Of a DNA stretch of 64,000 nt, positions 1 to 64,000 are shown in pieces. The notes under the pieces are model-generated. The model was not told the origin of the DNA. It made no database searches and worked only from the letters and a program-made list of their open reading frames with translations. The stretch comes from Pocillopora verrucosa (taxonomy: Eukaryota > Cnidaria > Anthozoa > Scleractinia > Pocilloporidae): contig NC_089319.1 of the NCBI RefSeq assembly GCF_036669915.1, positions 18,783,885-18,847,884 of the forward strand, given 5' to 3'. Each line of letters begins with the position of its first letter. Positions within the stretch are counted from its first letter, which is position 1. Position numbers and translations under genes: made by a program.

Positions 1-8
1 ATGTACAG

Positions 9-625
9 TGAGAAGCTGCCAGCAGCTGAAAACCCTTGGAGCGAATCAGAATGGCATTTATGAAATCAACCCAGATGGTCAAGGGGTCATAAACGTGTAC
101 TGTGACCAAACCACAGATGGAGGTGGGTGGACTGTGGTTCAGAGACGTTCCCGTCCATACGAGCAAAGCTTTAGACGAACGTGGGTAGAGTATCGAGTAG
201 GCTTTGGCGACTTGTCCAAAGAATTCTGGCTTGGAAACGACAACTTGCACCGAATCGCCTCTTCTGACAGCATTCTTCGAATAGATCTGCACCGAACCAA
301 CGGCACAAAGGGATATGCCAAATATCATGGGTTTCGGGTAGCTGACGAAACAGAAAAGTATCGATGCGACATGACTTCGTACGAAGGAAACATCGGAAAT
401 GGGTTTTATGGAAATACAGATCCTAAATTGAACATCCGAGGGATGAAATTCGGCACACCAGACCAAGATAATGACAACTTCCTTGAAAAGTGTTTTCCTC
501 ATGGTGCATGGTGGGCAAACCAATGTGGCGAGGTTAATCTCAATGCAAGGAATGGTCCATTCTGGCTTCCTTGGGCTACTAACCCTGACCTAAATCTCTC
601 TGAGATGAAAGTAAGGCATAACTGA
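9..625 (+). CDS. PAN-EGF-fibrinogen gene copy 1, last exon only (partial)
   Basis: This is the final exon of a secreted fibrinogen-related protein; the earlier exons lie before the window. It opens after an AG acceptor at 7-8 and runs 617 bases to a TGA, exactly the length of the matching exon in copies 2 and 3. The fibrinogen C-terminal domain is clear: VYCDQTTDGGGWTVVQRR near the start, EFWLGNDNLHRI, the calcium-loop-like TPDQDNDN, the paired cysteines around GAWWANQCG, and a closing SEMKVRHN. The reading frame is open, so this exon is not visibly damaged, but the state of the rest of the gene is unknown. Such domains bind sugars or acetyl groups in animal innate lectins (ficolins, tachylectins); that role is only inferred. 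Two AATAAA signals near 1142 and 1152 could end the transcript. Confidence 0.85.
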
Positions 626-1914
626 ACAAACCTGCTGTAGTCACCATACGTCACCTTCAGGGATTCAAGGAACTCGACGAAGAGATCTGGGCACTAACTA
701 ATGTAGCCTTCATAGAATTTGCGATGGCAACTCAAGTTGTCATGTAACGCCCGGTTCTGCGTAGCGTTACAACCAAAAACAGCTGCGAAGGTGACTGAGA
801 TCCATTGATATACTATTAGCATAATAATATATTGACACATAATTTAGTCTTGCACTAGGTTTTAAATATCGACATGAAATCGCTTTCTTCAACTTGAAAT
901 GAAATGTGAAACCTTTCCTTCCAATGGTGATGTTCCATTAGCACCCTACGAACAGATGTCACACATTATAAACAGACCATCATGTTTAATCCTGTTTCAA
1001 GACACCAAGAGACCAAAACAAAGTGAAGCGATCAAAAGCAAACCTTGAAGTCACAGGCCAACCACATGTTTCAAGAACTGTTATTTACAAATGGTCGGGT
1101 TTTATAGCCGTGTTAGTGAAAAAGGCTTTTACTTTCTTGAAAATAAAAATCAATAAAAAATAAAGCCTTGGCAACTTCCCTGAACTTCTAAGCATGTCTT
1201 TATATCATAGTAATTTAATAGCCCACGAATATGTAACAAGTGTGACGCCAGTTGTTGCCATCGATGCTGGAAGTATGTACATACAAAAAGCACATTTCCT
1301 GAAGGACTGTTAAAACTATCCGTAAAAGAGGCCAGTATGTTACTTTACAGACTTAATTACCACAGTCGTTAGAGAAAGGCAAAATAAAAGTAATGCTTTC
1401 TGAATTGTTTTGAGGGGCGTCGGAATATTTTGGCTGCTAAATCCTCCGCGAACCTGATCTCCTCCCTTCAAAGTATTGTCGAGCAAAAAAAAAATTAGAC
1501 CAAAAAAAAGGATTGTAAGTTAGATAACGAAGGGGGGAGGGCCTCTTCTCCAGGGTTCTATCTGTTTTTTCTTAAGGTTCATGTTGGAGAGGACTGGGAA
1601 ACAGGTTGACATCGCGATTTCACATTCAGCCTAAGGATTTAATCGATCGAGTTTAAATCCCAACACCCACACCATCTTATGATGATCCCCCATTGTTGAA
1701 AATAACACATCAAAAGGGTTGATGAATAGTTCGTTCTGCCAGTCATTATACGACGACAAAAAAAAACGACGGCAACACATTCTTAAAATCTCCCATTTCT
1801 AAATGCAAACAAAATCTACAAATCAGTAACTATCAATACTGTAGAAAATCGATTAATTCATATCCTTGACGTGATAAAACAAATTTCACGCATCTGAGAT
1901 CGCGATTCTTTCCT
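626..1914. repeat. Segmental-duplication flank downstream of fibrinogen copy 1
   Basis: No gene seen. The first 600 bases closely match the DNA after copy 2 (9470-10098) and after copy 3 (20628-21225). The later part continues to match 21225-21905. Similarity to the copy 3 flank stops at about 1914, where the sequence switches to match the region around 13.7 kb. Confidence 0.8.
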
Positions 1915-1924
1915 CCAAAAACAA

Positions 1925-1995
1925 AAAAACAATACATTGCCATTGGGAAAACAGATTTGTTTTACAATAGTATGGGGCTGTACAGAAATTTTACC
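1925..1995. mobile_element. Truncated MITE (GGTAAAATTTC-end family) at a duplication breakpoint
   Basis: This is the right half of the same short element that is complete at 13636-13772 and 41691-41825. Its left half is missing exactly where the flank of fibrinogen copy 1 ends. Confidence 0.6.
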
Positions 1996-2104
1996 CAAAA
2001 CGTTTCTACTTCTCATAAATAAGCATAGTTGGCTCCGAGGAGACCACTGTGTCGGCTTTTCCCTTACCCCACCCCACTGGATCGCCAATTTCATCTCCTC
2101 TCAC

Positions 2105-2453
2105 CTCTGGTTACTGGCTCTCATCAGCTGTCTTCTCGCATCCTTGTAAATCAACTGGGGCATCGCGTGTTTTTCTCATTTCACGAATATTAGCAAGCTG
2201 CTCTCTCCAGTTAAGGGGCTGCCAAGTTGAACCTTGTGTCTGTTCCGTGGATGTGTCTTTTTTACGCTTTTTGGCCTCAACATCTTCAGTTTTCTTGTCG
2301 TTCCTGGACGAGCCTTCTTCATGTCGCTTCTCGTATTCGATTTTGATGTGCCTTCTTGGTTCCTTTTGGTTTGTTGAAAAAGCTGCCATTGCTTCTCTAG
2401 CCGCCGAGCGTGTTTGTATTTCTTTTTGAGGTAAAATACGGGGAAGCACTCAT
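2105..2453 (-). pseudogene. NTHL1: NTHL1 (endonuclease III homologue) first exon, broken copy A
   Basis: On the minus strand this matches the N-terminal part of NTHL1, the bifunctional DNA glycosylase/AP lyase that removes oxidised pyrimidines. A basic, Lys/Arg-rich leader (KKRKKD) is followed by WQPLNWREQLANIREMR and DAPVD, the block just before the catalytic domain in animal NTHL1. It starts at ATG 2453 (MSASPYFTSK). Compared with copy B it has one extra base near 2421-2430 that breaks the frame after about ten codons. A TAA stands just before what looks like the exon's donor (GAG|GTGAGA at 2105/2104). No later exons follow; the next DNA belongs to fibrinogen copy 1's flank. It is therefore a stranded exon left by the segmental duplication. 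The identification is from recalled family sequence, not a search. Confidence 0.72.
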
Positions 2454-2568
2454 CCTGGAAATCCGTGAAAACAAACTGATCATATGTTTGAATCGTCAGT
2501 CTCCCTCATGTCTGCCATTATCAGTATTATGGTGAGCAGTCCTCCCCGATTTCGCCATGGAACGCTGA

Positions 2569-2589
2569 TTTTGGCGGGAAAGTGATGTC
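2569..2589 (-). promoter_or_regulatory. E2F-like site and CRE-like site upstream of NTHL1 copy A
   Basis: TTTTGGCGGGAAA (2569-2581) fits the E2F consensus and is followed by GTGATGTCA. The same place upstream of copy B (14339-14358) keeps the GTGATGTCA but has TTTGTCGGAAAA, so the E2F core is lost. Its position about 120 bases upstream of the NTHL1 ATG suggests cell-cycle control of the ancestral gene; this is inference. Confidence 0.4.
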
Positions 2590-4234
2590 ACTCGACCAGC
2601 TGATTACGTAATTAGTCACTACAAAAAGCCGGAGATTTGCCGAAGAATAAAACTAATTCCCTATCAGCACATCCTCTCCATTGAATTTTCTCCACACGGA
2701 AGAACAAAGAATAGGCATCAACAAGAGAATAGAAACTTTACAATCTCTTGTTTGGCATCAAATATCGTCTGATGAAATTTTACTGAAAATTCTGAGCTTA
2801 AGAAGTGTTCATGATTAAAATTTACACGAACTTGAGTGGCAAGCATGAAAATAATGAAACATCAAAATTTTACTATATTAAAACAACAAACTAAATCAAT
2901 GGTTTTAACAGAAACTAATTAACATTTAGATGGGGCGGTTTAGATGAAATGAATGAGATTGGAAGGGAGTCGTCCTTAGATCATGATTTAATGATAATTG
3001 ACAAGAAGATTGCGCTGTTTTAAACCTTAGTTTCTACATGTTCGTCCAATTCAGTTAAATAGTGACTGAAAAAATAAGTTACAAAAAGGCTAACTACACG
3101 AGATATAACTTTTTCCATCAATCTTCTATGGCGCTTTGATTTGTCTTTTCTCTTCCCCAGTGTTAACTCCAAAGGTGTTTGTCCGTCTCGCTGTAAATAA
3201 TTTATTATGGAGTTCAAAAGTCAAAATAGGTATTGTTTTCTTCCGTGTTAGGATGAGGCATTTGCAAATATGTCTCACCCGGTGTATACTAAATAATTTA
3301 TGTAGAGAGCTGTCTCATCTTATTTCTTCAAACTTTAATATAGAAGCACAACTTTTATTTATTTGTAAGTTTTTCCTTCTAAAAGTTTTATTTATGCTAA
3401 GATTGCGTTTTAAGCGATGTTTAGTCGATCGGTAGGATGTTAACGTTATTCCTGAAGGAGCAGGACGAATCATCAAGCTCATAATTGGGAGTTTGCGTGC
3501 AGTTTGGAAGCAATCAGTATTTATTTCACAAGGATTCAAATTTAGGTTTAGCGTCCTTTAGCGCCTTTGCGTATTTATGTATAAAGAGAATATACCCCTT
3601 ACAGACTATACAGTCAGTATTATTCCGATATTTACCCGATCGTAATAACGTTATTCCTGAACCCAAACAGGAAGAAGCACCAAGCTCAGGATGTAAACTT
3701 TTTATTGCTGAGAGGTTACGTAGCAGGTGAATCAAAGAGATTGCCTAATAAACTAACTTTTAACCTCAGTATGCTTAATATAGCTGGGAACTGGACGTGC
3801 AATAACGAACAGTTTCCCAAGGACCGTCATGTTTTGGTCCCCCGTCTGCTTGCTTTGATGTTTATTTAAAGTAGCGCCTTCGCGCATTTATGTCTAAAGG
3901 TTAAAAATAAATACCCCATACAGTCTCTGCAATTCTTACATTGCGGGTCAGTACCTTTTCGCATCGGGACTTCAAATTTATATGTATATCTCGCCAGGGA
4001 AATACTTAATAATTTATGTAGAGGAGAGCTGACTCATGCTATTTCTTTAAATTTAATAAAAGCAGAATTTTATTTATATGTAGTTTTTCTTTTGAAAATT
4101 TGTACGCTCAGTGCTTGCGTTTTGAACGATCGCGTAAGTGTTATTCCTGAAAGTAGACAAAGTAAGGTCAGGACTTAAACTCTTCAGAGATTGATAAGAG
4201 GTTACACAACGCGCGGATTACCTCAAAATGCTTT

Positions 4235-4442
4235 ACCCTTTAACTCCCATAAGTGACTAACATGTAACTTCTCCCTATAACATCCATACATTACCCGCCA
4301 ACATGTAATGAGAATATTCAAACTTATCATGTGGAAGTTAATAGTCTTGATCTTACACCAAATTCTCGTGACTTATTTACAAGGAAATGTGAAGCAGCTA
4401 GAGGGGAGAATTAACAATCAGATCTTGGGAGTTCAAGGGTCA
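4235..4442. mobile_element. MITE, family A
   Basis: About 205-bp element starting ACCCTTTAACTCCCATAAGT and ending near GAGTTCAAGGGTCA, an imperfect inverted repeat. Internal marker: TTACACCAAATTCTCGTGAC. Confidence 0.7.
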
Positions 4443-5457
4443 ACATAGCTGCGAACTGAACCCACAATAAAGATCAAATAAAACCTTCATGTTTTGTTTC
4501 TTTTTTCTAACATGATCAATCTGTTTTTATCTAATTTTATCTAGTTTTAATTAAATTATATCTTTATAGTTTCAAATTCTGGACTTCTATTATTTAGTTT
4601 TAAATTCTGGACTACTGAACCCAAGGGTAATTATTTACAGGATAAAAGCACCACAAAACCCAGAAAACTGTTAAGTTAATTAATTCCATGGCAATTGAAA
4701 AAAGAGAATGCTATGATTAGCGCACGAACAAGTTCAGTCAGTGAACCAATGTCGTGAAATGTTATCAATGTCTTCCTCAGAAAAAATTTCCTTCTGAAAG
4801 TTTTTTTTTATGATAAAGTTGCGTTTTAAGCGATGTTTAGTCGATCGGTAGGATGTTAACGTTATTCCTGAAGGAGCAGGACGAAGCATCAAGCTCATGA
4901 TTTGGAGTTTACGTGCAGTTTGGAAGCAATCAGCATTTATTTCATAAGGATTCAAATTGAGGTTTAGCGTCCTTTAGCGCCTTTTACGTATTTATGTCTA
5001 AAGAGAATATACCCCTTACGGACTATACAATTCGTACGTTGCGGGTCAGTATTGTTCCGACTTGAATTCACGTTACGTGCGTTCTTTAGGGCCTTCGCGC
5101 ATTTATAGATAAAGGTTAAAAATAAATACCCCAAACAGTCTCTTATTCTTACATTACAATTCTTACATTGCGGGTCAATACCTTTTCGCATCAGGACTTC
5201 CAATTTATACCTATATCTCGCCTGGTAAATACTTAATAATTTATGTAGAGGAGAGCTGACTAACGTTATTTCTTTAAATTTTAATAAAAGCAGAATTTTA
5301 TTCATACGTAGTTTTTCTTTTGAAAATTTGTACGCTAAGCTTGCATTTTGAACGATCGCTTAAGTGTTATTCCTGAAAGTAGACAAAGTAAGGTCAGGAC
5401 TTAAACTCTTCAGAGATTGATAAGAGGTTACATAACGCGCGGATTACCTCAAAATGC

Positions 5458-5668
5458 TTAACCCTTTAACTCTTATAAGTGACTAACATGTAACTTCTCC
5501 CTATAACATCCATACATTACCCGCCAACATGTAATGAGAATATTCAAACTTATCATGTGGAAGTTAATAGTCTTGATCTTACACCAAATTCTCGTGACTT
5601 GTTTACTAGGAAATGTGTAGCAGCTAGAGGGGAGAATTAACAATCAGATCTTGAGAGTTCAAGGGTCA
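5458..5668. mobile_element. MITE, family A (second copy from local tandem duplication)
   Basis: Nearly identical to 4235-4442 and in the same surroundings, so it was copied by the 1.2-kb tandem duplication and did not insert separately. Confidence 0.7.
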
Positions 5669-6328
5669 ACATAGCTGCAAACTGAACCCACAATAAAGAT
5701 CAGATATTCATATTTTGTCTATGTCTATGTCTATGTTTTGTAACATGGTTAATCTGTTTTTATCTAATTTTATCTAGTTTTAACTAAATTCTACCTTTAT
5801 CTAATTTCAAATTCTAGAATTGTATTATTTAGTTTTAAATTCTAGACTACTGAACCCTTGGGTAATTATTTCCAGGATAAAAGCACCACAAAACCCAGAA
5901 AACTGTTAAGTTAATTAATTCATGGCAATTGAGAAAAAAGAGAATGCTATAATTAACACACGAACTGGTTCAGTCAGTGAACCAATGTCGTAAAATGTTA
6001 TCAATGTCTTCCAAAGAAAACCTTGCACACTTATTTTCCCCCTTAAACCGTTTAATCTTTGTTCAATAGAAATTGAAGGGAATCCTTACTAAGTGTGTCA
6101 AATTTTGAACTTGATCGAACTTTTAATAATAAATGTTATTCGCCAGTCTCCTGCTAAGTTTCTAAAACCCAAAACATAAAAAAACTGTGGATGAGAGTTA
6201 TTTTTACTCGAACATTATTCATTTTCAAGCTGACGCACCAGCGACTAATTGAGGTCAAAGCTTCCTTATCACGACTTTATTTCGATCGTGAACTAATTTA
6301 AAAGCCGAGTGGAGGTAACTTGAAAACA

Positions 6329-9300
6329 ATGCAGCGACTCACTTTACTCTTCCATTCTCAGTTTCTCCTGTGCTGGAAGTTTACAACTCCCTCAGCTCAA
6401 AGTCTAACAGGAACGTCGAACCCTGGTCGGTTGTCTTGTTTAAGAAGATCTGAACATCCTGAAAAAGGAAAAGCTTGACTTAAACACTTAATTTGCGCAC
6501 TGCAAATAATGGCAAAAATAGATCTTAGACTACACAAAGATAGAAAACTTGACGCAGAACCAACGTGAACCGAGAAGATTTTTTGAGGTTATTTAACTGA
6601 ATAGTAGAGTTGAAGGTAATGTAATCGTGGTGCCCTGACTTTAATTCATCAGTTACAACACAAACAAATTCAGTTTCGTATTTTAGCGAAAAACACTTTA
6701 ATACCGAGTCGCGAGTCGAAGCACTTCAACTAGCAAATCATTCAGTTATCTTTCTCTTAACGTGAGCTCGTTTCAAGCTGTCAAATTCGGCTTTTCGTGT
6801 CGTGCATTCCTCCCTGACATCGCTTTGCTTGTAGCTGTAATGGAATAAAGTTAATGGTAATGATGGAATTTTATTCACCTTTAAATGGAACTACTTCAAG
6901 TTAACGTGTTTCAGACACGATCAAACTAGAGTAAACGATGGTCAACAAGGACGATGAGGATGAAAAGGAAGACCGGTGATCGAATACGCTGTGATCGGAG
7001 CATAAAATCGTCTGATGAGTGGGAATCTTAATTATAGGGGTTTCCAGAATTAAGAACCAACAACTTTGAAGCCTTGTGTATTCGCTTGTTGTGTATCTAA
7101 GAGTTGCGAACAGCCTAAGATAGAACTGGCCGGAAATTTACGAAAACTGAGTAATTTTCGAAACATGAGAAAAATAATTCCATGTAAAAATATGTTACTA
7201 TCTAAGCAATACTTTTCACTTCCTGTCGGTTTTCAGATGCAAAAACTCACACGGTATGTTAGGAGAACACGAGGAAAAGTTGTAAATCACGACCCGAGGG
7301 TGCATGATTACCAACGTTCCAAGTGCACTGACGCCTAAAAAAGTGATAGAAAGTGCGCCTTCTAGCTTTTAAAAATGGAGCCCTGAGTTTCCTAGTACAA
7401 TGAACGATAGGCTTTCGACCAATCAAAGTGTTCCTAATATATTATAAATTTTTACGATTTTCATCAAGTCGTCAATGTCCTCTTGATTTCTCTCTTTTTG
7501 TTTTATGTAAGATATATCTTGAAGAAAACTCTCATATATGACGATATGTTTGCATCTGTTCCAGGCTACACTCTGGTTAATCACGTGATTGCCACGCACA
7601 CTGTCACGTGCCCGATAGACTGTACGTGGGAATGCCTACGGGATGCACGCTGTCGATCGTTTAATTATGCAAACTCAGGGAAAACATGTGAATTAAGTGA
7701 CCAATCAAAAGCGACAGCCCCAAATGACTTTGTTTTAAGAAAAGGCGTCACTTACTACGAGCCAACGACACAGATGGTGAGTCATAGAAATTTACAGATC
7801 AGTTAGAAACTTAATCATCAGTGCTCAACCTACCAAGCGCAGGAACCTTTGAGGTCTTCGGTTTTTCAAATTCCATCTTCTGAGTAAGGTGGTGTCAAAA
7901 TCATATCGAGAGGTCAAATAAATGCCTTTATCTCAGAGAACGGTATGGCTGCCTAAAACTGAACATTTACACAGAGCAGCGTTTGCAAGACCTTCATTTC
8001 TAGCCCGAAACACAGTAAGTTGAAATGTGGTGGAACTCAGTGGGCGGGAGTACAATTCAGGCAGCAATCGGGCGAATGATTTGAAATTACGAGCAGGAAT
8101 GAAAACTTTAATTTAAACATGCGCACATGAATTGATTCATATAGCAAAAGTTCAAGTCGGAAGTCTAAACGTTGTTAGAAATATCGAATGCTTAATGCAC
8201 TTCAGATATTTTTACCATTTTGACTGGCTAACATTTGCTAAGTGCTTATAATTGGACAGGTGAAATCAAACAATTTGGACATGGAACAGCCAATCAAGCC
8301 GCAAATAAGAGCTGTTTTACTGATAAAAGAACCACTCATTCTCGAGAATTTTGTTATTGACACAATTGATGTCATAAAATGCCTATATTCTAGAAGGAAA
8401 TCCTGGGTAATTATAATTTGCTCAAATAGAGACAAAATCGTTGCTCGATATACAAAACTTTGAAAATATCACACTTCTACACTCATTTTGAAAGAGAAAC
8501 GTTAGCTCTAAGAACGAGAATGTATTTCAACGTAATGAGGTATTGTCATGGTAAGTTTCGCCTTATAAAAGGATGAAAGTACGTTTAACCATTCTTCCCA
8601 TTTTCACCCAGGGAGGAAATAAACCTGTTTGCGCCTCGGCTTTATGCCAAAATGGTGGAACATGTGTTGACGCGTGTTGGAATCCCTGGATGTTCACGTG
8701 TGAATGTCGACAGGATTATAAAGGAGTGTATTGCGAAAAGCACAGCGGAGGTGGGTAACTCGTGACTAAATGGAAGAGAGGAACACTTAAATTTGCGATA
8801 ATTTCCTTAAAGCAACAAGTCTCATATTATGTTTCCTTTGTTCCACGTACAGTGAGAAGCTGTCAGCAGCTGAAAACCCTGGGAGCGAATCAGAGTGGCA
8901 TTTATAAAATCAACCCAGATGGTCAAGGGGTCATAAACGTGTACTGTGACCAAACCACAGATGGAGGTGGGTGGACTGTGGTTCAAAGACGTTCCCGTCC
9001 ATACAAGCAAAGCTTTAGACGAACGTAGGTAGAGTATCGAGTAGGCTTTGGCGACTTGTCCAAAGAATTCTGGCTTGGAAACGACAACTTGCACCGAATC
9101 GCCTCTTCAGACAGCATTCTTCGAATAGATCTGTACCGAACCAACGGCACAAAGGGATATGCCAAATATGGTGGGTTTCGGGTAGCTGACGAAACAGAAA
9201 AGTATCGATGCGACATGACTTCGTACGAAGGAAACATCGGAAATGGGTTTTATGGAAATACAGATCCTAAATTGAACATCCGAGGGATGAAATTCGGCAC

Positions 9301-9469
9301 ACCAGACCAAGATAATGACAACTACCCTGGCAAGTGTTTTCCTGGTGGTGCATGATGGACAAACCAATGTGGCGAGGTTAATCTCAATGCAAGGGATGGT
9401 CCGTACTGGGGTCCCTGGACTTCTCAGCCTTGCCTAAAATTCTCTGAGATGAAAGTAAGGCATAACTGA
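6329..9469 (+). pseudogene. PAN-EGF-fibrinogen gene copy 2, inactivated
   Basis: All four exons are recognisable by comparison with copy 3: signal peptide 6329-6467, PAN/apple 7565-7776, EGF 8612-8750 and fibrinogen 8853-9469. Exon lengths (139, 212, 139, 617) equal those of copy 3. Three lesions are visible. The exon 1 donor reads G|GAAAAG where copy 3 has G|GTAAAG. In the fibrinogen exon a Trp codon is TAG at 9026-9028. A second Trp is TGA at 9353-9355, just before the WTNQCG block. The frame is otherwise kept with no indel, so decay is recent. A truncated PAN-EGF product could still be made if the donor loss were bypassed, but the two stops remove the lectin-like domain. Confidence 0.88.
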
Positions 9470-10098
9470 ACAAAACTGCTATAGTCACCATAGTTCACCT
9501 TCAAGGATGCAAGGAACTCGACGAAGAGATCTGGGCACTAACTATTGTAGCCTTTATAGAATTTGCAATGGCAACTCAAGTTGTCATGTAACGCCCAGTG
9601 CTGCGTGGCGTTACAACCAAAACAGCTGCGAAGGTGACTGAAATCCATTGATATATTATTAGCATAATAATATATTGACACATAATTTAGTCTTGCACTA
9701 GGTTTTAAATATCGACATGAAATCGCTTTCTTCAACTTGAAATGAAATGTGAAACCTTTCCTTCCAATGGTGATGTTTCATTAGCACCCCACGAACAGAT
9801 GTCACACATTATAAACAGACCATTATGTCTAATCCTGTTTCAAGACGCCAAGAGACCAAAACAAAGTGAAGCGATCAAAAGTAAACCTTGAAGTCACAGG
9901 CCAACCACATGTTTCAAAAACTGTTATTTACAAATGGTCTGGTTTTATAGCCGTGTTAGTGAAAAAGGCTTTTACTTTCTTGAAAATAAAAATCATAAAA
10001 AAGTGTTTGTAAAATAAAGCCTCGGCAACTTCCCTGAACTTTCAAGCATATCGTTATATCATACTAATTTAAAAGCCCACGAATATGTAACAAGTGCA
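9470..10098. repeat. Segmental-duplication flank downstream of fibrinogen copy 2
   Basis: No gene. Matches 626-1240 and 20628-21225. At about 10098 the match to the copy 3 flank jumps from about 21224 to 22050, so roughly 825 bases are missing here relative to copy 3. Confidence 0.75.
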
Positions 10099-10603
10099 AA
10101 TCTAACTTGAAGACTCCACACTAAGTTTCTTATACGTAAGTACTATTAGTGCCGATAAAGAGCTGTACCATACAGTTTCTCGTATTGCCAAAATGATTTA
10201 TTTGAGGGTAATAGTGCAGGCCTCACTGCACTCACCCTGTCGTCCATTAACATCAGTAGCACGTACCAAGAAGTGGTACTTATTGCCGGGTGATAACTGA
10301 GTCAGAATGCAAGCCATAGGAAGCGTCAACGCCTTGACGACTCCAATCTTCTTCCACTGGTGAGGGTTCTCCGTTGTGCCGCCGTCCTGAAGGGCAAACA
10401 GTTGCTAGTTCATTGTAGGCGCGTCTCTCCTCAAGAGCCATGTACCACGACAAAACGATACAACTTCGAGCCACCGCTATGGAGACATTAGGTTTCGGAG
10501 GAGGATCTTTAGTCTCTGTTGCAAGAGATACGGGGGATGTTGCCCTAAACTCGGCGGTAGACCCTGTTGGGGTCTTATAGATAATTGTGAATAGCTTTGC
10601 AAG
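10099..10603 (-). pseudogene. ATF7IP: ATF7IP 3'-end fragment (fibronectin III region)
   Basis: This is a duplicate of 22050-22570, the last part of the ATF7IP-like gene. The minus strand still reads KDPPPKPNVSIAVA, ALEER and [17 protein letters not shown]-like pieces of the fibronectin type III domain, but in different frames. It also lacks the short insert present at 22520-22535. Similarity ends abruptly at about 10603 (22570 in the parent), so only the C-terminal part was carried by the segmental duplication and no promoter or upstream exon accompanies it. It is not expected to make protein. Confidence 0.85.
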
Positions 10604-11454
10604 GCGAATAACAAAGGATAAAAGGAGTTTGAGTAGCCAATCAGAGCGCGCCTTCATTGCCATCCACCGTTTAAAGTATAAACTAATTTCTAAATCAAAT
10701 TCAATGGCAGATCTCTCCCTTCAAGGAAGGGGTGCCACTTATAAAACATTTTTCAGAAAAAAGCACCTTGTTACCTAGGTCTCACAGTCTTTGATTTTGC
10801 TTCCATCTTCCCTTTTATCCATTGTATCATGAACCTGTACGTTTATTTTACACAGTCTTGAGACATGGTTTGAGGACCAATGCTAACCTGGGCTAAGTTG
10901 TTGGAGGGCTGATTAGTGCTAACCCAGGGTTCAGTTTTAATTCAGGTTTCCTTACTGCTTTGTTAAAAAGCCTTTTTTGGATAATTTTTTTTTATTTTTT
11001 AAAAGGCATCCAATCATCAAATCGTAGACGAAACAAATTATAATGAATTTTCTTCTATAGCTTTAACCCTATAACTCACAAGATCTGATTATTAATTTCC
11101 TCCTCTACCTGCTTAACATTTCCTTGTAAATTAGTTGTGAGAATTTGGTGTTAGATCAAGATAACAACTTCTACCTTCTCATTACCTGTTTGCTGGATAG
11201 TGCACAGATATTGTAAGGAGAAGTTACATGTGAATCACTTCTGGGAGTTTGAGGGTTAAGATCTGATATCAGATTTCACATTAACCATGAGGCTACCTCA
11301 ACCCAGCTTTGCACAACATGGCCCAGGGCTAAAGACAAGGACAGCCTAAGTTAAAGTAAAACTTAATTTCCCCTTAAATCTTAGTGTCCTTTCTATCCTT
11401 TCTGGGTGAAAGTTTCTTCTTAGTTTCCTCCTCAGCTTTTCCTCTGCTCCTTCT
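10604..11454. other. Gene-free stretch downstream of NTHL1 copy B
   Basis: No coding signal seen. Holds a family A MITE (11063-11259) and AT-rich unique sequence. Confidence 0.5.
11063..11259. mobile_element. MITE, family A
   Basis: Opens TTTAACCCTATAACTCACAA and closes CTTCTGGGAGTTTGAGGGTTA. Contains GAATTTGGTGTTAGATCAAG in the middle; opposite orientation to the copies at 4235 and 5458. Confidence 0.75.
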
Positions 11455-12094
11455 TTAACCTTCAGGACAGATCTTGGAGTTAAGACAGAACTTGCACATT
11501 GGACTTACAGGAAGACATGTCTGTTGACCAAATCTAACCAACAATACATTCAGTTCATCCCACTTCTCTCTGAGAAAACAGAAAAAGAGTTCAATAATTT
11601 AGTCTCTGAAGCCATACACTCTAATTATTTAACTGTTGGTTATGGGTAAACAGCATATGATAGTCAAGGTTTGCTATGCATCTAGAGAATCTTGAACCTA
11701 GGTCTGAAAGTCCTTAAAGTTTTCGTTTTTGCATTCTGCTCCTTGAAAGTCAGGAAGGACCAAAAGCCTGTTTATTTCAGAATATTTGTAAAAGTTGTTT
11801 GGAACTTGCACAATAGCTGGGTCTCTAAAATGTGGCAGTAAGTGAAAAGGCTTTGGCAAGGAAGGAGCAAAACACCTGGTGAAGAGAATTTGTGTAACTT
11901 GGTATCATTCAAAATCACTTTTCACCAGCTTTCTACATCAATTCTAGTTTCCTCTGGCAGTTTAGTACGTTTTTTGACCCATCCTGGTCTGTTAGAAATT
12001 CTATGAACATGAGTATCAACTCCAGTTCCAGTCACTTGTCCCCAAGCCACATTCATGGTAATATGCACCATTTTTGGGCCCACACCTGGAAGTT

Positions 12095-12164
12095 TGCAGA
12101 AAGTGGAGCTATGCTATTGGTGAGAATATGGTGACAGAACAATAGTGTAGTTCCACTTTCTGCA
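12095..12164. repeat. 27-bp imperfect inverted repeat beside a retroelement tail
   Basis: Left arm 12095-12121 begins TGCAGAAAGTGGA; right arm 12138-12164 ends TCCACTTTCTGCA. The arms match at about 23 of 27 positions around a 16-base loop. The left arm includes the start of NTHL1 exon 3. Confidence 0.75.
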
Positions 12165-12250
12165 TATAAATCCACACACAACCCACAATTCCTCCAATTG
12201 CTCTGATGAAGGGCTAATGCTCGAAATGTCAGCTTTTTTAGCCTTTACAC
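12165..12250 (+). mobile_element. Penelope-like retroelement tail (solo fragment)
   Basis: Carries ACCCACAATTCC, then the CTGATGA...GAAA...GTC core at 12203-12232, then AGC and a T-rich stretch. The ACCCACAATTCC block and core recur at about 37325-37375 in reverse. Tails of this kind are dispersed in cnidarian genomes and belong to Penelope-like elements as I recall; no reverse transcriptase is present here. Confidence 0.5.
12203..12232 (+). ncRNA. Hammerhead-ribozyme-like core
   Basis: CUGAUGA, then GGGC-UAAU-GCUC which can pair as stem II, then GAAA, then U-GUC. GCU just upstream pairs with AGC just downstream (stem I). There is one extra A between CUGAUGA and stem II, and stem III is almost absent, so activity, if any, might need a dimer. 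Penelope-like elements are known to carry minimal hammerheads. Confidence 0.4.
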
Positions 12251-12436
12251 CAGTCAATTTTGCTTGTTGATGTTGTAAGAATGTTCTCTTTTGTTAACCC
12301 ATAAGCCTTGAATTTTTCCATTGCAGCAAAAGTAACTTGGTCTTTTGTTTGACTTGACAGCATGAGGGAGATAAGTACTTGATATCAGACTGACAGCAAA
12401 AGTGAGGAGAGATGAACCATTGATACTGGACTGTCC

Positions 12437-12620
12437 TAACCCTCTTTCCCCTAAGAGTGACTGGCTTCTAATTTCTCCTGACAGTTTCACCCTTGCATCA
12501 AATACTTAAAATCATGAAAATAAAGGAAATGATGTCCAATTCTAGAAGCTCCTGATTATCAAACAAATTCTCCTCATAAATTTCAGATGGTATGCAGCAT
12601 AGTCAATTAGTTTTCATTGT
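12437..12620. mobile_element. Degenerate MITE, family B
   Basis: CTAAGAGTGACTGGCTTCTA with AATTTCTCCT, then AAATAAAGGAAATGAT and AGCTCCTGATT, are diverged versions of family B markers (compare 42676-42887). Confidence 0.45.
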
Positions 12621-12793
12621 TTGTGATAGGACAATGGTAGAATTATACTAATATTTGTAAGCACTCTCTTTCTTCTGAACAAACTCTTCAGTTGAGTCTG
12701 ATGATGTGGCAAGCTTAATCAGCAGACTTTGTCTTCTGATTAGAAGGGAAATTTCAATCTTATATGCAAGGTAAGATTTCTGACTGGCTACTC

Positions 12794-13016
12794 TTTAACC
12801 CTTTACACACTAACATCAGTATGCATATTCTCCACACTGTTCTTTATACATTTCCCAAGGTGCTGACAGGGAGAATTTGTTTGCCAATAAAAAGGGTTCT
12901 TTCCTGATGACCATTTCCTTAATTCTCATGACCTTAATGAGTGATTCAGGAGTGATATTGTAGGGAGAAATTAGATGTTACTCATCCTTTGGGTTTAAAG
13001 GGTTAAATAAGAAACT
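12794..13016. mobile_element. MITE, family B
   Basis: Opens TTAACCCTTTACACACTAAC (ATCAGTATGCATATTCTCC follows), ends near GGTTTAAAGGGTTAA; about 220 bp. Confidence 0.75.
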
Positions 13017-13336
13017 TAAGAATGGTTGCCAGGATGAGGGTGTATCCTTACAACTTTTATCCCAGTAGCTCATACATGGAGATCTCTATTGTTGCAAGTG
13101 AGAAGAAAAGAAACCAAAATCATCACAAAAAATTTGACAAATAAACATCAGTAAGGCAAGATATCTGAAAAAAGACTGGCCCAGTTGTCCAGGTTTTTAT
13201 GAGGAGACCTCAACCTCATCCCAGGCTGCAGAGTATGGCAGATCTTGACACAATGCAGCAATTTTGGCATGTAATTGACTTTTAAAAGGGAACTTGTGCA
13301 TGCACTGCCATACTCTGCAAACTGATCCTCACCCAC

Positions 13337-13523
13337 CTTAACCCTTAAAAGTGACTAAAATCTAATTTCTCATTACTCTATAACCCTTGAACTCTTGAGA
13401 AAAAAGGAAATGATCACCAAGCAAAGAAGCTCCTGATTGGTACACAAATTCTCCTTGTCATTACCTTAGGATATGTGGGGAGAACAGTATGGAGACTATA
13501 ATGTTGGGGTGTAAAGGGTTAAA
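13337..13523. mobile_element. MITE, family B, reverse orientation
   Basis: Opens TTAACCCTTAAAAGTGACTA and closes with GTTGGGGTGTAAAGGGTTAA. Lies within NTHL1 copy B intron 1. Confidence 0.7.
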
Positions 13524-13635
13524 CATATAGCTGTTGAACTATTTTTCATTATTTATCATATAACTCAAATGAAAAGTGGGATGCAATCAATTGCTGGGGG
13601 TAAATGAATGTGTTGACATTGACCAAGCAAAAAGT

Positions 13636-13772
13636 GGTAACATTTCTACACAGCCCCATCCTACATCATGCATTAAGTTCTTGGATAGAGAAAACAATAA
13701 CAAAAACATTACATTACCATTAGGAAAACAGATTTATTTTACAACAGTATGGGGCTGTGCAGAAATTTTACC
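13636..13772. mobile_element. MITE with GGTAAAATTTC-type inverted ends
   Basis: 137 bp; left end GGTAACATTTCTACACAGCC and right end GGGCTGTGCAGAAATTTTAC are imperfect inverted repeats of about 20 bases. A full copy is at 41691-41825 and a half copy at 1925-1995. Confidence 0.7.
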
Positions 13773-14224
13773 CAAAGCGTTTGTTCCTCTCATAAATCAG
13801 CTTAGTTGTATCCGAGGAGACCACTGTGTCGGATCTTCCCTTACCCCACCCCACTGGACTGCCAATTTCATCTCCTCTCTGGTGACTGGCTCTCATCAGC
13901 TGTCTTCTCGCATCCTTGTGAATCAACTGGGGCATCGCGTGTTTTTCTTATTTCACGAATATTAGCCAGCTACTCTCTCCAGTTAAGAGGCTGCCAAGTT
14001 GAACCTTGTGTTTGTGCCGTGGACGTGTCTTTTTTACGCTTTTTGGCTACAACATCTTCAGTTTTCTTGTCGTCCTTAGACGAGTCTTCTTCATGTCGCT
14101 TCTCGTATTCGATTTTGATGTGCCTTCTTGGTTCCTTTTGGTTCGTTGACAAAGCTGCGATTGCTTCTCTAGCCGCCGAGCGTGTTTGTCTTCCTTTTGA
14201 GGTGAAATACGGGGAAGCACTCAT

Positions 14225-17200
14225 CCTGGAAATCCGTGAAACAAACTGATCATATGTTTGAATCGTCAGTCTCCCCTGCATCTGCCTTTACCAGTACTAT
14301 TGTGAACAGTCCTCCCCGTTCTCGCCATGGAACGCTAATTTTGTCGGAAAAGTGATGTCACTCGACCAGCTGATTACGTAAATAGTCACTACATAAAAGC
14401 CGGAGATTTGCCGTAGAATAAAACTAATTCCCTATTAGCACATCCTCTCCATTGAATTTTCTCCACACTGAACCCAAAAGAGCAAAGAATAGGCGTCAAC
14501 AAGAAAATAGAACCTTACAATCTCTTGTTTGGCATCAAATACCATCTGATGAAATTTTACTGAAAATTTTGAGCTTAAGAAGTGTTCATGATTGAAATTT
14601 ACACGAACTTGAGTGGCAAACACGAGAATAATGAAACATCAAAATTTACCATATTAAAACAACAAACTAAATCAATGGTTTTAACAGAAAACCCATGTCA
14701 CTTGCCTTTAGATGGGGCGGTTTCAGATGAAATGAATGAGATTGGAAGGGAGTCGTCTTTAGATCATGATTTAATGATAATTGACAAGAAGATTGCGCTG
14801 TTTTAAACCTAAGTTTCTACATGTTCGTCCGATTCAGTTAAATAGTGACTGAAAAAAGTAAGTTAAAAAAAGGCTAACTACACGAGATATAAATTTTTCC
14901 ATCAATCTTCTATGGCGCTTTGATTTGTCTTTTCTCTTCCCCAGTGTTAACTCCAAAGGTCTTTTTCCGTCTCGCTGTAAATAATTTATTATGGAGTTCA
15001 AAAGTCAAAATAGGTGTTGTTTTCTTCCGTTTTAGGATGAAGCATTTGCACATATGTCTTACCCGGTATATACTAAATAATTTATGTAGAGAGCTGTCTC
15101 ACCTTATTTCTTCAAACTTTAATATAGAAGTACAATTTTTATTTATTTGTAAGTTTTTCCTTCTGAAAGTTTTATTTATGCTAAGATTGCGTTTTAAGCG
15201 ATGTTTAGTCGATCGGTAGGATGTTAATGTTATTCCTGAAGGAACAGGACGAATCATCAAGCTCATAATTTGGAGTTTGCGTGCAGTTTGGAAGCAATCA
15301 GTATTTATTTCACAAGGATTCAAATTGAGGTTTAGCGTCCTTTAGCGCCTTTGCGTATTTATGTATAAAGAGAATATACCCCTTACAGACTATACAATTC
15401 GTACGTTGCGGGTCAGTATTATTCCGATATTTATCCGATCGTAATAACGTTATTCCTGAACCCAAACAGGAAGAAGCACCAAGCTCAGGATGTAAACTTT
15501 TTATTGCTGAGAGGTTACGTAGCAGGTGAATAAAAGAGATTGTCTAATAAACTAACTTTTAACCTCAGTATGCTTAATATAGCTGGGAACTGGACGTGCA
15601 ATAACGAACAGTTTCCCAAGGACCTTCATGTTTTGGTCCCCCGTCTGCTTGCTTTGATGTTTATTTAAAGTAGCGCCTTCGCGCATTTATAGATAAAGGT
15701 TAAAAATAAATACCCCAGTCTCTACAATTCTTACATTGCGGGTCAGTACCTTTTCGCATCGGGACTTCAAATTTATATGTATATCTCGCCTGGCAAATAC
15801 TTAATAATTTATGTAGAGGAGAGCTGACTCACGTTATTTCTTTAAATTTTAAATAAAGCAGAATTTTATTTATATGTAGTTTTTCTTTTGAAAATTTGTA
15901 CGCTAAGCTTGCGTTTTGAACGATGTTTACCTGATCGCTTAAGTGTTATTCCTGAAAGTAGACAAAGTAAGGTCAGGGCTTAAACTCTTTAGAGATTGAT
16001 AAGAGGTTACTTTTAGTTTACCAAAAAGTTAGGTAAATTAACTTTTAACCTCAGTATGCTTAATAAAGCTGGCAACAAGACGTGCAATAACGAAGTTTCC
16101 CAAGGACCTTCATGTTTTGGCCCCCTGTTGGCTTGCTTTGATGTTAATTTAAAGTAGACTTGAATTCACGTTACGTGTGTTCTTTAGCGCCTTCGCACAT
16201 TTATGTCTAAAGGTTAAAATAAATACCCTATACAGTCTCTACAATTCTTACATTGCGGGTCAGTACTTTTTCGCATCAGGACTTCAAATTTATTCGTATA
16301 TCTCGCCTAGTAAGTACTTAATAATTCATGTAGACGAGAGCTGTCTCACGCTATTTCTTTAAATTTTAATAAAAGCGGAATTTTATTTATATGAAGTTTT
16401 TCTTTGGAAAATTTGTACGCTAAGCTTTCGTTTTGAACGATGTTTACCTGATCGCTAAAGTGTTATTCCTGAAAGTAGACAAAGTAAGGTCAGGACTTTA
16501 ACTCTTCAGAGAATGATAAGAGGTTACATAACGTGCATATGACATCAAAATGCTTTACCCATTAACTCCCATAAGTGACTAACATGTAACTTCTCCCTGT
16601 AACATTCACGCGTTATCCAGCCAACATGTAATGACAATACTCAAACTCATTGGGTAGAAGTTACACCAAATTCTCGTGACTTATTTACAAGGAAATGTGT
16701 AGCAGCTAGAGAGGAGAATTAACAATCAGATCTTGGGAGTTCAAGGGTCGTTAATATAGCTGCAAACTAAACCCACAATAAAGATCAGACAGGGCAAACC
16801 CTTCATGTTTTGTCTCTCTTTTTCAATATGGGTGAAAGTTTTTAACTAATTTTGTCTGGTTTTAAATTCTATCTTTACCTAGTTTTAAATTCTAGACATT
16901 CTACTATTATCTGGTTTTAAATTCTAGACTACTGAACCCAAGGGTAATTATTTGCAGGATAAAAGCACCACAAACCCGGAAAACTGTTAAGTTAATTAAT
17001 TCCATGGCAATTTAAAAGAAAAAGAATGTTATAATTACCGCACGAACTGGTTCAGTCAGTGAACCAATGTCGTGAAATGTTATCAATGTCTTCCTCAGAA
17101 AACCATGCTCACTTATTTCCCCCCCTTAAACCGTTTAATCTTTCTTCAATAGAAATAGAAGAGAATCCTCAATAAGTATGTCAAATTTTGAAGTTGATCG

Positions 17201-17412
17201 AGCTTTTAATAATTAATGTTATTCGCCAGTCTCCTGCTAAGTTTCTAGAACCTAACACATAAACAAACTGTGGATGAGAAATATTTTCACTCGTAAATTA
17301 TTCATTTTCAAGTCGACGCACTAGCGACTAATTGAGGTCAAAGCTTCCTTATCACGAATCTTATCTTGATGGTGAACTAATGCAAAAGCCGAGTGGAAGT
17401 AACTTGAAAACA
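14225..17412. repeat. Intergenic duplicate of 2454-6328
   Basis: No gene seen. Matches the DNA upstream of fibrinogen copy 2 block by block, but lacks its 1.2-kb tandem duplication. It instead holds its own partial repeat: the TTATTCCTGAAAGTAGACAA block occurs near 15945 and 16464. Confidence 0.7.
16555..16750. mobile_element. MITE, family A
   Basis: Matches 4235-4442 (same duplicated position upstream of the fibrinogen gene), with small internal deletions. Confidence 0.7.
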
Positions 17413-20400
17413 ATGCAGCGACTCACTTTACTCTTCCATTCTCAGTTTCTCCTGTGCTGGAAGTTTGCAACTCCCTCAGCTCAAAGTCTAACAGGAACGT
17501 CAAACCCTGGTCGGTTGTCTTGTTTAAGAAGATCTGAACATCCTGAAAGAGGTAAAGCTTGACTCAAACACTTAATATGCGCACCGTAAATAATGGCAAA
17601 AATAAATCTTAGACTACACAAAGAATAAAAAACTTGACGCAGAACCAATGCGAACCGAGAAGATTTGTTGAGACTATTTAAATAGTGGGGTTGAAGGTAA
17701 TGTAATCGTGATGCGCTGACTTTAATTCATCAGTTACAACACAAGCAAATTCAGTTTCGTATTTTAGCGAAAAACACCTAAATACCGAGTCGCGAGTCGA
17801 AGTACTTCAACTAGCAAAGCATTCAGTTATTTTTCTCTTAACGTGAGTTAGTTTCAAGCTGTCAAAATCGGCTTTTAGTGTCGTGCATTCCTCTCTGGTA
17901 TCGCTTCGCTTGTAGCTGTAATGGAATAAAGTTAACTTCGCTCGAAAATCTCAGAGATGAACTCTTTTCACTTGTATGGTCACTTTTAGTAATGATGGAA
18001 TTTTATTCACCTTCGAACGGAACTACTACCATGGCCAACAAGGACGATGAGGATGAAAAGGAAGACCGGTGATCGAATTCGCTGTGATCGGAGCATAAAA
18101 TCGTCTGATGAGTGGGAATCTTAATTAGAGGGGTTTCCAGAATTAAGAACCAACAACTTTGAAAGCTTGTGTATTCCCTTGTTGTGTATCGAAGAGTTGC
18201 GAACAGCCTAAGATAGAACTGGCCGGAAATTTACGAAAACTGAGTAATTTTCGAAACATGAGAAAAATAATTCCATGTAAAAATATGTTAATATCTAAGC
18301 AATACTTTTCACTTCCTGTCGGTTTTCAGACGCAAAAACTCGCACGGTATGTTAAGAGAGCACAAGGAAAAGTTGTAAATCACGACCCGAGGGTGCATGA
18401 TTACCAACGTTCCAAGTGCACTGACGCCTAAAAAAATATAGAAAGTGCGCTTTCTAGCTTTTAAAAATGGAGCCCTGAGTTTACTAGTACAATGAACGAT
18501 AGGCTTTCGATAAATCAAAGCGTTCCTAATATCTTATAAATTTTTACGACTTTCATCAAGTCGTCGATGTCCTCTTGATTTCTCTCTTTTTGTTTATGTA
18601 AGATATATCTTGAAGAAAACTCTCATATATGACCATATGTTTGCATCTGTTCTAGGCTACACTCTGGTTAATCACGTGATTGCTACGCCCACTGTCACGT
18701 GCCCGATAGACTGTACGTGGGAATGCCTACGGGATGCACGCTGTCGATCGCTTAATTATGCAAGCTCAGGGAAAACATGTGAATTAAGTGACCAATCAAA
18801 AGCGACAGCCCCAAATGACTTTGTTTTAAGAAAAGGCGTCACTTACTACGAGCCAACGACACAGATGGTGAGTCAGAAATTTACAGATCAGTTAGAAACT
18901 TAATCATCACTGGCTCAAACTGCCAAGCGCAAGAACCTTTGAAGTCTTCGGTTTTTCAAATTCCATCTTCTGAGCAAGGTGGTGTCAAAGTCATATCGAG
19001 AGGTCAATAAATGCCTTTATCTCAGAGAACTGTATGGCTGCCTAAAACTGAACATTTACACAGAGCAGCGTTTGTAAGACCTTCATTTCTAGCCCGAAAA
19101 CACAGTAAGTTGAAATGTAGTAGGGCGGGAGTACAATTCAGGCAGCAATCGGGAGAATGATTTGAAATTACGAGCAGGAATGAAAACTTTAAATTACACA
19201 TGCGCAGTTGATTCATATAGCAAAAGTTCAGGTCGTAAGTCTAAATATTGTTATAAAACATCCAATGCTCAATGCACTTCAGAAATTTTTTCCATTTTGA
19301 CTGGCTAACATTTGCTAAGTGCTTATAATTGAACAGTTGACATCAAACAATTCGGACATGAAACAGCCAATCAAGCCGCAAATAAGAGCTGTTTTATTGA
19401 TAAGAGAACCACTCATACTCGAGCATTTTGTTATTGACACAATTGATGTCATAAAATGCCCATTTTCTAAAAGGAAATCCCGGGTAAATATAATTTGCTA
19501 AAATAGAGACAAAATTGTTGGTCGATATACACCGGAAACGAAATTTCATTTGAAGGAAAACAGGAGAGAGAAAGATGAATTCCTACTCAAAACTTTGGAA
19601 ATATCAAACTTCTAAACTCATCTTGAATTAAGGGTACAGACCACCACCAAAGAGAACGGTTAGCTCTAAGAACGAGAATGTATTTCAACCTAATGAGGTA
19701 TTGTCATGGTAAATTTCACCTTATAAAAGGATGAAAGTACGTTTAACCATTCTTCCCATTTTCTCCCAGGGAGGAAATAAACCTGTTTGCGCCTCAGCTT
19801 TATGCCAAAATGGTGGAACATGTGTTGACACGTGTTGGAATCTCCGGATGTTCACGTGTGAATGTCGACAGGATTATAAAGGAGTGTATTGCGAAAAGCA
19901 CAGCGGAGGTGGGTAACTCGTGACTAAATAGAAGAGAGGAACACTTAAATTTGCGATAATTTCCTTAAAGCAACAAGTCTCATATTATGTTTCTTTTGTT
20001 TTATGTACAGTGAGAAGCTGCCAGCAGCTGAAAATCCTGGGAGCGAATCAGAATGGCATTTATAAAATCAACCCAGATGGTCAAGGGGTCATAAACGTGT
20101 ACTGTGACCAAACCACAGATGGAGGAGGATGGACTGTGGTTCAGAGACGTTCCCGTCCATACAAGCAAAACTTTGAACGAACGTGGGTAGAGTATCGAGT
20201 AGGCTTTGGCGACTTGTCCAAAGAATTCTGGCTTGGAAACGACAACTTGCACCGAATCGCCTCTTCAGACAGCATTCTTCGGATAGAGCTGCACCGAACC
20301 AACGGCCAGAAGGGATATGCCAAATATGGTGGGTTTCGGGTAGCTGACGAAACAGAAAAGTATCGATGCGACATGAGTTCGTACGAAGGAAACATCGGAA

Positions 20401-20627
20401 ATGGATTTTATGGGAAGACAAATCCTAACCTGAACACCCGAGGGATGAAATTTGGTACACCAGACCAAGATAACGACAACTACTCTGGCAAGTGTTTTCC
20501 TTATGGTGGATGGTGGGCAAACCAGTGTGGTGAGGTTAATCCCAATGCAAGGGGTGGTCCATTCTGGCATCCTTGGGCTTCTAATTCTAACCTAAAATTC
20601 TCTGAGATGAAAGTAAGGCATAACTGA
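17413..20627 (+). CDS. Secreted PAN-EGF-fibrinogen domain protein, copy 3 (intact)
   Basis: Four exons: 17413-17551, 18656-18867, 19770-19908, 20011-20627. Introns have GT-AG ends, phases agree, and the coding total of 1107 bases gives 368 residues. Residues 1 to about 26 are a signal peptide (MQRLTLLFHSQFLLCWKF). Residues 47-117 form a PAN/apple domain (CPIDCTWECLRDARCRS). Residues 118-163 form an EGF repeat (CQNGGTCVD and CECRQDYKGVYC). Residues 164-368 form a fibrinogen C-terminal domain with GGGWTVVQRR, FWLGNDNLH, TPDQDNDN and WWANQCG. The start follows AAAACA and is the only ATG giving a leader. No transmembrane segment, so probably secreted. Relatives act as pattern-recognition lectins or matrix proteins; the ligand cannot be told here. 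It is the only complete copy of at least three. Confidence 0.9.
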
Positions 20628-22150
20628 GCAAAACTGCTACAGTCACCTTCAAGGTTGCTAGAAACTCAAAGAAGAGATCTGGGCACTAATCAATGTAGCC
20701 TTCAAAGAATTTGCAACGGAAACTCAAGTTGTCATGCAACGCCTAATGGTGTGTAGCGCTACAACCAAAAACAGCTGCGAAGGTGACTGAAATCCATTGA
20801 TATATTATCAGAATAAGTATAAATTGACACATAATTTAGTCTAGCACTAAGTTTTAAACTAGAGGTAAAATGTGAAACCTTTCCTTCCAATAGTGATGTT
20901 CCATTAGCACCCCTCGAACAGATGTCACACATTATAAACAGACCATTATGTCTAATCCTGTTTCAAGACACCAAGAGACCAAAACAAAGTGAAGCGATCA
21001 AAAGCAAACCATGAAGTTACAGGCCAACTCCATGTTTCAAAAACTGTTATTTACTTGTGGTCTGGTTTAAAACCGTGCTAGTCAAAAAGGCTTTTACTTT
21101 CTTCAAAATAAACATCATAAAAAATTGCTAGTAAAACGAAGCTTTCACAATTCCCCTGAACTTCTAAGCATACCGTTATATCATAGTAATTTAATAGCCC
21201 ACGAATATGTAACAAGTGCAACGTCAATTGTTGCTATCGATGCTGGAAGTATGTACATACAAAAAGCACATTTCCTCAAGGATTCTTAAAACTATCCGTA
21301 AAAGAGGCCAAAGTTTCTTTACAGACCCAGTTAACTTAGTCTTTAGAGAAACGCAAAATAGAGGTAATTAGACAAAATTAGACAAAAAAAGAAAGTACTG
21401 CAAGTTAGATGTTCACGAATGGAAGAACTGAAAGATTTCATTCAACTCAAACGAAGTTCGGGGGAGCTTTCTGACTTGAAAAAAAGAAAAAAAAAAGGGG
21501 GCCTCTTCTCCAGGGTTCTATCCGTTTTCCCTGAAGGTTCATACTGGAGAGGACTAGGAAAGAGGTTGAGATCGCGATTTCCCATCCAGCCTAAGGATTT
21601 AAGCGTTCGAGTTTAAAATCCCAACACCCAAACCATCTCATAATGATCCCCTATTGTTGAAAATAACACACCAAAAGGGTTGATCGATAGTTAAACGCTC
21701 GTTCTACCCGTCACTATATGACGAAAAAAAAACAAAACAAAACAAAAAAAAAACGACGGCAACACATTCTTAAAATCTCTTATTTCTAAAAGCAAACAAA
21801 ATCTACAAATCAGCAACTATCAATACTGTAGAAAATCAATTAATTCATATCCTTAGCGTAATAAAACAAATTTCACGCATCTGAGATCGCGATTCTTTCC
21901 TCGAGAAGTAAAAGATATAAATATGGTTTGGCTTCAGCGGCGTATAACAACGGCAAGGAAGACATATATTAAATTTCGATTCACAAATACTCCAAGTTCA
22001 GTACTGTACAGATTGTCTATCATTGATTGCCGTTGTATTCTTGGGGTATAAATTTAACTTGAAGACTCCACACTAAGTTTCTTATATGTAAGTACCATTA
22101 GTGCTGATAATGAGCTGTACAAAACAGTTTCTGTTTTTGCCTAAGATGAT
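20628..22150. repeat. Convergent spacer between fibrinogen copy 3 and ATF7IP
   Basis: No gene. Presumed 3' ends of both neighbours; bases 20628-21905 are duplicated after copy 1. The short open frame at 21419-21616 sits in a duplicated, A-rich tract and is not preserved in the other copy. Confidence 0.6.
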
Positions 22151-25100
22151 TCACTTGAGCGTAATAGTGCAGGCCTCACTGCACTCACCCTGTCGTCCAT
22201 TAACATCAGTAGCACGTACCAAGAAGTGGTACTTATTGCCAGGTGAAAACTGAGTCAGAGTGCAAGCCATAGGAAGCGGCAACGCCTTGACGACTCCAAT
22301 CTTCTTCCACTGGTGAGGGTTCTCCGTTGTTCCGCCGTCCTGAAGGGCAAACAGTTGATAGTTCATTATAGGCGCGTGTCTCTCCTCAAGAGCCATGTAC
22401 CACGACAAAACGATACCGCTTGGAGCCACCGCTATGGAGACATTAGGTTTCGGAGGGGGGTCTTTAGCTTCTGTTGCTGGAGATACAGGGGGATGTTGCC
22501 CTGAACCCGGCGGTAGACCCTGTTGGGCAGGCTGTTGGGGTCCTATAGGTACTTGTGCATAGCTTTGCTGGGGAACTGAAGGTTGAGGTGGAGCAACTTG
22601 TCTTGGAGGTCCAACCACTTGTTGATAATGCCCCATACCGGGCTGTTGAGAGTGAGGTGAAGCTTGCTGGTTTACCGCATGGGGAGGAGACTGCATTTGC
22701 ACCGGTGTATTCTGTCTTACCAAGACTGGAGGGAGGTTTCGTTGAGGGTGTTGTTGTTCTTGACGATGAGGTTGTTGCATCATATGTTGAGGCTGCGACG
22801 CTTGAATAGGGGACTGTGGATAAGCGGGTCTAGGTACTTGTGAGACTTGAGGGGGGGCACCCTGAGGAGGCTGGGGTGCTTGAGCTCTTATCTGTGGAGC
22901 CACAGGAAATCTTGGGCTATGCTGCCCGTTATGATAAGCATTTTGTGTGTTGTAACCATACGAAGGCAACTCATGTGGACCCCGGACAGATGTGGAACTA
23001 GATGGAGTTTGTGGATGAACCGTCACCGTAGGCAACGGGCGGGAAGGAGTTGGAGCAACACTACGTGGTCCAGGAAGGCTAGTGATGGGTCGCTGTATCC
23101 TCATCATCGGCCTTGGTGGCTGAACACTTGGCGGAGGAGGGGCTCTTACGCCATTAAACCCTGACTGACCCGAAGAGAAGTGGCGCACAGGTGGAGCAGG
23201 ACCCCTTGGCACTGCCGCCTGAGTGGGTGTGGGTCGGAGCGCTGGCCCAGGGACGTAATTGGCTCCCGACGCGATAGGTGCTTGTGGACGAGGCGAGACG
23301 TTTGACGCAACAGGGATACGAGGACGCACAGGCTCCGACTGCCTCTGAGTCGCAGGGCGATAGTTAACGGGAGCTGATTGCGGTACTGTGTGACCAGGCA
23401 AAGGTGCTACGGTGGAGGTGAGCCGTGGTGTTGGTGTAGTCATAACATTGATACTAGCATTTGAGGGCCTGGAAGCTGTTAAACTCGCTGGGGGAGATGG
23501 TGCGTTCACAGTCTTCGTGCGCAGAGCGTTCATCTACAAAACGATAACCAATTGACAGTCACTGGTAAAGGACAAGACATGTAATACTTTACGTTTGTTG
23601 ATTCCAACGATTAAATAAAGGATGAGTCCACTGAACGTCAAGGGTGTTCTGCCTAGTATGTCACTGTGGACTACTTGTTTTATACTTTTGCTGAAACAAA
23701 ATATCAAAATAAACAAACCCAAAAAAATTTTTGTTTCTGAACAACGTTTTCAAAACCGCCCATTTCTTCCTAAAAAATGGATTGGCTAGGTCTAGTTATT
23801 CACCGCTTTGCTGCTAGTCTCCTTCGCAGTCGTTGTTTGGTCTTGTCACGCAATGCGCTCTCTCCGTGTTGCGTGACGAGAATAAACAACGGCCGAGAAG
23901 GAGACTACCTTGTTACTGGCCTAAGGAAATTTACTTACCCAGTTAAGATCTTGGGTTTGAACAGCTTTAGTTTCTCGTTTCTTTGCTTTTAAGCTCTCAG
24001 CTTTTAAAATCGTTTTTACAGAATCTTCTACTCTCTTTGCGTACTCTTTCAATGCTTTGTTCTCCTTCTCAAGTGCAGCTAGCCTAACGGAGAGCTTGTC
24101 GTTCGGGCTGTCATCATCCATTGACTGCTGGATTTGACTCATCCTCTCTTGGATCATTTTCTTGACCATCTAAGATACGTGAAGATTAGTTCAAGATAGA
24201 AGCTGCATGTGAATGTAATTAAGACTTCAACGAACCCAGTTTTAAAATTCAGGCAGTTGGTGAAAACTTTTCAATTGTCCATGTTCTCGCTGGCGCGGCC
24301 GTATCTTATTTACTTCCAACCCAATGTTCGGAATTCGATAAACCTACCCTTGGAGTTATATTAATCCCTCTAATTTTCCCGATCAACATACAACTTCTGG
24401 CTACAATCATCCGGCAGTTGATGACATAAGGCCTTCATATCAGGGTGGGTTATTGTTAGCGTTATTTTCATGTAACTCAGATTTTTTTTAACCACTTTGG
24501 AAGAGAGTGAATAGTTGCTGGAAGGGACAATTAAGCTTCAGATCTTTGGGAATAATTGGTTCAAATTCAACAGGTTTAAAAGGCGTTTCCTGACAACATT
24601 TCGAATCATCTTCAGCTGTAAAAAAAAAAACATTTTGTAACAGAAGAGAAGTCTCTCAGATAATTCACCAAGGGTGGCAAAACAGAAATTGATGAGAAGA
24701 TAGAAAACTGTTTGAATCAAAACAAAATAATTGGAGCGAAAATTAGTGAAAAGTATGGCGACTAGTATGTGTTTTAACTCAACTTTCCGTGTACGTAAAG
24801 CATGATCTTATTCTGGAGGGTAGCAGTCTGACAAATTAGAAGCACTAAAAAACGAAAAAAAAAAAAAAAAAACAGCGAAAAGCTTACTTGTCTGAATTCG
24901 TCTGAATTAAAATTGAAGTCCTTTGTAGTTTCCTCTGCGTTAGCACTGGGAGCCAGGTCTGAAAAAGACGGTGAATTTCGATCCTTCACAGTAGTTTTAT
25001 CATTATCCGCTGGCCCTTTGTTCCCTTCTAACAAATTGATTTCCCCATTCACATGGACAGGCTTAGCGCCAGGGTTTAAGGGGCACGTTTGATCGCCTTC

Positions 25101-27426
25101 TTCCAAAACTTCCACCAAGGAATCCTGATTTAAAGTCCTAGCATCCGTGGTGACTCCATTAGAAAGCTTTTTACTTGAAGATTCGTCTAATTTCGCCACA
25201 AGTCTGACACACGCCTTTTGGCGATCAGAGGAGGTTAGTTCTGAAGTGTTTTCAAGTATCGGAAGATTCGTATCTCCCAGTTTACTCGACCGCGGAGGCG
25301 TAGACAACATTTTGAAATCTAATGGTTTAGGCGAATGAGCCGGTGATGAGCCAGCGGACGATATAATGAGATCAGGGCTTGGGCTGTTTGCATCGTTCGA
25401 CGAGTGTATCTCCGGGTTCGGTTCCTTTGCAGGTCCTTTACATCGAAGTATCTTGCTGCCGTTAGGTTTAGGTTGAGGGAGAAAATTCTTTTGACAGTCA
25501 ATTGTAATCTGGCGGAGTCGGTCAAATCTGGACGGATTAAATTGCAGATGGGAAAGTGGTCGAGTGGAAGCTGCATCGCTTGTTCCAATAGAATCTCCAT
25601 TGGTCATCACATGGTTTGGCGCTGGAGAAAAAGGAAATTGAAATTTGGTTCAGGTTTAAGCTTTCAGCATGTCTACGAGTAATCATCAGCTTTAAAACAA
25701 GGCCACTGGCCGTTGTGAAATAAAGGAATAAACGCTTGAACTAACGAGAACTAATGTTCAATCTATTGGACGAGTCAAAGAGTGCCAAACGCAGCAGTGA
25801 AATGCGTCTTTCTTTAGTTATTCTTGGCTTAGCATAAACTGTTTCTAGACGAGCAGTGATTAAAAACTGCCTGGAAGATTTGGCAGTAATGCCAAACGGC
25901 TTTGTTGCAGCTCATATTTATCATTGCTGGATCAAAGTTCTCGTTGCTGTAGCTCGATAAAAGGACTCTAGATTTTGACTCTTGGCTAACAAAAAAGTGA
26001 ACTTTGATTAAGAAGAGGAACACAACCTCTACCGACAAAACTTCGAGCAACCTCGTTTTCCTTCATACTCTGAATGAGACAACCGCTCTAGAAACCAAGA
26101 CACATCGCTTGCCCTTGATTTGCGAGCTTAAACCTCGAGTTAAGTCACTCAAAAATCACTACTGTGCACTCCTTTTGAGGCGTGGCGCAGTTAAATGACA
26201 AACCACATTTGATGCGTTTCAAAACGAGTGCAGTCTGAGAGCAGATGGGGGAGAAGGGCTACTATAAAAAATTCATCCGGGAATAAAGCCTGTAGAAAAA
26301 AACAATACAGGGACCAGAGAAGTGTTCTACTGGTTTCTTTCTTGCGTAAGTGTTGAGGTGTTGACGTTAAAAAGTAGGACATCTTTGACTTTTGCGGGGT
26401 TGAGAAAGGACGTTTTTAAGAGATGGTCAGCGACCAGAAGAGTGCAAACTGCTTCTGGCGTGTTTTGTAATCAACAGGTCAGTTGGATAGCCCTTGTTCT
26501 AGCATCGTTATGGTCTAAATGCTTGACTGAACAATATATACTGGATGCAATCTCGAGACAACGTGGCAAACCAAACAACAGGGCCCAGTTGTTTTAAGGA
26601 CGGATAACGCTGTCCACTAGATGAATCACTATCCAGCGGATAAGTGTTAACATAACGTACTGTGCCACTCAACGGATAGAGATTTTTATCCAATGGATAG
26701 CGTTATCCACCCTACGAACAATCGGAGCCAGGTGAGCACAAACAGAAGGAAGAAAGAGAGAAGATGGAAGGGAAAAAAGTATACTTAAAAACCAATATGG
26801 CCATTTTTTACTGCTCTTCACTTGGAAAAAAAAACGTCCCTGCCGAGCACTACTGAGTCGATAAAGCCAACCCTTTTTACTCTAAGGAGTGACCTAAAAA
26901 ATAATCTCTCCATACAAAATAAGTACCGTACTTATGTGACATTTTCAAACTGAAAGAGGGTGAGAATATAGAAAAACATCAATATGGGAATTTTGTAAGA
27001 TTGAATACCAAATTCTCAGAAGAATGCATGGGAGACAGTAAAAAAAGTTGATATTCAAATGTTGGGAATGAGAGGGATAAAAAGATAGGTGTAAATAATG
27101 AATCTCGCCGCTGCAAAAAAATGTAGTCGTCTAATGTGCTCTAAAAAATACGCGGAGTAGACTAGATCTAAGAATCAGCGACACAGTTACAGCTGGTCGA
27201 AGTCCAACCCTTAGCCGCACGTGACGTTCAATAAGAACTCAAAACGTTTTCGACTTACTTGAGGCAGCACCTCCACCATCAACTTTCCTAAAAATTAAAA
27301 ATAATCGCAACCAATTAAATATTTAATACAAAAAAGATACATAAACGATTGAATGACACGCGGACAGAGTTATGCTGTGTTACTGATTCCTTACCGCTTC
27401 TTCTTTGCTATCTCTAGCTCCTCCAT
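22151..27426 (-). CDS. ATF7IP: ATF7IP-like (MCAF1) chromatin-silencing cofactor
   Basis: Five exons: 27426-27395, 27287-27259, 25621-24888, 24169-23939, 23533-22151. Phases agree and the total is 803 codons. ATF7IP bridges SETDB1 and MBD1 for H3K9 methylation in the nucleus. The C-terminal 110 residues are a fibronectin III domain (PPPKPNVSIAVAPSGIVLSW, then [16 protein letters not shown]). Before it lies a Pro/Gln-rich stretch of about 350 residues. Exon 4 is a coiled coil (MIQERMSQIQQ, LAALEKENKALKEYAKRVE). Exon 3 is acidic, Ser-rich and disordered. Residues 8-14 read KKKRKVD, a classical nuclear signal split over the first intron. The start ATG has an in-frame TAG 12 bases upstream. A possible extra exon near 24617-24500 (EDDSKCCQETPF) has a good acceptor but the wrong phase, so I leave it out. 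The gene is shorter than human ATF7IP, near ATF7IP2 in size. The family call rests on the C-terminal domain order. Confidence 0.78.
23815..23907. mobile_element. Small palindromic element (CTCCTTCGCAG family)
   Basis: Left end TAGTCTCCTTCGCAGTCGTT is the near inverse of the right end AACGGCCGAGAAGGAGACTA; about 93 bp, in an ATF7IP intron. Relatives at 31904-31974 and 52351-52417. Confidence 0.65.
26578..26726. mobile_element. Inverted-repeat element (GGATAACGCT family)
   Basis: GGGCCCAGTTGTTTTAAGGA and GGATAACGCTGTCCA on the left face GGATAGCGTTATCCACC on the right. Related to 37721-37874, which ends in ACTGGGCCC. Confidence 0.55.
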
Positions 27427-30400
27427 AACTCCATAAGTCTATCTGACAAGTTCCCTCCAATTTAAGGGTTCTACTGGCGAGAAAAGAGAGATAAAGAAAA
27501 GTTACTTTAAAATAAATGTGCAGCTAAGTTTGTTTTCAGAATATTTACGCACTCAACTATCTTAAGTGAGTACTGGTAGCAACCTGATTTCGAGTGCAAT
27601 TTGGAGGTTATAAACAAGAGTGAATTTTTTCAAAGACAGTAAAATTGCTCCAGCCCGTAGTCTTTGAAAAACTTACACCAAATTGCTCGAGAAATCATGC
27701 TGTTACTTGTCAATGAATTACATGAAAAACGCACCCCATAAAGTCAAGACGCGCGCTATTTGAAATTTGCACTCGTGTTACAACTTTGCACTCGTGTTAC
27801 ATAAAAAATGCACTCGTTTTCAGCCAATCAGACGGGCGTCTTTTTTTTTTTTTTTAATATTATTAAAAAGTAAAGCGACCGCCTGTCTTCGAAAAAAGTG
27901 CAATCAACAAAAGCAAGTGCTAAAAAGAAAAAAAAATTATTCACGCCAATTTTAAGTGATGAGAAAGTAGACACGGCTGATCATGAACGGGTTCAACACC
28001 AAACCTTCTGTGTGTTACACACTAGAAAGGTATGGTGCCTATTTAAGAATTGTAGTCAAAATGGATAATGCCATTTGTAACGCATGCTTGAGTTATTGAC
28101 TAACAAAGAGATTAAAAATTTATTCATATGTAAATTAAAAAATGAAGCACACAACGGGGCACTTGAGCGGCCTTCAAAATCTACGTCACGTGAAAAAAAA
28201 TAAAATACAACAGCTCAGTTTCATTAGCAAAGGCACTAGATTTATCCATGAGAAATAATATTCTTGTATAATGCAAACAAATACCAACACAATACACACA
28301 ATTACCGGTGAAGTCTCAACATCAGATGGTGTACACTTAGCGTGGTTAATTAAAAAAACAACAACTGCCGTCACAGTTGAATAAGAAACTTGCTCTTACT
28401 ACGGTCATCGACATTCCCTCTTTAACACACATAAAAACGAAGTCTAAGGATGCCGAAATCACGAGTGAATCAAAGCAGATTCACGCAATCTCGATAAGAA
28501 TTCATATACATTCACTTTGAGAACGTCTTACTCAGTGTTAATGAACACATAAATACGCCGCCTTCACGGCTAGCTATTGGTTTGTTCAGTGAGCCGGAAA
28601 AACCAATGATTCAGTAACACACTGAGTGAGATTCCCTTGGGATCATTTGCATTACGCAAGGGTGACCTGCGCATCAACTACAGCGGGCAGCGAAGTGTGT
28701 GATGCGATAACACTTTCGATCGAAATGAACCCCTTTCACGACCTTTTCTCGACTACAACTAATCCACTAGTATATTTTCAATTAAGGAAGGCATCTTTCA
28801 TTCATTATGAATTCGATAATACGCGAAAAAAGATAAAATAACAGGTTTTTGTCGAACTCAGTCACCGCTTCATGCGGACTCAAAGGTTATTGTCATTATG
28901 CAAATGAATGCTAGACAGCCTTCCCCGTTCTTCGTGTTGACTGTATTGCTCGGATTTGTCATAGCAAACACACATATTTATGATACCTTAGCAGCAAAGT
29001 CAGATTGCTAAACCAAGCATATGACACATTCAAAACATTGCCAAGTCAATGTCAACGTTCGCTTAAAAAGCGTTGTAACTTACCACCAATTGAAGATTTA
29101 AAAAAAACCTTGTCTGAAGTAAACATTACGGTGACCACGAGGTTAATGAAAGTGAAAAATACCCCCTGCATTTTTATGATTCACTCACCTACTTGCTCGA
29201 ACAAGAATGATTCACCTAGTGCGATTTGAACTGTTGGTACATACGTCCGTTCGATTCGTTCATCAACCGCCGATCTTTGAATCAACCGGTAAGTTAATGG
29301 CCCCGAAACTCAAGTCGTTCAGTAGTAGATCCAAGTGTAACTACAGGGTATGAATCTCCCGATATATTGTTTTCTTCGTGTGCCGGGAGGTTTCGCCAAA
29401 ACAAAGAGTTAAAATGTATTCATAAATTTATCCTGTAGTGTTTGAATCCCGTTTACGACTTGACATCATGCAGTTGTCATGCGTGAATTGATGCTAAAAA
29501 TAGATTGGGTGGATACAAGTCACGTGTAAAACTCTCCAAGCCAATCATTTGCCAGCTCGTTCACAGCAAAAGAATAGAGGTTTTCGAGCTAGTTGATCTC
29601 ACATGAAACCAAAATTGACTCTCAAAAGGTCATCTTTCATAATCCTTCCACTAGATATAATATTACCATTACTACTAGAAACCGAAAACTGTATATAACC
29701 AAATTACATCAGATTCATATCGTAATTGTCAAACAGGTAGTTGAGGAAAATTGGAGCCACTTACCCACCACAAAAATACTAAAATCGCAAAGTTTCAATG
29801 GCATCTGTGAGTTTCACGCAGTATTCCCGACCCTCTAACTGTCTGAACAAATATTTCCTTTAAAGTAACCGTCGGGAGACACGGATAAACTTCTTATCAA
29901 AATACAAAATTTGTGGAATTCTGAGCTAAAGACGGCTGATTTTCGAAAATCAAGGTTTTTCCTCAGAAATCGTGAGTAGTCAGTGCAATATCTGACACAG
30001 CTAATTGACAGTTGATAAAACTAACTTAATGTTTCTAATCTAAGAAGTAAACCACAATTACTGCGAGGCAGTTCGGAGTCAAAAACGTTTTAGAGGAGTC
30101 TGGGTGAATTTTGAAAAATGCAAGAAGGCTCGGAAAGCCGGATCATCGCGTCTATTTCGATTCCTCCTTTTCATCTTCAAACGTCTAGGCCGGGTTTCCA
30201 GATGACGTGGCGTCTGTTCAAGATACGTCTGTCGTCTGTCTACTATCATAACAGACGGAATTATTTGAATAACCAAACACGTCTATTGATGTAACTCAAC
30301 AAGTTATGGTCACGAACGTTAGATTACAGTCTTGTTTGCTTGTTAAATTGGCTTTGCCATTGACTTATATCAGTAGCCTCAAGAAAGGGAAAGATACAAT

Positions 30401-30879
30401 TGTTTTTCAAATTCATATCACGTGCATTCATGTTAGACCTTAGGCAGGAATACCCCACTTGATGTGTAGACAAAACAAAAAGAGGCAATGTGACATGTGA
30501 CACACATCTGTTGAATGAGAGTGACACACAAATATGCGTATATTTCGCAATGGGACATAAAAACAAATTGTCTTAAGCTTTGCTACCTACCATCATGTCA
30601 CTCGATCGGCCCCTCCACAGCAAAGAGTTAAAGAACAAAGGTGATTACAAAGACCAAACACGGTTTAGCTTTGATGTCAATACTCTGTTTCTATGTGGCT
30701 TCATAATAATTTGAGGAATATGACCTCCAACCTTCCGTAGTTTTTTAGGTCTTCAGGAGACGAGGTCTCCTGGCCTCAAGCTCCTGGTCTATGAAGGTAA
30801 ATCGTTGTTTTGTTTTTTCCTTAAATAAATTAATCTCAGAGAATTAATTTTATATTTCTGTAAATTTAGCCTGGTCCCG

Positions 30880-31010
30880 ACCGATGTTTCGGGCGTTATC
30901 CCTACGTCACACGTTTTGACGAAAGGCTGACGCTCCAAACGTCATCTTTCAAAATCTTTACGGTGGCCAATTTAAGATATCAATTCAGTTGATAATACTT
31001 AATTACCCAC
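30880..31010 (+). mobile_element. Degenerate Penelope-like retroelement tail
   Basis: TTGACGAAAGGCTGACGCTC then CAAACGTCAT (30917-30946) is a worn version of the hammerhead-like core at 12203. Then comes TCTTTACGGTGGCCAATTTA and a short CAGTTGAT tract. Confidence 0.45.
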
Positions 31011-31903
31011 TAGAGACGAGATAACCTTCCGCCTACGAAATAAAAATTTGCAGTTTCTCGTTGGGATAGTTTGTCTCGTTTTAAAATGATACTGAAATAG
31101 AATTTACACACTTTGATCGATTTTAAATTACGTACTTGACAAAATCGCGCGGGTGAACAAAAGTCCGACAACGACAGAGTTGGGAAAATAATCCATCTAA
31201 CTATAGTGAACTTTGCTTTCAAGTTCTTGTCAATAGAATTCAGTTTGGAAAAATCGGTTCAAAATTTGAAGGGATTGCCGATGTGAACAAAACCACATAA
31301 ATTGGAGAAAACATTAGCTCTATAATGAAACAATGAGCTTAAAGTAAATACGAGGAAGGAAAAACGATGATAACCAAGTCATGATTGATTTTGGTCCTGA
31401 TATTGGTTCAGGGCGAGGGTGATGTCATGGATTAGGAGGCTGTGCACGAAGAACGATATTAATCAGAAATTTTGGGCTCATTTGTTAAGTGTGATGGTTT
31501 GTGGCCTTCGCGTCAGGGCCTCGTCAATGAAGGTCGAGATTTATCGGGATATGATAGGTTCGCTTTTAAATTTCTAAATTAAAGCGTGTTTTTCTTTTTC
31601 GCGTTCCTTCACTCACAACGCACACGCCACACAGCTTCCATTCCACCACGTACCATGAACACAACGTCCAAAGTCCAATCAGAACTTACCCAATCATTGT
31701 ACTACATATACATTCGGCAATTTTTCACGTGCTTGAATTGTATTCCACCTATCAAATTCCATTTTGCCATATAAGACTTCGCTCTCTCACGTGTCATTTC
31801 CCTGCAAACAACCTGCACTTTACCATGTATTCTATTCTTTGTGGTAACAAACTGTAGACAAAGAATTTAGATTTCCTCTCTGTTAGAGGAACGGTAGTAA
31901 GCT

Positions 31904-31974
31904 TAGTCTTTCTTCCAACCGTTATTTGGCCTCGTCACGCAACGCACTCTCTCTCAAACGGCTGCGAAGGAGAC
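31904..31974. mobile_element. Small palindromic element (CTCCTTCGCAG family)
   Basis: Ends in GGCTGCGAAGGAGACAAC; contains CCTCGTCACGCAACGC as at 23815-23907. Confidence 0.5.
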
Positions 31975-32508
31975 AACAGTAAGCGTGGCACCGATGCATT
32001 TCATTTTTAATTAGAAGTATTTAGATAATAGAGACAACAGACCACAAAATATATGTGTGAGTTCAGATAAGTTAGGTTTTTTTCTGTCTTTCTGCGATAT
32101 TTTCGTTCTTTTAAAAGTTATGTTCTTTTTGGGTGTAACGATGAAAAAAAAAGAACTCTCGCATGCTACGCATGCCTATGTTTTTCAGTTCCTCTGTAGT
32201 TAAGTCTTGTGATCCTCATACCTCAGGTCTTAGCAATAGATAACACAAAAATATTTAAAAATAAAAATTGTTACAGCTCTAAAGGCCAGACACCACGAAT
32301 AGGATCCACTAACGGAAAAACAAACAGGAAACGAATAAGACTCCAAGTAAGAGATAAAAAACTACAAAACACGACCCGACAAACGCAAGAATTAAGCACA
32401 GTTGTATTACTCTCTTTGAGACCTGCTGCGACATGGAAAAGAGATTGAATTGGCAGATGAGCTGTTCTTCAACTTTGTCGTTAATGTGATACTTCATTTC
32501 TGCGTTCA

Positions 32509-35484
32509 TTACTCTGTGAGGAAACGACACACCATAGGTTCACTAGCTCCTGAAACAGAAGAACAGGGCCTGATTTCCTAAAAGTGTTGTTAAAACTTTT
32601 GTAAAGTAAAGTTTGCTTTTCTGTGATCACTTTGCCCTCATCTAAGCCCCAGGGGTAAGGAGAAGTCCTAAAAGTCAAGCAAACACTTGACTGGGTCTTG
32701 GGTTTGCCTGCCTGCGTTAAATTCTCCCCACCACCCCTCTGCTTTAACAAGACTAAGTAAACAGCAAATATAGAGAAAACGATAATCACAATAAATGGAA
32801 TAATGATGGTAGCGATACCACTGATAGTGATGATGATGATTGTATGGACAAGTTTAAAACAAATAAGACATCCTCTAAAACACTGTTGTTACTGACCAGG
32901 GTAAACTTCACCAGTAAATGTGTTCACTATCCATTCACAGGCAGTCCTGCTCTCCATTCTAAAGCAAAACAGCAGAAAAACCAGAAATCACAAAAGAACT
33001 TCTCTTAGGGACTCACAAAGCTTCCCTTGGGATCTATGACTAGGTAGAAATAACCTTGAGAGATAACTTTATGCCACACCTGCCCTGGTAATTGACCCTA
33101 CCGCCTGCATGCAAATGTGATTCCTGTATGCAACTTGTGACCTGTGGAAGGAGAATGGGGGGTGGAGGGGGTTCTAATGTGTATGTAATCCTCCCTCTGA
33201 GATGGAAAAGTAACAATTTTGGATTATCAAATATCTGTCATAGTCTGATGTAGGGACCAGTCTATTCAAACTTTATGTCGCGCCCTTGTACTACAAGTAA
33301 ATGCTACAGGCAAGCAATAAATGAGCTATTGAAATATGAATCAAAGTAAAAAGTAGAGCAGGTAGCTAAATTGAATAGATAGATGTGCCTCCCTGTAAAA
33401 ACATCTTCATGTTTCAGATGTAGCAAACCTGATAAGTGATGTTCCTAAGTTTATTCCATTACCATCTCTTTCAATCACACATGATAGAACATCACCATAT
33501 GGATTAAGTAGATCAATTAAATCCTGAAAAAATATACACATTAAATTCATTATAAATCCTTTTCATTTTACACATCATTAAAAAGATCAAATAAAAAATT
33601 CCTTTAATGATCAATAGAAGTAACAGAGCATTGATAATAATTACCTGTTCTGTAATGTTTGGAGGAAAATTTTCAATAATGATCACATCACTGCCATCCA
33701 ATGACTGTAATAAATCTTTCTGCAAAAATAGGCAATATTTTAGAGGATTTTTCTGCAAAAATCTGTATGACACTGCATGATCACTCAGAAAGTGAGATCA
33801 TACATGTAGCTTATGAAAATATCCATGGGTCTTAATTGTAAAAGCAAAGCTTTTGGAGAGAAAGTGAAGGAAAGAAGATAATTATTTTAGAATTTATAAC
33901 ATTGAAGATGCATATGCTTTTAAAAAACAAAGAAGTTTCTATAAAAATCGAAAGAAAAGGTGTGCTGACCTTCTGGAAAAAAAAGATGATAATTAAGATC
34001 TAATTCAACTTTGAAAAGTTCACACTTTCAAAGAACATAATCCCTTCTACCACTCTCAACCAGATTCCCATAGCTGATTTTTCAAATGACATTGGATATC
34101 CCTCTCCATGACTTTGCAAAAGGAGATGGTTTATTTGGACTTTAAAAAATGGATCAAACTCCTAAGTGTAACGAAAAACACTGAAAAGTCTTGAAATGAC
34201 ATATCTCAGGGCAGATAACAGAAAAATTGATTCTATTACTTTAGGAAGTGCAGGTGAAGTGTAATTTGGAACTGGATTGTCAACTATTGTTGTGGAGGTT
34301 GGCTGTTCTGTATTTTGTTTACTTGATCTTGATTTGGTTGGATAAGCTGCTGATAAGGGAGGGAAGGATTCTAGTTGCTGAAAAAGAAATAAATAGAGAA
34401 AAATATTACTTTACATTAAGCAAAGCACTGTCACCATAGATTTCAGTCAATCTTGAATGTTGTAGTGCCTACCGCTTTTGAGGTAGTTCCAACCATGAAG
34501 ATTAGATCAAATTGTTATAGTTTTAATATTAAAATGATACCAAGTTAAGAATGTTAATTAACCCTTTAACTCCTAAGATGTGACTGTTCATTCTCCCCTC
34601 TACCTGCAACACATTTTGTTGTAAACTAATTACAAGAATTTGGCGTTAAATCAAGATAACAACTTCAACCTGAAAAGTTAAAGTATTCTCATTACCTGTT
34701 TGGTGGATAATGTGTTGATATTTTGGGAAGGAGCTACATGTTTATCACTTCTGGGAGCTTGAGGGTTAGCGAGCAAGTTTATAATTAAAGATAAAATTAC
34801 CTTCAATAACTATTAAAGTGAAATTCAGATTACATTTTTAACCCTTTACAACCTAACATCAGTATTCATATTCTCCATACTGTTCTCTGTATATTTACTG
34901 AGGTGCTGATAAGAGAATTTGTCTAACAGTCAAGAGTTTCCTTAGTTGGTGATCGTTCCCTTTAATCTCATGACATTAATGTGTGATTCAGTGGTGACAA
35001 TGTAAGGAGAAATTAGATGCTAGTCACTCTTAGGGGTTAAAGGGTTAATTATTTTTTTTCCTACCTCCTCTTCCTCCAGACCGTTTAATTATCAAGTTTT
35101 AACCATTTCAATGCGCCACGTGCATATTAGTAGCTTTAACTTTTACAAGTTCATACCACATCAAAAGAGACAATACTTCACCTTAATAACACTGGTATCA
35201 GCTGTTGCTTTCTTTTCCCCTGGTTTCCTTATAGGGGGTGAATCAGTTAGTGCACGTGCTTTCATCACATTAGCTCTTCCGCGGCCTATTGCAGGCGCTT
35301 GAGCCGTGTTTTTGTCCTTTGTTATTTCCAAAGCGGCCTTGGGAAGACTGAGAGAGGCGACATCTTTTGCAGGTTTTCCTCTTCCATGCCCAACCGCTGG
35401 TATTGGTTCTGTTTCCTCAGGCATTTTAGAGGTATGTGCATCGATGTAATATTCTGCGTCCCAAGTCCTCCATCGGGACGCCAT
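32509..35484 (-). CDS. Single-RRM RNA-binding protein, RBMS-like RRM
   Basis: Six exons: 35484-35182, 34377-34240, 33719-33645, 33523-33429, 32958-32897, 32549-32509. All introns are GT-AG, phases agree, total 238 codons, 237 aa. The RRM spans about residues 155-237 across exons 3-6: VIIIENFPPNITE (first strand), LLNPYGDVLSCVIERD, TSLIRMES (RNP1 position), then EPMVCRFLTE and stop. The spacing and the RMES and EP-x-CxF blocks resemble the second RRM of RBMS/alan-shepard proteins. Aromatic RNP1 residues are replaced (TSLIRM), so RNA binding may be weak. The N-terminal 150 residues are basic, low in order and hold two Gly-Arg motifs (GHGRGK, GRGRA) that could be methylated and read by Tudor domains; this is inference. 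The start ATG sits in CAAGATGGCGTC, a short-leader initiation element. I do not recognise an orthologue. Confidence 0.75.
34557..34769. mobile_element. MITE, family A, in intron 1 of the RRM gene
   Basis: TTAACCCTTTAACTCCTAAG at left, GGGAGCTTGAGGGTTA at right; about 213 bp. Confidence 0.75.
34838..35047. mobile_element. MITE, family B, in intron 1 of the RRM gene
   Basis: TTAACCCTTTACAACCTAAC at left, CTTAGGGGTTAAAGGGTTAA at right; 70 bases from the family A element. Confidence 0.75.
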
Positions 35485-35488
35485 CTTG
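35477..35488 (-). promoter_or_regulatory. TISU/YY1-type element at the RRM gene start
   Basis: CAAGATGGCGTC surrounds the ATG, one mismatch from SAASATGGCGGC. In animals this marks genes with very short 5' leaders and binds YY1 in the promoter. Confidence 0.5.
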
Positions 35489-35833
35489 AATGTTTACAAC
35501 AAATTCATTTAAGTCCAGTCTCCCTCTGCTTTCTCTGCTCAGCAGGTGTTGCCTATTGCGTTACGTGTCACGTAACAACTGAACCGCAATAACACCCGAG
35601 TTTTTTTTTTTTTTGCTTATTTTTTAATTTTTTTTTCGCTTACTTATTTTTCTGAATTCAAACGATCTAAAATTAGCCTGTTGTGCCTATAAGTTTCAAT
35701 TTTTGTGAGCAATTCGGCATAATCTACCCGAAACACGTAGAGTTTGAGTTTGAAACGTCTCTCCTGTTTCGATGGCTTTGTGGGTTTTAAGTTAGTGCGT
35801 GACACAGAATGTGTATGTCTGAGTATCATTCGT

Positions 35834-36173
35834 CATTTAACTCCCAGAAGTGATTCCCATGTAATTTCTTCCTATACTATCCATACATTACACAGCAAAC
35901 CGGTAGTGAGAATACTCAAACTCATCATAAACAATTTTTTTCAGGTCCTATTTTCAACTACTAGTTCAGTAGTGTTCTTAGAAGCGAGGATCTCTTAAAT
36001 TCGTTTCTTCACCGCAGTGCAAATATATGAATTTCATATGTCTAAAATCATCATCCATCAGATACAATTTATTACCTTGATTGAACACCTAATTCTCGTA
36101 ATCAATTTACAAGGAATTGTGCAATGGCTAAAGGGGAGAATTGACAATCAGATCTTGGGAGTTGAAGGGTTAA
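35834..36173. mobile_element. MITE, family A, interrupted by extra sequence
   Basis: Ends match the family (TTTAACTCCCAGAAGTGATT and GATCTTGGGAGTTGAAGGGT). The middle carries about 130 foreign bases near 35935-36070, giving 340 bp instead of about 205. Confidence 0.6.
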
Positions 36174-37324
36174 GAAACACGCATGCTCTTGTTGGTCAAT
36201 GTTATAACGAAGGGGATAACCGTCTGAAGAAACTGTGGTGTGTTAGAAGTAAAAATTACTCTAACACTCGTTGTCTTGTTGTCTCTTTCTTTATTCTCTC
36301 TTACTACTCAAGTTATTACAACGGGGACTGGCTCTGATCTCTCGAGGAAAGTGTGGGTCACCGCTTATAAAGGTGACACTTACTGAGCTGTCAATCTCTA
36401 ACCTTCGTCATGTTTTTACATCTGAATAGCGAATCACGTTGGGCTACGCAGAACGGAGTTTGCATACTAAGTAGATACCTTCGCGATATATACGCTTTAC
36501 AAAATGTATTTCTAACTTAAATTTCTTGGTCTTACGGTCAAGTTTGGGCAAAACAAAAATAAGATTGACAATATAAAAATTATAATAAACTTAGTAACAG
36601 AATTAAAATCATACTTGAAAAGGTATCCTAAAAGAAAATAGTCCTTGAAGGCTGTTGCATAACAGCAGAATAAACATAAAATTCGGAGAAGAAAGGGCGT
36701 ACCCGAGGTACCGCCCCTAAAAGAGCTACGTACTCGTCGTATGAGTTATCTAATTACAAATTCAGTGCGGAAGATGAAAAGTACTTTAAGTCACCTTTAA
36801 GAAAAAGAGGTGTCGAACGTGCTAAATTAAAAACTGAAAACTATTTTCTTGATCGGGAATGCGACATGGATTTAGTCTGAAAACGAGTATTTAATGGATA
36901 AAAGTATAAAGGAGGGTTATCTCCAAGAAATTCCTATACGGGATCAATTTTTATAGGGTAGAGTCATTTTCTTAGTAATTAGTTATTTTTTTAGCATCAT
37001 AATGAAAATATACCGATATTTAGCCGCAAACGCCGTTCACACAAAAACATCTGTCTCCATGTCAATTTCACGATCACGATAAGGAAAAGGTGACCAAACT
37101 CTACCTGTAAGGTGAGACCGCCAAAAGGAATAAGAAATGAGCAACGGCTTATTACAATGTTTACTGAATGGCTTATGCAAATATGTTATTTCCATTCATT
37201 TTCCAGCACCAATAGAGGAAACTCTTACAATGTTTTTAGATTAGATATATTTCTATTTTTATCGTTTAACAGGTGCTACGTCAGTGGTAAACATCACGCG
37301 ATCGTTTGGTAAGAGATTCTCTAG

Positions 37325-37354
37325 CTGACGTTTCGAGCGTTACCCCTTCGTCAG
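37325..37354 (-). ncRNA. Hammerhead-ribozyme-like core in a retroelement tail
   Basis: Minus strand: CTGACGA, GGGG-TAAC-GCTC, GAAA, C-GTC, with GCT upstream and AGC downstream able to pair. Stem II has one mismatch compared with 12203-12232. The flanking ACCCACAATTCC is shared with that copy, so both come from one family. Confidence 0.38.
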
Positions 37355-37720
37355 AGCAAATAAAGGAATTGTGGGTTCTGCAGTTTTTCAACAGAAGAAG
37401 GACACATGAAAAATACAAGAATAAACTAGTTGAATGGAAAGTGTTTGTTGATACCGCGGGGATCAAGAGTGCCAATTTAAAGATAAACTTTCGTTCTTGA
37501 GTGATAAAGCTTAAATATCTTGGACAACTGTTCAACCGTTTTTAAATTAATTGTTTAGAAATGACTACCGAAATAAAAGGCTGTCTTTCCCTTTTTCGTC
37601 CCCTTATTAAGGTCAACGCGAAATTGTGTTAACAATAAAGTGTAGGTGGTGTGATATTTTATGCCAAAACTATGGCCTGCAATTTACAGTTCAAAAAGCT
37701 TTTAGCCACTGTAATAATCT

Positions 37721-37874
37721 GGCCCCGGTTGTTCGAAGGTTGGATAATGCTATCCACTTCATAAAACTCTATCCGGTGGACAACGCTAAACGTTTTGCTA
37801 TTAGTTATACGTCGGATAGTGATTTATCCGTTGGATAGCATCATCCCGGCGCCCTTTATACAACTGGGCCCTGT
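37721..37874. mobile_element. Inverted-repeat element (GGATAACGCT family)
   Basis: GGCCCCGGTTGTTCGAAGGT at left; GGATAGCATCATCCCGG and CAACTGGGCCC at right. Confidence 0.55.
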
Positions 37875-38412
37875 AATTTAGCTAAGTGCAGGTGATTTCA
37901 TTAAGCCGTTAGTTACTGGCCTTAGATGTCACTGCATGTGTAAGAAAAAAAAAGTCCTCTGCAAGCCGCTGGTAGTTTTTTTCACCTAAAAAGTCACAGT
38001 ACATCTAGAAAGAAGCTCAAATATTGTCACTGTTCACCATTTTGATTCCTTGAGTTACATACTCGAGTTTAATTCAGACTCAATACACCACTCCATCGAA
38101 TATTTAAAACCTTCAATTTTAATCAAGTTGCGCAAATGTTTATGCAGTGCACATTACCCAAGCGAAAAGCAATTCTTTCTCTCTCGTTTGAAAGAGTCCG
38201 AGTATAATTATTTCCGCCTGCAACGCTGCAACGAGTACTGTGGCATACTTCACCGTATTCAATTAGTGTTCAACCTGTTCTCCAGATATGAAGACTCACT
38301 GCACCCTTTGAAATAATTCACTTGAATATTGGTCGCTACTGAGAGTAAAAGAAGAAGCGAGACAAGCTGAGGGAAAAAAAAAATCAAATTTTACGACGAG
38401 GATATCGCAGTA

Positions 38413-41400
38413 TCACATCCGAGACTGTTTCCTATTTTCTACCACCAGGTCATAAAAAGCCAACGCTTGTAGCAGACAGTCGCTCAAATCGTCCTTCTTG
38501 TCACACGATTTGAAATAGTTCACAAATTGTGGCGATACCTGTAGCAGAGGTTTGTTACTATTTCCAGGAAATCCACTCATCTGATCATCGATGAACGATT
38601 CGACAAAATCCTCACTGCCCTCCATCCCTTGTTGTTCTTTAAGAAACTGTTCACATTGAGACTCGAACGGTTCTTCATTTTTTCTGTCCTGAAACAAGCT
38701 CTCCACCAAATTCACAGCAGCTCTCTTCTTGGTTCTACCCACAGGAAGACAAAAATGTTTCGAGGTGTACAACGGGTCAAAGGGTATTACTAATCCAGGT
38801 AACAAACAGGTCAACATGGCTTCAAACACGCGAAGGTGCACCGCAAAAGGGAGAAGGGCGGCGGTTTGTTTCCCGATCCGATGGCTTTGCATCTCCACCA
38901 CATAGATGTCTGTTTTGGGTACTCTGTTAACAAACTGTTGAACCTGTTATTCAATAAAAAAAAAATAGTAAAAAAGGTTTTCAACTTCCATATATTTTAC
39001 TGGAGTCTCTCTTTCAAAGGCCCTTTAGGCGGAGCCAACTATCCCCACCCAATTTTAAGAGAGGGGGGGGGGGTGGTGGCAGAGAAGAGAGGCTTAAGAA
39101 AAACTGATGTGGGCTTACTTAAAACGGCTCTGATGTCGACAACCTCTTGAGCTGGTCAACTAGATCAAATTACTTTCTAACCATTATTGTGCTCAGAGTG
39201 AAAGACGAAAAAAAGCAAGAAAACCAAGTTTTGTATTTGTGTTTGGGAACTGAGGAACTTAAATCTAAAAGCTTACCAAGAATGCAGAAGTGGGAAAAGG
39301 TGAAATACCAATTGATCACTTAACCTTTAAAACACTCTGTTCTTCTGCACACCCAGAGACAAAGGAAACAATAGAAAAAGTACCTAAGCCATATAAAAGT
39401 AATTCCCACCCTTGCCAATATTTATTATTTTGCAATAATGGACACTTGATCTGGTAACAAGGTAACATTTTAGAATCATGCATGGCAGAATGGCAACTTT
39501 GGACATTTTTTAACTCTTCACAAACTAAAGATGTTTTCTCTATAATAAGATCTTGTCTTAAAAAATGAGAAACCATTTGATTTGGCTCAAAAGAAATACA
39601 ATAAGGGGTCATGCAATTAAATATCAGATCATTTTTTTATAATCTTACACTGATAAACTCAACTTAAAGATAGTTTGAAAGACACATTATGAGCAGCCTA
39701 AATTACTCATAATTTGAAATCAAGACAGTCACTGTTAAACTCAGAAAACCTCGAAAACTTTGATGTGATTCCAGCAAGCCAAGTATGTATTTAACAATCT
39801 AAATAAAGTTCTGCTCACATGGGTAAACCTGAAAATAAAGAACTGATAGCCATTACTGTCTATGACTACAACTGATTGTCTAGTTCCCTGAAACCTGAAT
39901 CATCCCATAAATATATTTGGTACTCACAGTTTTCTGAGTTTGAGTGACCAAGACAGAATTTCTCCTTACAATACAAAATAAACCAGATAAGTGATGAGAA
40001 TAAAGAAAAACATAAATTTGGGAATAATTAGTTGATCCAATACTAAATTTGCTGAACTAACATTATAAGAATTGTGTGGTTCGCAATAAGGAGAATTACA
40101 AATTTGATCTGGGAGTTAAAGGGTTGACAATAAACAATGCAGGAACATCAATGCTTACCAAAGGTCGGAAGACAGCCGGGTTATAAGGTTTTGGTTTTAT
40201 TATTTCAGCTCGAGACCAACCCAATACCTTCTTATCTTTGTCCATTCGGACCCAAGCAGCATTCTGGAATCCAATATCTATCGACACAATTTCAGATATC
40301 ACCTGAAAACATACCAGACCACAAAGTCATAAGCCTGGCTTGTTCAGAAAATGTGTAATTTCAACAACCTAATCCAAAGCAAAGTACACAAGGTAAAAAA
40401 AATTGAATTAAATGCCCAGTTGGCCCACCCAGCCACAGCTTATCCCTGTTTCCTAATAGCATGAAGTGACAAGGAGTATCACTACTCCCCCCCACTGGAC
40501 CCCCACTGGATGAAATGTCAGTCCATCACAAGGTTACCCCTTATCATTTTGTTTCATCAGGCTTCCTTGACAATTCACCAGTACTCATTTACTCTCCTGG
40601 GTGGAAAGAGGCATTTTGAGAGTAAAGAATTTTACCCAAGAACACAACACATAAACCTGACAGGTCTTTCACCTGGACCACTTGACAGAGAATCCAGGGC
40701 ATTAAACATAAGACAAAAGTATCTCCCACTATCAGTTGTACAAAGAATGTTAATTTAAGTCAAAGCTTTGTCTAAAAAATTGAGCCATTCTTTACAATAA
40801 GAACTCAGATAGAGCCACACAAAGGCCATATCACAGGACTGTCCATAACATTCAATAAACATAATTCAAATCACTTACATCTTTTTTATTCTGTGCTAAC
40901 TGCTCCCAGATGGTCTCCAGTCCTTTAGAAGTCTTTCTCTTAACAGCTGCTAATCCACCAGCCTCTTGAAGATTTTTAAAGAATGCAGAACCAAAACCTT
41001 TTATTTGAAAAAGATCCTCTACACTTTGAAATGGTCCAAAGTTGTCACGGTAGTCTAAAATGGAAACTGCTTTAACTTTTCCTATGCCTTTGGTGTTTGA
41101 GAGCTCTTCTAAACTTCTACTATTTAACTCCTTCAAAATTACCTGTAAAGAAAACACAAGTTAAAACACAAAGATTTACTGTGAGAGTATATCAGTCATG
41201 CCTCCCGTTTGCATGTGATGCATAGTTACAGTCATTTACAAGTACAACACTAAGGTAGTGCTAGGGGTGCTTCTGATCCCTCCGGTGTAAGTAAAGGTGA
41301 TAACCTATGACAAAAAAAAAATTGCATGCCCCTTAAAGCCACTAAGCAAAGGACCATTCACTAGGAAATCTTGTTAATATCCCTGCTCTGTTGATCAAAT

Positions 41401-42511
41401 GCATTTCCATAATCTTATCTCTTCTTGCTAATATCATCCAGGCTCCAAGTTCAAGCCTTTTTAAATTGCCCATTGATGACTTAAAATCATTTGAGTGAAA
41501 TAAAGAAAAGGAGGAGAAAATTTTTTGTGGAATATTGCATAAAATTTTGATGCAAATTCCCATCTAGTTCATATTTTTACCATAAGCAATAACTAATCTT
41601 AAGGTTGAATCTTGGTAAACTAAAGGATCACAGCATGGAGCTTTTGTCTTTGAAATACCGTTTTAACAACTACTACCCCCTGTCAGAACAGGTAAAATTT
41701 CCACACAGCCCCATCCTACATTATGCATTCAGTTCTTGGGTAGAGAAAAAAATGACAAAAACAATACATTGCCATAGGGAAAACAGATTTGTTTTATAAT
41801 AGTATGGACTGTGCAGAAATTTTACCGTCAGTTGTTAATTTCCCATAACAACGAAAATTAGTCATAGAATGAGGGACTGGGGTGGGAGAATTGACTCCCC
41901 TAAGGATTTTAACTTTGAAATCTAAAGGAGGACCGATAAATTGAAAAGTCCTCTATGTTGTAAAGGTAACTGATGCTGCTCAATCAACACCCATGAGCCT
42001 AAACGCTATATGGAACGAAAACCTGAACATAGTGTCTATCTACCTCACACAACTAGTGGTAAGATTCTACAGTTTTTTACAGAGATATAAAGGCTCTTAC
42101 GGCTTTGATCCCTGCCGGTCAAATCTAGGATCCGAGAATTCTAATGGAAAGGGCATGGGAGCAGAGGGGTGTGTACATGAATACAGAAGTGACACGACCC
42201 TCTCTAAGTGTATGCAAAGCACTAAGGCTCCAAGAATTTTTGTGACTGACCTGCTTTCTGGCGTCGGGTAGATCCACCTCTACAGTGCCTACCGTTTTAT
42301 TTTTGAGAATAGACTGCGGATCATTCTTTTCCTTCTTTTCTGCTGCATTTGTAACAGAAGTCGTAGAGGCACTGCTTCGGAACGATATTGAGAACGCACG
42401 CGAGATGGGACATCTAACTTTACACCGGCGACAAACAGCGGAATAAGTAACCAAGCAGGAGGCTAATCGATTCATATTCACAAAATTCTCTACTGATCGA
42501 AGAAGATTCAT
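38413..42511 (-). CDS. TEFM: Mitochondrial transcription elongation factor TEFM
   Basis: Four exons: 42511-42251, 41142-40879, 40302-40159, 38943-38413. Introns are GT-AG, all in phase 0, total 400 codons, 399 aa (human 360). TEFM binds mitochondrial RNA polymerase and prevents early termination. Residues 1 to about 50 are Arg/Ser-rich without acidic residues after the start, as expected for a mitochondrial presequence (CKVRCPISRAFSISFRSS). Residues about 88-150 hold tandem helix-hairpin-helix motifs (NTKGIGKVKAVSILDYRD, QIKGFGSAFFKNLQ). Residues about 176-390 form the RNase H/resolvase-like fold (VSIDIGFQNAAWVRMD, then IYVVEMQSHRIG, then DDLSDCLLQALAFYD). A second Met at residue 13 could also start it. 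Upstream, a nine-codon reading frame beginning ATGGCGGAC lies at 42577-42551. Family MITEs occupy introns and the 5' flank. Confidence 0.88.
39936..40127. mobile_element. MITE, family C, in TEFM intron 3
   Basis: GAGTGACCAAGACAGAATTT at left; ATCTGGGAGTTAAAGGGTTG at right; about 190 bp. Confidence 0.7.
41691..41825. mobile_element. MITE with GGTAAAATTTC-type inverted ends, in TEFM intron 1
   Basis: 135 bp; GGTAAAATTTCCACACAGCC faces GGACTGTGCAGAAATTTTAC. Same family as 13636-13772. Confidence 0.75.
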
Positions 42512-44704
42512 TCCCAGACATTAAGAGGCATCACTGTCAACGATCATGCCTCACTTTACCACGAGTTCGTCCGCCATGTTTGGCTTGGTTGCTAATGTAA
42601 TGTCGCCCCAGACCTCTCTCGTAGTGAAAAATGGTACATTGGGCTGGACGATTGGGGATGTTATGGCACCAACTCTAACCCTTTAACACCTTAGAGTGAC
42701 TAGCATCTAATTTCTCCTCACAATATCCCCCCTGAATCACACATTAAGGTCACAAGAATAAAGGCAATGATCACCAAATGATGAAGCTCTAAATGGTAAA
42801 AAACATTTTCCTTTTTAGCACCCTAAAAAATGTATAGGGAACAGTATGAGAGATATGTATACTGATGTTAGGGTGTAAAGGGCTAATACGAATAAAGAAA
42901 ATGATAAAGCAACTTATCATGTTAAACTTTACCACAGCAGTTATTCTCATCGGTTTATGCAGGTTTTGCCCTACTGCAAATTCGCCTCCGCAAAGACAAC
43001 TTCGCCCCGTTAAATTTAAGAACTTTGCCGCTAACCCTTTCTCGTATTTTCAACTTTCTTTACGCCGACTCTTTGCCCTAGGGATTTTCGATCAAGATAA
43101 AAAATTCTCGCTGTAACTCACTTGCTTTGTTTTAAGTTGCCTTTGTAATACTTATCTTCGTCTTTTTTTCTTGTTTTCTTTTTTTTCTTATCCCGGATCT
43201 GAGCAGAAAATGTTCCTCGCTTGTTGCCTGCTAGTTTGGTACCGACACCAACAGCAAGCATTGGCTTCAGGCTCATTGTAATATAAAGAAATATCAGCAA
43301 AATAAATTTTTAAAAAAACCTATTTTTAATACAAAAATTTTCTTACTTTCAAAATTAAAAAAAATATGCTATCATTATTATTCTTATGACACAAGAAAGT
43401 GTTTTATCTATAAATTTCGAAAAAAAAAATGATATAAATTTAGTCCGGACAAACCTTATGATTTGTCTCAGTTGATTTCACTAAGTGAACTATATATAAG
43501 GATGCACCACTAATTATTCATCGTATGTACGTAATACAATTTCCAAACATTTTTCCGTATTATCTAAACCCTGTACATCTAAACTTCCTGATAGAAACGT
43601 CTAATTGCTTTATACTACTTTTCGCCTACAGCTTTAAATTCAATTGTTATGAAATCCTTGAGGAAGGAAAAATTACGAGAATGGACCTCCCTGTCCATAT
43701 TCCATGACTGCTGTTCCTGCGAACGCCGTTGCTGGGATTTCCGACGTACTGAATAATTTTGACTAGTTCCCTGTCTTTCTATCTCTAAATATCAAAAACG
43801 GAAAACTGGAAACGAATCGGCAAAATTGCCTTCAACTTTAAGAAAACTGCAGTTTGATAACTAAGAATAACCTCATACTGATAAAAATTAAGTAAGAAGA
43901 TAAAAAAGATGGCTAAAGATACTGATGATTAAAAGGTATTTCACACGTGCACCTTCTACAAAATGCTAAGGGAATATCAACCCTAAAAACTTTCGTTTTA
44001 CACTTCGCGAGCAGAAGAATTGATAACGTTATTTTTCTTGAAGCTAAAGAAAAATGAAGTCAACTTCTCTTCTGATCACAAAGTAATCTGAATCCAAGTT
44101 ACAATATCTTGATGTTGCGACGGCGCGATTCCAGCAAAATTCTCTTTGGACTGACGACAGCTCAAGCTGTACCGTTTTCCACGCGAGGGTCAAAATGACC
44201 TGAGCACTTCTTAATGTCGTATTTTCAACCCAAAATTAAGACTTAAAATTAAGTAACCTCAGTTAGTGCAATGAGATAGTGTTATCGTCGTTGTTTCTGA
44301 AAAAAATATCGTAGTGACAACTTTTTACTTCTCACGGAAACGATAAACCTCGACAAAATGCATCAACTTTGTTTTCACAACTTTGCTTTCGTATCAAGTG
44401 AATAAATAAATAAAAGCGCGCGTTGTCAGGAAGGGTGTAGGAAGGGTGCAGGGCGTGGCATGCCTTTTTGGTCAAGTACACTGCTGCGGGTAACTCGAAA
44501 ACCTCAACTATTTCCCAGAGCGCCCACTACTCTGTAAAGATATCTCCTGATAAATTCTCTTCAAACCGTAATAAAATATTTGTCTTTCGTATGGTACTAA
44601 ATTGAAATAAAATAATAGAATAATAAAGCAATCAAAATTTTCTAAAATGTAAGAATTTTAAAATTTTTGTTATCAATATCTATCTCTTTTCATTTAAGAA
44701 TCGT
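42512..44704. other. Spacer between TEFM start and ABCA3 end
   Basis: Holds the presumed TEFM promoter (42512-42670), a family B MITE (42676-42887) and about 1.8 kb of AT-rich DNA in which I see no gene. Confidence 0.5.
42676..42887. mobile_element. MITE, family B
   Basis: TAACCCTTTAACACCTTAGA at left, GTTAGGGTGTAAAGGGCTAA at right; reverse orientation to 12794-13016. Confidence 0.75.
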
Positions 44705-47700
44705 TTACTCGTCTTCTGCTCTCTGACCTCGCGCAAAGTTCAAAAATACTTGCTCCAATGTGGTCTGACTAACAGAGTAGTCCTCAATGTTGTAGTTCAT
44801 CTTGACCCGCTCAATTGTTCCAAACAGCTGAGCCCACGATACGCTGGTGTCACGGATGTGATAGTGGACCATGCCTTGGTGCTCGTCCTTCAACACGCTG
44901 CCAGGGAATGTACCTTCAATAAATTGTTTCAGCGGTCCGGTATCCGGTGTATCGCTGCCCACTCTTGCCAACACAGTGTATCCCTCACCAAACTTGGTTT
45001 TGAGGTGCTGCGGACTTCCGAGGCATTTGAAACGTCCATTAACCATAATGGCGAGTCGGGTACAAAGAGCTTCGCATTCTTCCATACTGAAAGCAAGAAA
45101 AAGTTGTTATAAATGGTAAAGAAAATAGATAAAGATGTTTTTTCGTCTTGTCACGCGCGTTGGACAAAGAAAAAGAGTGCCCATGAAGAACCGAGCCTCG
45201 GACGGAAAGAAGGGAGACCCTGGGGACGAGGCTCAGGTGGGCGTAGGGAGAAAAGGATCTATAACACTTTAAAAAAAAAAAAGAATCGGAGTGGTATCCA
45301 ACTGATTTGGTTGTTCTTCCCTAATACTGGGAAGAGCAAAATCATCGTATAAGCAAGAGTAATAATTTGTTGAATAAAAGCTTCATTCATCACCGCTCAA
45401 AACTGAGGCATACTAGAGCAGTAAAACTTACAAACGGGTAGACGAGAGTTTTATATCACGATGGTATTAGGAACCCATAGAGAGACCTACCTGTGTGACG
45501 TGATCACGATACATCGTCCATCCGCCCGTACACGTGACAGTGCATCCCATAATAGTCTCCTAGCCACTGGGTCCATTCCAGTCGTGGGCTCATCCAGAAA
45601 TACCACTGGAGGGTCCCCTACCAGTGATATGGCTGTACTCAGCTTGCGTTTGTTTCCACCACTAGAAAGAGAAAGTTATGACGCATTAATCAACCGATGG
45701 AAAATTTACTGTATCCATCAAATCCCGGCATTAGGGTGTGGAGTTTGTTTTCATGTTTGCAGTATAACAGTTTTATCAACTCTCCTCCTTGTAAGGTATT
45801 CTGAGTTAACCCTTTCACTCCCAAGACTGATCTAATTAGTAATTCTCCTTACTATCTGCCATACAATTCTTATGATGTTAGTTCAGAGAATTTGGTATTG
45901 GATCAACTAATAATTCCATGATTGATATTCTTCTCCATTCTCATCACTTGTCTGCGTGATATTGTATTGATATTGTAAGGAGAAATTCTGTCTTGGTCAC
46001 TTGTGGGAGTTAAAGGGTTAATTTACAACACTTTGTGGGGGATTTCGGCCAGACTGCATTGAGCAGTTTACGATATTTAAAGGAAACTTTCGAAGGTGTC
46101 CCTTATTTCGGAATCAAGGCCAGATCACAACACCAGAAGCTAAGTTCCCTCTCTTTGCGAAAAGTACATGTGGTTTCTTAACATCCCCTGCTAACCAGTA
46201 CAGAGAAGAGACAAGAGACGGGGCCTTCGGTTTATCGTCCTTATCCGAGTGGAATGGAACGTCTAACCATTTGCAGATGCCATGGCAAAGGCAACACATT
46301 CTCCTCAGTAATTTTTGTTGCTCGCATCATCACTTCCCGGTATTGGGGGATGCTGCTTGCACCAATCAAATCACGGTAAATTAAAGGCTATGTTGGTCGT
46401 GCAACACCTTTGCTTGAGTACAAAACGATTGCTGCCGACGTTTGTAGGCAGCCTTCACCTTTAAGAATATGGCTTTACATCATACATCCTTTGTTGATGT
46501 CACCCAGGAGAAACGACTAACCTGTAAGAACCGGCTACTTTATCAGCATGATCCTGAAGCAGTAACGATTGAATGAGAGTATCCACAACATCCGGAATTA
46601 TGACTTCCGGTACGCCACGAAGCCGCGCGTACATATATAAAATTTCTCTTCCGGTCATCTGATCGATTAAGGCGTCAAACTGGGGACAATAGCCAATGCG
46701 CTGCCGAACCTGAAAACGCAGAGGGCAAGTGGTCATTGACCAAAGTATCAAGAGTTAAATGTGAACGCTACCGGCTCATTCAGCCGAAGTTTATCCCGGT
46801 TTCTACCGATTGAAGCGGCTAGAAGTATTACTACTCTACTCCTGGGTGAGATGTTACTTCATCGCAGGTTAGGCACAGTGAGGGTAAAGTATTTTACGCA
46901 AGAACACAACACAATGGACCAGTAAAACCTCGAAAAAGACCTAAGATCCCAAATCTTGACTCCCAAAAGAAATTTCAACAGCATTCCATTGAAGACATCT
47001 TACCTTGTTCATGTTGGTCCTGATGTCAAACCCTTCGACCAGAGCTGTCCCGGATGTCATTGTCTCGTCACCAGTCAACATGCGGAAGGTTGTGGTCTTC
47101 CCTGCTCCGTTAATTCCCAAGAGACCAAAACACTCATTCATAGGGACACCAAGACTTAAACTATCCACAGCAACCAACGGAGAACGACCTAGAACATAAA
47201 GAATATGATTACCGATTGAGCGTCTCTAGAAATTTGTACTTGGACTGAGAGCAATTCTTAACTGAGTGTCGAAACTTATTCAGGTTTGCACTAGTTTTGC
47301 TTACCAGGCCATGTGATTATTACAGAGAACTCTTCCAACCAATCAGACGTAAAACTAAACTCAACCACAAGCCTACGTGTCTCATTGTTCATAGGTTAGA
47401 CATGTCTTGTCTCCTAAGTCAATAACCTAGCTTAGAATCCTAACAATATCATAAATGAAGTCTTCCGCTAGTATCTGGTACTTAGTAAATTTCAACCTTA
47501 CGGTTCAAAAATGCTTAACAAGTCTTTAAAAAAAAGGTGATGTCACTTGAGGAGTTCCCTAAAAACTCGATAGCTTCGTTAAATTCTGAGGGGCAATGAA
47601 ATAAAAGCGACGTTACGTTTTACAATATATTATTTTTCTTGCAAAAAAAAGGTTGAAATAGAACTTACGGCCGTTTCCATAGAAAACCTTGCTCAGCTCC

Positions 47701-50700
47701 CTGATTACGAGCACATCGTCTTTGTCCGTAGACCTCATTACTCTTTCCTTCTCCTCTAGAACGTCGTCATCATCGGCCGAGTGCGAGTCCTGAGATACAA
47801 TCACGTTTGCGGAGAAGGCGCGCAAGCGCTTAAAAAAACGCGCGCAAGCGCTAAATGCACCATACTCGATCAACAGCACGAGAGAGTAGAAAACAATTCC
47901 TTCCAAAGCCAAGAATACCAGGTATCGGCCTATACCAGGATTATCCCAGGCCAAATAATTCGTTTGAAACTTCAACTTTGGGCCTAGAAATTCTTTGGCC
48001 ATTTTTTCACAGTCTGCCAAGGGCAAAAACTTTGCTTTGGAATGACATTCCTGGTCCACAAGACGCAATGTATTGTAGTTATTGAAAATGTCTGAAATTC
48101 CTTGGCCGAGGCAGTAGTTCGGCAAGACGAGGAAAGCCCATTTGAGACCATCAGCCACGTCCTCAAGGTCAAGTTCTGGAAAACATAATTTGTTATTAAC
48201 TTCTTCCCGATAAAAGCGAAGAGGTAATGGGTCTAATCTTGAGCAAATTATCTTGGCACAATCTGAGCACAATCATACTACTAGCACTTTTCCTGAGGAG
48301 ATACATCTGCATCTTCCTCGGAATGTTCCCCAGATGTCCTCAGAAAATAACAGAGCTTGTCTGTCTCTTTTAACGAAAAAAAGCCGCGTACTACAACATA
48401 AAAAGAAAAGCAACAAAAACTGGCGTAGTGGAATTTACCTGGTATACTTAAAACAAAGACGGTCAACAGTGTAGCCAGTCCGGTGATGATGTTGAAGACA
48501 GTCAGAACGACAAAGGCAGTTGATGCAGTTCGATACAAGAACGAGAAGAGATACATGAGAGGTATAATCGCCCAGCCATACAACATCAGCAAAATGAAAA
48601 GATAGCCAAGACGAGCACCTTCAAATGCGACAAATTAAAAGAGTTTTAGCAATTAAAATCTCTCTCATTACATGGCCGTGATTGCTGCTTTTTTCATGAA
48701 CCGAGAAGCTCAGGCAAGTTTTCTCGCCCAAGGCAAAAGCTGGCTCAAGTTTTTCCAGCCCCAAACACTGGTGACATCTCAAATTTCGCGCGTTGCAAAT
48801 TGGCAATATCAGTTCTCATATTAAGCAGTGTAGGCATCTTTTCTTGCGCTAATATGAGCACCGGCGTCATCATTTTCGGATCCGTAAAGTACTGTACAAC
48901 ACAGCAGCCAAACGTCGTGCATGCGTGTGGGAATCAATGCCGGAAGGTCTCCCGAACGGCCGCGCGTCAATTTCCCGCGCTAAATTTCACAGTAAGAGAA
49001 CTAGAAACTTTGAAATACAAATCTTATTCAAACATAGTATCCTGTTGATTTAACATTCTGTTTTTAGCTTTACTGAAAGAGTTTTATGTTTTTGAAACAC
49101 TGAGACGTATTAGCTTGTATGGTTGTTTGTAACTCGTGCGTGACAGCTTGGTTGTGACAGCCTGACTGGTCAACTGAAGTGAGTAAAATTTGATTTGTCC
49201 ACTTCAAGCATTAGTAAACCCATCTAAAAACTTACGTCAAATCACTAAAGCTCACAACAAACCTGTATAAGCCGGCACGTCAAAAGCAGCCACGAGGATC
49301 AGAAGAGACAGCGTTGGGAGGAGGAAGTTAATCAAGTCCCAGGTATACGCAGAATCCCAGTAGCTAAATGGGTCCACACCGCTGACAAACTGAACGTGTT
49401 TCGCTTTATTGGAACGTTCTTGGACAAGAAAGACGACGAAACTTGAAGCCAGGAAAGCCATACCAAATAAAATGTTGAACGCGACATTGAACCCGACGCC
49501 ATTGCTAAAATAAAGACGTTGACGTAAACCGATTGGAATCAAAAGCTTTCACCACAACCAAAATAAATAAGACGAGTTGGAGGTTTCAGTTTACACCAAT
49601 TTACAACCAAGATTGGAGAGAGAGGGAGGTCTCATAGCGTAATATAACATACAAAAAAAATTCTGTATTCTCTAATTCGATTCTAGCAATGATGTTTCTT
49701 CTCCCTGGAGTTGCTTCGAGAAACCGATCCCGGTAAAATTGTGACAAAGTAACCAAAATACATATATATACTTCGAACCTACAGCCAAAACTAACTGGAA
49801 AGTACCACATGTTACCAAAACCTAGAAATTTGAGATAGCAAAAGTTTCAGGTAACAGGACTATTAATCTATGACGTAACTTTTGGCAATTTTACCAAACG
49901 TTTGACCATCCTTCACAAAATGCCTCAATCCTTACCGCTGTAAATCATTTGCAGATTCTTTAGCAGTTCTTGGCAGCGGGTGGTTAACGGTCGTTAGTGT
50001 GTAGTTACTGCCCAGAGCAGCCCGTAAGATGGCGTTGTCAGCAGCTGCTAGAGACACCGCGATGGAATGGTATGCTTGGTTATTGAACCACGCTGTGACA
50101 TTTACTGAGGGAAGAGAGGTAACCAAGTAAGCTTCATAGAAATATTAGAGAGTTTTAGATCCACGTTTGGCGTGTTCATCGCTAACGTTGAACCGCGATC
50201 AGCAGTTTGTGGTTAGAAGTTATAAATTTCGAGACTTTCAGCTTTTTAGATCGACGTCGGCTTTCCCTTGAAAAAAATCAACATGAGCGCCGCCATCTTG
50301 ATTTAAACAAAGGATGGAGGTCCTTCATCTCAAACACTAAACGTGGCTAAAAGATTGGTTTCCTAGCGTCCAAAACGGATTGGTTATAAAGAAAAGACTT
50401 CACCTCACTTACATTTATAGGACATATTTTCGAACAAAAAGAAAAACCAGCGTCGATGGAGTTGAAATACCTGACACTGCCCTGCCCGAAGTTCAAACGT
50501 GGACGGCAAACGGCGAACGTGACCGCTGGAGTCAGGTCACGGACTCCTAGACGTTTGCGGTCACACGTATTCAGACACAAACGTAAATCTAAAACTCCTT
50601 ATTATATAAACACGAACCCCTTGACCGACCGATGTGCAGTGCAATATTGAGGAATCAACTTATCACAAGTATTTTGACTTGAGTTTAGCAGAAAGTAAAT

Positions 50701-53700
50701 TGTTGTCGTGTGCCTTTTTCCGTAACTGCCATGTTCAAACTTCTGTTAAAAAAAATTACCTTTATCGTTCTGTTTCTGGAAGGTGGCTGCAATCAGGTCT
50801 CTTTTGTTGAAGGGGCCAACTCCTATTTCGCTCGGTTTTTCCAACAGGTACTGTCCCATATGGACTTCGACTTTCACAGGATGTGTCTTGCTCTCATCAG
50901 ACCACTGAGTCCTGTACTTATCCGCCAAGCTGCAGGTGCTAAATAAAATGTCCAGCAGATCAAACCAATAAGCAACTTGATATGCCTTCATATTTTTGAT
51001 AGATCGCGAAAAAGCAAGAGCTTATGATCGCCCCACCCTCTCACACAGTAAGATACAAAACCAAAACCAATCGTGACTTTGTCACTGGAAAGCACTAGGG
51101 AACATTGCTTTAAACCATGTGAGCCCCCGATATTCCTAACACTAACCTTAACCGCTAGAGCATCGGGGGCTCACTTGGTTTGAAGCAACGTGCGTAGTGC
51201 GTGCTTTCCTTGGTCTCTTGCGTTTTCTCACGCCTCAAGCAGTTTTCTTGTTTATTTAATTTAAGTTTATTTTGACTCATTGTGATGTTTTCCCAAGTTC
51301 TTGTTTGAATGGCCGTTGTGATAACTTTGGTTATGGCTCTACGAAACTCAAGAGAACTACACGCTTGCTCTAGAACTTATTGTTGATTTCATGGTGGAAA
51401 ATCCCGCTTGTCGTGGTTGTTTTAGCCAATAGCAGTTAAAGGATTCCGTAACTAAGCAATTCATTTTATAACGTCCCAAAGTCAATGCTCAAAATGGTCC
51501 AATTAATTAAAAGAGGTTCCAAAAAAGAATTTACCTGTTATCACACTCGTAGGGAACAGAGTTGTCCAAGAAGTTCTGCGTGGACAGAGTGAGCGGAGGA
51601 GAATCAGTAGGCTGAGGAATGGTCTTAGCACTGATCAGAGCAAACAGCGTATATACCAGAGGAAGAAGAAGCTGAGATATGAGAGCCAGCTTGTGCCGCT
51701 TGGAGTGCAAGATACGTTTCACAAACATTGCGTACCACCGCTGACGAAACAGCCGGAAACCGGAAGTGTGATTGTAGTTGTTGTAGTCCCCAAATGTGCC
51801 ATAGCTGGCCGAGGATGCTCCCAACGTACCCATACGTGCCATAACGGAGGATTTCTCGCTTGGAACAGGTATATTTTCCCTATCCAACATACCGTTGGCT
51901 GACGGTGTTCCTAGAAAGGAAAGCAACCTTGTAACAGATACAAAAACATGATGACGGATAATGATTCTGAGGACTTCATTACAAAAGACACTTGTTCACG
52001 AAGTGTAATCATTTATAACCGTTTATAAGGTGACGCCTAACCAGTCGACCGTGTCGCCAGAAGACGACTCCCAGTATGCAGTCGGTAGGTCAGGATTGGA
52101 TTCATTCATCGTGAGGAAAACGATTCTACTTCATTTACTTCATGTACTCACCACGATGACTAATCACAACCTTTCCTACGATATCAGAGGAGACTTACAA
52201 AGAGCCAAGGCAAAGAAGAAGAATGCAATTAAATCCCTGTAAAACAGTCCTCATACCAAGACTGGTTGCATTTCAAATTTCATTGAATTACTTGAGCAAC
52301 TAGCCAATCCTAAGTTAAGGTTATGAGAGAACGTTTTACAAAGAAAATGTGAGCTCCTTCGCAACCGTTATTAGAGATATCACGTGACTTCCTGAAGAAT
52401 AGTTGCGAAGGAGACTAGAGAGAGTGAGAAATAAATACGTGACGGAAGTTTAGCCAAGATAAGTATGCGACACTGGCCAAACGCGGGAAAATGAACCCCA
52501 GGCAGCTTGTTAGGCACTCGTGATTGGTTGGTAATGCGCTATGTTCTCGTGACTATTCAGGCTCTAATTCCTTACAGTGAACGAGGTTTTTCAAAAGTTT
52601 CAAGAAAGAAACCAAACAGACAAGTAAAAGACATCATAATTTTGTAAGGTCATTGTAAAAGTGAATAGGAACTGGAACGAAAAATTAGTCAAACACTTTT
52701 AATGTTTTGTTATGAAGTAATGATAATCCTCGAAAGATTTCCAACCTTTGCTATTCTGCTGAAGTTTATCGCTTAGAGTACTGTCCATTTCCTCTCCAAC
52801 TTTGAGAAAAACTTCCTCCATGGTTGTAACGGAGGCGCCATAACTGGCGATTCCAAGTTCTTTGCGGCGGGTCTCTAACTCCAGAAAGAGATTCTCAAAG
52901 TTGCCTGTGGCTTCACTTGGCAAAATAAAAGAAAGTTCAGCTCCTGAAGAGAAAAGAAGATCATGAGTTAACAAAGGCGTTCAAAACTAAAAAAAAAAAA
53001 ACGTTGATGAATGAGAAGATATTTGAGGATAAAGCCAGAAGTGTGTGAGCATTCAAGTGAAATTTTATCGAAATGTTTCGCTCTTGGATGAGATCTTGAA
53101 GTACGACCAATCAAATGAAAACTAACCAGCAGTATCTTAACCCTTAAACTCCCAAGATCTCCTTGTTAACTCTCCCTTCTCGCTACGACACCTTTCCTTG
53201 TAACTTAGTTACGATGACTTGTTGTTTTATCAAGATAACAATTTCTACCAGATAAGTTTGATTATTCCCATTACCTATTTGCTGGATAATGTATGGATAG
53301 TTTAGGGAGAAGTTACATGTTAATCACTTCTGGGAGTCAATGCATAAAAGTTTACAAACTCACCAATATTACTCTCCACAGTAGCTGTAGGCACGTGACT
53401 AGTGACCATAGCAGTAACCTTAGAGACGTCGCAAGAGGGCTCCTTTACAATGACCATGTGATAGCCCACTCCATATCTGTTCTTAAGAAACAGAGAAGAG
53501 CCACAACATTTGACATTGCCCTCAGCCATTATGGCAATCCTATCACCAAGAATGTCTGCTTCGTCCATAAAGTGAGTGGTGAGAAGAATAGTCCTGCCTT
53601 CCTTATGCTGCTGTAGTAAATCCCAAGTAAACCTACGTGCTGATGGGTCCATACCAGATGTTGGTTCATCTAACATCACAACCTAAAAAAAAGTAAAAAT

Positions 53701-56700
53701 TTCTAAATTTCCAGACTGCATAATGAAGAAAAATAACACCAAACCTGTATTCTTAAGTCAGCCAGTCTTTAACCCTTTAACTTCCATGAGTGACCAAGAC
53801 AGAATATCTCCTTACAATATCATTATAATATCAACCAGATAAGTGATGAGAATAAAGAAAAATATCAATTTGAGGATAATTTGTTGATTCAATACGAAAT
53901 TCTCTGAACTAACTTTATAAGAATTGTATGGTTGACAGTAAGGAGAATTACAAATTTGATCTGGGAGTTAAAGGGTTGAGGGTGACTGTAACTATTACCT
54001 TTGAGCCACCAATCAGTGCTATTCCTACTGAGAGTTTCCTTTTCATGCCACCGGACAGTGCACGAGCCTGTGTTTGTCTCTTGTCTGACAGACCAATGCA
54101 CTCTATCATTCTGTCAACCTCCTTTTTCACCTGCCAGGATGAGCGGGTCTTTAGCTTGGCAAAGAACCATAGATGCTCTTCAACGGTTAGACGGTCAAAC
54201 AACACATCATGCTGAGGACAGAGACCTGAGGAGAAGTTAAGTTACAGGGTTCTGTTAACCAAGATTAGCATCACTGCATTGGTTAAGAAATCTAATGCCA
54301 ACTTTACAACCACTCACAAAAACTAACACATTTTATGACTAGTTTACCCATGTTTCCCTGTGCCAGGTGTATATTTACTATAAGTTCTAAAGAAACCCTT
54401 CTGATAAGTTATAAAAGATCCTAGACCATGAACTTCATACCACTTTGGTGGCAGTGGCTTGATTATACAGAGAAGGAGCAACATCTTTCAAACATATACA
54501 GTTTTCAAACAGCTCCTACTTGTCCTCAAACTTTTCTAGGAGGAAATCATATTCTTGTTGAACAAATAGCTTCATATTTTTTCTTTAAGTACACTTCAGA
54601 ATCAAAATGAAAGAATCAATAAGTTTTACAGTATAATATCTCACCTAGACTGCTGCGTACACCACTAATATTATCACTGATTGAACAGCCATTTACAAGT
54701 GCAGAGCCAGAAGTGGCAGGAAATAGTCCAGTCAGCATGGACATCAGTGTTGTTTTACCAGCCCCATTGTGCCCCAAAAGTACAGTAATCTGCCCTTCAT
54801 ACAAGTTCAGAGACACTCCATTGACTGCTGTTTTCTTTCCTACAGATTTGAAATAAAAAAAAAACCAATAATTGGTGAAGTTTTGTAACAAAAGGAATGT
54901 ATGTATGAAGCCCTAACCTGGGAAGCAATTCCTGATATACGACTAAATTCTCCATGCATTTCACAAGGGAATTCAAGACAATTCAAGGAGAATCTAGCAG
55001 TTAATCAGTAGTTACTTAGAATATTTTTCCACGCATTCTTCAGTTAAAAGGATAAAGCTACTTGTAACAGGTTTGTATAAATTATTATAACTCTCAGTCA
55101 ACTGTTCCTAACATGAGCACCTCAATAACCCATAAAATTGTACTGTAACAAACATCAATAACTAAATAGAGGTTACCAAAATGGTAGAGTTAACTAATCA
55201 GAACAACTACACATGGACACACACAATTAATCAACCAAGTATGAATCACACTCAAAATAAAAGGGTCAGAGCATATAATTCTATTGTAAGACCATGATAT
55301 ACCCTATTTTTCAAAGCAATTAAAAAGTGTAGAAAACCATCAAGCGAGGAGGTTTCTTATTTATTTGAACTGCTCCGCTTAAAAGTACATTTGAATGTAG
55401 CTTTTACACACCTTTCTCTGTGGAGAAAACTTTCTTCAGGTTTCTTATTTCAACACCTCGCTCCAAACCAACAGGATCTTTTTCTAGAAACTCAGGAGCA
55501 GTCGCTGCAGGTGTGGTGCCATTTTGCATACTGTGAAAATTGCCTACTTCCACCTGTAACAGAGTTAGAAGCAAAACTTATAGTAACATATGTCAAATGA
55601 TAATAATAGAACAGACTTGCATTGGTGGGGAATGAGGGAGATTACCTAGCAGTGCTTGTTTTTCAAGTAGGGTCAAAATGTCACAAATGGTCGTATGTGG
55701 TCTTCTTGAATAGTTGATAGCCATTGGTGGTTAGATATTTACAGAGAACTTACAGAGAGTTGAAAAGGTGCAAAATGCTTTACAGCCAATGGCAAATTGG
55801 AAGAAACAAACTAAGGGAATATAATAGCTGCAGGAAACATAATAATAAGTCAAGGTGGTGGTTTCTTATAATGACTGTGTAGATCATGCAAAGAAAACCG
55901 GAGTTAAGCACTGGCCCCATGGGCCACTTGGGCCCGTATAAAGGCTTTACTTTTTTTACTTTACTGTAGGTATAACTGCCAAACTCAAAGTTGACTTCAT
56001 AATCTTGAGAATACATGAATGGGATAGTCCTAACCTCTTTGCTTTTTCCACACCAGTAACTGGGCAAAACAGGGAAGTACCAAGGTTGTGGAACCCCATA
56101 GTCACCAGGAAATACTGCCTCAACATACCAAGCTATCAAACCATAAACAACTGAGTCCACAGCAAACATCCAAAAGACATAACCAAGTGTAAGATCATCA
56201 TCAATGGAAGGCCCACGATTGAGATTTGACCACTGAACTCCAGTTCCCTCCCCTTCAAATTTCCCAATCAACTGAGCACCCAATGACATGGCAACATTAG
56301 AAAGGAGGCAGCTTGCCAGCTTACTTCCCAGACCCATTGTATCATAAGACTGTTGGATAAAGAAATATGGAATGTAGTTCATGAACCAGAGGATCCCTCC
56401 TGCAGCCGCAGCAATATTTGCCTTGGAGAAGAAGACACTGATGCAGAAACAGAACATGATGGATGATATTGAATACAGAAGAAAGAATACAAATATGACA
56501 GAGCCTGAGCTTTGATTCAGGACGCGGCCCCTTTCACTGAACTTCACAGTGAAGAAAACAGCTGCTAAGGCCATGGTAATGACAAGGAATATGAAGTACT
56601 TTGTAAACCATGCCAACCAATGGAGCCAACCATTTAGACCCATCATCTTCATTGATTCCTGTTGTCAAAATGAATTACAAATGAGTTAATTAACCCTTTG

Positions 56701-58107
56701 ACTCCCATTAGAGAGTAAGACCAAACTTCTCTTTACCATATCAATACAATATCAAGCAGACAGAAAGTCAAAATAAAGAAAAATATCAATTTGGGGATTA
56801 TTAGTTGATTCAATGCCAAATTCCCCAAACTCACATCTAAGAATTGTATAGAAGAGGAGAATTGCATATGAAATCTTGAGAGTTAAAATACTGGCTGTAA
56901 GAGCATTTAAGACAAAGGAACACTTTGTGCAATTGTATATCATATTCACCCATAAACACGTGCCATACTGAGCCTGCAGAGTTGAATATTGTAAAAGCTA
57001 TTCATAATTGTAAGAAAAAAAATAAATTAAATGTTAACCTTTTTACTGCCAAGATCTGATTTCTAATTCTACCCCCTAGCTGCTACCATTTCTCTAAAAA
57101 CTAGTAACAAGAATTTGGTGTTAAATCAAGATAACAACCATCTGATAAGTTTGGGTATTCTCATTACCTGTTTGCTGGATAATGTATTGACATTAGCAGG
57201 AGAAGTTACATGTTAATCACTTCTGAGTAAAGGGTTATAAAAGCTGTATATGTATTGGTCACCTCACCTTCAGTTTCTTTTCCTTTTCATAAACAATATC
57301 CTGTACAATGTTTAGGGCAGTGAAGATAAGAGACAACATCAAGAGTAAGGGTAGAGAGTTTTGAATAACCAACACAAATTCATCGTGAATATAATGAGGA
57401 TAAGGAAATCGTTTCATCGACACTGTTGTGTTCAGGGCTGAAATGTTTCCTATGTACTTAACAATTGCAGAATCCACAGCATGTTGAAGAGACAGAAATC
57501 CTTCACTATAATAAGGTGGAGGGCCACCATAACCATTATCTACAGTTCGAGGTCCTGGCTTCTGGAACACTGGAAATGTTAATTGAGTGAGCCAGGATGT
57601 TGAAGGAGATGCTCCAAATGATGGTTTCCCACTTCCCCTTGCTTTAGAACTAAGGCGAATCTTATAAATAATATTTCTGGAGTAGAGAGTCCTATTGAAG
57701 ACAATTCCACCAAGGGATACATTTTTTCTTTTCTTTTTTTCGTTGCCATTATTCTGCTCTTCCTCATTTACTAAAAATGTTTGCATTTCTTTCTCAGTTT
57801 GGAATCCAACAACAGATAAACGCACAAGTTGCTTTGCAACCAAATCCATAATCTGCCTCACATCACTTGTGTTTGGAGTAAATGCCAGTTTTGTTTGAGT
57901 GACATCGGGTGGTAATTCAACAATGTCAAATGCAGAATAGTTACGGCTTGGCTTAGGTTCCACTTTAACAACAGAGGCTCTCAGAACGACAAGAATTATT
58001 ATAAAAAATAGTGGCATTGAAATTTGAAAGAAAGCTCGCACTGGAGATCTCTTGAGAAGGACAACATTCTTCCACAACAACAGCAAAAATTGCTTTCCTT
58101 TTCCCAT
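44705..58107 (-). CDS. ABCA3: ABCA3-type full ABC lipid transporter
   Basis: Seventeen exons: 58107-57268, 56658-55951, 55553-55412, 54839-54645, 54225-53999, 53682-53364, 52943-52746, 51910-51535, 50938-50760, 50104-49936, 49504-49263, 48618-48439, 48175-47669, 47188-47004, 46709-46522, 45661-45491, 45086-44705. Phases match at every junction; 5208 coding bases give 1735 residues (human ABCA3 1704). Each half has a membrane region with a large extracellular loop, then an ATPase. ATPase 1: GHNGAGKTT (about 587), [37 protein letters not shown]. ATPase 2: GINGAGKTT (about 1450), [27 protein letters not shown], then TSH. All Walker, Q-loop, signature and H-loop residues are kept, so it should be active. 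Such proteins move phospholipids into lysosome-like or lamellar organelles. The exon 2 donor is uncertain: 55951 or 55960, both in phase. ABCA3 over ABCA1 rests on the short N-terminus (LLLLWKN), size and loop length. Confidence 0.9.
45806..46020. mobile_element. MITE, family C, in ABCA3 intron 15
   Basis: TTAACCCTTTCACTCCCAAG at left; GTGGGAGTTAAAGGGTTA at right; reverse orientation to 39936-40127. Confidence 0.75.
50246..50300 (-). promoter_or_regulatory. Perfect TISU/YY1 element inside an ABCA3 intron
   Basis: CAAGATGGCGGC at 50300-50289 on the minus strand is an exact SAASATGGCGGC match, in the intron between ABCA3 exons 9 and 10. Its ATG opens a 16-codon frame ending at 50246. It could be an internal promoter or a YY1 site; no hidden gene is evident behind it. 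Confidence 0.4.
52351..52417. mobile_element. Small palindromic element (CTCCTTCGCAG family), in ABCA3 intron 7
   Basis: CTCCTTCGCAACCGTTATTA faces ATAGTTGCGAAGGAGACTA. Confidence 0.5.
53136..53340. mobile_element. MITE, family A, in ABCA3 intron 6
   Basis: TTAACCCTTAAACTCCCAAG at left, AATCACTTCTGGGAGTCAA at right. Its right end lies about 25 bases from the end of exon 6. Confidence 0.75.
53769..53979. mobile_element. MITE, family C, in ABCA3 intron 5
   Basis: TTAACCCTTTAACTTCCATG at left, GGGAGTTAAAGGGTTGA at right. Ends about 20 bases from the exon 5 donor. Confidence 0.75.
56690..56887. mobile_element. MITE, family C, in ABCA3 intron 1
   Basis: TTAACCCTTTGACTCCCATT at left; worn right end at AATCTTGAGAGTTAAAATAC. 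Confidence 0.65.
57033..57237. mobile_element. MITE, family A, in ABCA3 intron 1
   Basis: TTAACCTTTTTACTGCCAAG at left; TTAATCACTTCTGAGTAAAG at right; lies 30 bases from the exon 1 donor. Confidence 0.7.
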
Positions 58108-58280
58108 CTTTTAGCTGATAGTCCAATTATCTAGTAGAATATCCCTGTTGATGAACAGATAATAAATCAAAGCAATCCTTAACAATTCTCATAAAGGTGT
58201 TTGTATATTTGATTTTCCCAGTTTTACTTCACACTTTACACCCAATCATCAGTATGTATATTCTCCACACTATTCTCTAT

Positions 58281-58856
58281 AAGTCATCGTGGTAGTGGCT
58301 TTCTTATATATCAACACAAATGTAGCCATTAAGTCATTGCGTTACAGTTTTAGAGTTTCCCTATGTCCCAATGCAAGTATAGCCATTAGTCATGCGTTGC
58401 TGGCTATCTTAGAATTTTCCTATGTACCACCATAAATGTAGCCATTAAGTTATTGCGTTACTGGCTATTTTAGAGTTTCCCTATGTACCAACACAAATGT
58501 AGCCATTAAGTTATTGCGTTACTGGCTATTTTAGAGTTTCCCTATGTACCAACACAAATGTAGCCATTAGTCATTGAGTTACTGGCTATCTTAGAATTTT
58601 CCTGTGTACCACCACAAATATAGCCATTAAGTCATTGCGTTACTGGCTATCTTAGAATTTCCTTATATACCAATGGAAATGTAGCTGTTAAGTCATTGAG
58701 TTAGTGGCTATATTGTGATTTCTCATTATACAGATGCAAAGGAGTAGTTGTTAAGTCATTGCATTGCTGGCTATCTTATAATTTCTCATTACATGGACGC
58801 AAAGGAGTAGCCGTTAAGTCATTGAGTTAGTGGCTATCTTATAATTTCTCATTAAA
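58281..58856. repeat. 60-bp minisatellite, first block
   Basis: About nine to ten head-to-tail units of roughly 57-67 bases. Each holds TAGCCATTAAGTCATTGCG, then TTACTGGCTAT and a variable TTTCCCTATGTACCAACAC segment. Unit starts are near 58321, 58381, 58438, 58499, 58560, 58619, 58679, 58746 and 58806. It lies just upstream of the ABCA3 start codon. Confidence 0.9.
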
Positions 58857-58989
58857 AATCTTCTCTAATGAGAAATCTAGCCATTTGACTCTGATGATGA
58901 CTTCTGCTCAGGTTGTCGAAACGTCAGTCACCACTATCTGACAACAGTCCTTCTCATGACTACACTCACCTGGACTATCAAACTACACT
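58857..58989 (+). mobile_element. Retroelement tail inserted in the minisatellite
   Basis: Interrupts the array: minisatellite sequence stops at TTTCTCATTA and resumes at CTTATAATTTCTC. Contains a hammerhead-like core, then CACCTGGACTATCAAACTAC at its right end. Confidence 0.55.
58885..58932 (+). ncRNA. Hammerhead-ribozyme-like core, best stem I of the window
   Basis: CUGAUGA, then GAC...GUC as stem II after one extra U, then GAAA, C-GUC. Stem I is UGACU upstream with AGUCA downstream, five perfect pairs. The 12203 copy has GCU/AGC at the same place, so both sides differ together. Stem III is two bases with no loop. Confidence 0.42.
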
Positions 58990-59165
58990 AAGTCTTATAA
59001 TTTCTCACCATGCGGACACAAAGGAGTAGCTGTTAAGTCATTGCGTTACTGGCTCTCTTATAATTTCTCATTATACGGACGCAAAGGAGTAGCTGTTAAG
59101 TCATTGAGTTACTGGCTATCCTAAATTTCCCTCTATTCCAACGCCAGTGTAGCCGTCTAGTCACC
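58990..59165. repeat. 60-bp minisatellite, second block
   Basis: Three further units (starts near 59026, 59086 and 59149) of the same array. They use the GGACGCAAAGGAGTAGCTG variant found at the right end of the first block. Confidence 0.85.
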
Positions 59166-59519
59166 GGGTTACTTGCTACCTCAACGCCGGTAATATAGAA
59201 GTTAAAAGTCTTCCGACTAAGTTAGAGGCTATCAAAATTTTACATATCTAGACCTACAAAACAACGAGATTTGTGATTATCATAATTCTACGAATATCGA
59301 TGAGAGGCGAAGGGATGCTTAGAGGCCAGGGAAAGAGCCACAGATTTTAAAGAGGTAAGGCGAATGTCATTTACCAAGCTACGACTTTAGCTACAAAACT
59401 ACAATCTGATGAGTCAGCGTAAATTAAGCAGAAATGAATTGGGCATTTACGTAACCATGTTCTTCCAACTTACACGAATTGGATAACGGAATGCAATCGC
59501 GTGAGGATTCGCGACCTGG

Positions 59520-59786
59520 CCGTAATTTGCTTGAAGATCAGACACTTACCATAAAATCAATCTTACCCCGTCAACTGAGCTGCATTCGCGTCGAAAGCTG
59601 TGCTAGATACGTGCGTAGAATGACAGAACTCCTGCTTCTTTCGTTTCTTTTATAAAGCTTACACACAACTCACATGACAGAAAAGTGACCGGCATTTTGG
59701 CTTACATTACGTAGTGCTCTAAAAATAAACACTTACTGAGTGACCTCTCCTTTCGAGCTGAAAACCTAGCCTGTTCTTCTGCAAAG
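59520..59786. promoter_or_regulatory. Probable shared ABCA3/MAIP1 promoter
   Basis: ABCA3 (minus) and MAIP1 (plus) start away from each other. The ABCA3 ATG is preceded by an acceptor-like TATCAG, and good minus-strand donors lie at about 59549 (TTATG|GTAAGT) and 59566. An untranslated ABCA3 first exon near 59550-59650 is therefore likely, which would place both transcription starts within about 200 bases. No TATA box is evident. Confidence 0.45.
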
Positions 59787-59794
59787 ATGGCGGC
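59783..59794 (+). promoter_or_regulatory. TISU/YY1-like element at the MAIP1 start
   Basis: AAAGATGGCGGC overlaps the ATG, one base from the SAASATGGCGGC consensus. It suggests a very short leader, as is common for mitochondrial protein genes. Confidence 0.5.
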
Positions 59795-60557
59795 TCAAAC
59801 GTGCCTTAGACGAATTCATTTCACAATCCAAAAACTTCCCTTTAATGAGGTTTACTTGCGGTATAGAGCATTAGCTTCGAGCTTTGAAACCAGTTCTTTG
59901 ATTCTAAGACCACCATCTGCTTATTCTTTGCGTATAACAAGAACAATGTGCTCCAAAAGAGGTAAAGGCTTTTCTGGCGATGAAGATGGAAATGGAGACC
60001 GTGATGAAGTCCACACGAAGGTAAAACCTGTTGTAGTATCCCTCAATCAGGGACCTTTTGGTTGGATTGCAAATAATTTGAAGCTGTTCTTGCTAAAGAG
60101 CATAGTGGATACAGAATTCGATGAAAAGGAATTTCTCCGGGGCGCCAAGCAAGCTCTGTGTGTAGTCTCTCAGCTATTGAACAAAGAACAATACAGCCAG
60201 TTGCAGGAGATAGTATCTAATGAACTACTAGAGTCATTGATGAGTATGAAAGATGATAAACCAATTAAGGAAGTGGTTTCGTTGAAAGAGATTTTATCGG
60301 CGAATATACAGAAAGTAAAATTCAGATTCGAAGCGGATGAAACTACTTTAAGTTCTGGCGAGGGACATTTTGAGGTGAACATAACAGTTGCCTTTGTGTG
60401 CACAAGGGGCAATGGAAAGGGAGCGTTTCAAAGGCAGCTTGGAAATGTCAAGATAATTGACTTAGATATTCCTAAGATAGTGTATTTAACTTTTAGAAAA
60501 CGTCATACGCTTAGTAACGCTACTGGTTGGCAGGTGATAAGTATTTACTATATCTGA
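59787..60557 (+). CDS. MAIP1: m-AAA protease-interacting protein MAIP1
   Basis: Intronless frame of 256 residues (human 291). MAIP1 (C2orf47) is a mitochondrial matrix protein that binds the AFG3L2 m-AAA protease and protects the calcium uniporter regulator EMRE; its fold is Tim44-like. Residues 1 to about 55 are basic and rich in Arg/Ser/Leu, a mitochondrial presequence. Residues 89-115 (GWIANNLKLFLLKSIVD, FDEKEFLRGAKQA) match the family block EF-x-RGAKQA. The later beta-rich part (KVKFRFEAD, FEVNITVAFVC, RQLGNVKIIDLDI) follows the same order, and W...I near the end fits the family's terminus. CAG|GTGATA at 60532 could be a splice donor, but the present stop already falls at the family's usual end. 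The ATG lies in AAAGATGGCGGC, a YY1/TISU-like start. Confidence 0.75.
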   Translation: MAAQTCLRRIHFTIQKLPFNEVYLRYRALASSFETSSLILRPPSAYSLRITRTMCSKRGKGFSGDEDGNGDRDEVHTKVKPVVVSLNQGPFGWIANNLKLFLLKSIVDTEFDEKEFLRGAKQALCVVSQLLNKEQYSQLQEIVSNELLESLMSMKDDKPIKEVVSLKEILSANIQKVKFRFEADETTLSSGEGHFEVNITVAFVCTRGNGKGAFQRQLGNVKIIDLDIPKIVYLTFRKRHTLSNATGWQVISIYYI

Positions 60558-61413
60558 CCCTTAATGTGGATTAGAGATTTGACTATATTGTTACTTCGCA
60601 GAACACACTAATGTAAAGCAATACTTGTGAATAATGAATATGAAAGCAATTTTTTCCATGATTAACACTACTTCTAGTGATAATAAGTAGTGTTTATTAC
60701 TGCAATGATCACTCTCATATTCATTTCTTAACCCGCAGTTCACGTATATAATTTTTTTATATATTTATAGTCATTTACTCAAGAATAGTGATGTAAATTG
60801 GTTAATACTTTTATTATTAAAACATTTGTGCATTTGAAGCATTAAAAGTAGCAAAACATGAGAATTTAGAGCACTCTCCCCTTGTTTTTTACCCAAGAGA
60901 CAATCACTACCATCTTTGAGAGATAAAATTCCATATAAAGCCCTTTAAAATCTTATTAGAACAAACTGTACCAGTAGATTACTTCCTAAAAGTCTCAGTT
61001 CTTAGTAAAGTGGACATAGTGACTCTTCTGTTAGTGGCATAGCCCTTGAAAATAAAGATAATTTCCATGCAACATGGTTTGACAATTTTGCCATCCCACC
61101 TATGTTAATACTTGCAGTGTAGGGGGTTATCACTGCCAATAGCTCAGCAGCCAAAGATGATATAATCTCTTGCTGAGCAGGTAAAAAGTGCTTTTCTCTA
61201 GAATATTACCTGTATTAAGACTGTCCTTGTTGCAGGTTGGGGTCAGTCTCCCCCTATCTCCCTCCCTCTCTCTCTCTCTGTTTTGCTCAGTAAAGGGGTT
61301 AAAGAACACTTTGAATCAACTGTGAAGGAAAAAAAAGAAACCAAAGGACAAAACATCATCTCAATCAACTGACTTACCCTCCTGTGATTTAATTTTCTCT
61401 TCAAGAGGTTTTT

Positions 61414-61637
61414 AGCCCTTCAACTTGTCTTGGTCACTCCCATGAGTGACCAAGACAGAATTTCTCCTTACAATATTAATACAATATCAAGCAGACAAAC
61501 GATGATAATAAAGAAGAATATCAGTTAGGGGATTATAACTTGATCCAATACCAAATTCTTTAAACTAACTTCAAAAGAACTGTAGGGCAGACAGTAAGGA
61601 GAAATACTAATGAGATTTTGGGAGTTAAAAAGTTAAT
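61414..61637. mobile_element. MITE, family C
   Basis: TTAGCCCTTCAACTTGTCTT, then GAGTGACCAAGACAGAATTT; right end TTTTGGGAGTTAAAAAGTTAA. Confidence 0.7.
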
Positions 61638-61805
61638 CTCTTGGACAGGCTTATTCAGGTTCCTTGTCTGCAATTGCTTGAATTGTAGCTTACCTTCTTC
61701 ACGTAACTTTTATCCAAAGTTCAACAAATGATTAATATCACATTGTGATCAGATTTGTCTAGTTGGATGAAGGATCCATTTAAATTTCCCACGCACCCCC
61801 AATGT

Positions 61806-61990
61806 GTGGATTTATGGCTCAGTTCAAGGGTAGTAGTGCCTATCTAGCATTTGAGAGGCCTGGGTTCAACTCCTGTCCAAACTTGAAGTTTTTTTTCAGA
61901 TTCTTTTCTGCAATTGCTTAAATTTCAAATTTAGTGGCGAGGATAATTTCTTTGCTTGGATTTCAGTCGCTGGTCAAAGTATGATGTATG
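61806..61990 (+). mobile_element. tRNA-like SINE fragment
   Basis: TGGCTCAGTTCAAGGGTAGT resembles a tRNA A box. GGGTTCAACTCC, about 40 bases on, fits a B box. A tail with TTTTTTCAGATTC and TGCAATTGCTTAAATTTC follows. Too worn to be a tRNA gene. Confidence 0.5.
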
Positions 61991-63555
61991 ATTTATTTCA
62001 AATTGCAATGATAAGAATCAATTAAAAACACAACAAAAGGGTAAAGAAAAGGTAAAGAAGCTCAAAAATGGTCCTTGTTTTTTTTTTTTTTTTAAGTCAG
62101 AATTATTTAGCTAAATGTCTTACAGGCAACTTTCCTTAATTGCTGCTGAACCAATGGGCATCCTCACTCATTCAGGTGTTACAAGTGTTTTTTTGTTTTG
62201 TTTTGCTTGTGCAATGCACATTCTTTCTAAAACAGGTCTAGTTTTATAGAACTTAAAGCCATATACCCGAACGTGAGCCCGAGACCTGTTCTCGTTAATT
62301 TTTGGATAATCGATTAAAAACACACACACACACTCATAAACAGTGTATTTCATAAAAACTTGATCGGTGCTTCGCGACTCGGTAAACGTCTACCACTATT
62401 CACTTCTACTGCGCTAGATAATTGTCAATTAATCTTCTTTTACGACAGAGGAATATTGGATTTCCCATGCTAGCCTTGTTTCCAAAGTAATCGCTTTAAT
62501 TGAGGTTATTCTTCGACTACCCTGTTCTCACCTCAGACATTTCGGGACGATCTTGAAATATAAACCTAATCCTGTGTAATAAAATTTGGTGGAGTTCTCA
62601 TAATGGTGTTTAATATACATTCAACTCACTATCTCTTTTCTGATTGGCCGAAAGCTTACAGTGAATTTTCGAAATAGCGCACAAGAAGTCCAGTCTAACT
62701 GTAGACTATAAAATGATCGTGTCAAGGACACTCAAGGTCATGGGCAATCATGTTATGTTTTACCTCAGTGTATGATTTCTAAGGGTAACCATGTCAAGTT
62801 CGCGCGCTTTGTTTCGCTTGCTGATTTGTATTTTCGTGACAATTTTTTTCGTTCAATGTATAATAAAATAATTATTAGATTCGGTTTTTGTGATATCCGG
62901 AATAATCAAGGTCTCGATAAAGGTTATCAGCGCTGCAAGTGCTGCTTTACCATGAAGGTATTCCAATTTTATGTTCACTCCAACAATGAATTTGGGACTA
63001 TGGTCACTTTAGGGTCCCAGTTGGTTCAATATAGTTTTCAGGTCCTCTTGCAGCTCAAAACAACTTACCGGGTACAACAGAAAGGTTTGGAAAGTTTGAA
63101 GAGTTACAGTTTTGCAGAACTATATTCTTGTAGTTGAAGCTCGATTTTGTGTAGAAAACTTTTCGGCACGTGTATTTATCTTCTACGACCGTATCAGAAA
63201 GTTCACTCACTTAGTTAAGAGTAGCATTTTCTTTGTAGTTTCAAGTCGGTGATAATAACAATTATTATAATTTAAGTGACAAAACTGTATCTGGTCTCTA
63301 TAATTTCAGAAGAACACTCGTCATATTTCAGAAGGCTAGTTGTTTTGTAATTGTCCTGTATGGCTAACAAACAGTTTGCACATGCAAAACAACTGACCTT
63401 AGTCGGAAGCTTTCGTTTTATTTCATTTTCGTGATGAGTAAGGCTAGGAGAATAGCCCCTTTTTTAGAACACAAGTCAAATTATATTTGATCTTGACATT
63501 GGTTGTTAGAACAGCAGTTGATTTGCTAAATCATAGAGAGTGCAAAGGCAGTGAT

Positions 63556-63695
63556 GAGCTAAGATTCCTAGTCATTTGAGCTAGTATCAGGGACGCATGG
63601 GTTACGGGTTTGAATCACGTCCAGGCCTGAAGCTTTTTCAGGCTTCGTTTCTGCGATTGCTCAAAATTACAGCATACTTGCGAGAATCATTTTAT
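63556..63695 (+). mobile_element. tRNA-like SINE fragment, second copy
   Basis: GGGTTTGAATCACGTCCAGG (B-box-like), then CCTGAAGCTTTTTCAGGC and TGCGATTGCTCAAAATTAC, the same tail order as 61806-61990. CCTGAAGCTTTTTCAGG is itself a hairpin. Confidence 0.45.
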
Positions 63696-63760
63696 TACTT
63701 TTATTTCAAAAGTTCCCGAATCTTTCTTTGAAGCCTGAGGCGATTGAGTAACTTATCACA

Positions 63761-63848
63761 TTAATCTCGTACCCAGATCCTACCTTACTGTAACTGAAAA
63801 TTATTTACAATCGCTTGGCCGGGGAAAGTCTGGGTACGAGACTATTAT
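63761..63848. repeat. Short inverted repeat
   Basis: TTAATCTCGTACCCAGATCC faces GTCTGGGTACGAGACTATTA; arms of about 18 bases, loop of about 45. Probably a small palindromic element. Confidence 0.6.
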
Positions 63849-64000
63849 CCTATCATTTCCCTTGGGCAGGAAAAAGATGAGTGACGTGTTTTTCCTTTTC
63901 TTTTTTTTTCCGTACTTTTCTCACACATTTAACTAGGCTAGAAGAAAAGAAAAACTTTTCCAGACACAATCACATGCTCAAAAACGGTTTCCGGACATAC

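What the first reader, a model, noticed from the sequence alone, without database searches (positions are those of the whole stretch)
1..27426. Alternating remnants of an NTHL1 / fibrinogen-gene / ATF7IP block
The order along the window is fibrinogen 1, NTHL1 exon 1, fibrinogen 2, ATF7IP tail, NTHL1, fibrinogen 3, ATF7IP. This is what tandem duplication of a three-gene block followed by unequal exchange and deletion would leave. Only the fibrinogen gene has been multiplied whole; its two neighbours were carried along and broke. The locus is a snapshot of how an immune-type lectin family grows at the cost of passenger genes.
Basis: partly seen in the sequence, partly recalled or inferred. Interest (0 to 1): 0.7.

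Follow-up and report, generated by a model that had tools for sequence, protein, structure and literature searches.

The report
Tandem-duplicated fibrinogen gene with passenger fragments
A fibrinogen-domain gene was copied in tandem together with pieces of its two neighbours, and most of the extra copies seen here have decayed; it is an ordinary, well-preserved example of how gene clusters grow and die.

Summary
The gene order in the finding is real. NTHL1 exon 1 (1918-4205) matches 13691-16010; the PAN-EGF-fibrinogen gene (5059-10099) matches 16157-21221; the fibrinogen exon occurs three times (from 1, 8845 and 20003); an ATF7IP tail (10098-10600) matches 22050-22568. Three junctions were mapped; at the two comparable on both sides only a few bases are shared. 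Copies 1 and 2 are closest (K 0.054); copy 3 is further (about 0.10). Simplest history: two nested tandem duplications plus one 0.83 kb deletion, with patchy exchange or uneven rates.

Two parts of the interpretation fail. Fibrinogen was not simply multiplied whole: copy 2 has two premature stops, copy 1 shows only its last exon, and no signal-peptide exon was found for copies 2 or 3. And passengers need not pay: tandem duplication leaves one original of each flanking gene. ATF7IP at the right end keeps long open exons. Both NTHL1 copies in the window are disabled, so a working NTHL1, if any, should lie to the left. No relative, read or left flank could be examined.

The parts
1..1926 (+). Copy A: last (fibrinogen-domain) exon of fibrinogen gene 1, open to its stop at 623-625, plus 3' flank; upstream exons lie left of the window
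1910..1926 (.). Junction J1: downstream flank of fibrinogen (equivalent of about 21913) joined to NTHL1 intron 1 (equivalent of 13691) in an A-rich stretch; only a few bases of possible homology
2097..2453 (-). NTHL1 exon 1 duplicate: frame shifted near the N-terminus and a stop near the exon end; no further NTHL1 exon found beside it in the window
3372..6020 (.). Local tandem duplication inside the B block (3372-3612 = 4787-5029; 3872-4784 = 5087-6020)
7537..9469 (+). Copy B: fibrinogen gene 2; PAN exon (open from 7537 or before) and EGF exon (from about 8612) open, fibrinogen exon with stops at 9026 and 9353: pseudogene or truncated product
10098..10099 (.). Junction J2: 0.83 kb present in copy C (21222-22049) missing between fibrinogen 2 and the ATF7IP tail; overlap of a few bases
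10100..10602 (-). ATF7IP tail duplicate: end of the last coding exon plus 3' flank, frame broken
10600..10606 (.). Junction J3: ATF7IP tail joined to sequence beyond the 3' end of NTHL1; the right side has no second copy in the window
11374..14224 (-). Full-length NTHL1 copy, decayed: premature stop in exon 1 (within 13966-13977), exon-1 splice donor lost (inferred from a 5-base gap), a stop directly before the exon-2 frame, frame broken below 12253; catalytic and cysteine motifs still readable
15548..16527 (.). Local tandem duplication inside the C block (15548-16010 = 16034-16527)
18628..20627 (+). Copy C: fibrinogen gene 3; PAN exon (to 18867), EGF exon (from 19770) and fibrinogen exon (from about 20011, inferred acceptor), all open; no signal-peptide exon found upstream
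22154..25649 (-). ATF7IP-like gene, large exons open (22154-23533 with the fn3_4 domain; 23924-24169 coiled-coil-like; 24777-25649); splice sites not checked

Best explanation
The locus is a small tandem array made by two nested duplications. The starting order was NTHL1(-), PAN-EGF-fibrinogen gene(+), ATF7IP(-). Duplication 1 copied from beyond the 3' end of NTHL1 to a point inside the last coding exon of ATF7IP, giving NTHL1-fib-ATF7IPtail | NTHL1-fib-ATF7IP. Duplication 2, later and inside the left block, copied from NTHL1 intron 1 to just past the fibrinogen 3' flank, giving fib1 | exon1-fib2. A 0.83 kb deletion joined fib2 to the ATF7IP tail. Copies later exchanged patches (inferred) and redundant ones decayed: the second NTHL1, its orphan exon 1, fib2 and the ATF7IP tail. 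Shown: repeat map, junctions, copy relationships, lesions. Inferred: order of events, mechanism (end joining or replication-based at J1 and J2, since there is no long homology there), and an intact NTHL1 and the rest of fib1 to the left.
For: Repeat map. Homology stops abruptly on both sides of J1 and J2 with only a few shared bases, and on the left side of J3. In the shared 1.2 kb, of 146 variable among 1207 ungapped sites A and B agree against C at 81, B and C against A at 34, A and C against B at 27, and all three differ at 4. K2P A-B 0.054 (1239 sites), A-C 0.105 (1205 sites), B-C 0.102 (1217 sites). The exon-1 lesions noted are each in one NTHL1 copy only, so the exon was probably sound when duplicated. 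ATF7IP at the right end keeps long open exons, as the geometry of tandem duplication predicts.
Against: Divergence is uneven. The NTHL1-exon-1 segment is K 0.0545 from its C copy, while the fibrinogen 3' part is about 0.10 (Fisher p 3.5e-6 on counts); PAN+EGF show 2 synonymous differences in about 79 sites against 16 in 133 in the fibrinogen exon (p 0.02). A-C over the whole 1-1926 is 0.151, and 1251-1500 is only 69% identical. A plain two-step history predicts one age for B versus C, so conversion, a further exchange or uneven rates must be added. No outgroup, left flank or reads were available.
Confidence: 0.72

Rival explanations
1. One larger duplication was followed by an exchange between misaligned copies that made J1, so that the NTHL1-exon-1 part of block B came from block C while its fibrinogen end came from block A.
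For: The NTHL1-exon-1 segment is as close to C (K 0.0545) as fib1 is to fib2 (0.054), while fib2 is 0.10 from fib3.
Against: At J1 the two sides share only a few bases, unlike homologous unequal exchange, and fib2 is still followed by the ATF7IP tail.
Confidence: 0.15
2. The array is an assembly artefact, for example unmerged haplotypes or a mis-join.
For: No reads were available; not excluded directly.
Against: Copies differ by about 5-15% (K 0.054 to 0.151), carry different lesions and show three different junctions; haplotypes would be expected to be closer and collinear (general knowledge).
Confidence: 0.05
3. Segments were inserted by transposition or retroposition rather than by tandem duplication.
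For: Dispersed repeats of about 200 bp lie within the blocks.
Against: Introns and flanks are copied in the same order and orientation; the dispersed repeats reported do not sit at J1, J2 or J3.
Confidence: 0.03

Closest known systems
Tandem gene-family expansion with hitchhiking neighbours in Acropora (PMC12314368; term passages seen)
   Same: Tandem copies in a small region with unrelated neighbouring sequence copied along; becoming a pseudogene is given as one neutral fate
   Different: That paper proposes non-allelic homologous recombination; J1 and J2 here show no long homology. 'Fibrinogen' does not occur in its main text
Pervasive tandem duplications in coral genomes (PMC10236652; title, start of abstract and term passages seen)
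   Same: Tandem duplication; lectin-type families among those amplified
   Different: 'Fibrinogen' and 'pseudogene' do not occur in its main text
Fibrinogen gamma chain, tenascin, ficolin, angiopoietin, tachylectin and FIBCD1 fibrinogen domains
   Same: Fibrinogen-type domain: best match fibrinogen gamma, E 6.2e-33; tenascin-R 1.8e-32, ficolin-1 1.1e-31, angiopoietin-1 2.8e-30, tachylectin-5A 5.2e-28, FIBCD1 3.2e-27 (60 of 68 matches shown)
   Different: Preceded here by PAN and EGF exons; no one family stands out, so the lectin label is not established

Membership tests
Fibrinogen-related domain proteins | Pfam Fibrinogen_C domain | tested here: met
   Fib1 E 1.6e-51, fib3 E 1.1e-52; fib2 fragment E 7.5e-28
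Fibrinogen-related domain proteins | Open fibrinogen exon in copy 2 | tested here: not met
   Stops at 9026 and 9353; the exon is open in copies 1 and 3
Secreted immune-type lectin | Signal peptide | tested here: inconclusive
   No convincing signal-peptide exon upstream of the PAN exon in B or C; copy A not visible
Secreted immune-type lectin | Carbohydrate or acetyl-group binding | not testable with these tools
   Needs a binding assay
NTHL1 (endonuclease III-like) | HhH-GPD domain with GVGPK and VDTHVHR motifs and four-cysteine iron-sulphur loop (roles named from recall) | tested here: met
   HhH-GPD E 5.7e-09 on a composite; human NTHL1 E 2.3e-62 on a composite; motifs readable
NTHL1 (endonuclease III-like) | Open reading frame | tested here: not met
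   Stop in exon 1, donor gap, frame breaks
ATF7IP | C-terminal fn3_4 domain (link to ATF7IP from recall) | tested here: met
   E 3.4e-31
ATF7IP | SETDB1 binding | not testable with these tools
   A coiled-coil-like exon is present, with weak Pfam matches below cut-off only; binding not tested

The most novel reading that the evidence does not exclude
This animal has lost working NTHL1: both copies in the window are disabled by different lesions, and if the leftmost original is gone too, growth of the fibrinogen array would really have cost the genome a base-excision-repair glycosylase.
Probability: 0.1. Interest if true: 0.55.

Novelty: new member of a known kind. Interest (0 to 1): 0.25.

Why it matters
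It is a clear case of how tandem duplication trims the neighbours it carries and how redundant copies then decay one by one. It would matter more if the left flank showed that the only NTHL1 has been lost.

Tried and rejected
Rejected: 'three whole fibrinogen genes' (two stops in copy 2; only the last exon of copy 1 is in view; no signal-peptide exon found for copies 2 and 3 in two scans). Rejected as a needed step: loss of the passengers, since a tandem duplication keeps one original of each.

Led nowhere: the family search of the window's own genome (nine identical requests unanswered). Literature, judged by listings (titles and starts of abstracts): searches (13 papers held the terms, 13 listed; 58, 15 listed; 2, 2 listed; 22, 10 listed; 5, 5 listed) showed no paper that looked like a description of this locus. 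Three papers were searched for terms: PMC10236652, PMC12314368, PMC8260672; none was read whole. The ATF7IP exon gave no PDB match at E 0.01. The prokaryote, viral, phage, plasmid and E. coli collections were not searched, since the window looks like animal DNA.

Selection (premature stops left out): fibrinogen-exon dN/dS is 1.05 for A-B, 0.53 for A-C, 0.50 for B-C; PAN 1.49 and EGF 0.70 for B-C on very few changes. B, which carries stops, gives nearly the same ratio to C as A does, so this is weak evidence for constraint.

Full report
What is there. A blastn self-comparison (E at most 1e-20, matches of 150 bases or more shown) gives kilobase-long direct repeats over 1-22568. They define three copies of a fibrinogen-domain exon (from 1, 8845 and 20003), two copies of a segment with NTHL1 exon 1 (1918-4205 and 13691-16010), two copies of the PAN-EGF-fibrinogen gene body (5059-10099 and 16157-21221) and two copies of the ATF7IP 3' end (10098-10600 and 22050-22568). 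At that threshold the NTHL1 exons at 11374-12384 and the ATF7IP exons above 22568 have no second copy in the window. Identity of the genes rests on Pfam and on a PDB match of a composite query to human NTHL1; ATF7IP rests on the fn3_4 domain, which I recall as typical of that family.

Junctions. J1 (about 1917) joins sequence equivalent to 21913, just past the fibrinogen 3' flank, to NTHL1 intron 1 at the equivalent of 13691. J2 (10098) skips 0.83 kb between fibrinogen and ATF7IP. J3 (about 10602) joins the inside of the ATF7IP last coding exon to sequence beyond the NTHL1 3' end. At J1 and J2 the two sides share only a few bases; at J3 only one side can be compared. This points to end joining or a replication-based mechanism rather than recombination between long repeats (inference).

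Order of events. In the 1.2 kb shared by all three fibrinogen copies, 146 of 1207 ungapped sites vary: A and B agree against C at 81, B and C against A at 34, A and C against B at 27, and all three differ at 4. K2P is 0.054 for A-B, 0.105 for A-C and 0.102 for B-C. So A and B are closest and, with roughly even rates, C is the older branch. Two nested tandem duplications and one deletion then give the observed order without further steps.

Results against a clean two-step history. The NTHL1-exon-1 segment of block B is only 0.0545 from block C (2273 sites), the PAN side 0.089, the stretch with the fibrinogen exon 0.088 and the ATF7IP tail 0.076. The PAN and EGF exons have 2 synonymous differences in about 79 sites against 16 in 133 in the fibrinogen exon. 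Differences are clumped in 4 of 4 segments (variance to mean 2.1 to 6.3 per 100 sites), partly from poorly aligned stretches. A run test found one identical stretch, 145 sites from 7674, beyond chance (3 of 2000 permutations); the longest runs of the other three segments were reached in 913, 62 and 94 of 2000, uncorrected. Gene conversion, a later exchange, constraint or uneven rates could each contribute; without an outgroup they cannot be told apart.

State of the copies. Fibrinogen 3 has open PAN, EGF and fibrinogen exons with workable splice sites. Fibrinogen 2 keeps open PAN and EGF exons, but its fibrinogen exon has stops at 9026 and 9353. Fibrinogen 1 is seen only from its last exon, which is open. 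No signal-peptide exon was recognised in front of fibrinogen 2 or 3, so even copy 3 is not shown to be whole. The full-length NTHL1 is decayed: a stop in exon 1, a 5-base gap where the other copy has its exon-1 donor, a stop directly before the exon-2 frame, and broken frames beyond it. The orphan exon 1 has a shifted frame and a stop of its own. The exon-1 lesions I noted are each in one copy only, so the exon was probably sound when copied. The ATF7IP tail has a broken frame. ATF7IP at the right end has long open exons; its splice sites were not checked.

Interpretation. A tandem duplication with breakpoints inside its neighbours leaves the original of each neighbour complete at the outer ends and puts fragments only at the junction. 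The passengers therefore did not have to break for the array to grow. This fits ATF7IP. It predicts a complete NTHL1 and the rest of fibrinogen 1 to the left of the window, which could not be seen: the own-genome search did not complete in nine tries.

Compared with what is known. Pervasive tandem duplication in coral genomes is in print (PMC10236652; title, start of abstract and term passages). Copying of unrelated neighbours by hitchhiking, with pseudogenes as one fate, is proposed for Acropora (PMC12314368; term passages). This locus looks like a further instance. It differs in that two of its three junctions show no long homology on both sides. Whether the protein is a lectin is not shown: its fibrinogen domain matches fibrinogen, tenascin, ficolin, angiopoietin, tachylectin and FIBCD1 chains with E-values from 6e-33 to 3e-27.

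Noticed in passing
38413-41160 (-): A helix-hairpin-helix exon (HHH_3, E 1.4e-12) and a Ydc2-type resolvase-like exon (E 7.8e-06) on the same strand, the architecture that I recall for mitochondrial transcription elongation factor TEFM.
   Followed up: no
44705-58110 (-): Exons of one or more ABCA-type transporter genes: R1_ABCA1 at 44705-45106 (E 2.5e-27) and ABC_tran at 53948-54241 (E 3.5e-08); the wider range is my reading of the ORFs.
   Followed up: no
59715-60557 (+): Protein with a weak Tim44-like match (E 1.3e-4, below the curated cut-off).
   Followed up: no
58300-59181: Tandem array of about 60-63 bp units.
   Followed up: no
4231, 5457, 11063, 16553, 34558, 53129, 57031 (starts): Dispersed repeat of about 200 bp in both orientations, looking like a MITE family; not at the three junctions.
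   Followed up: partly
7537-9025 (+): The stops of fibrinogen 2 fall in what looks like its last exon, so a transcript could escape nonsense-mediated decay and give a PAN-EGF protein without most of the fibrinogen domain (inference).
   Followed up: no
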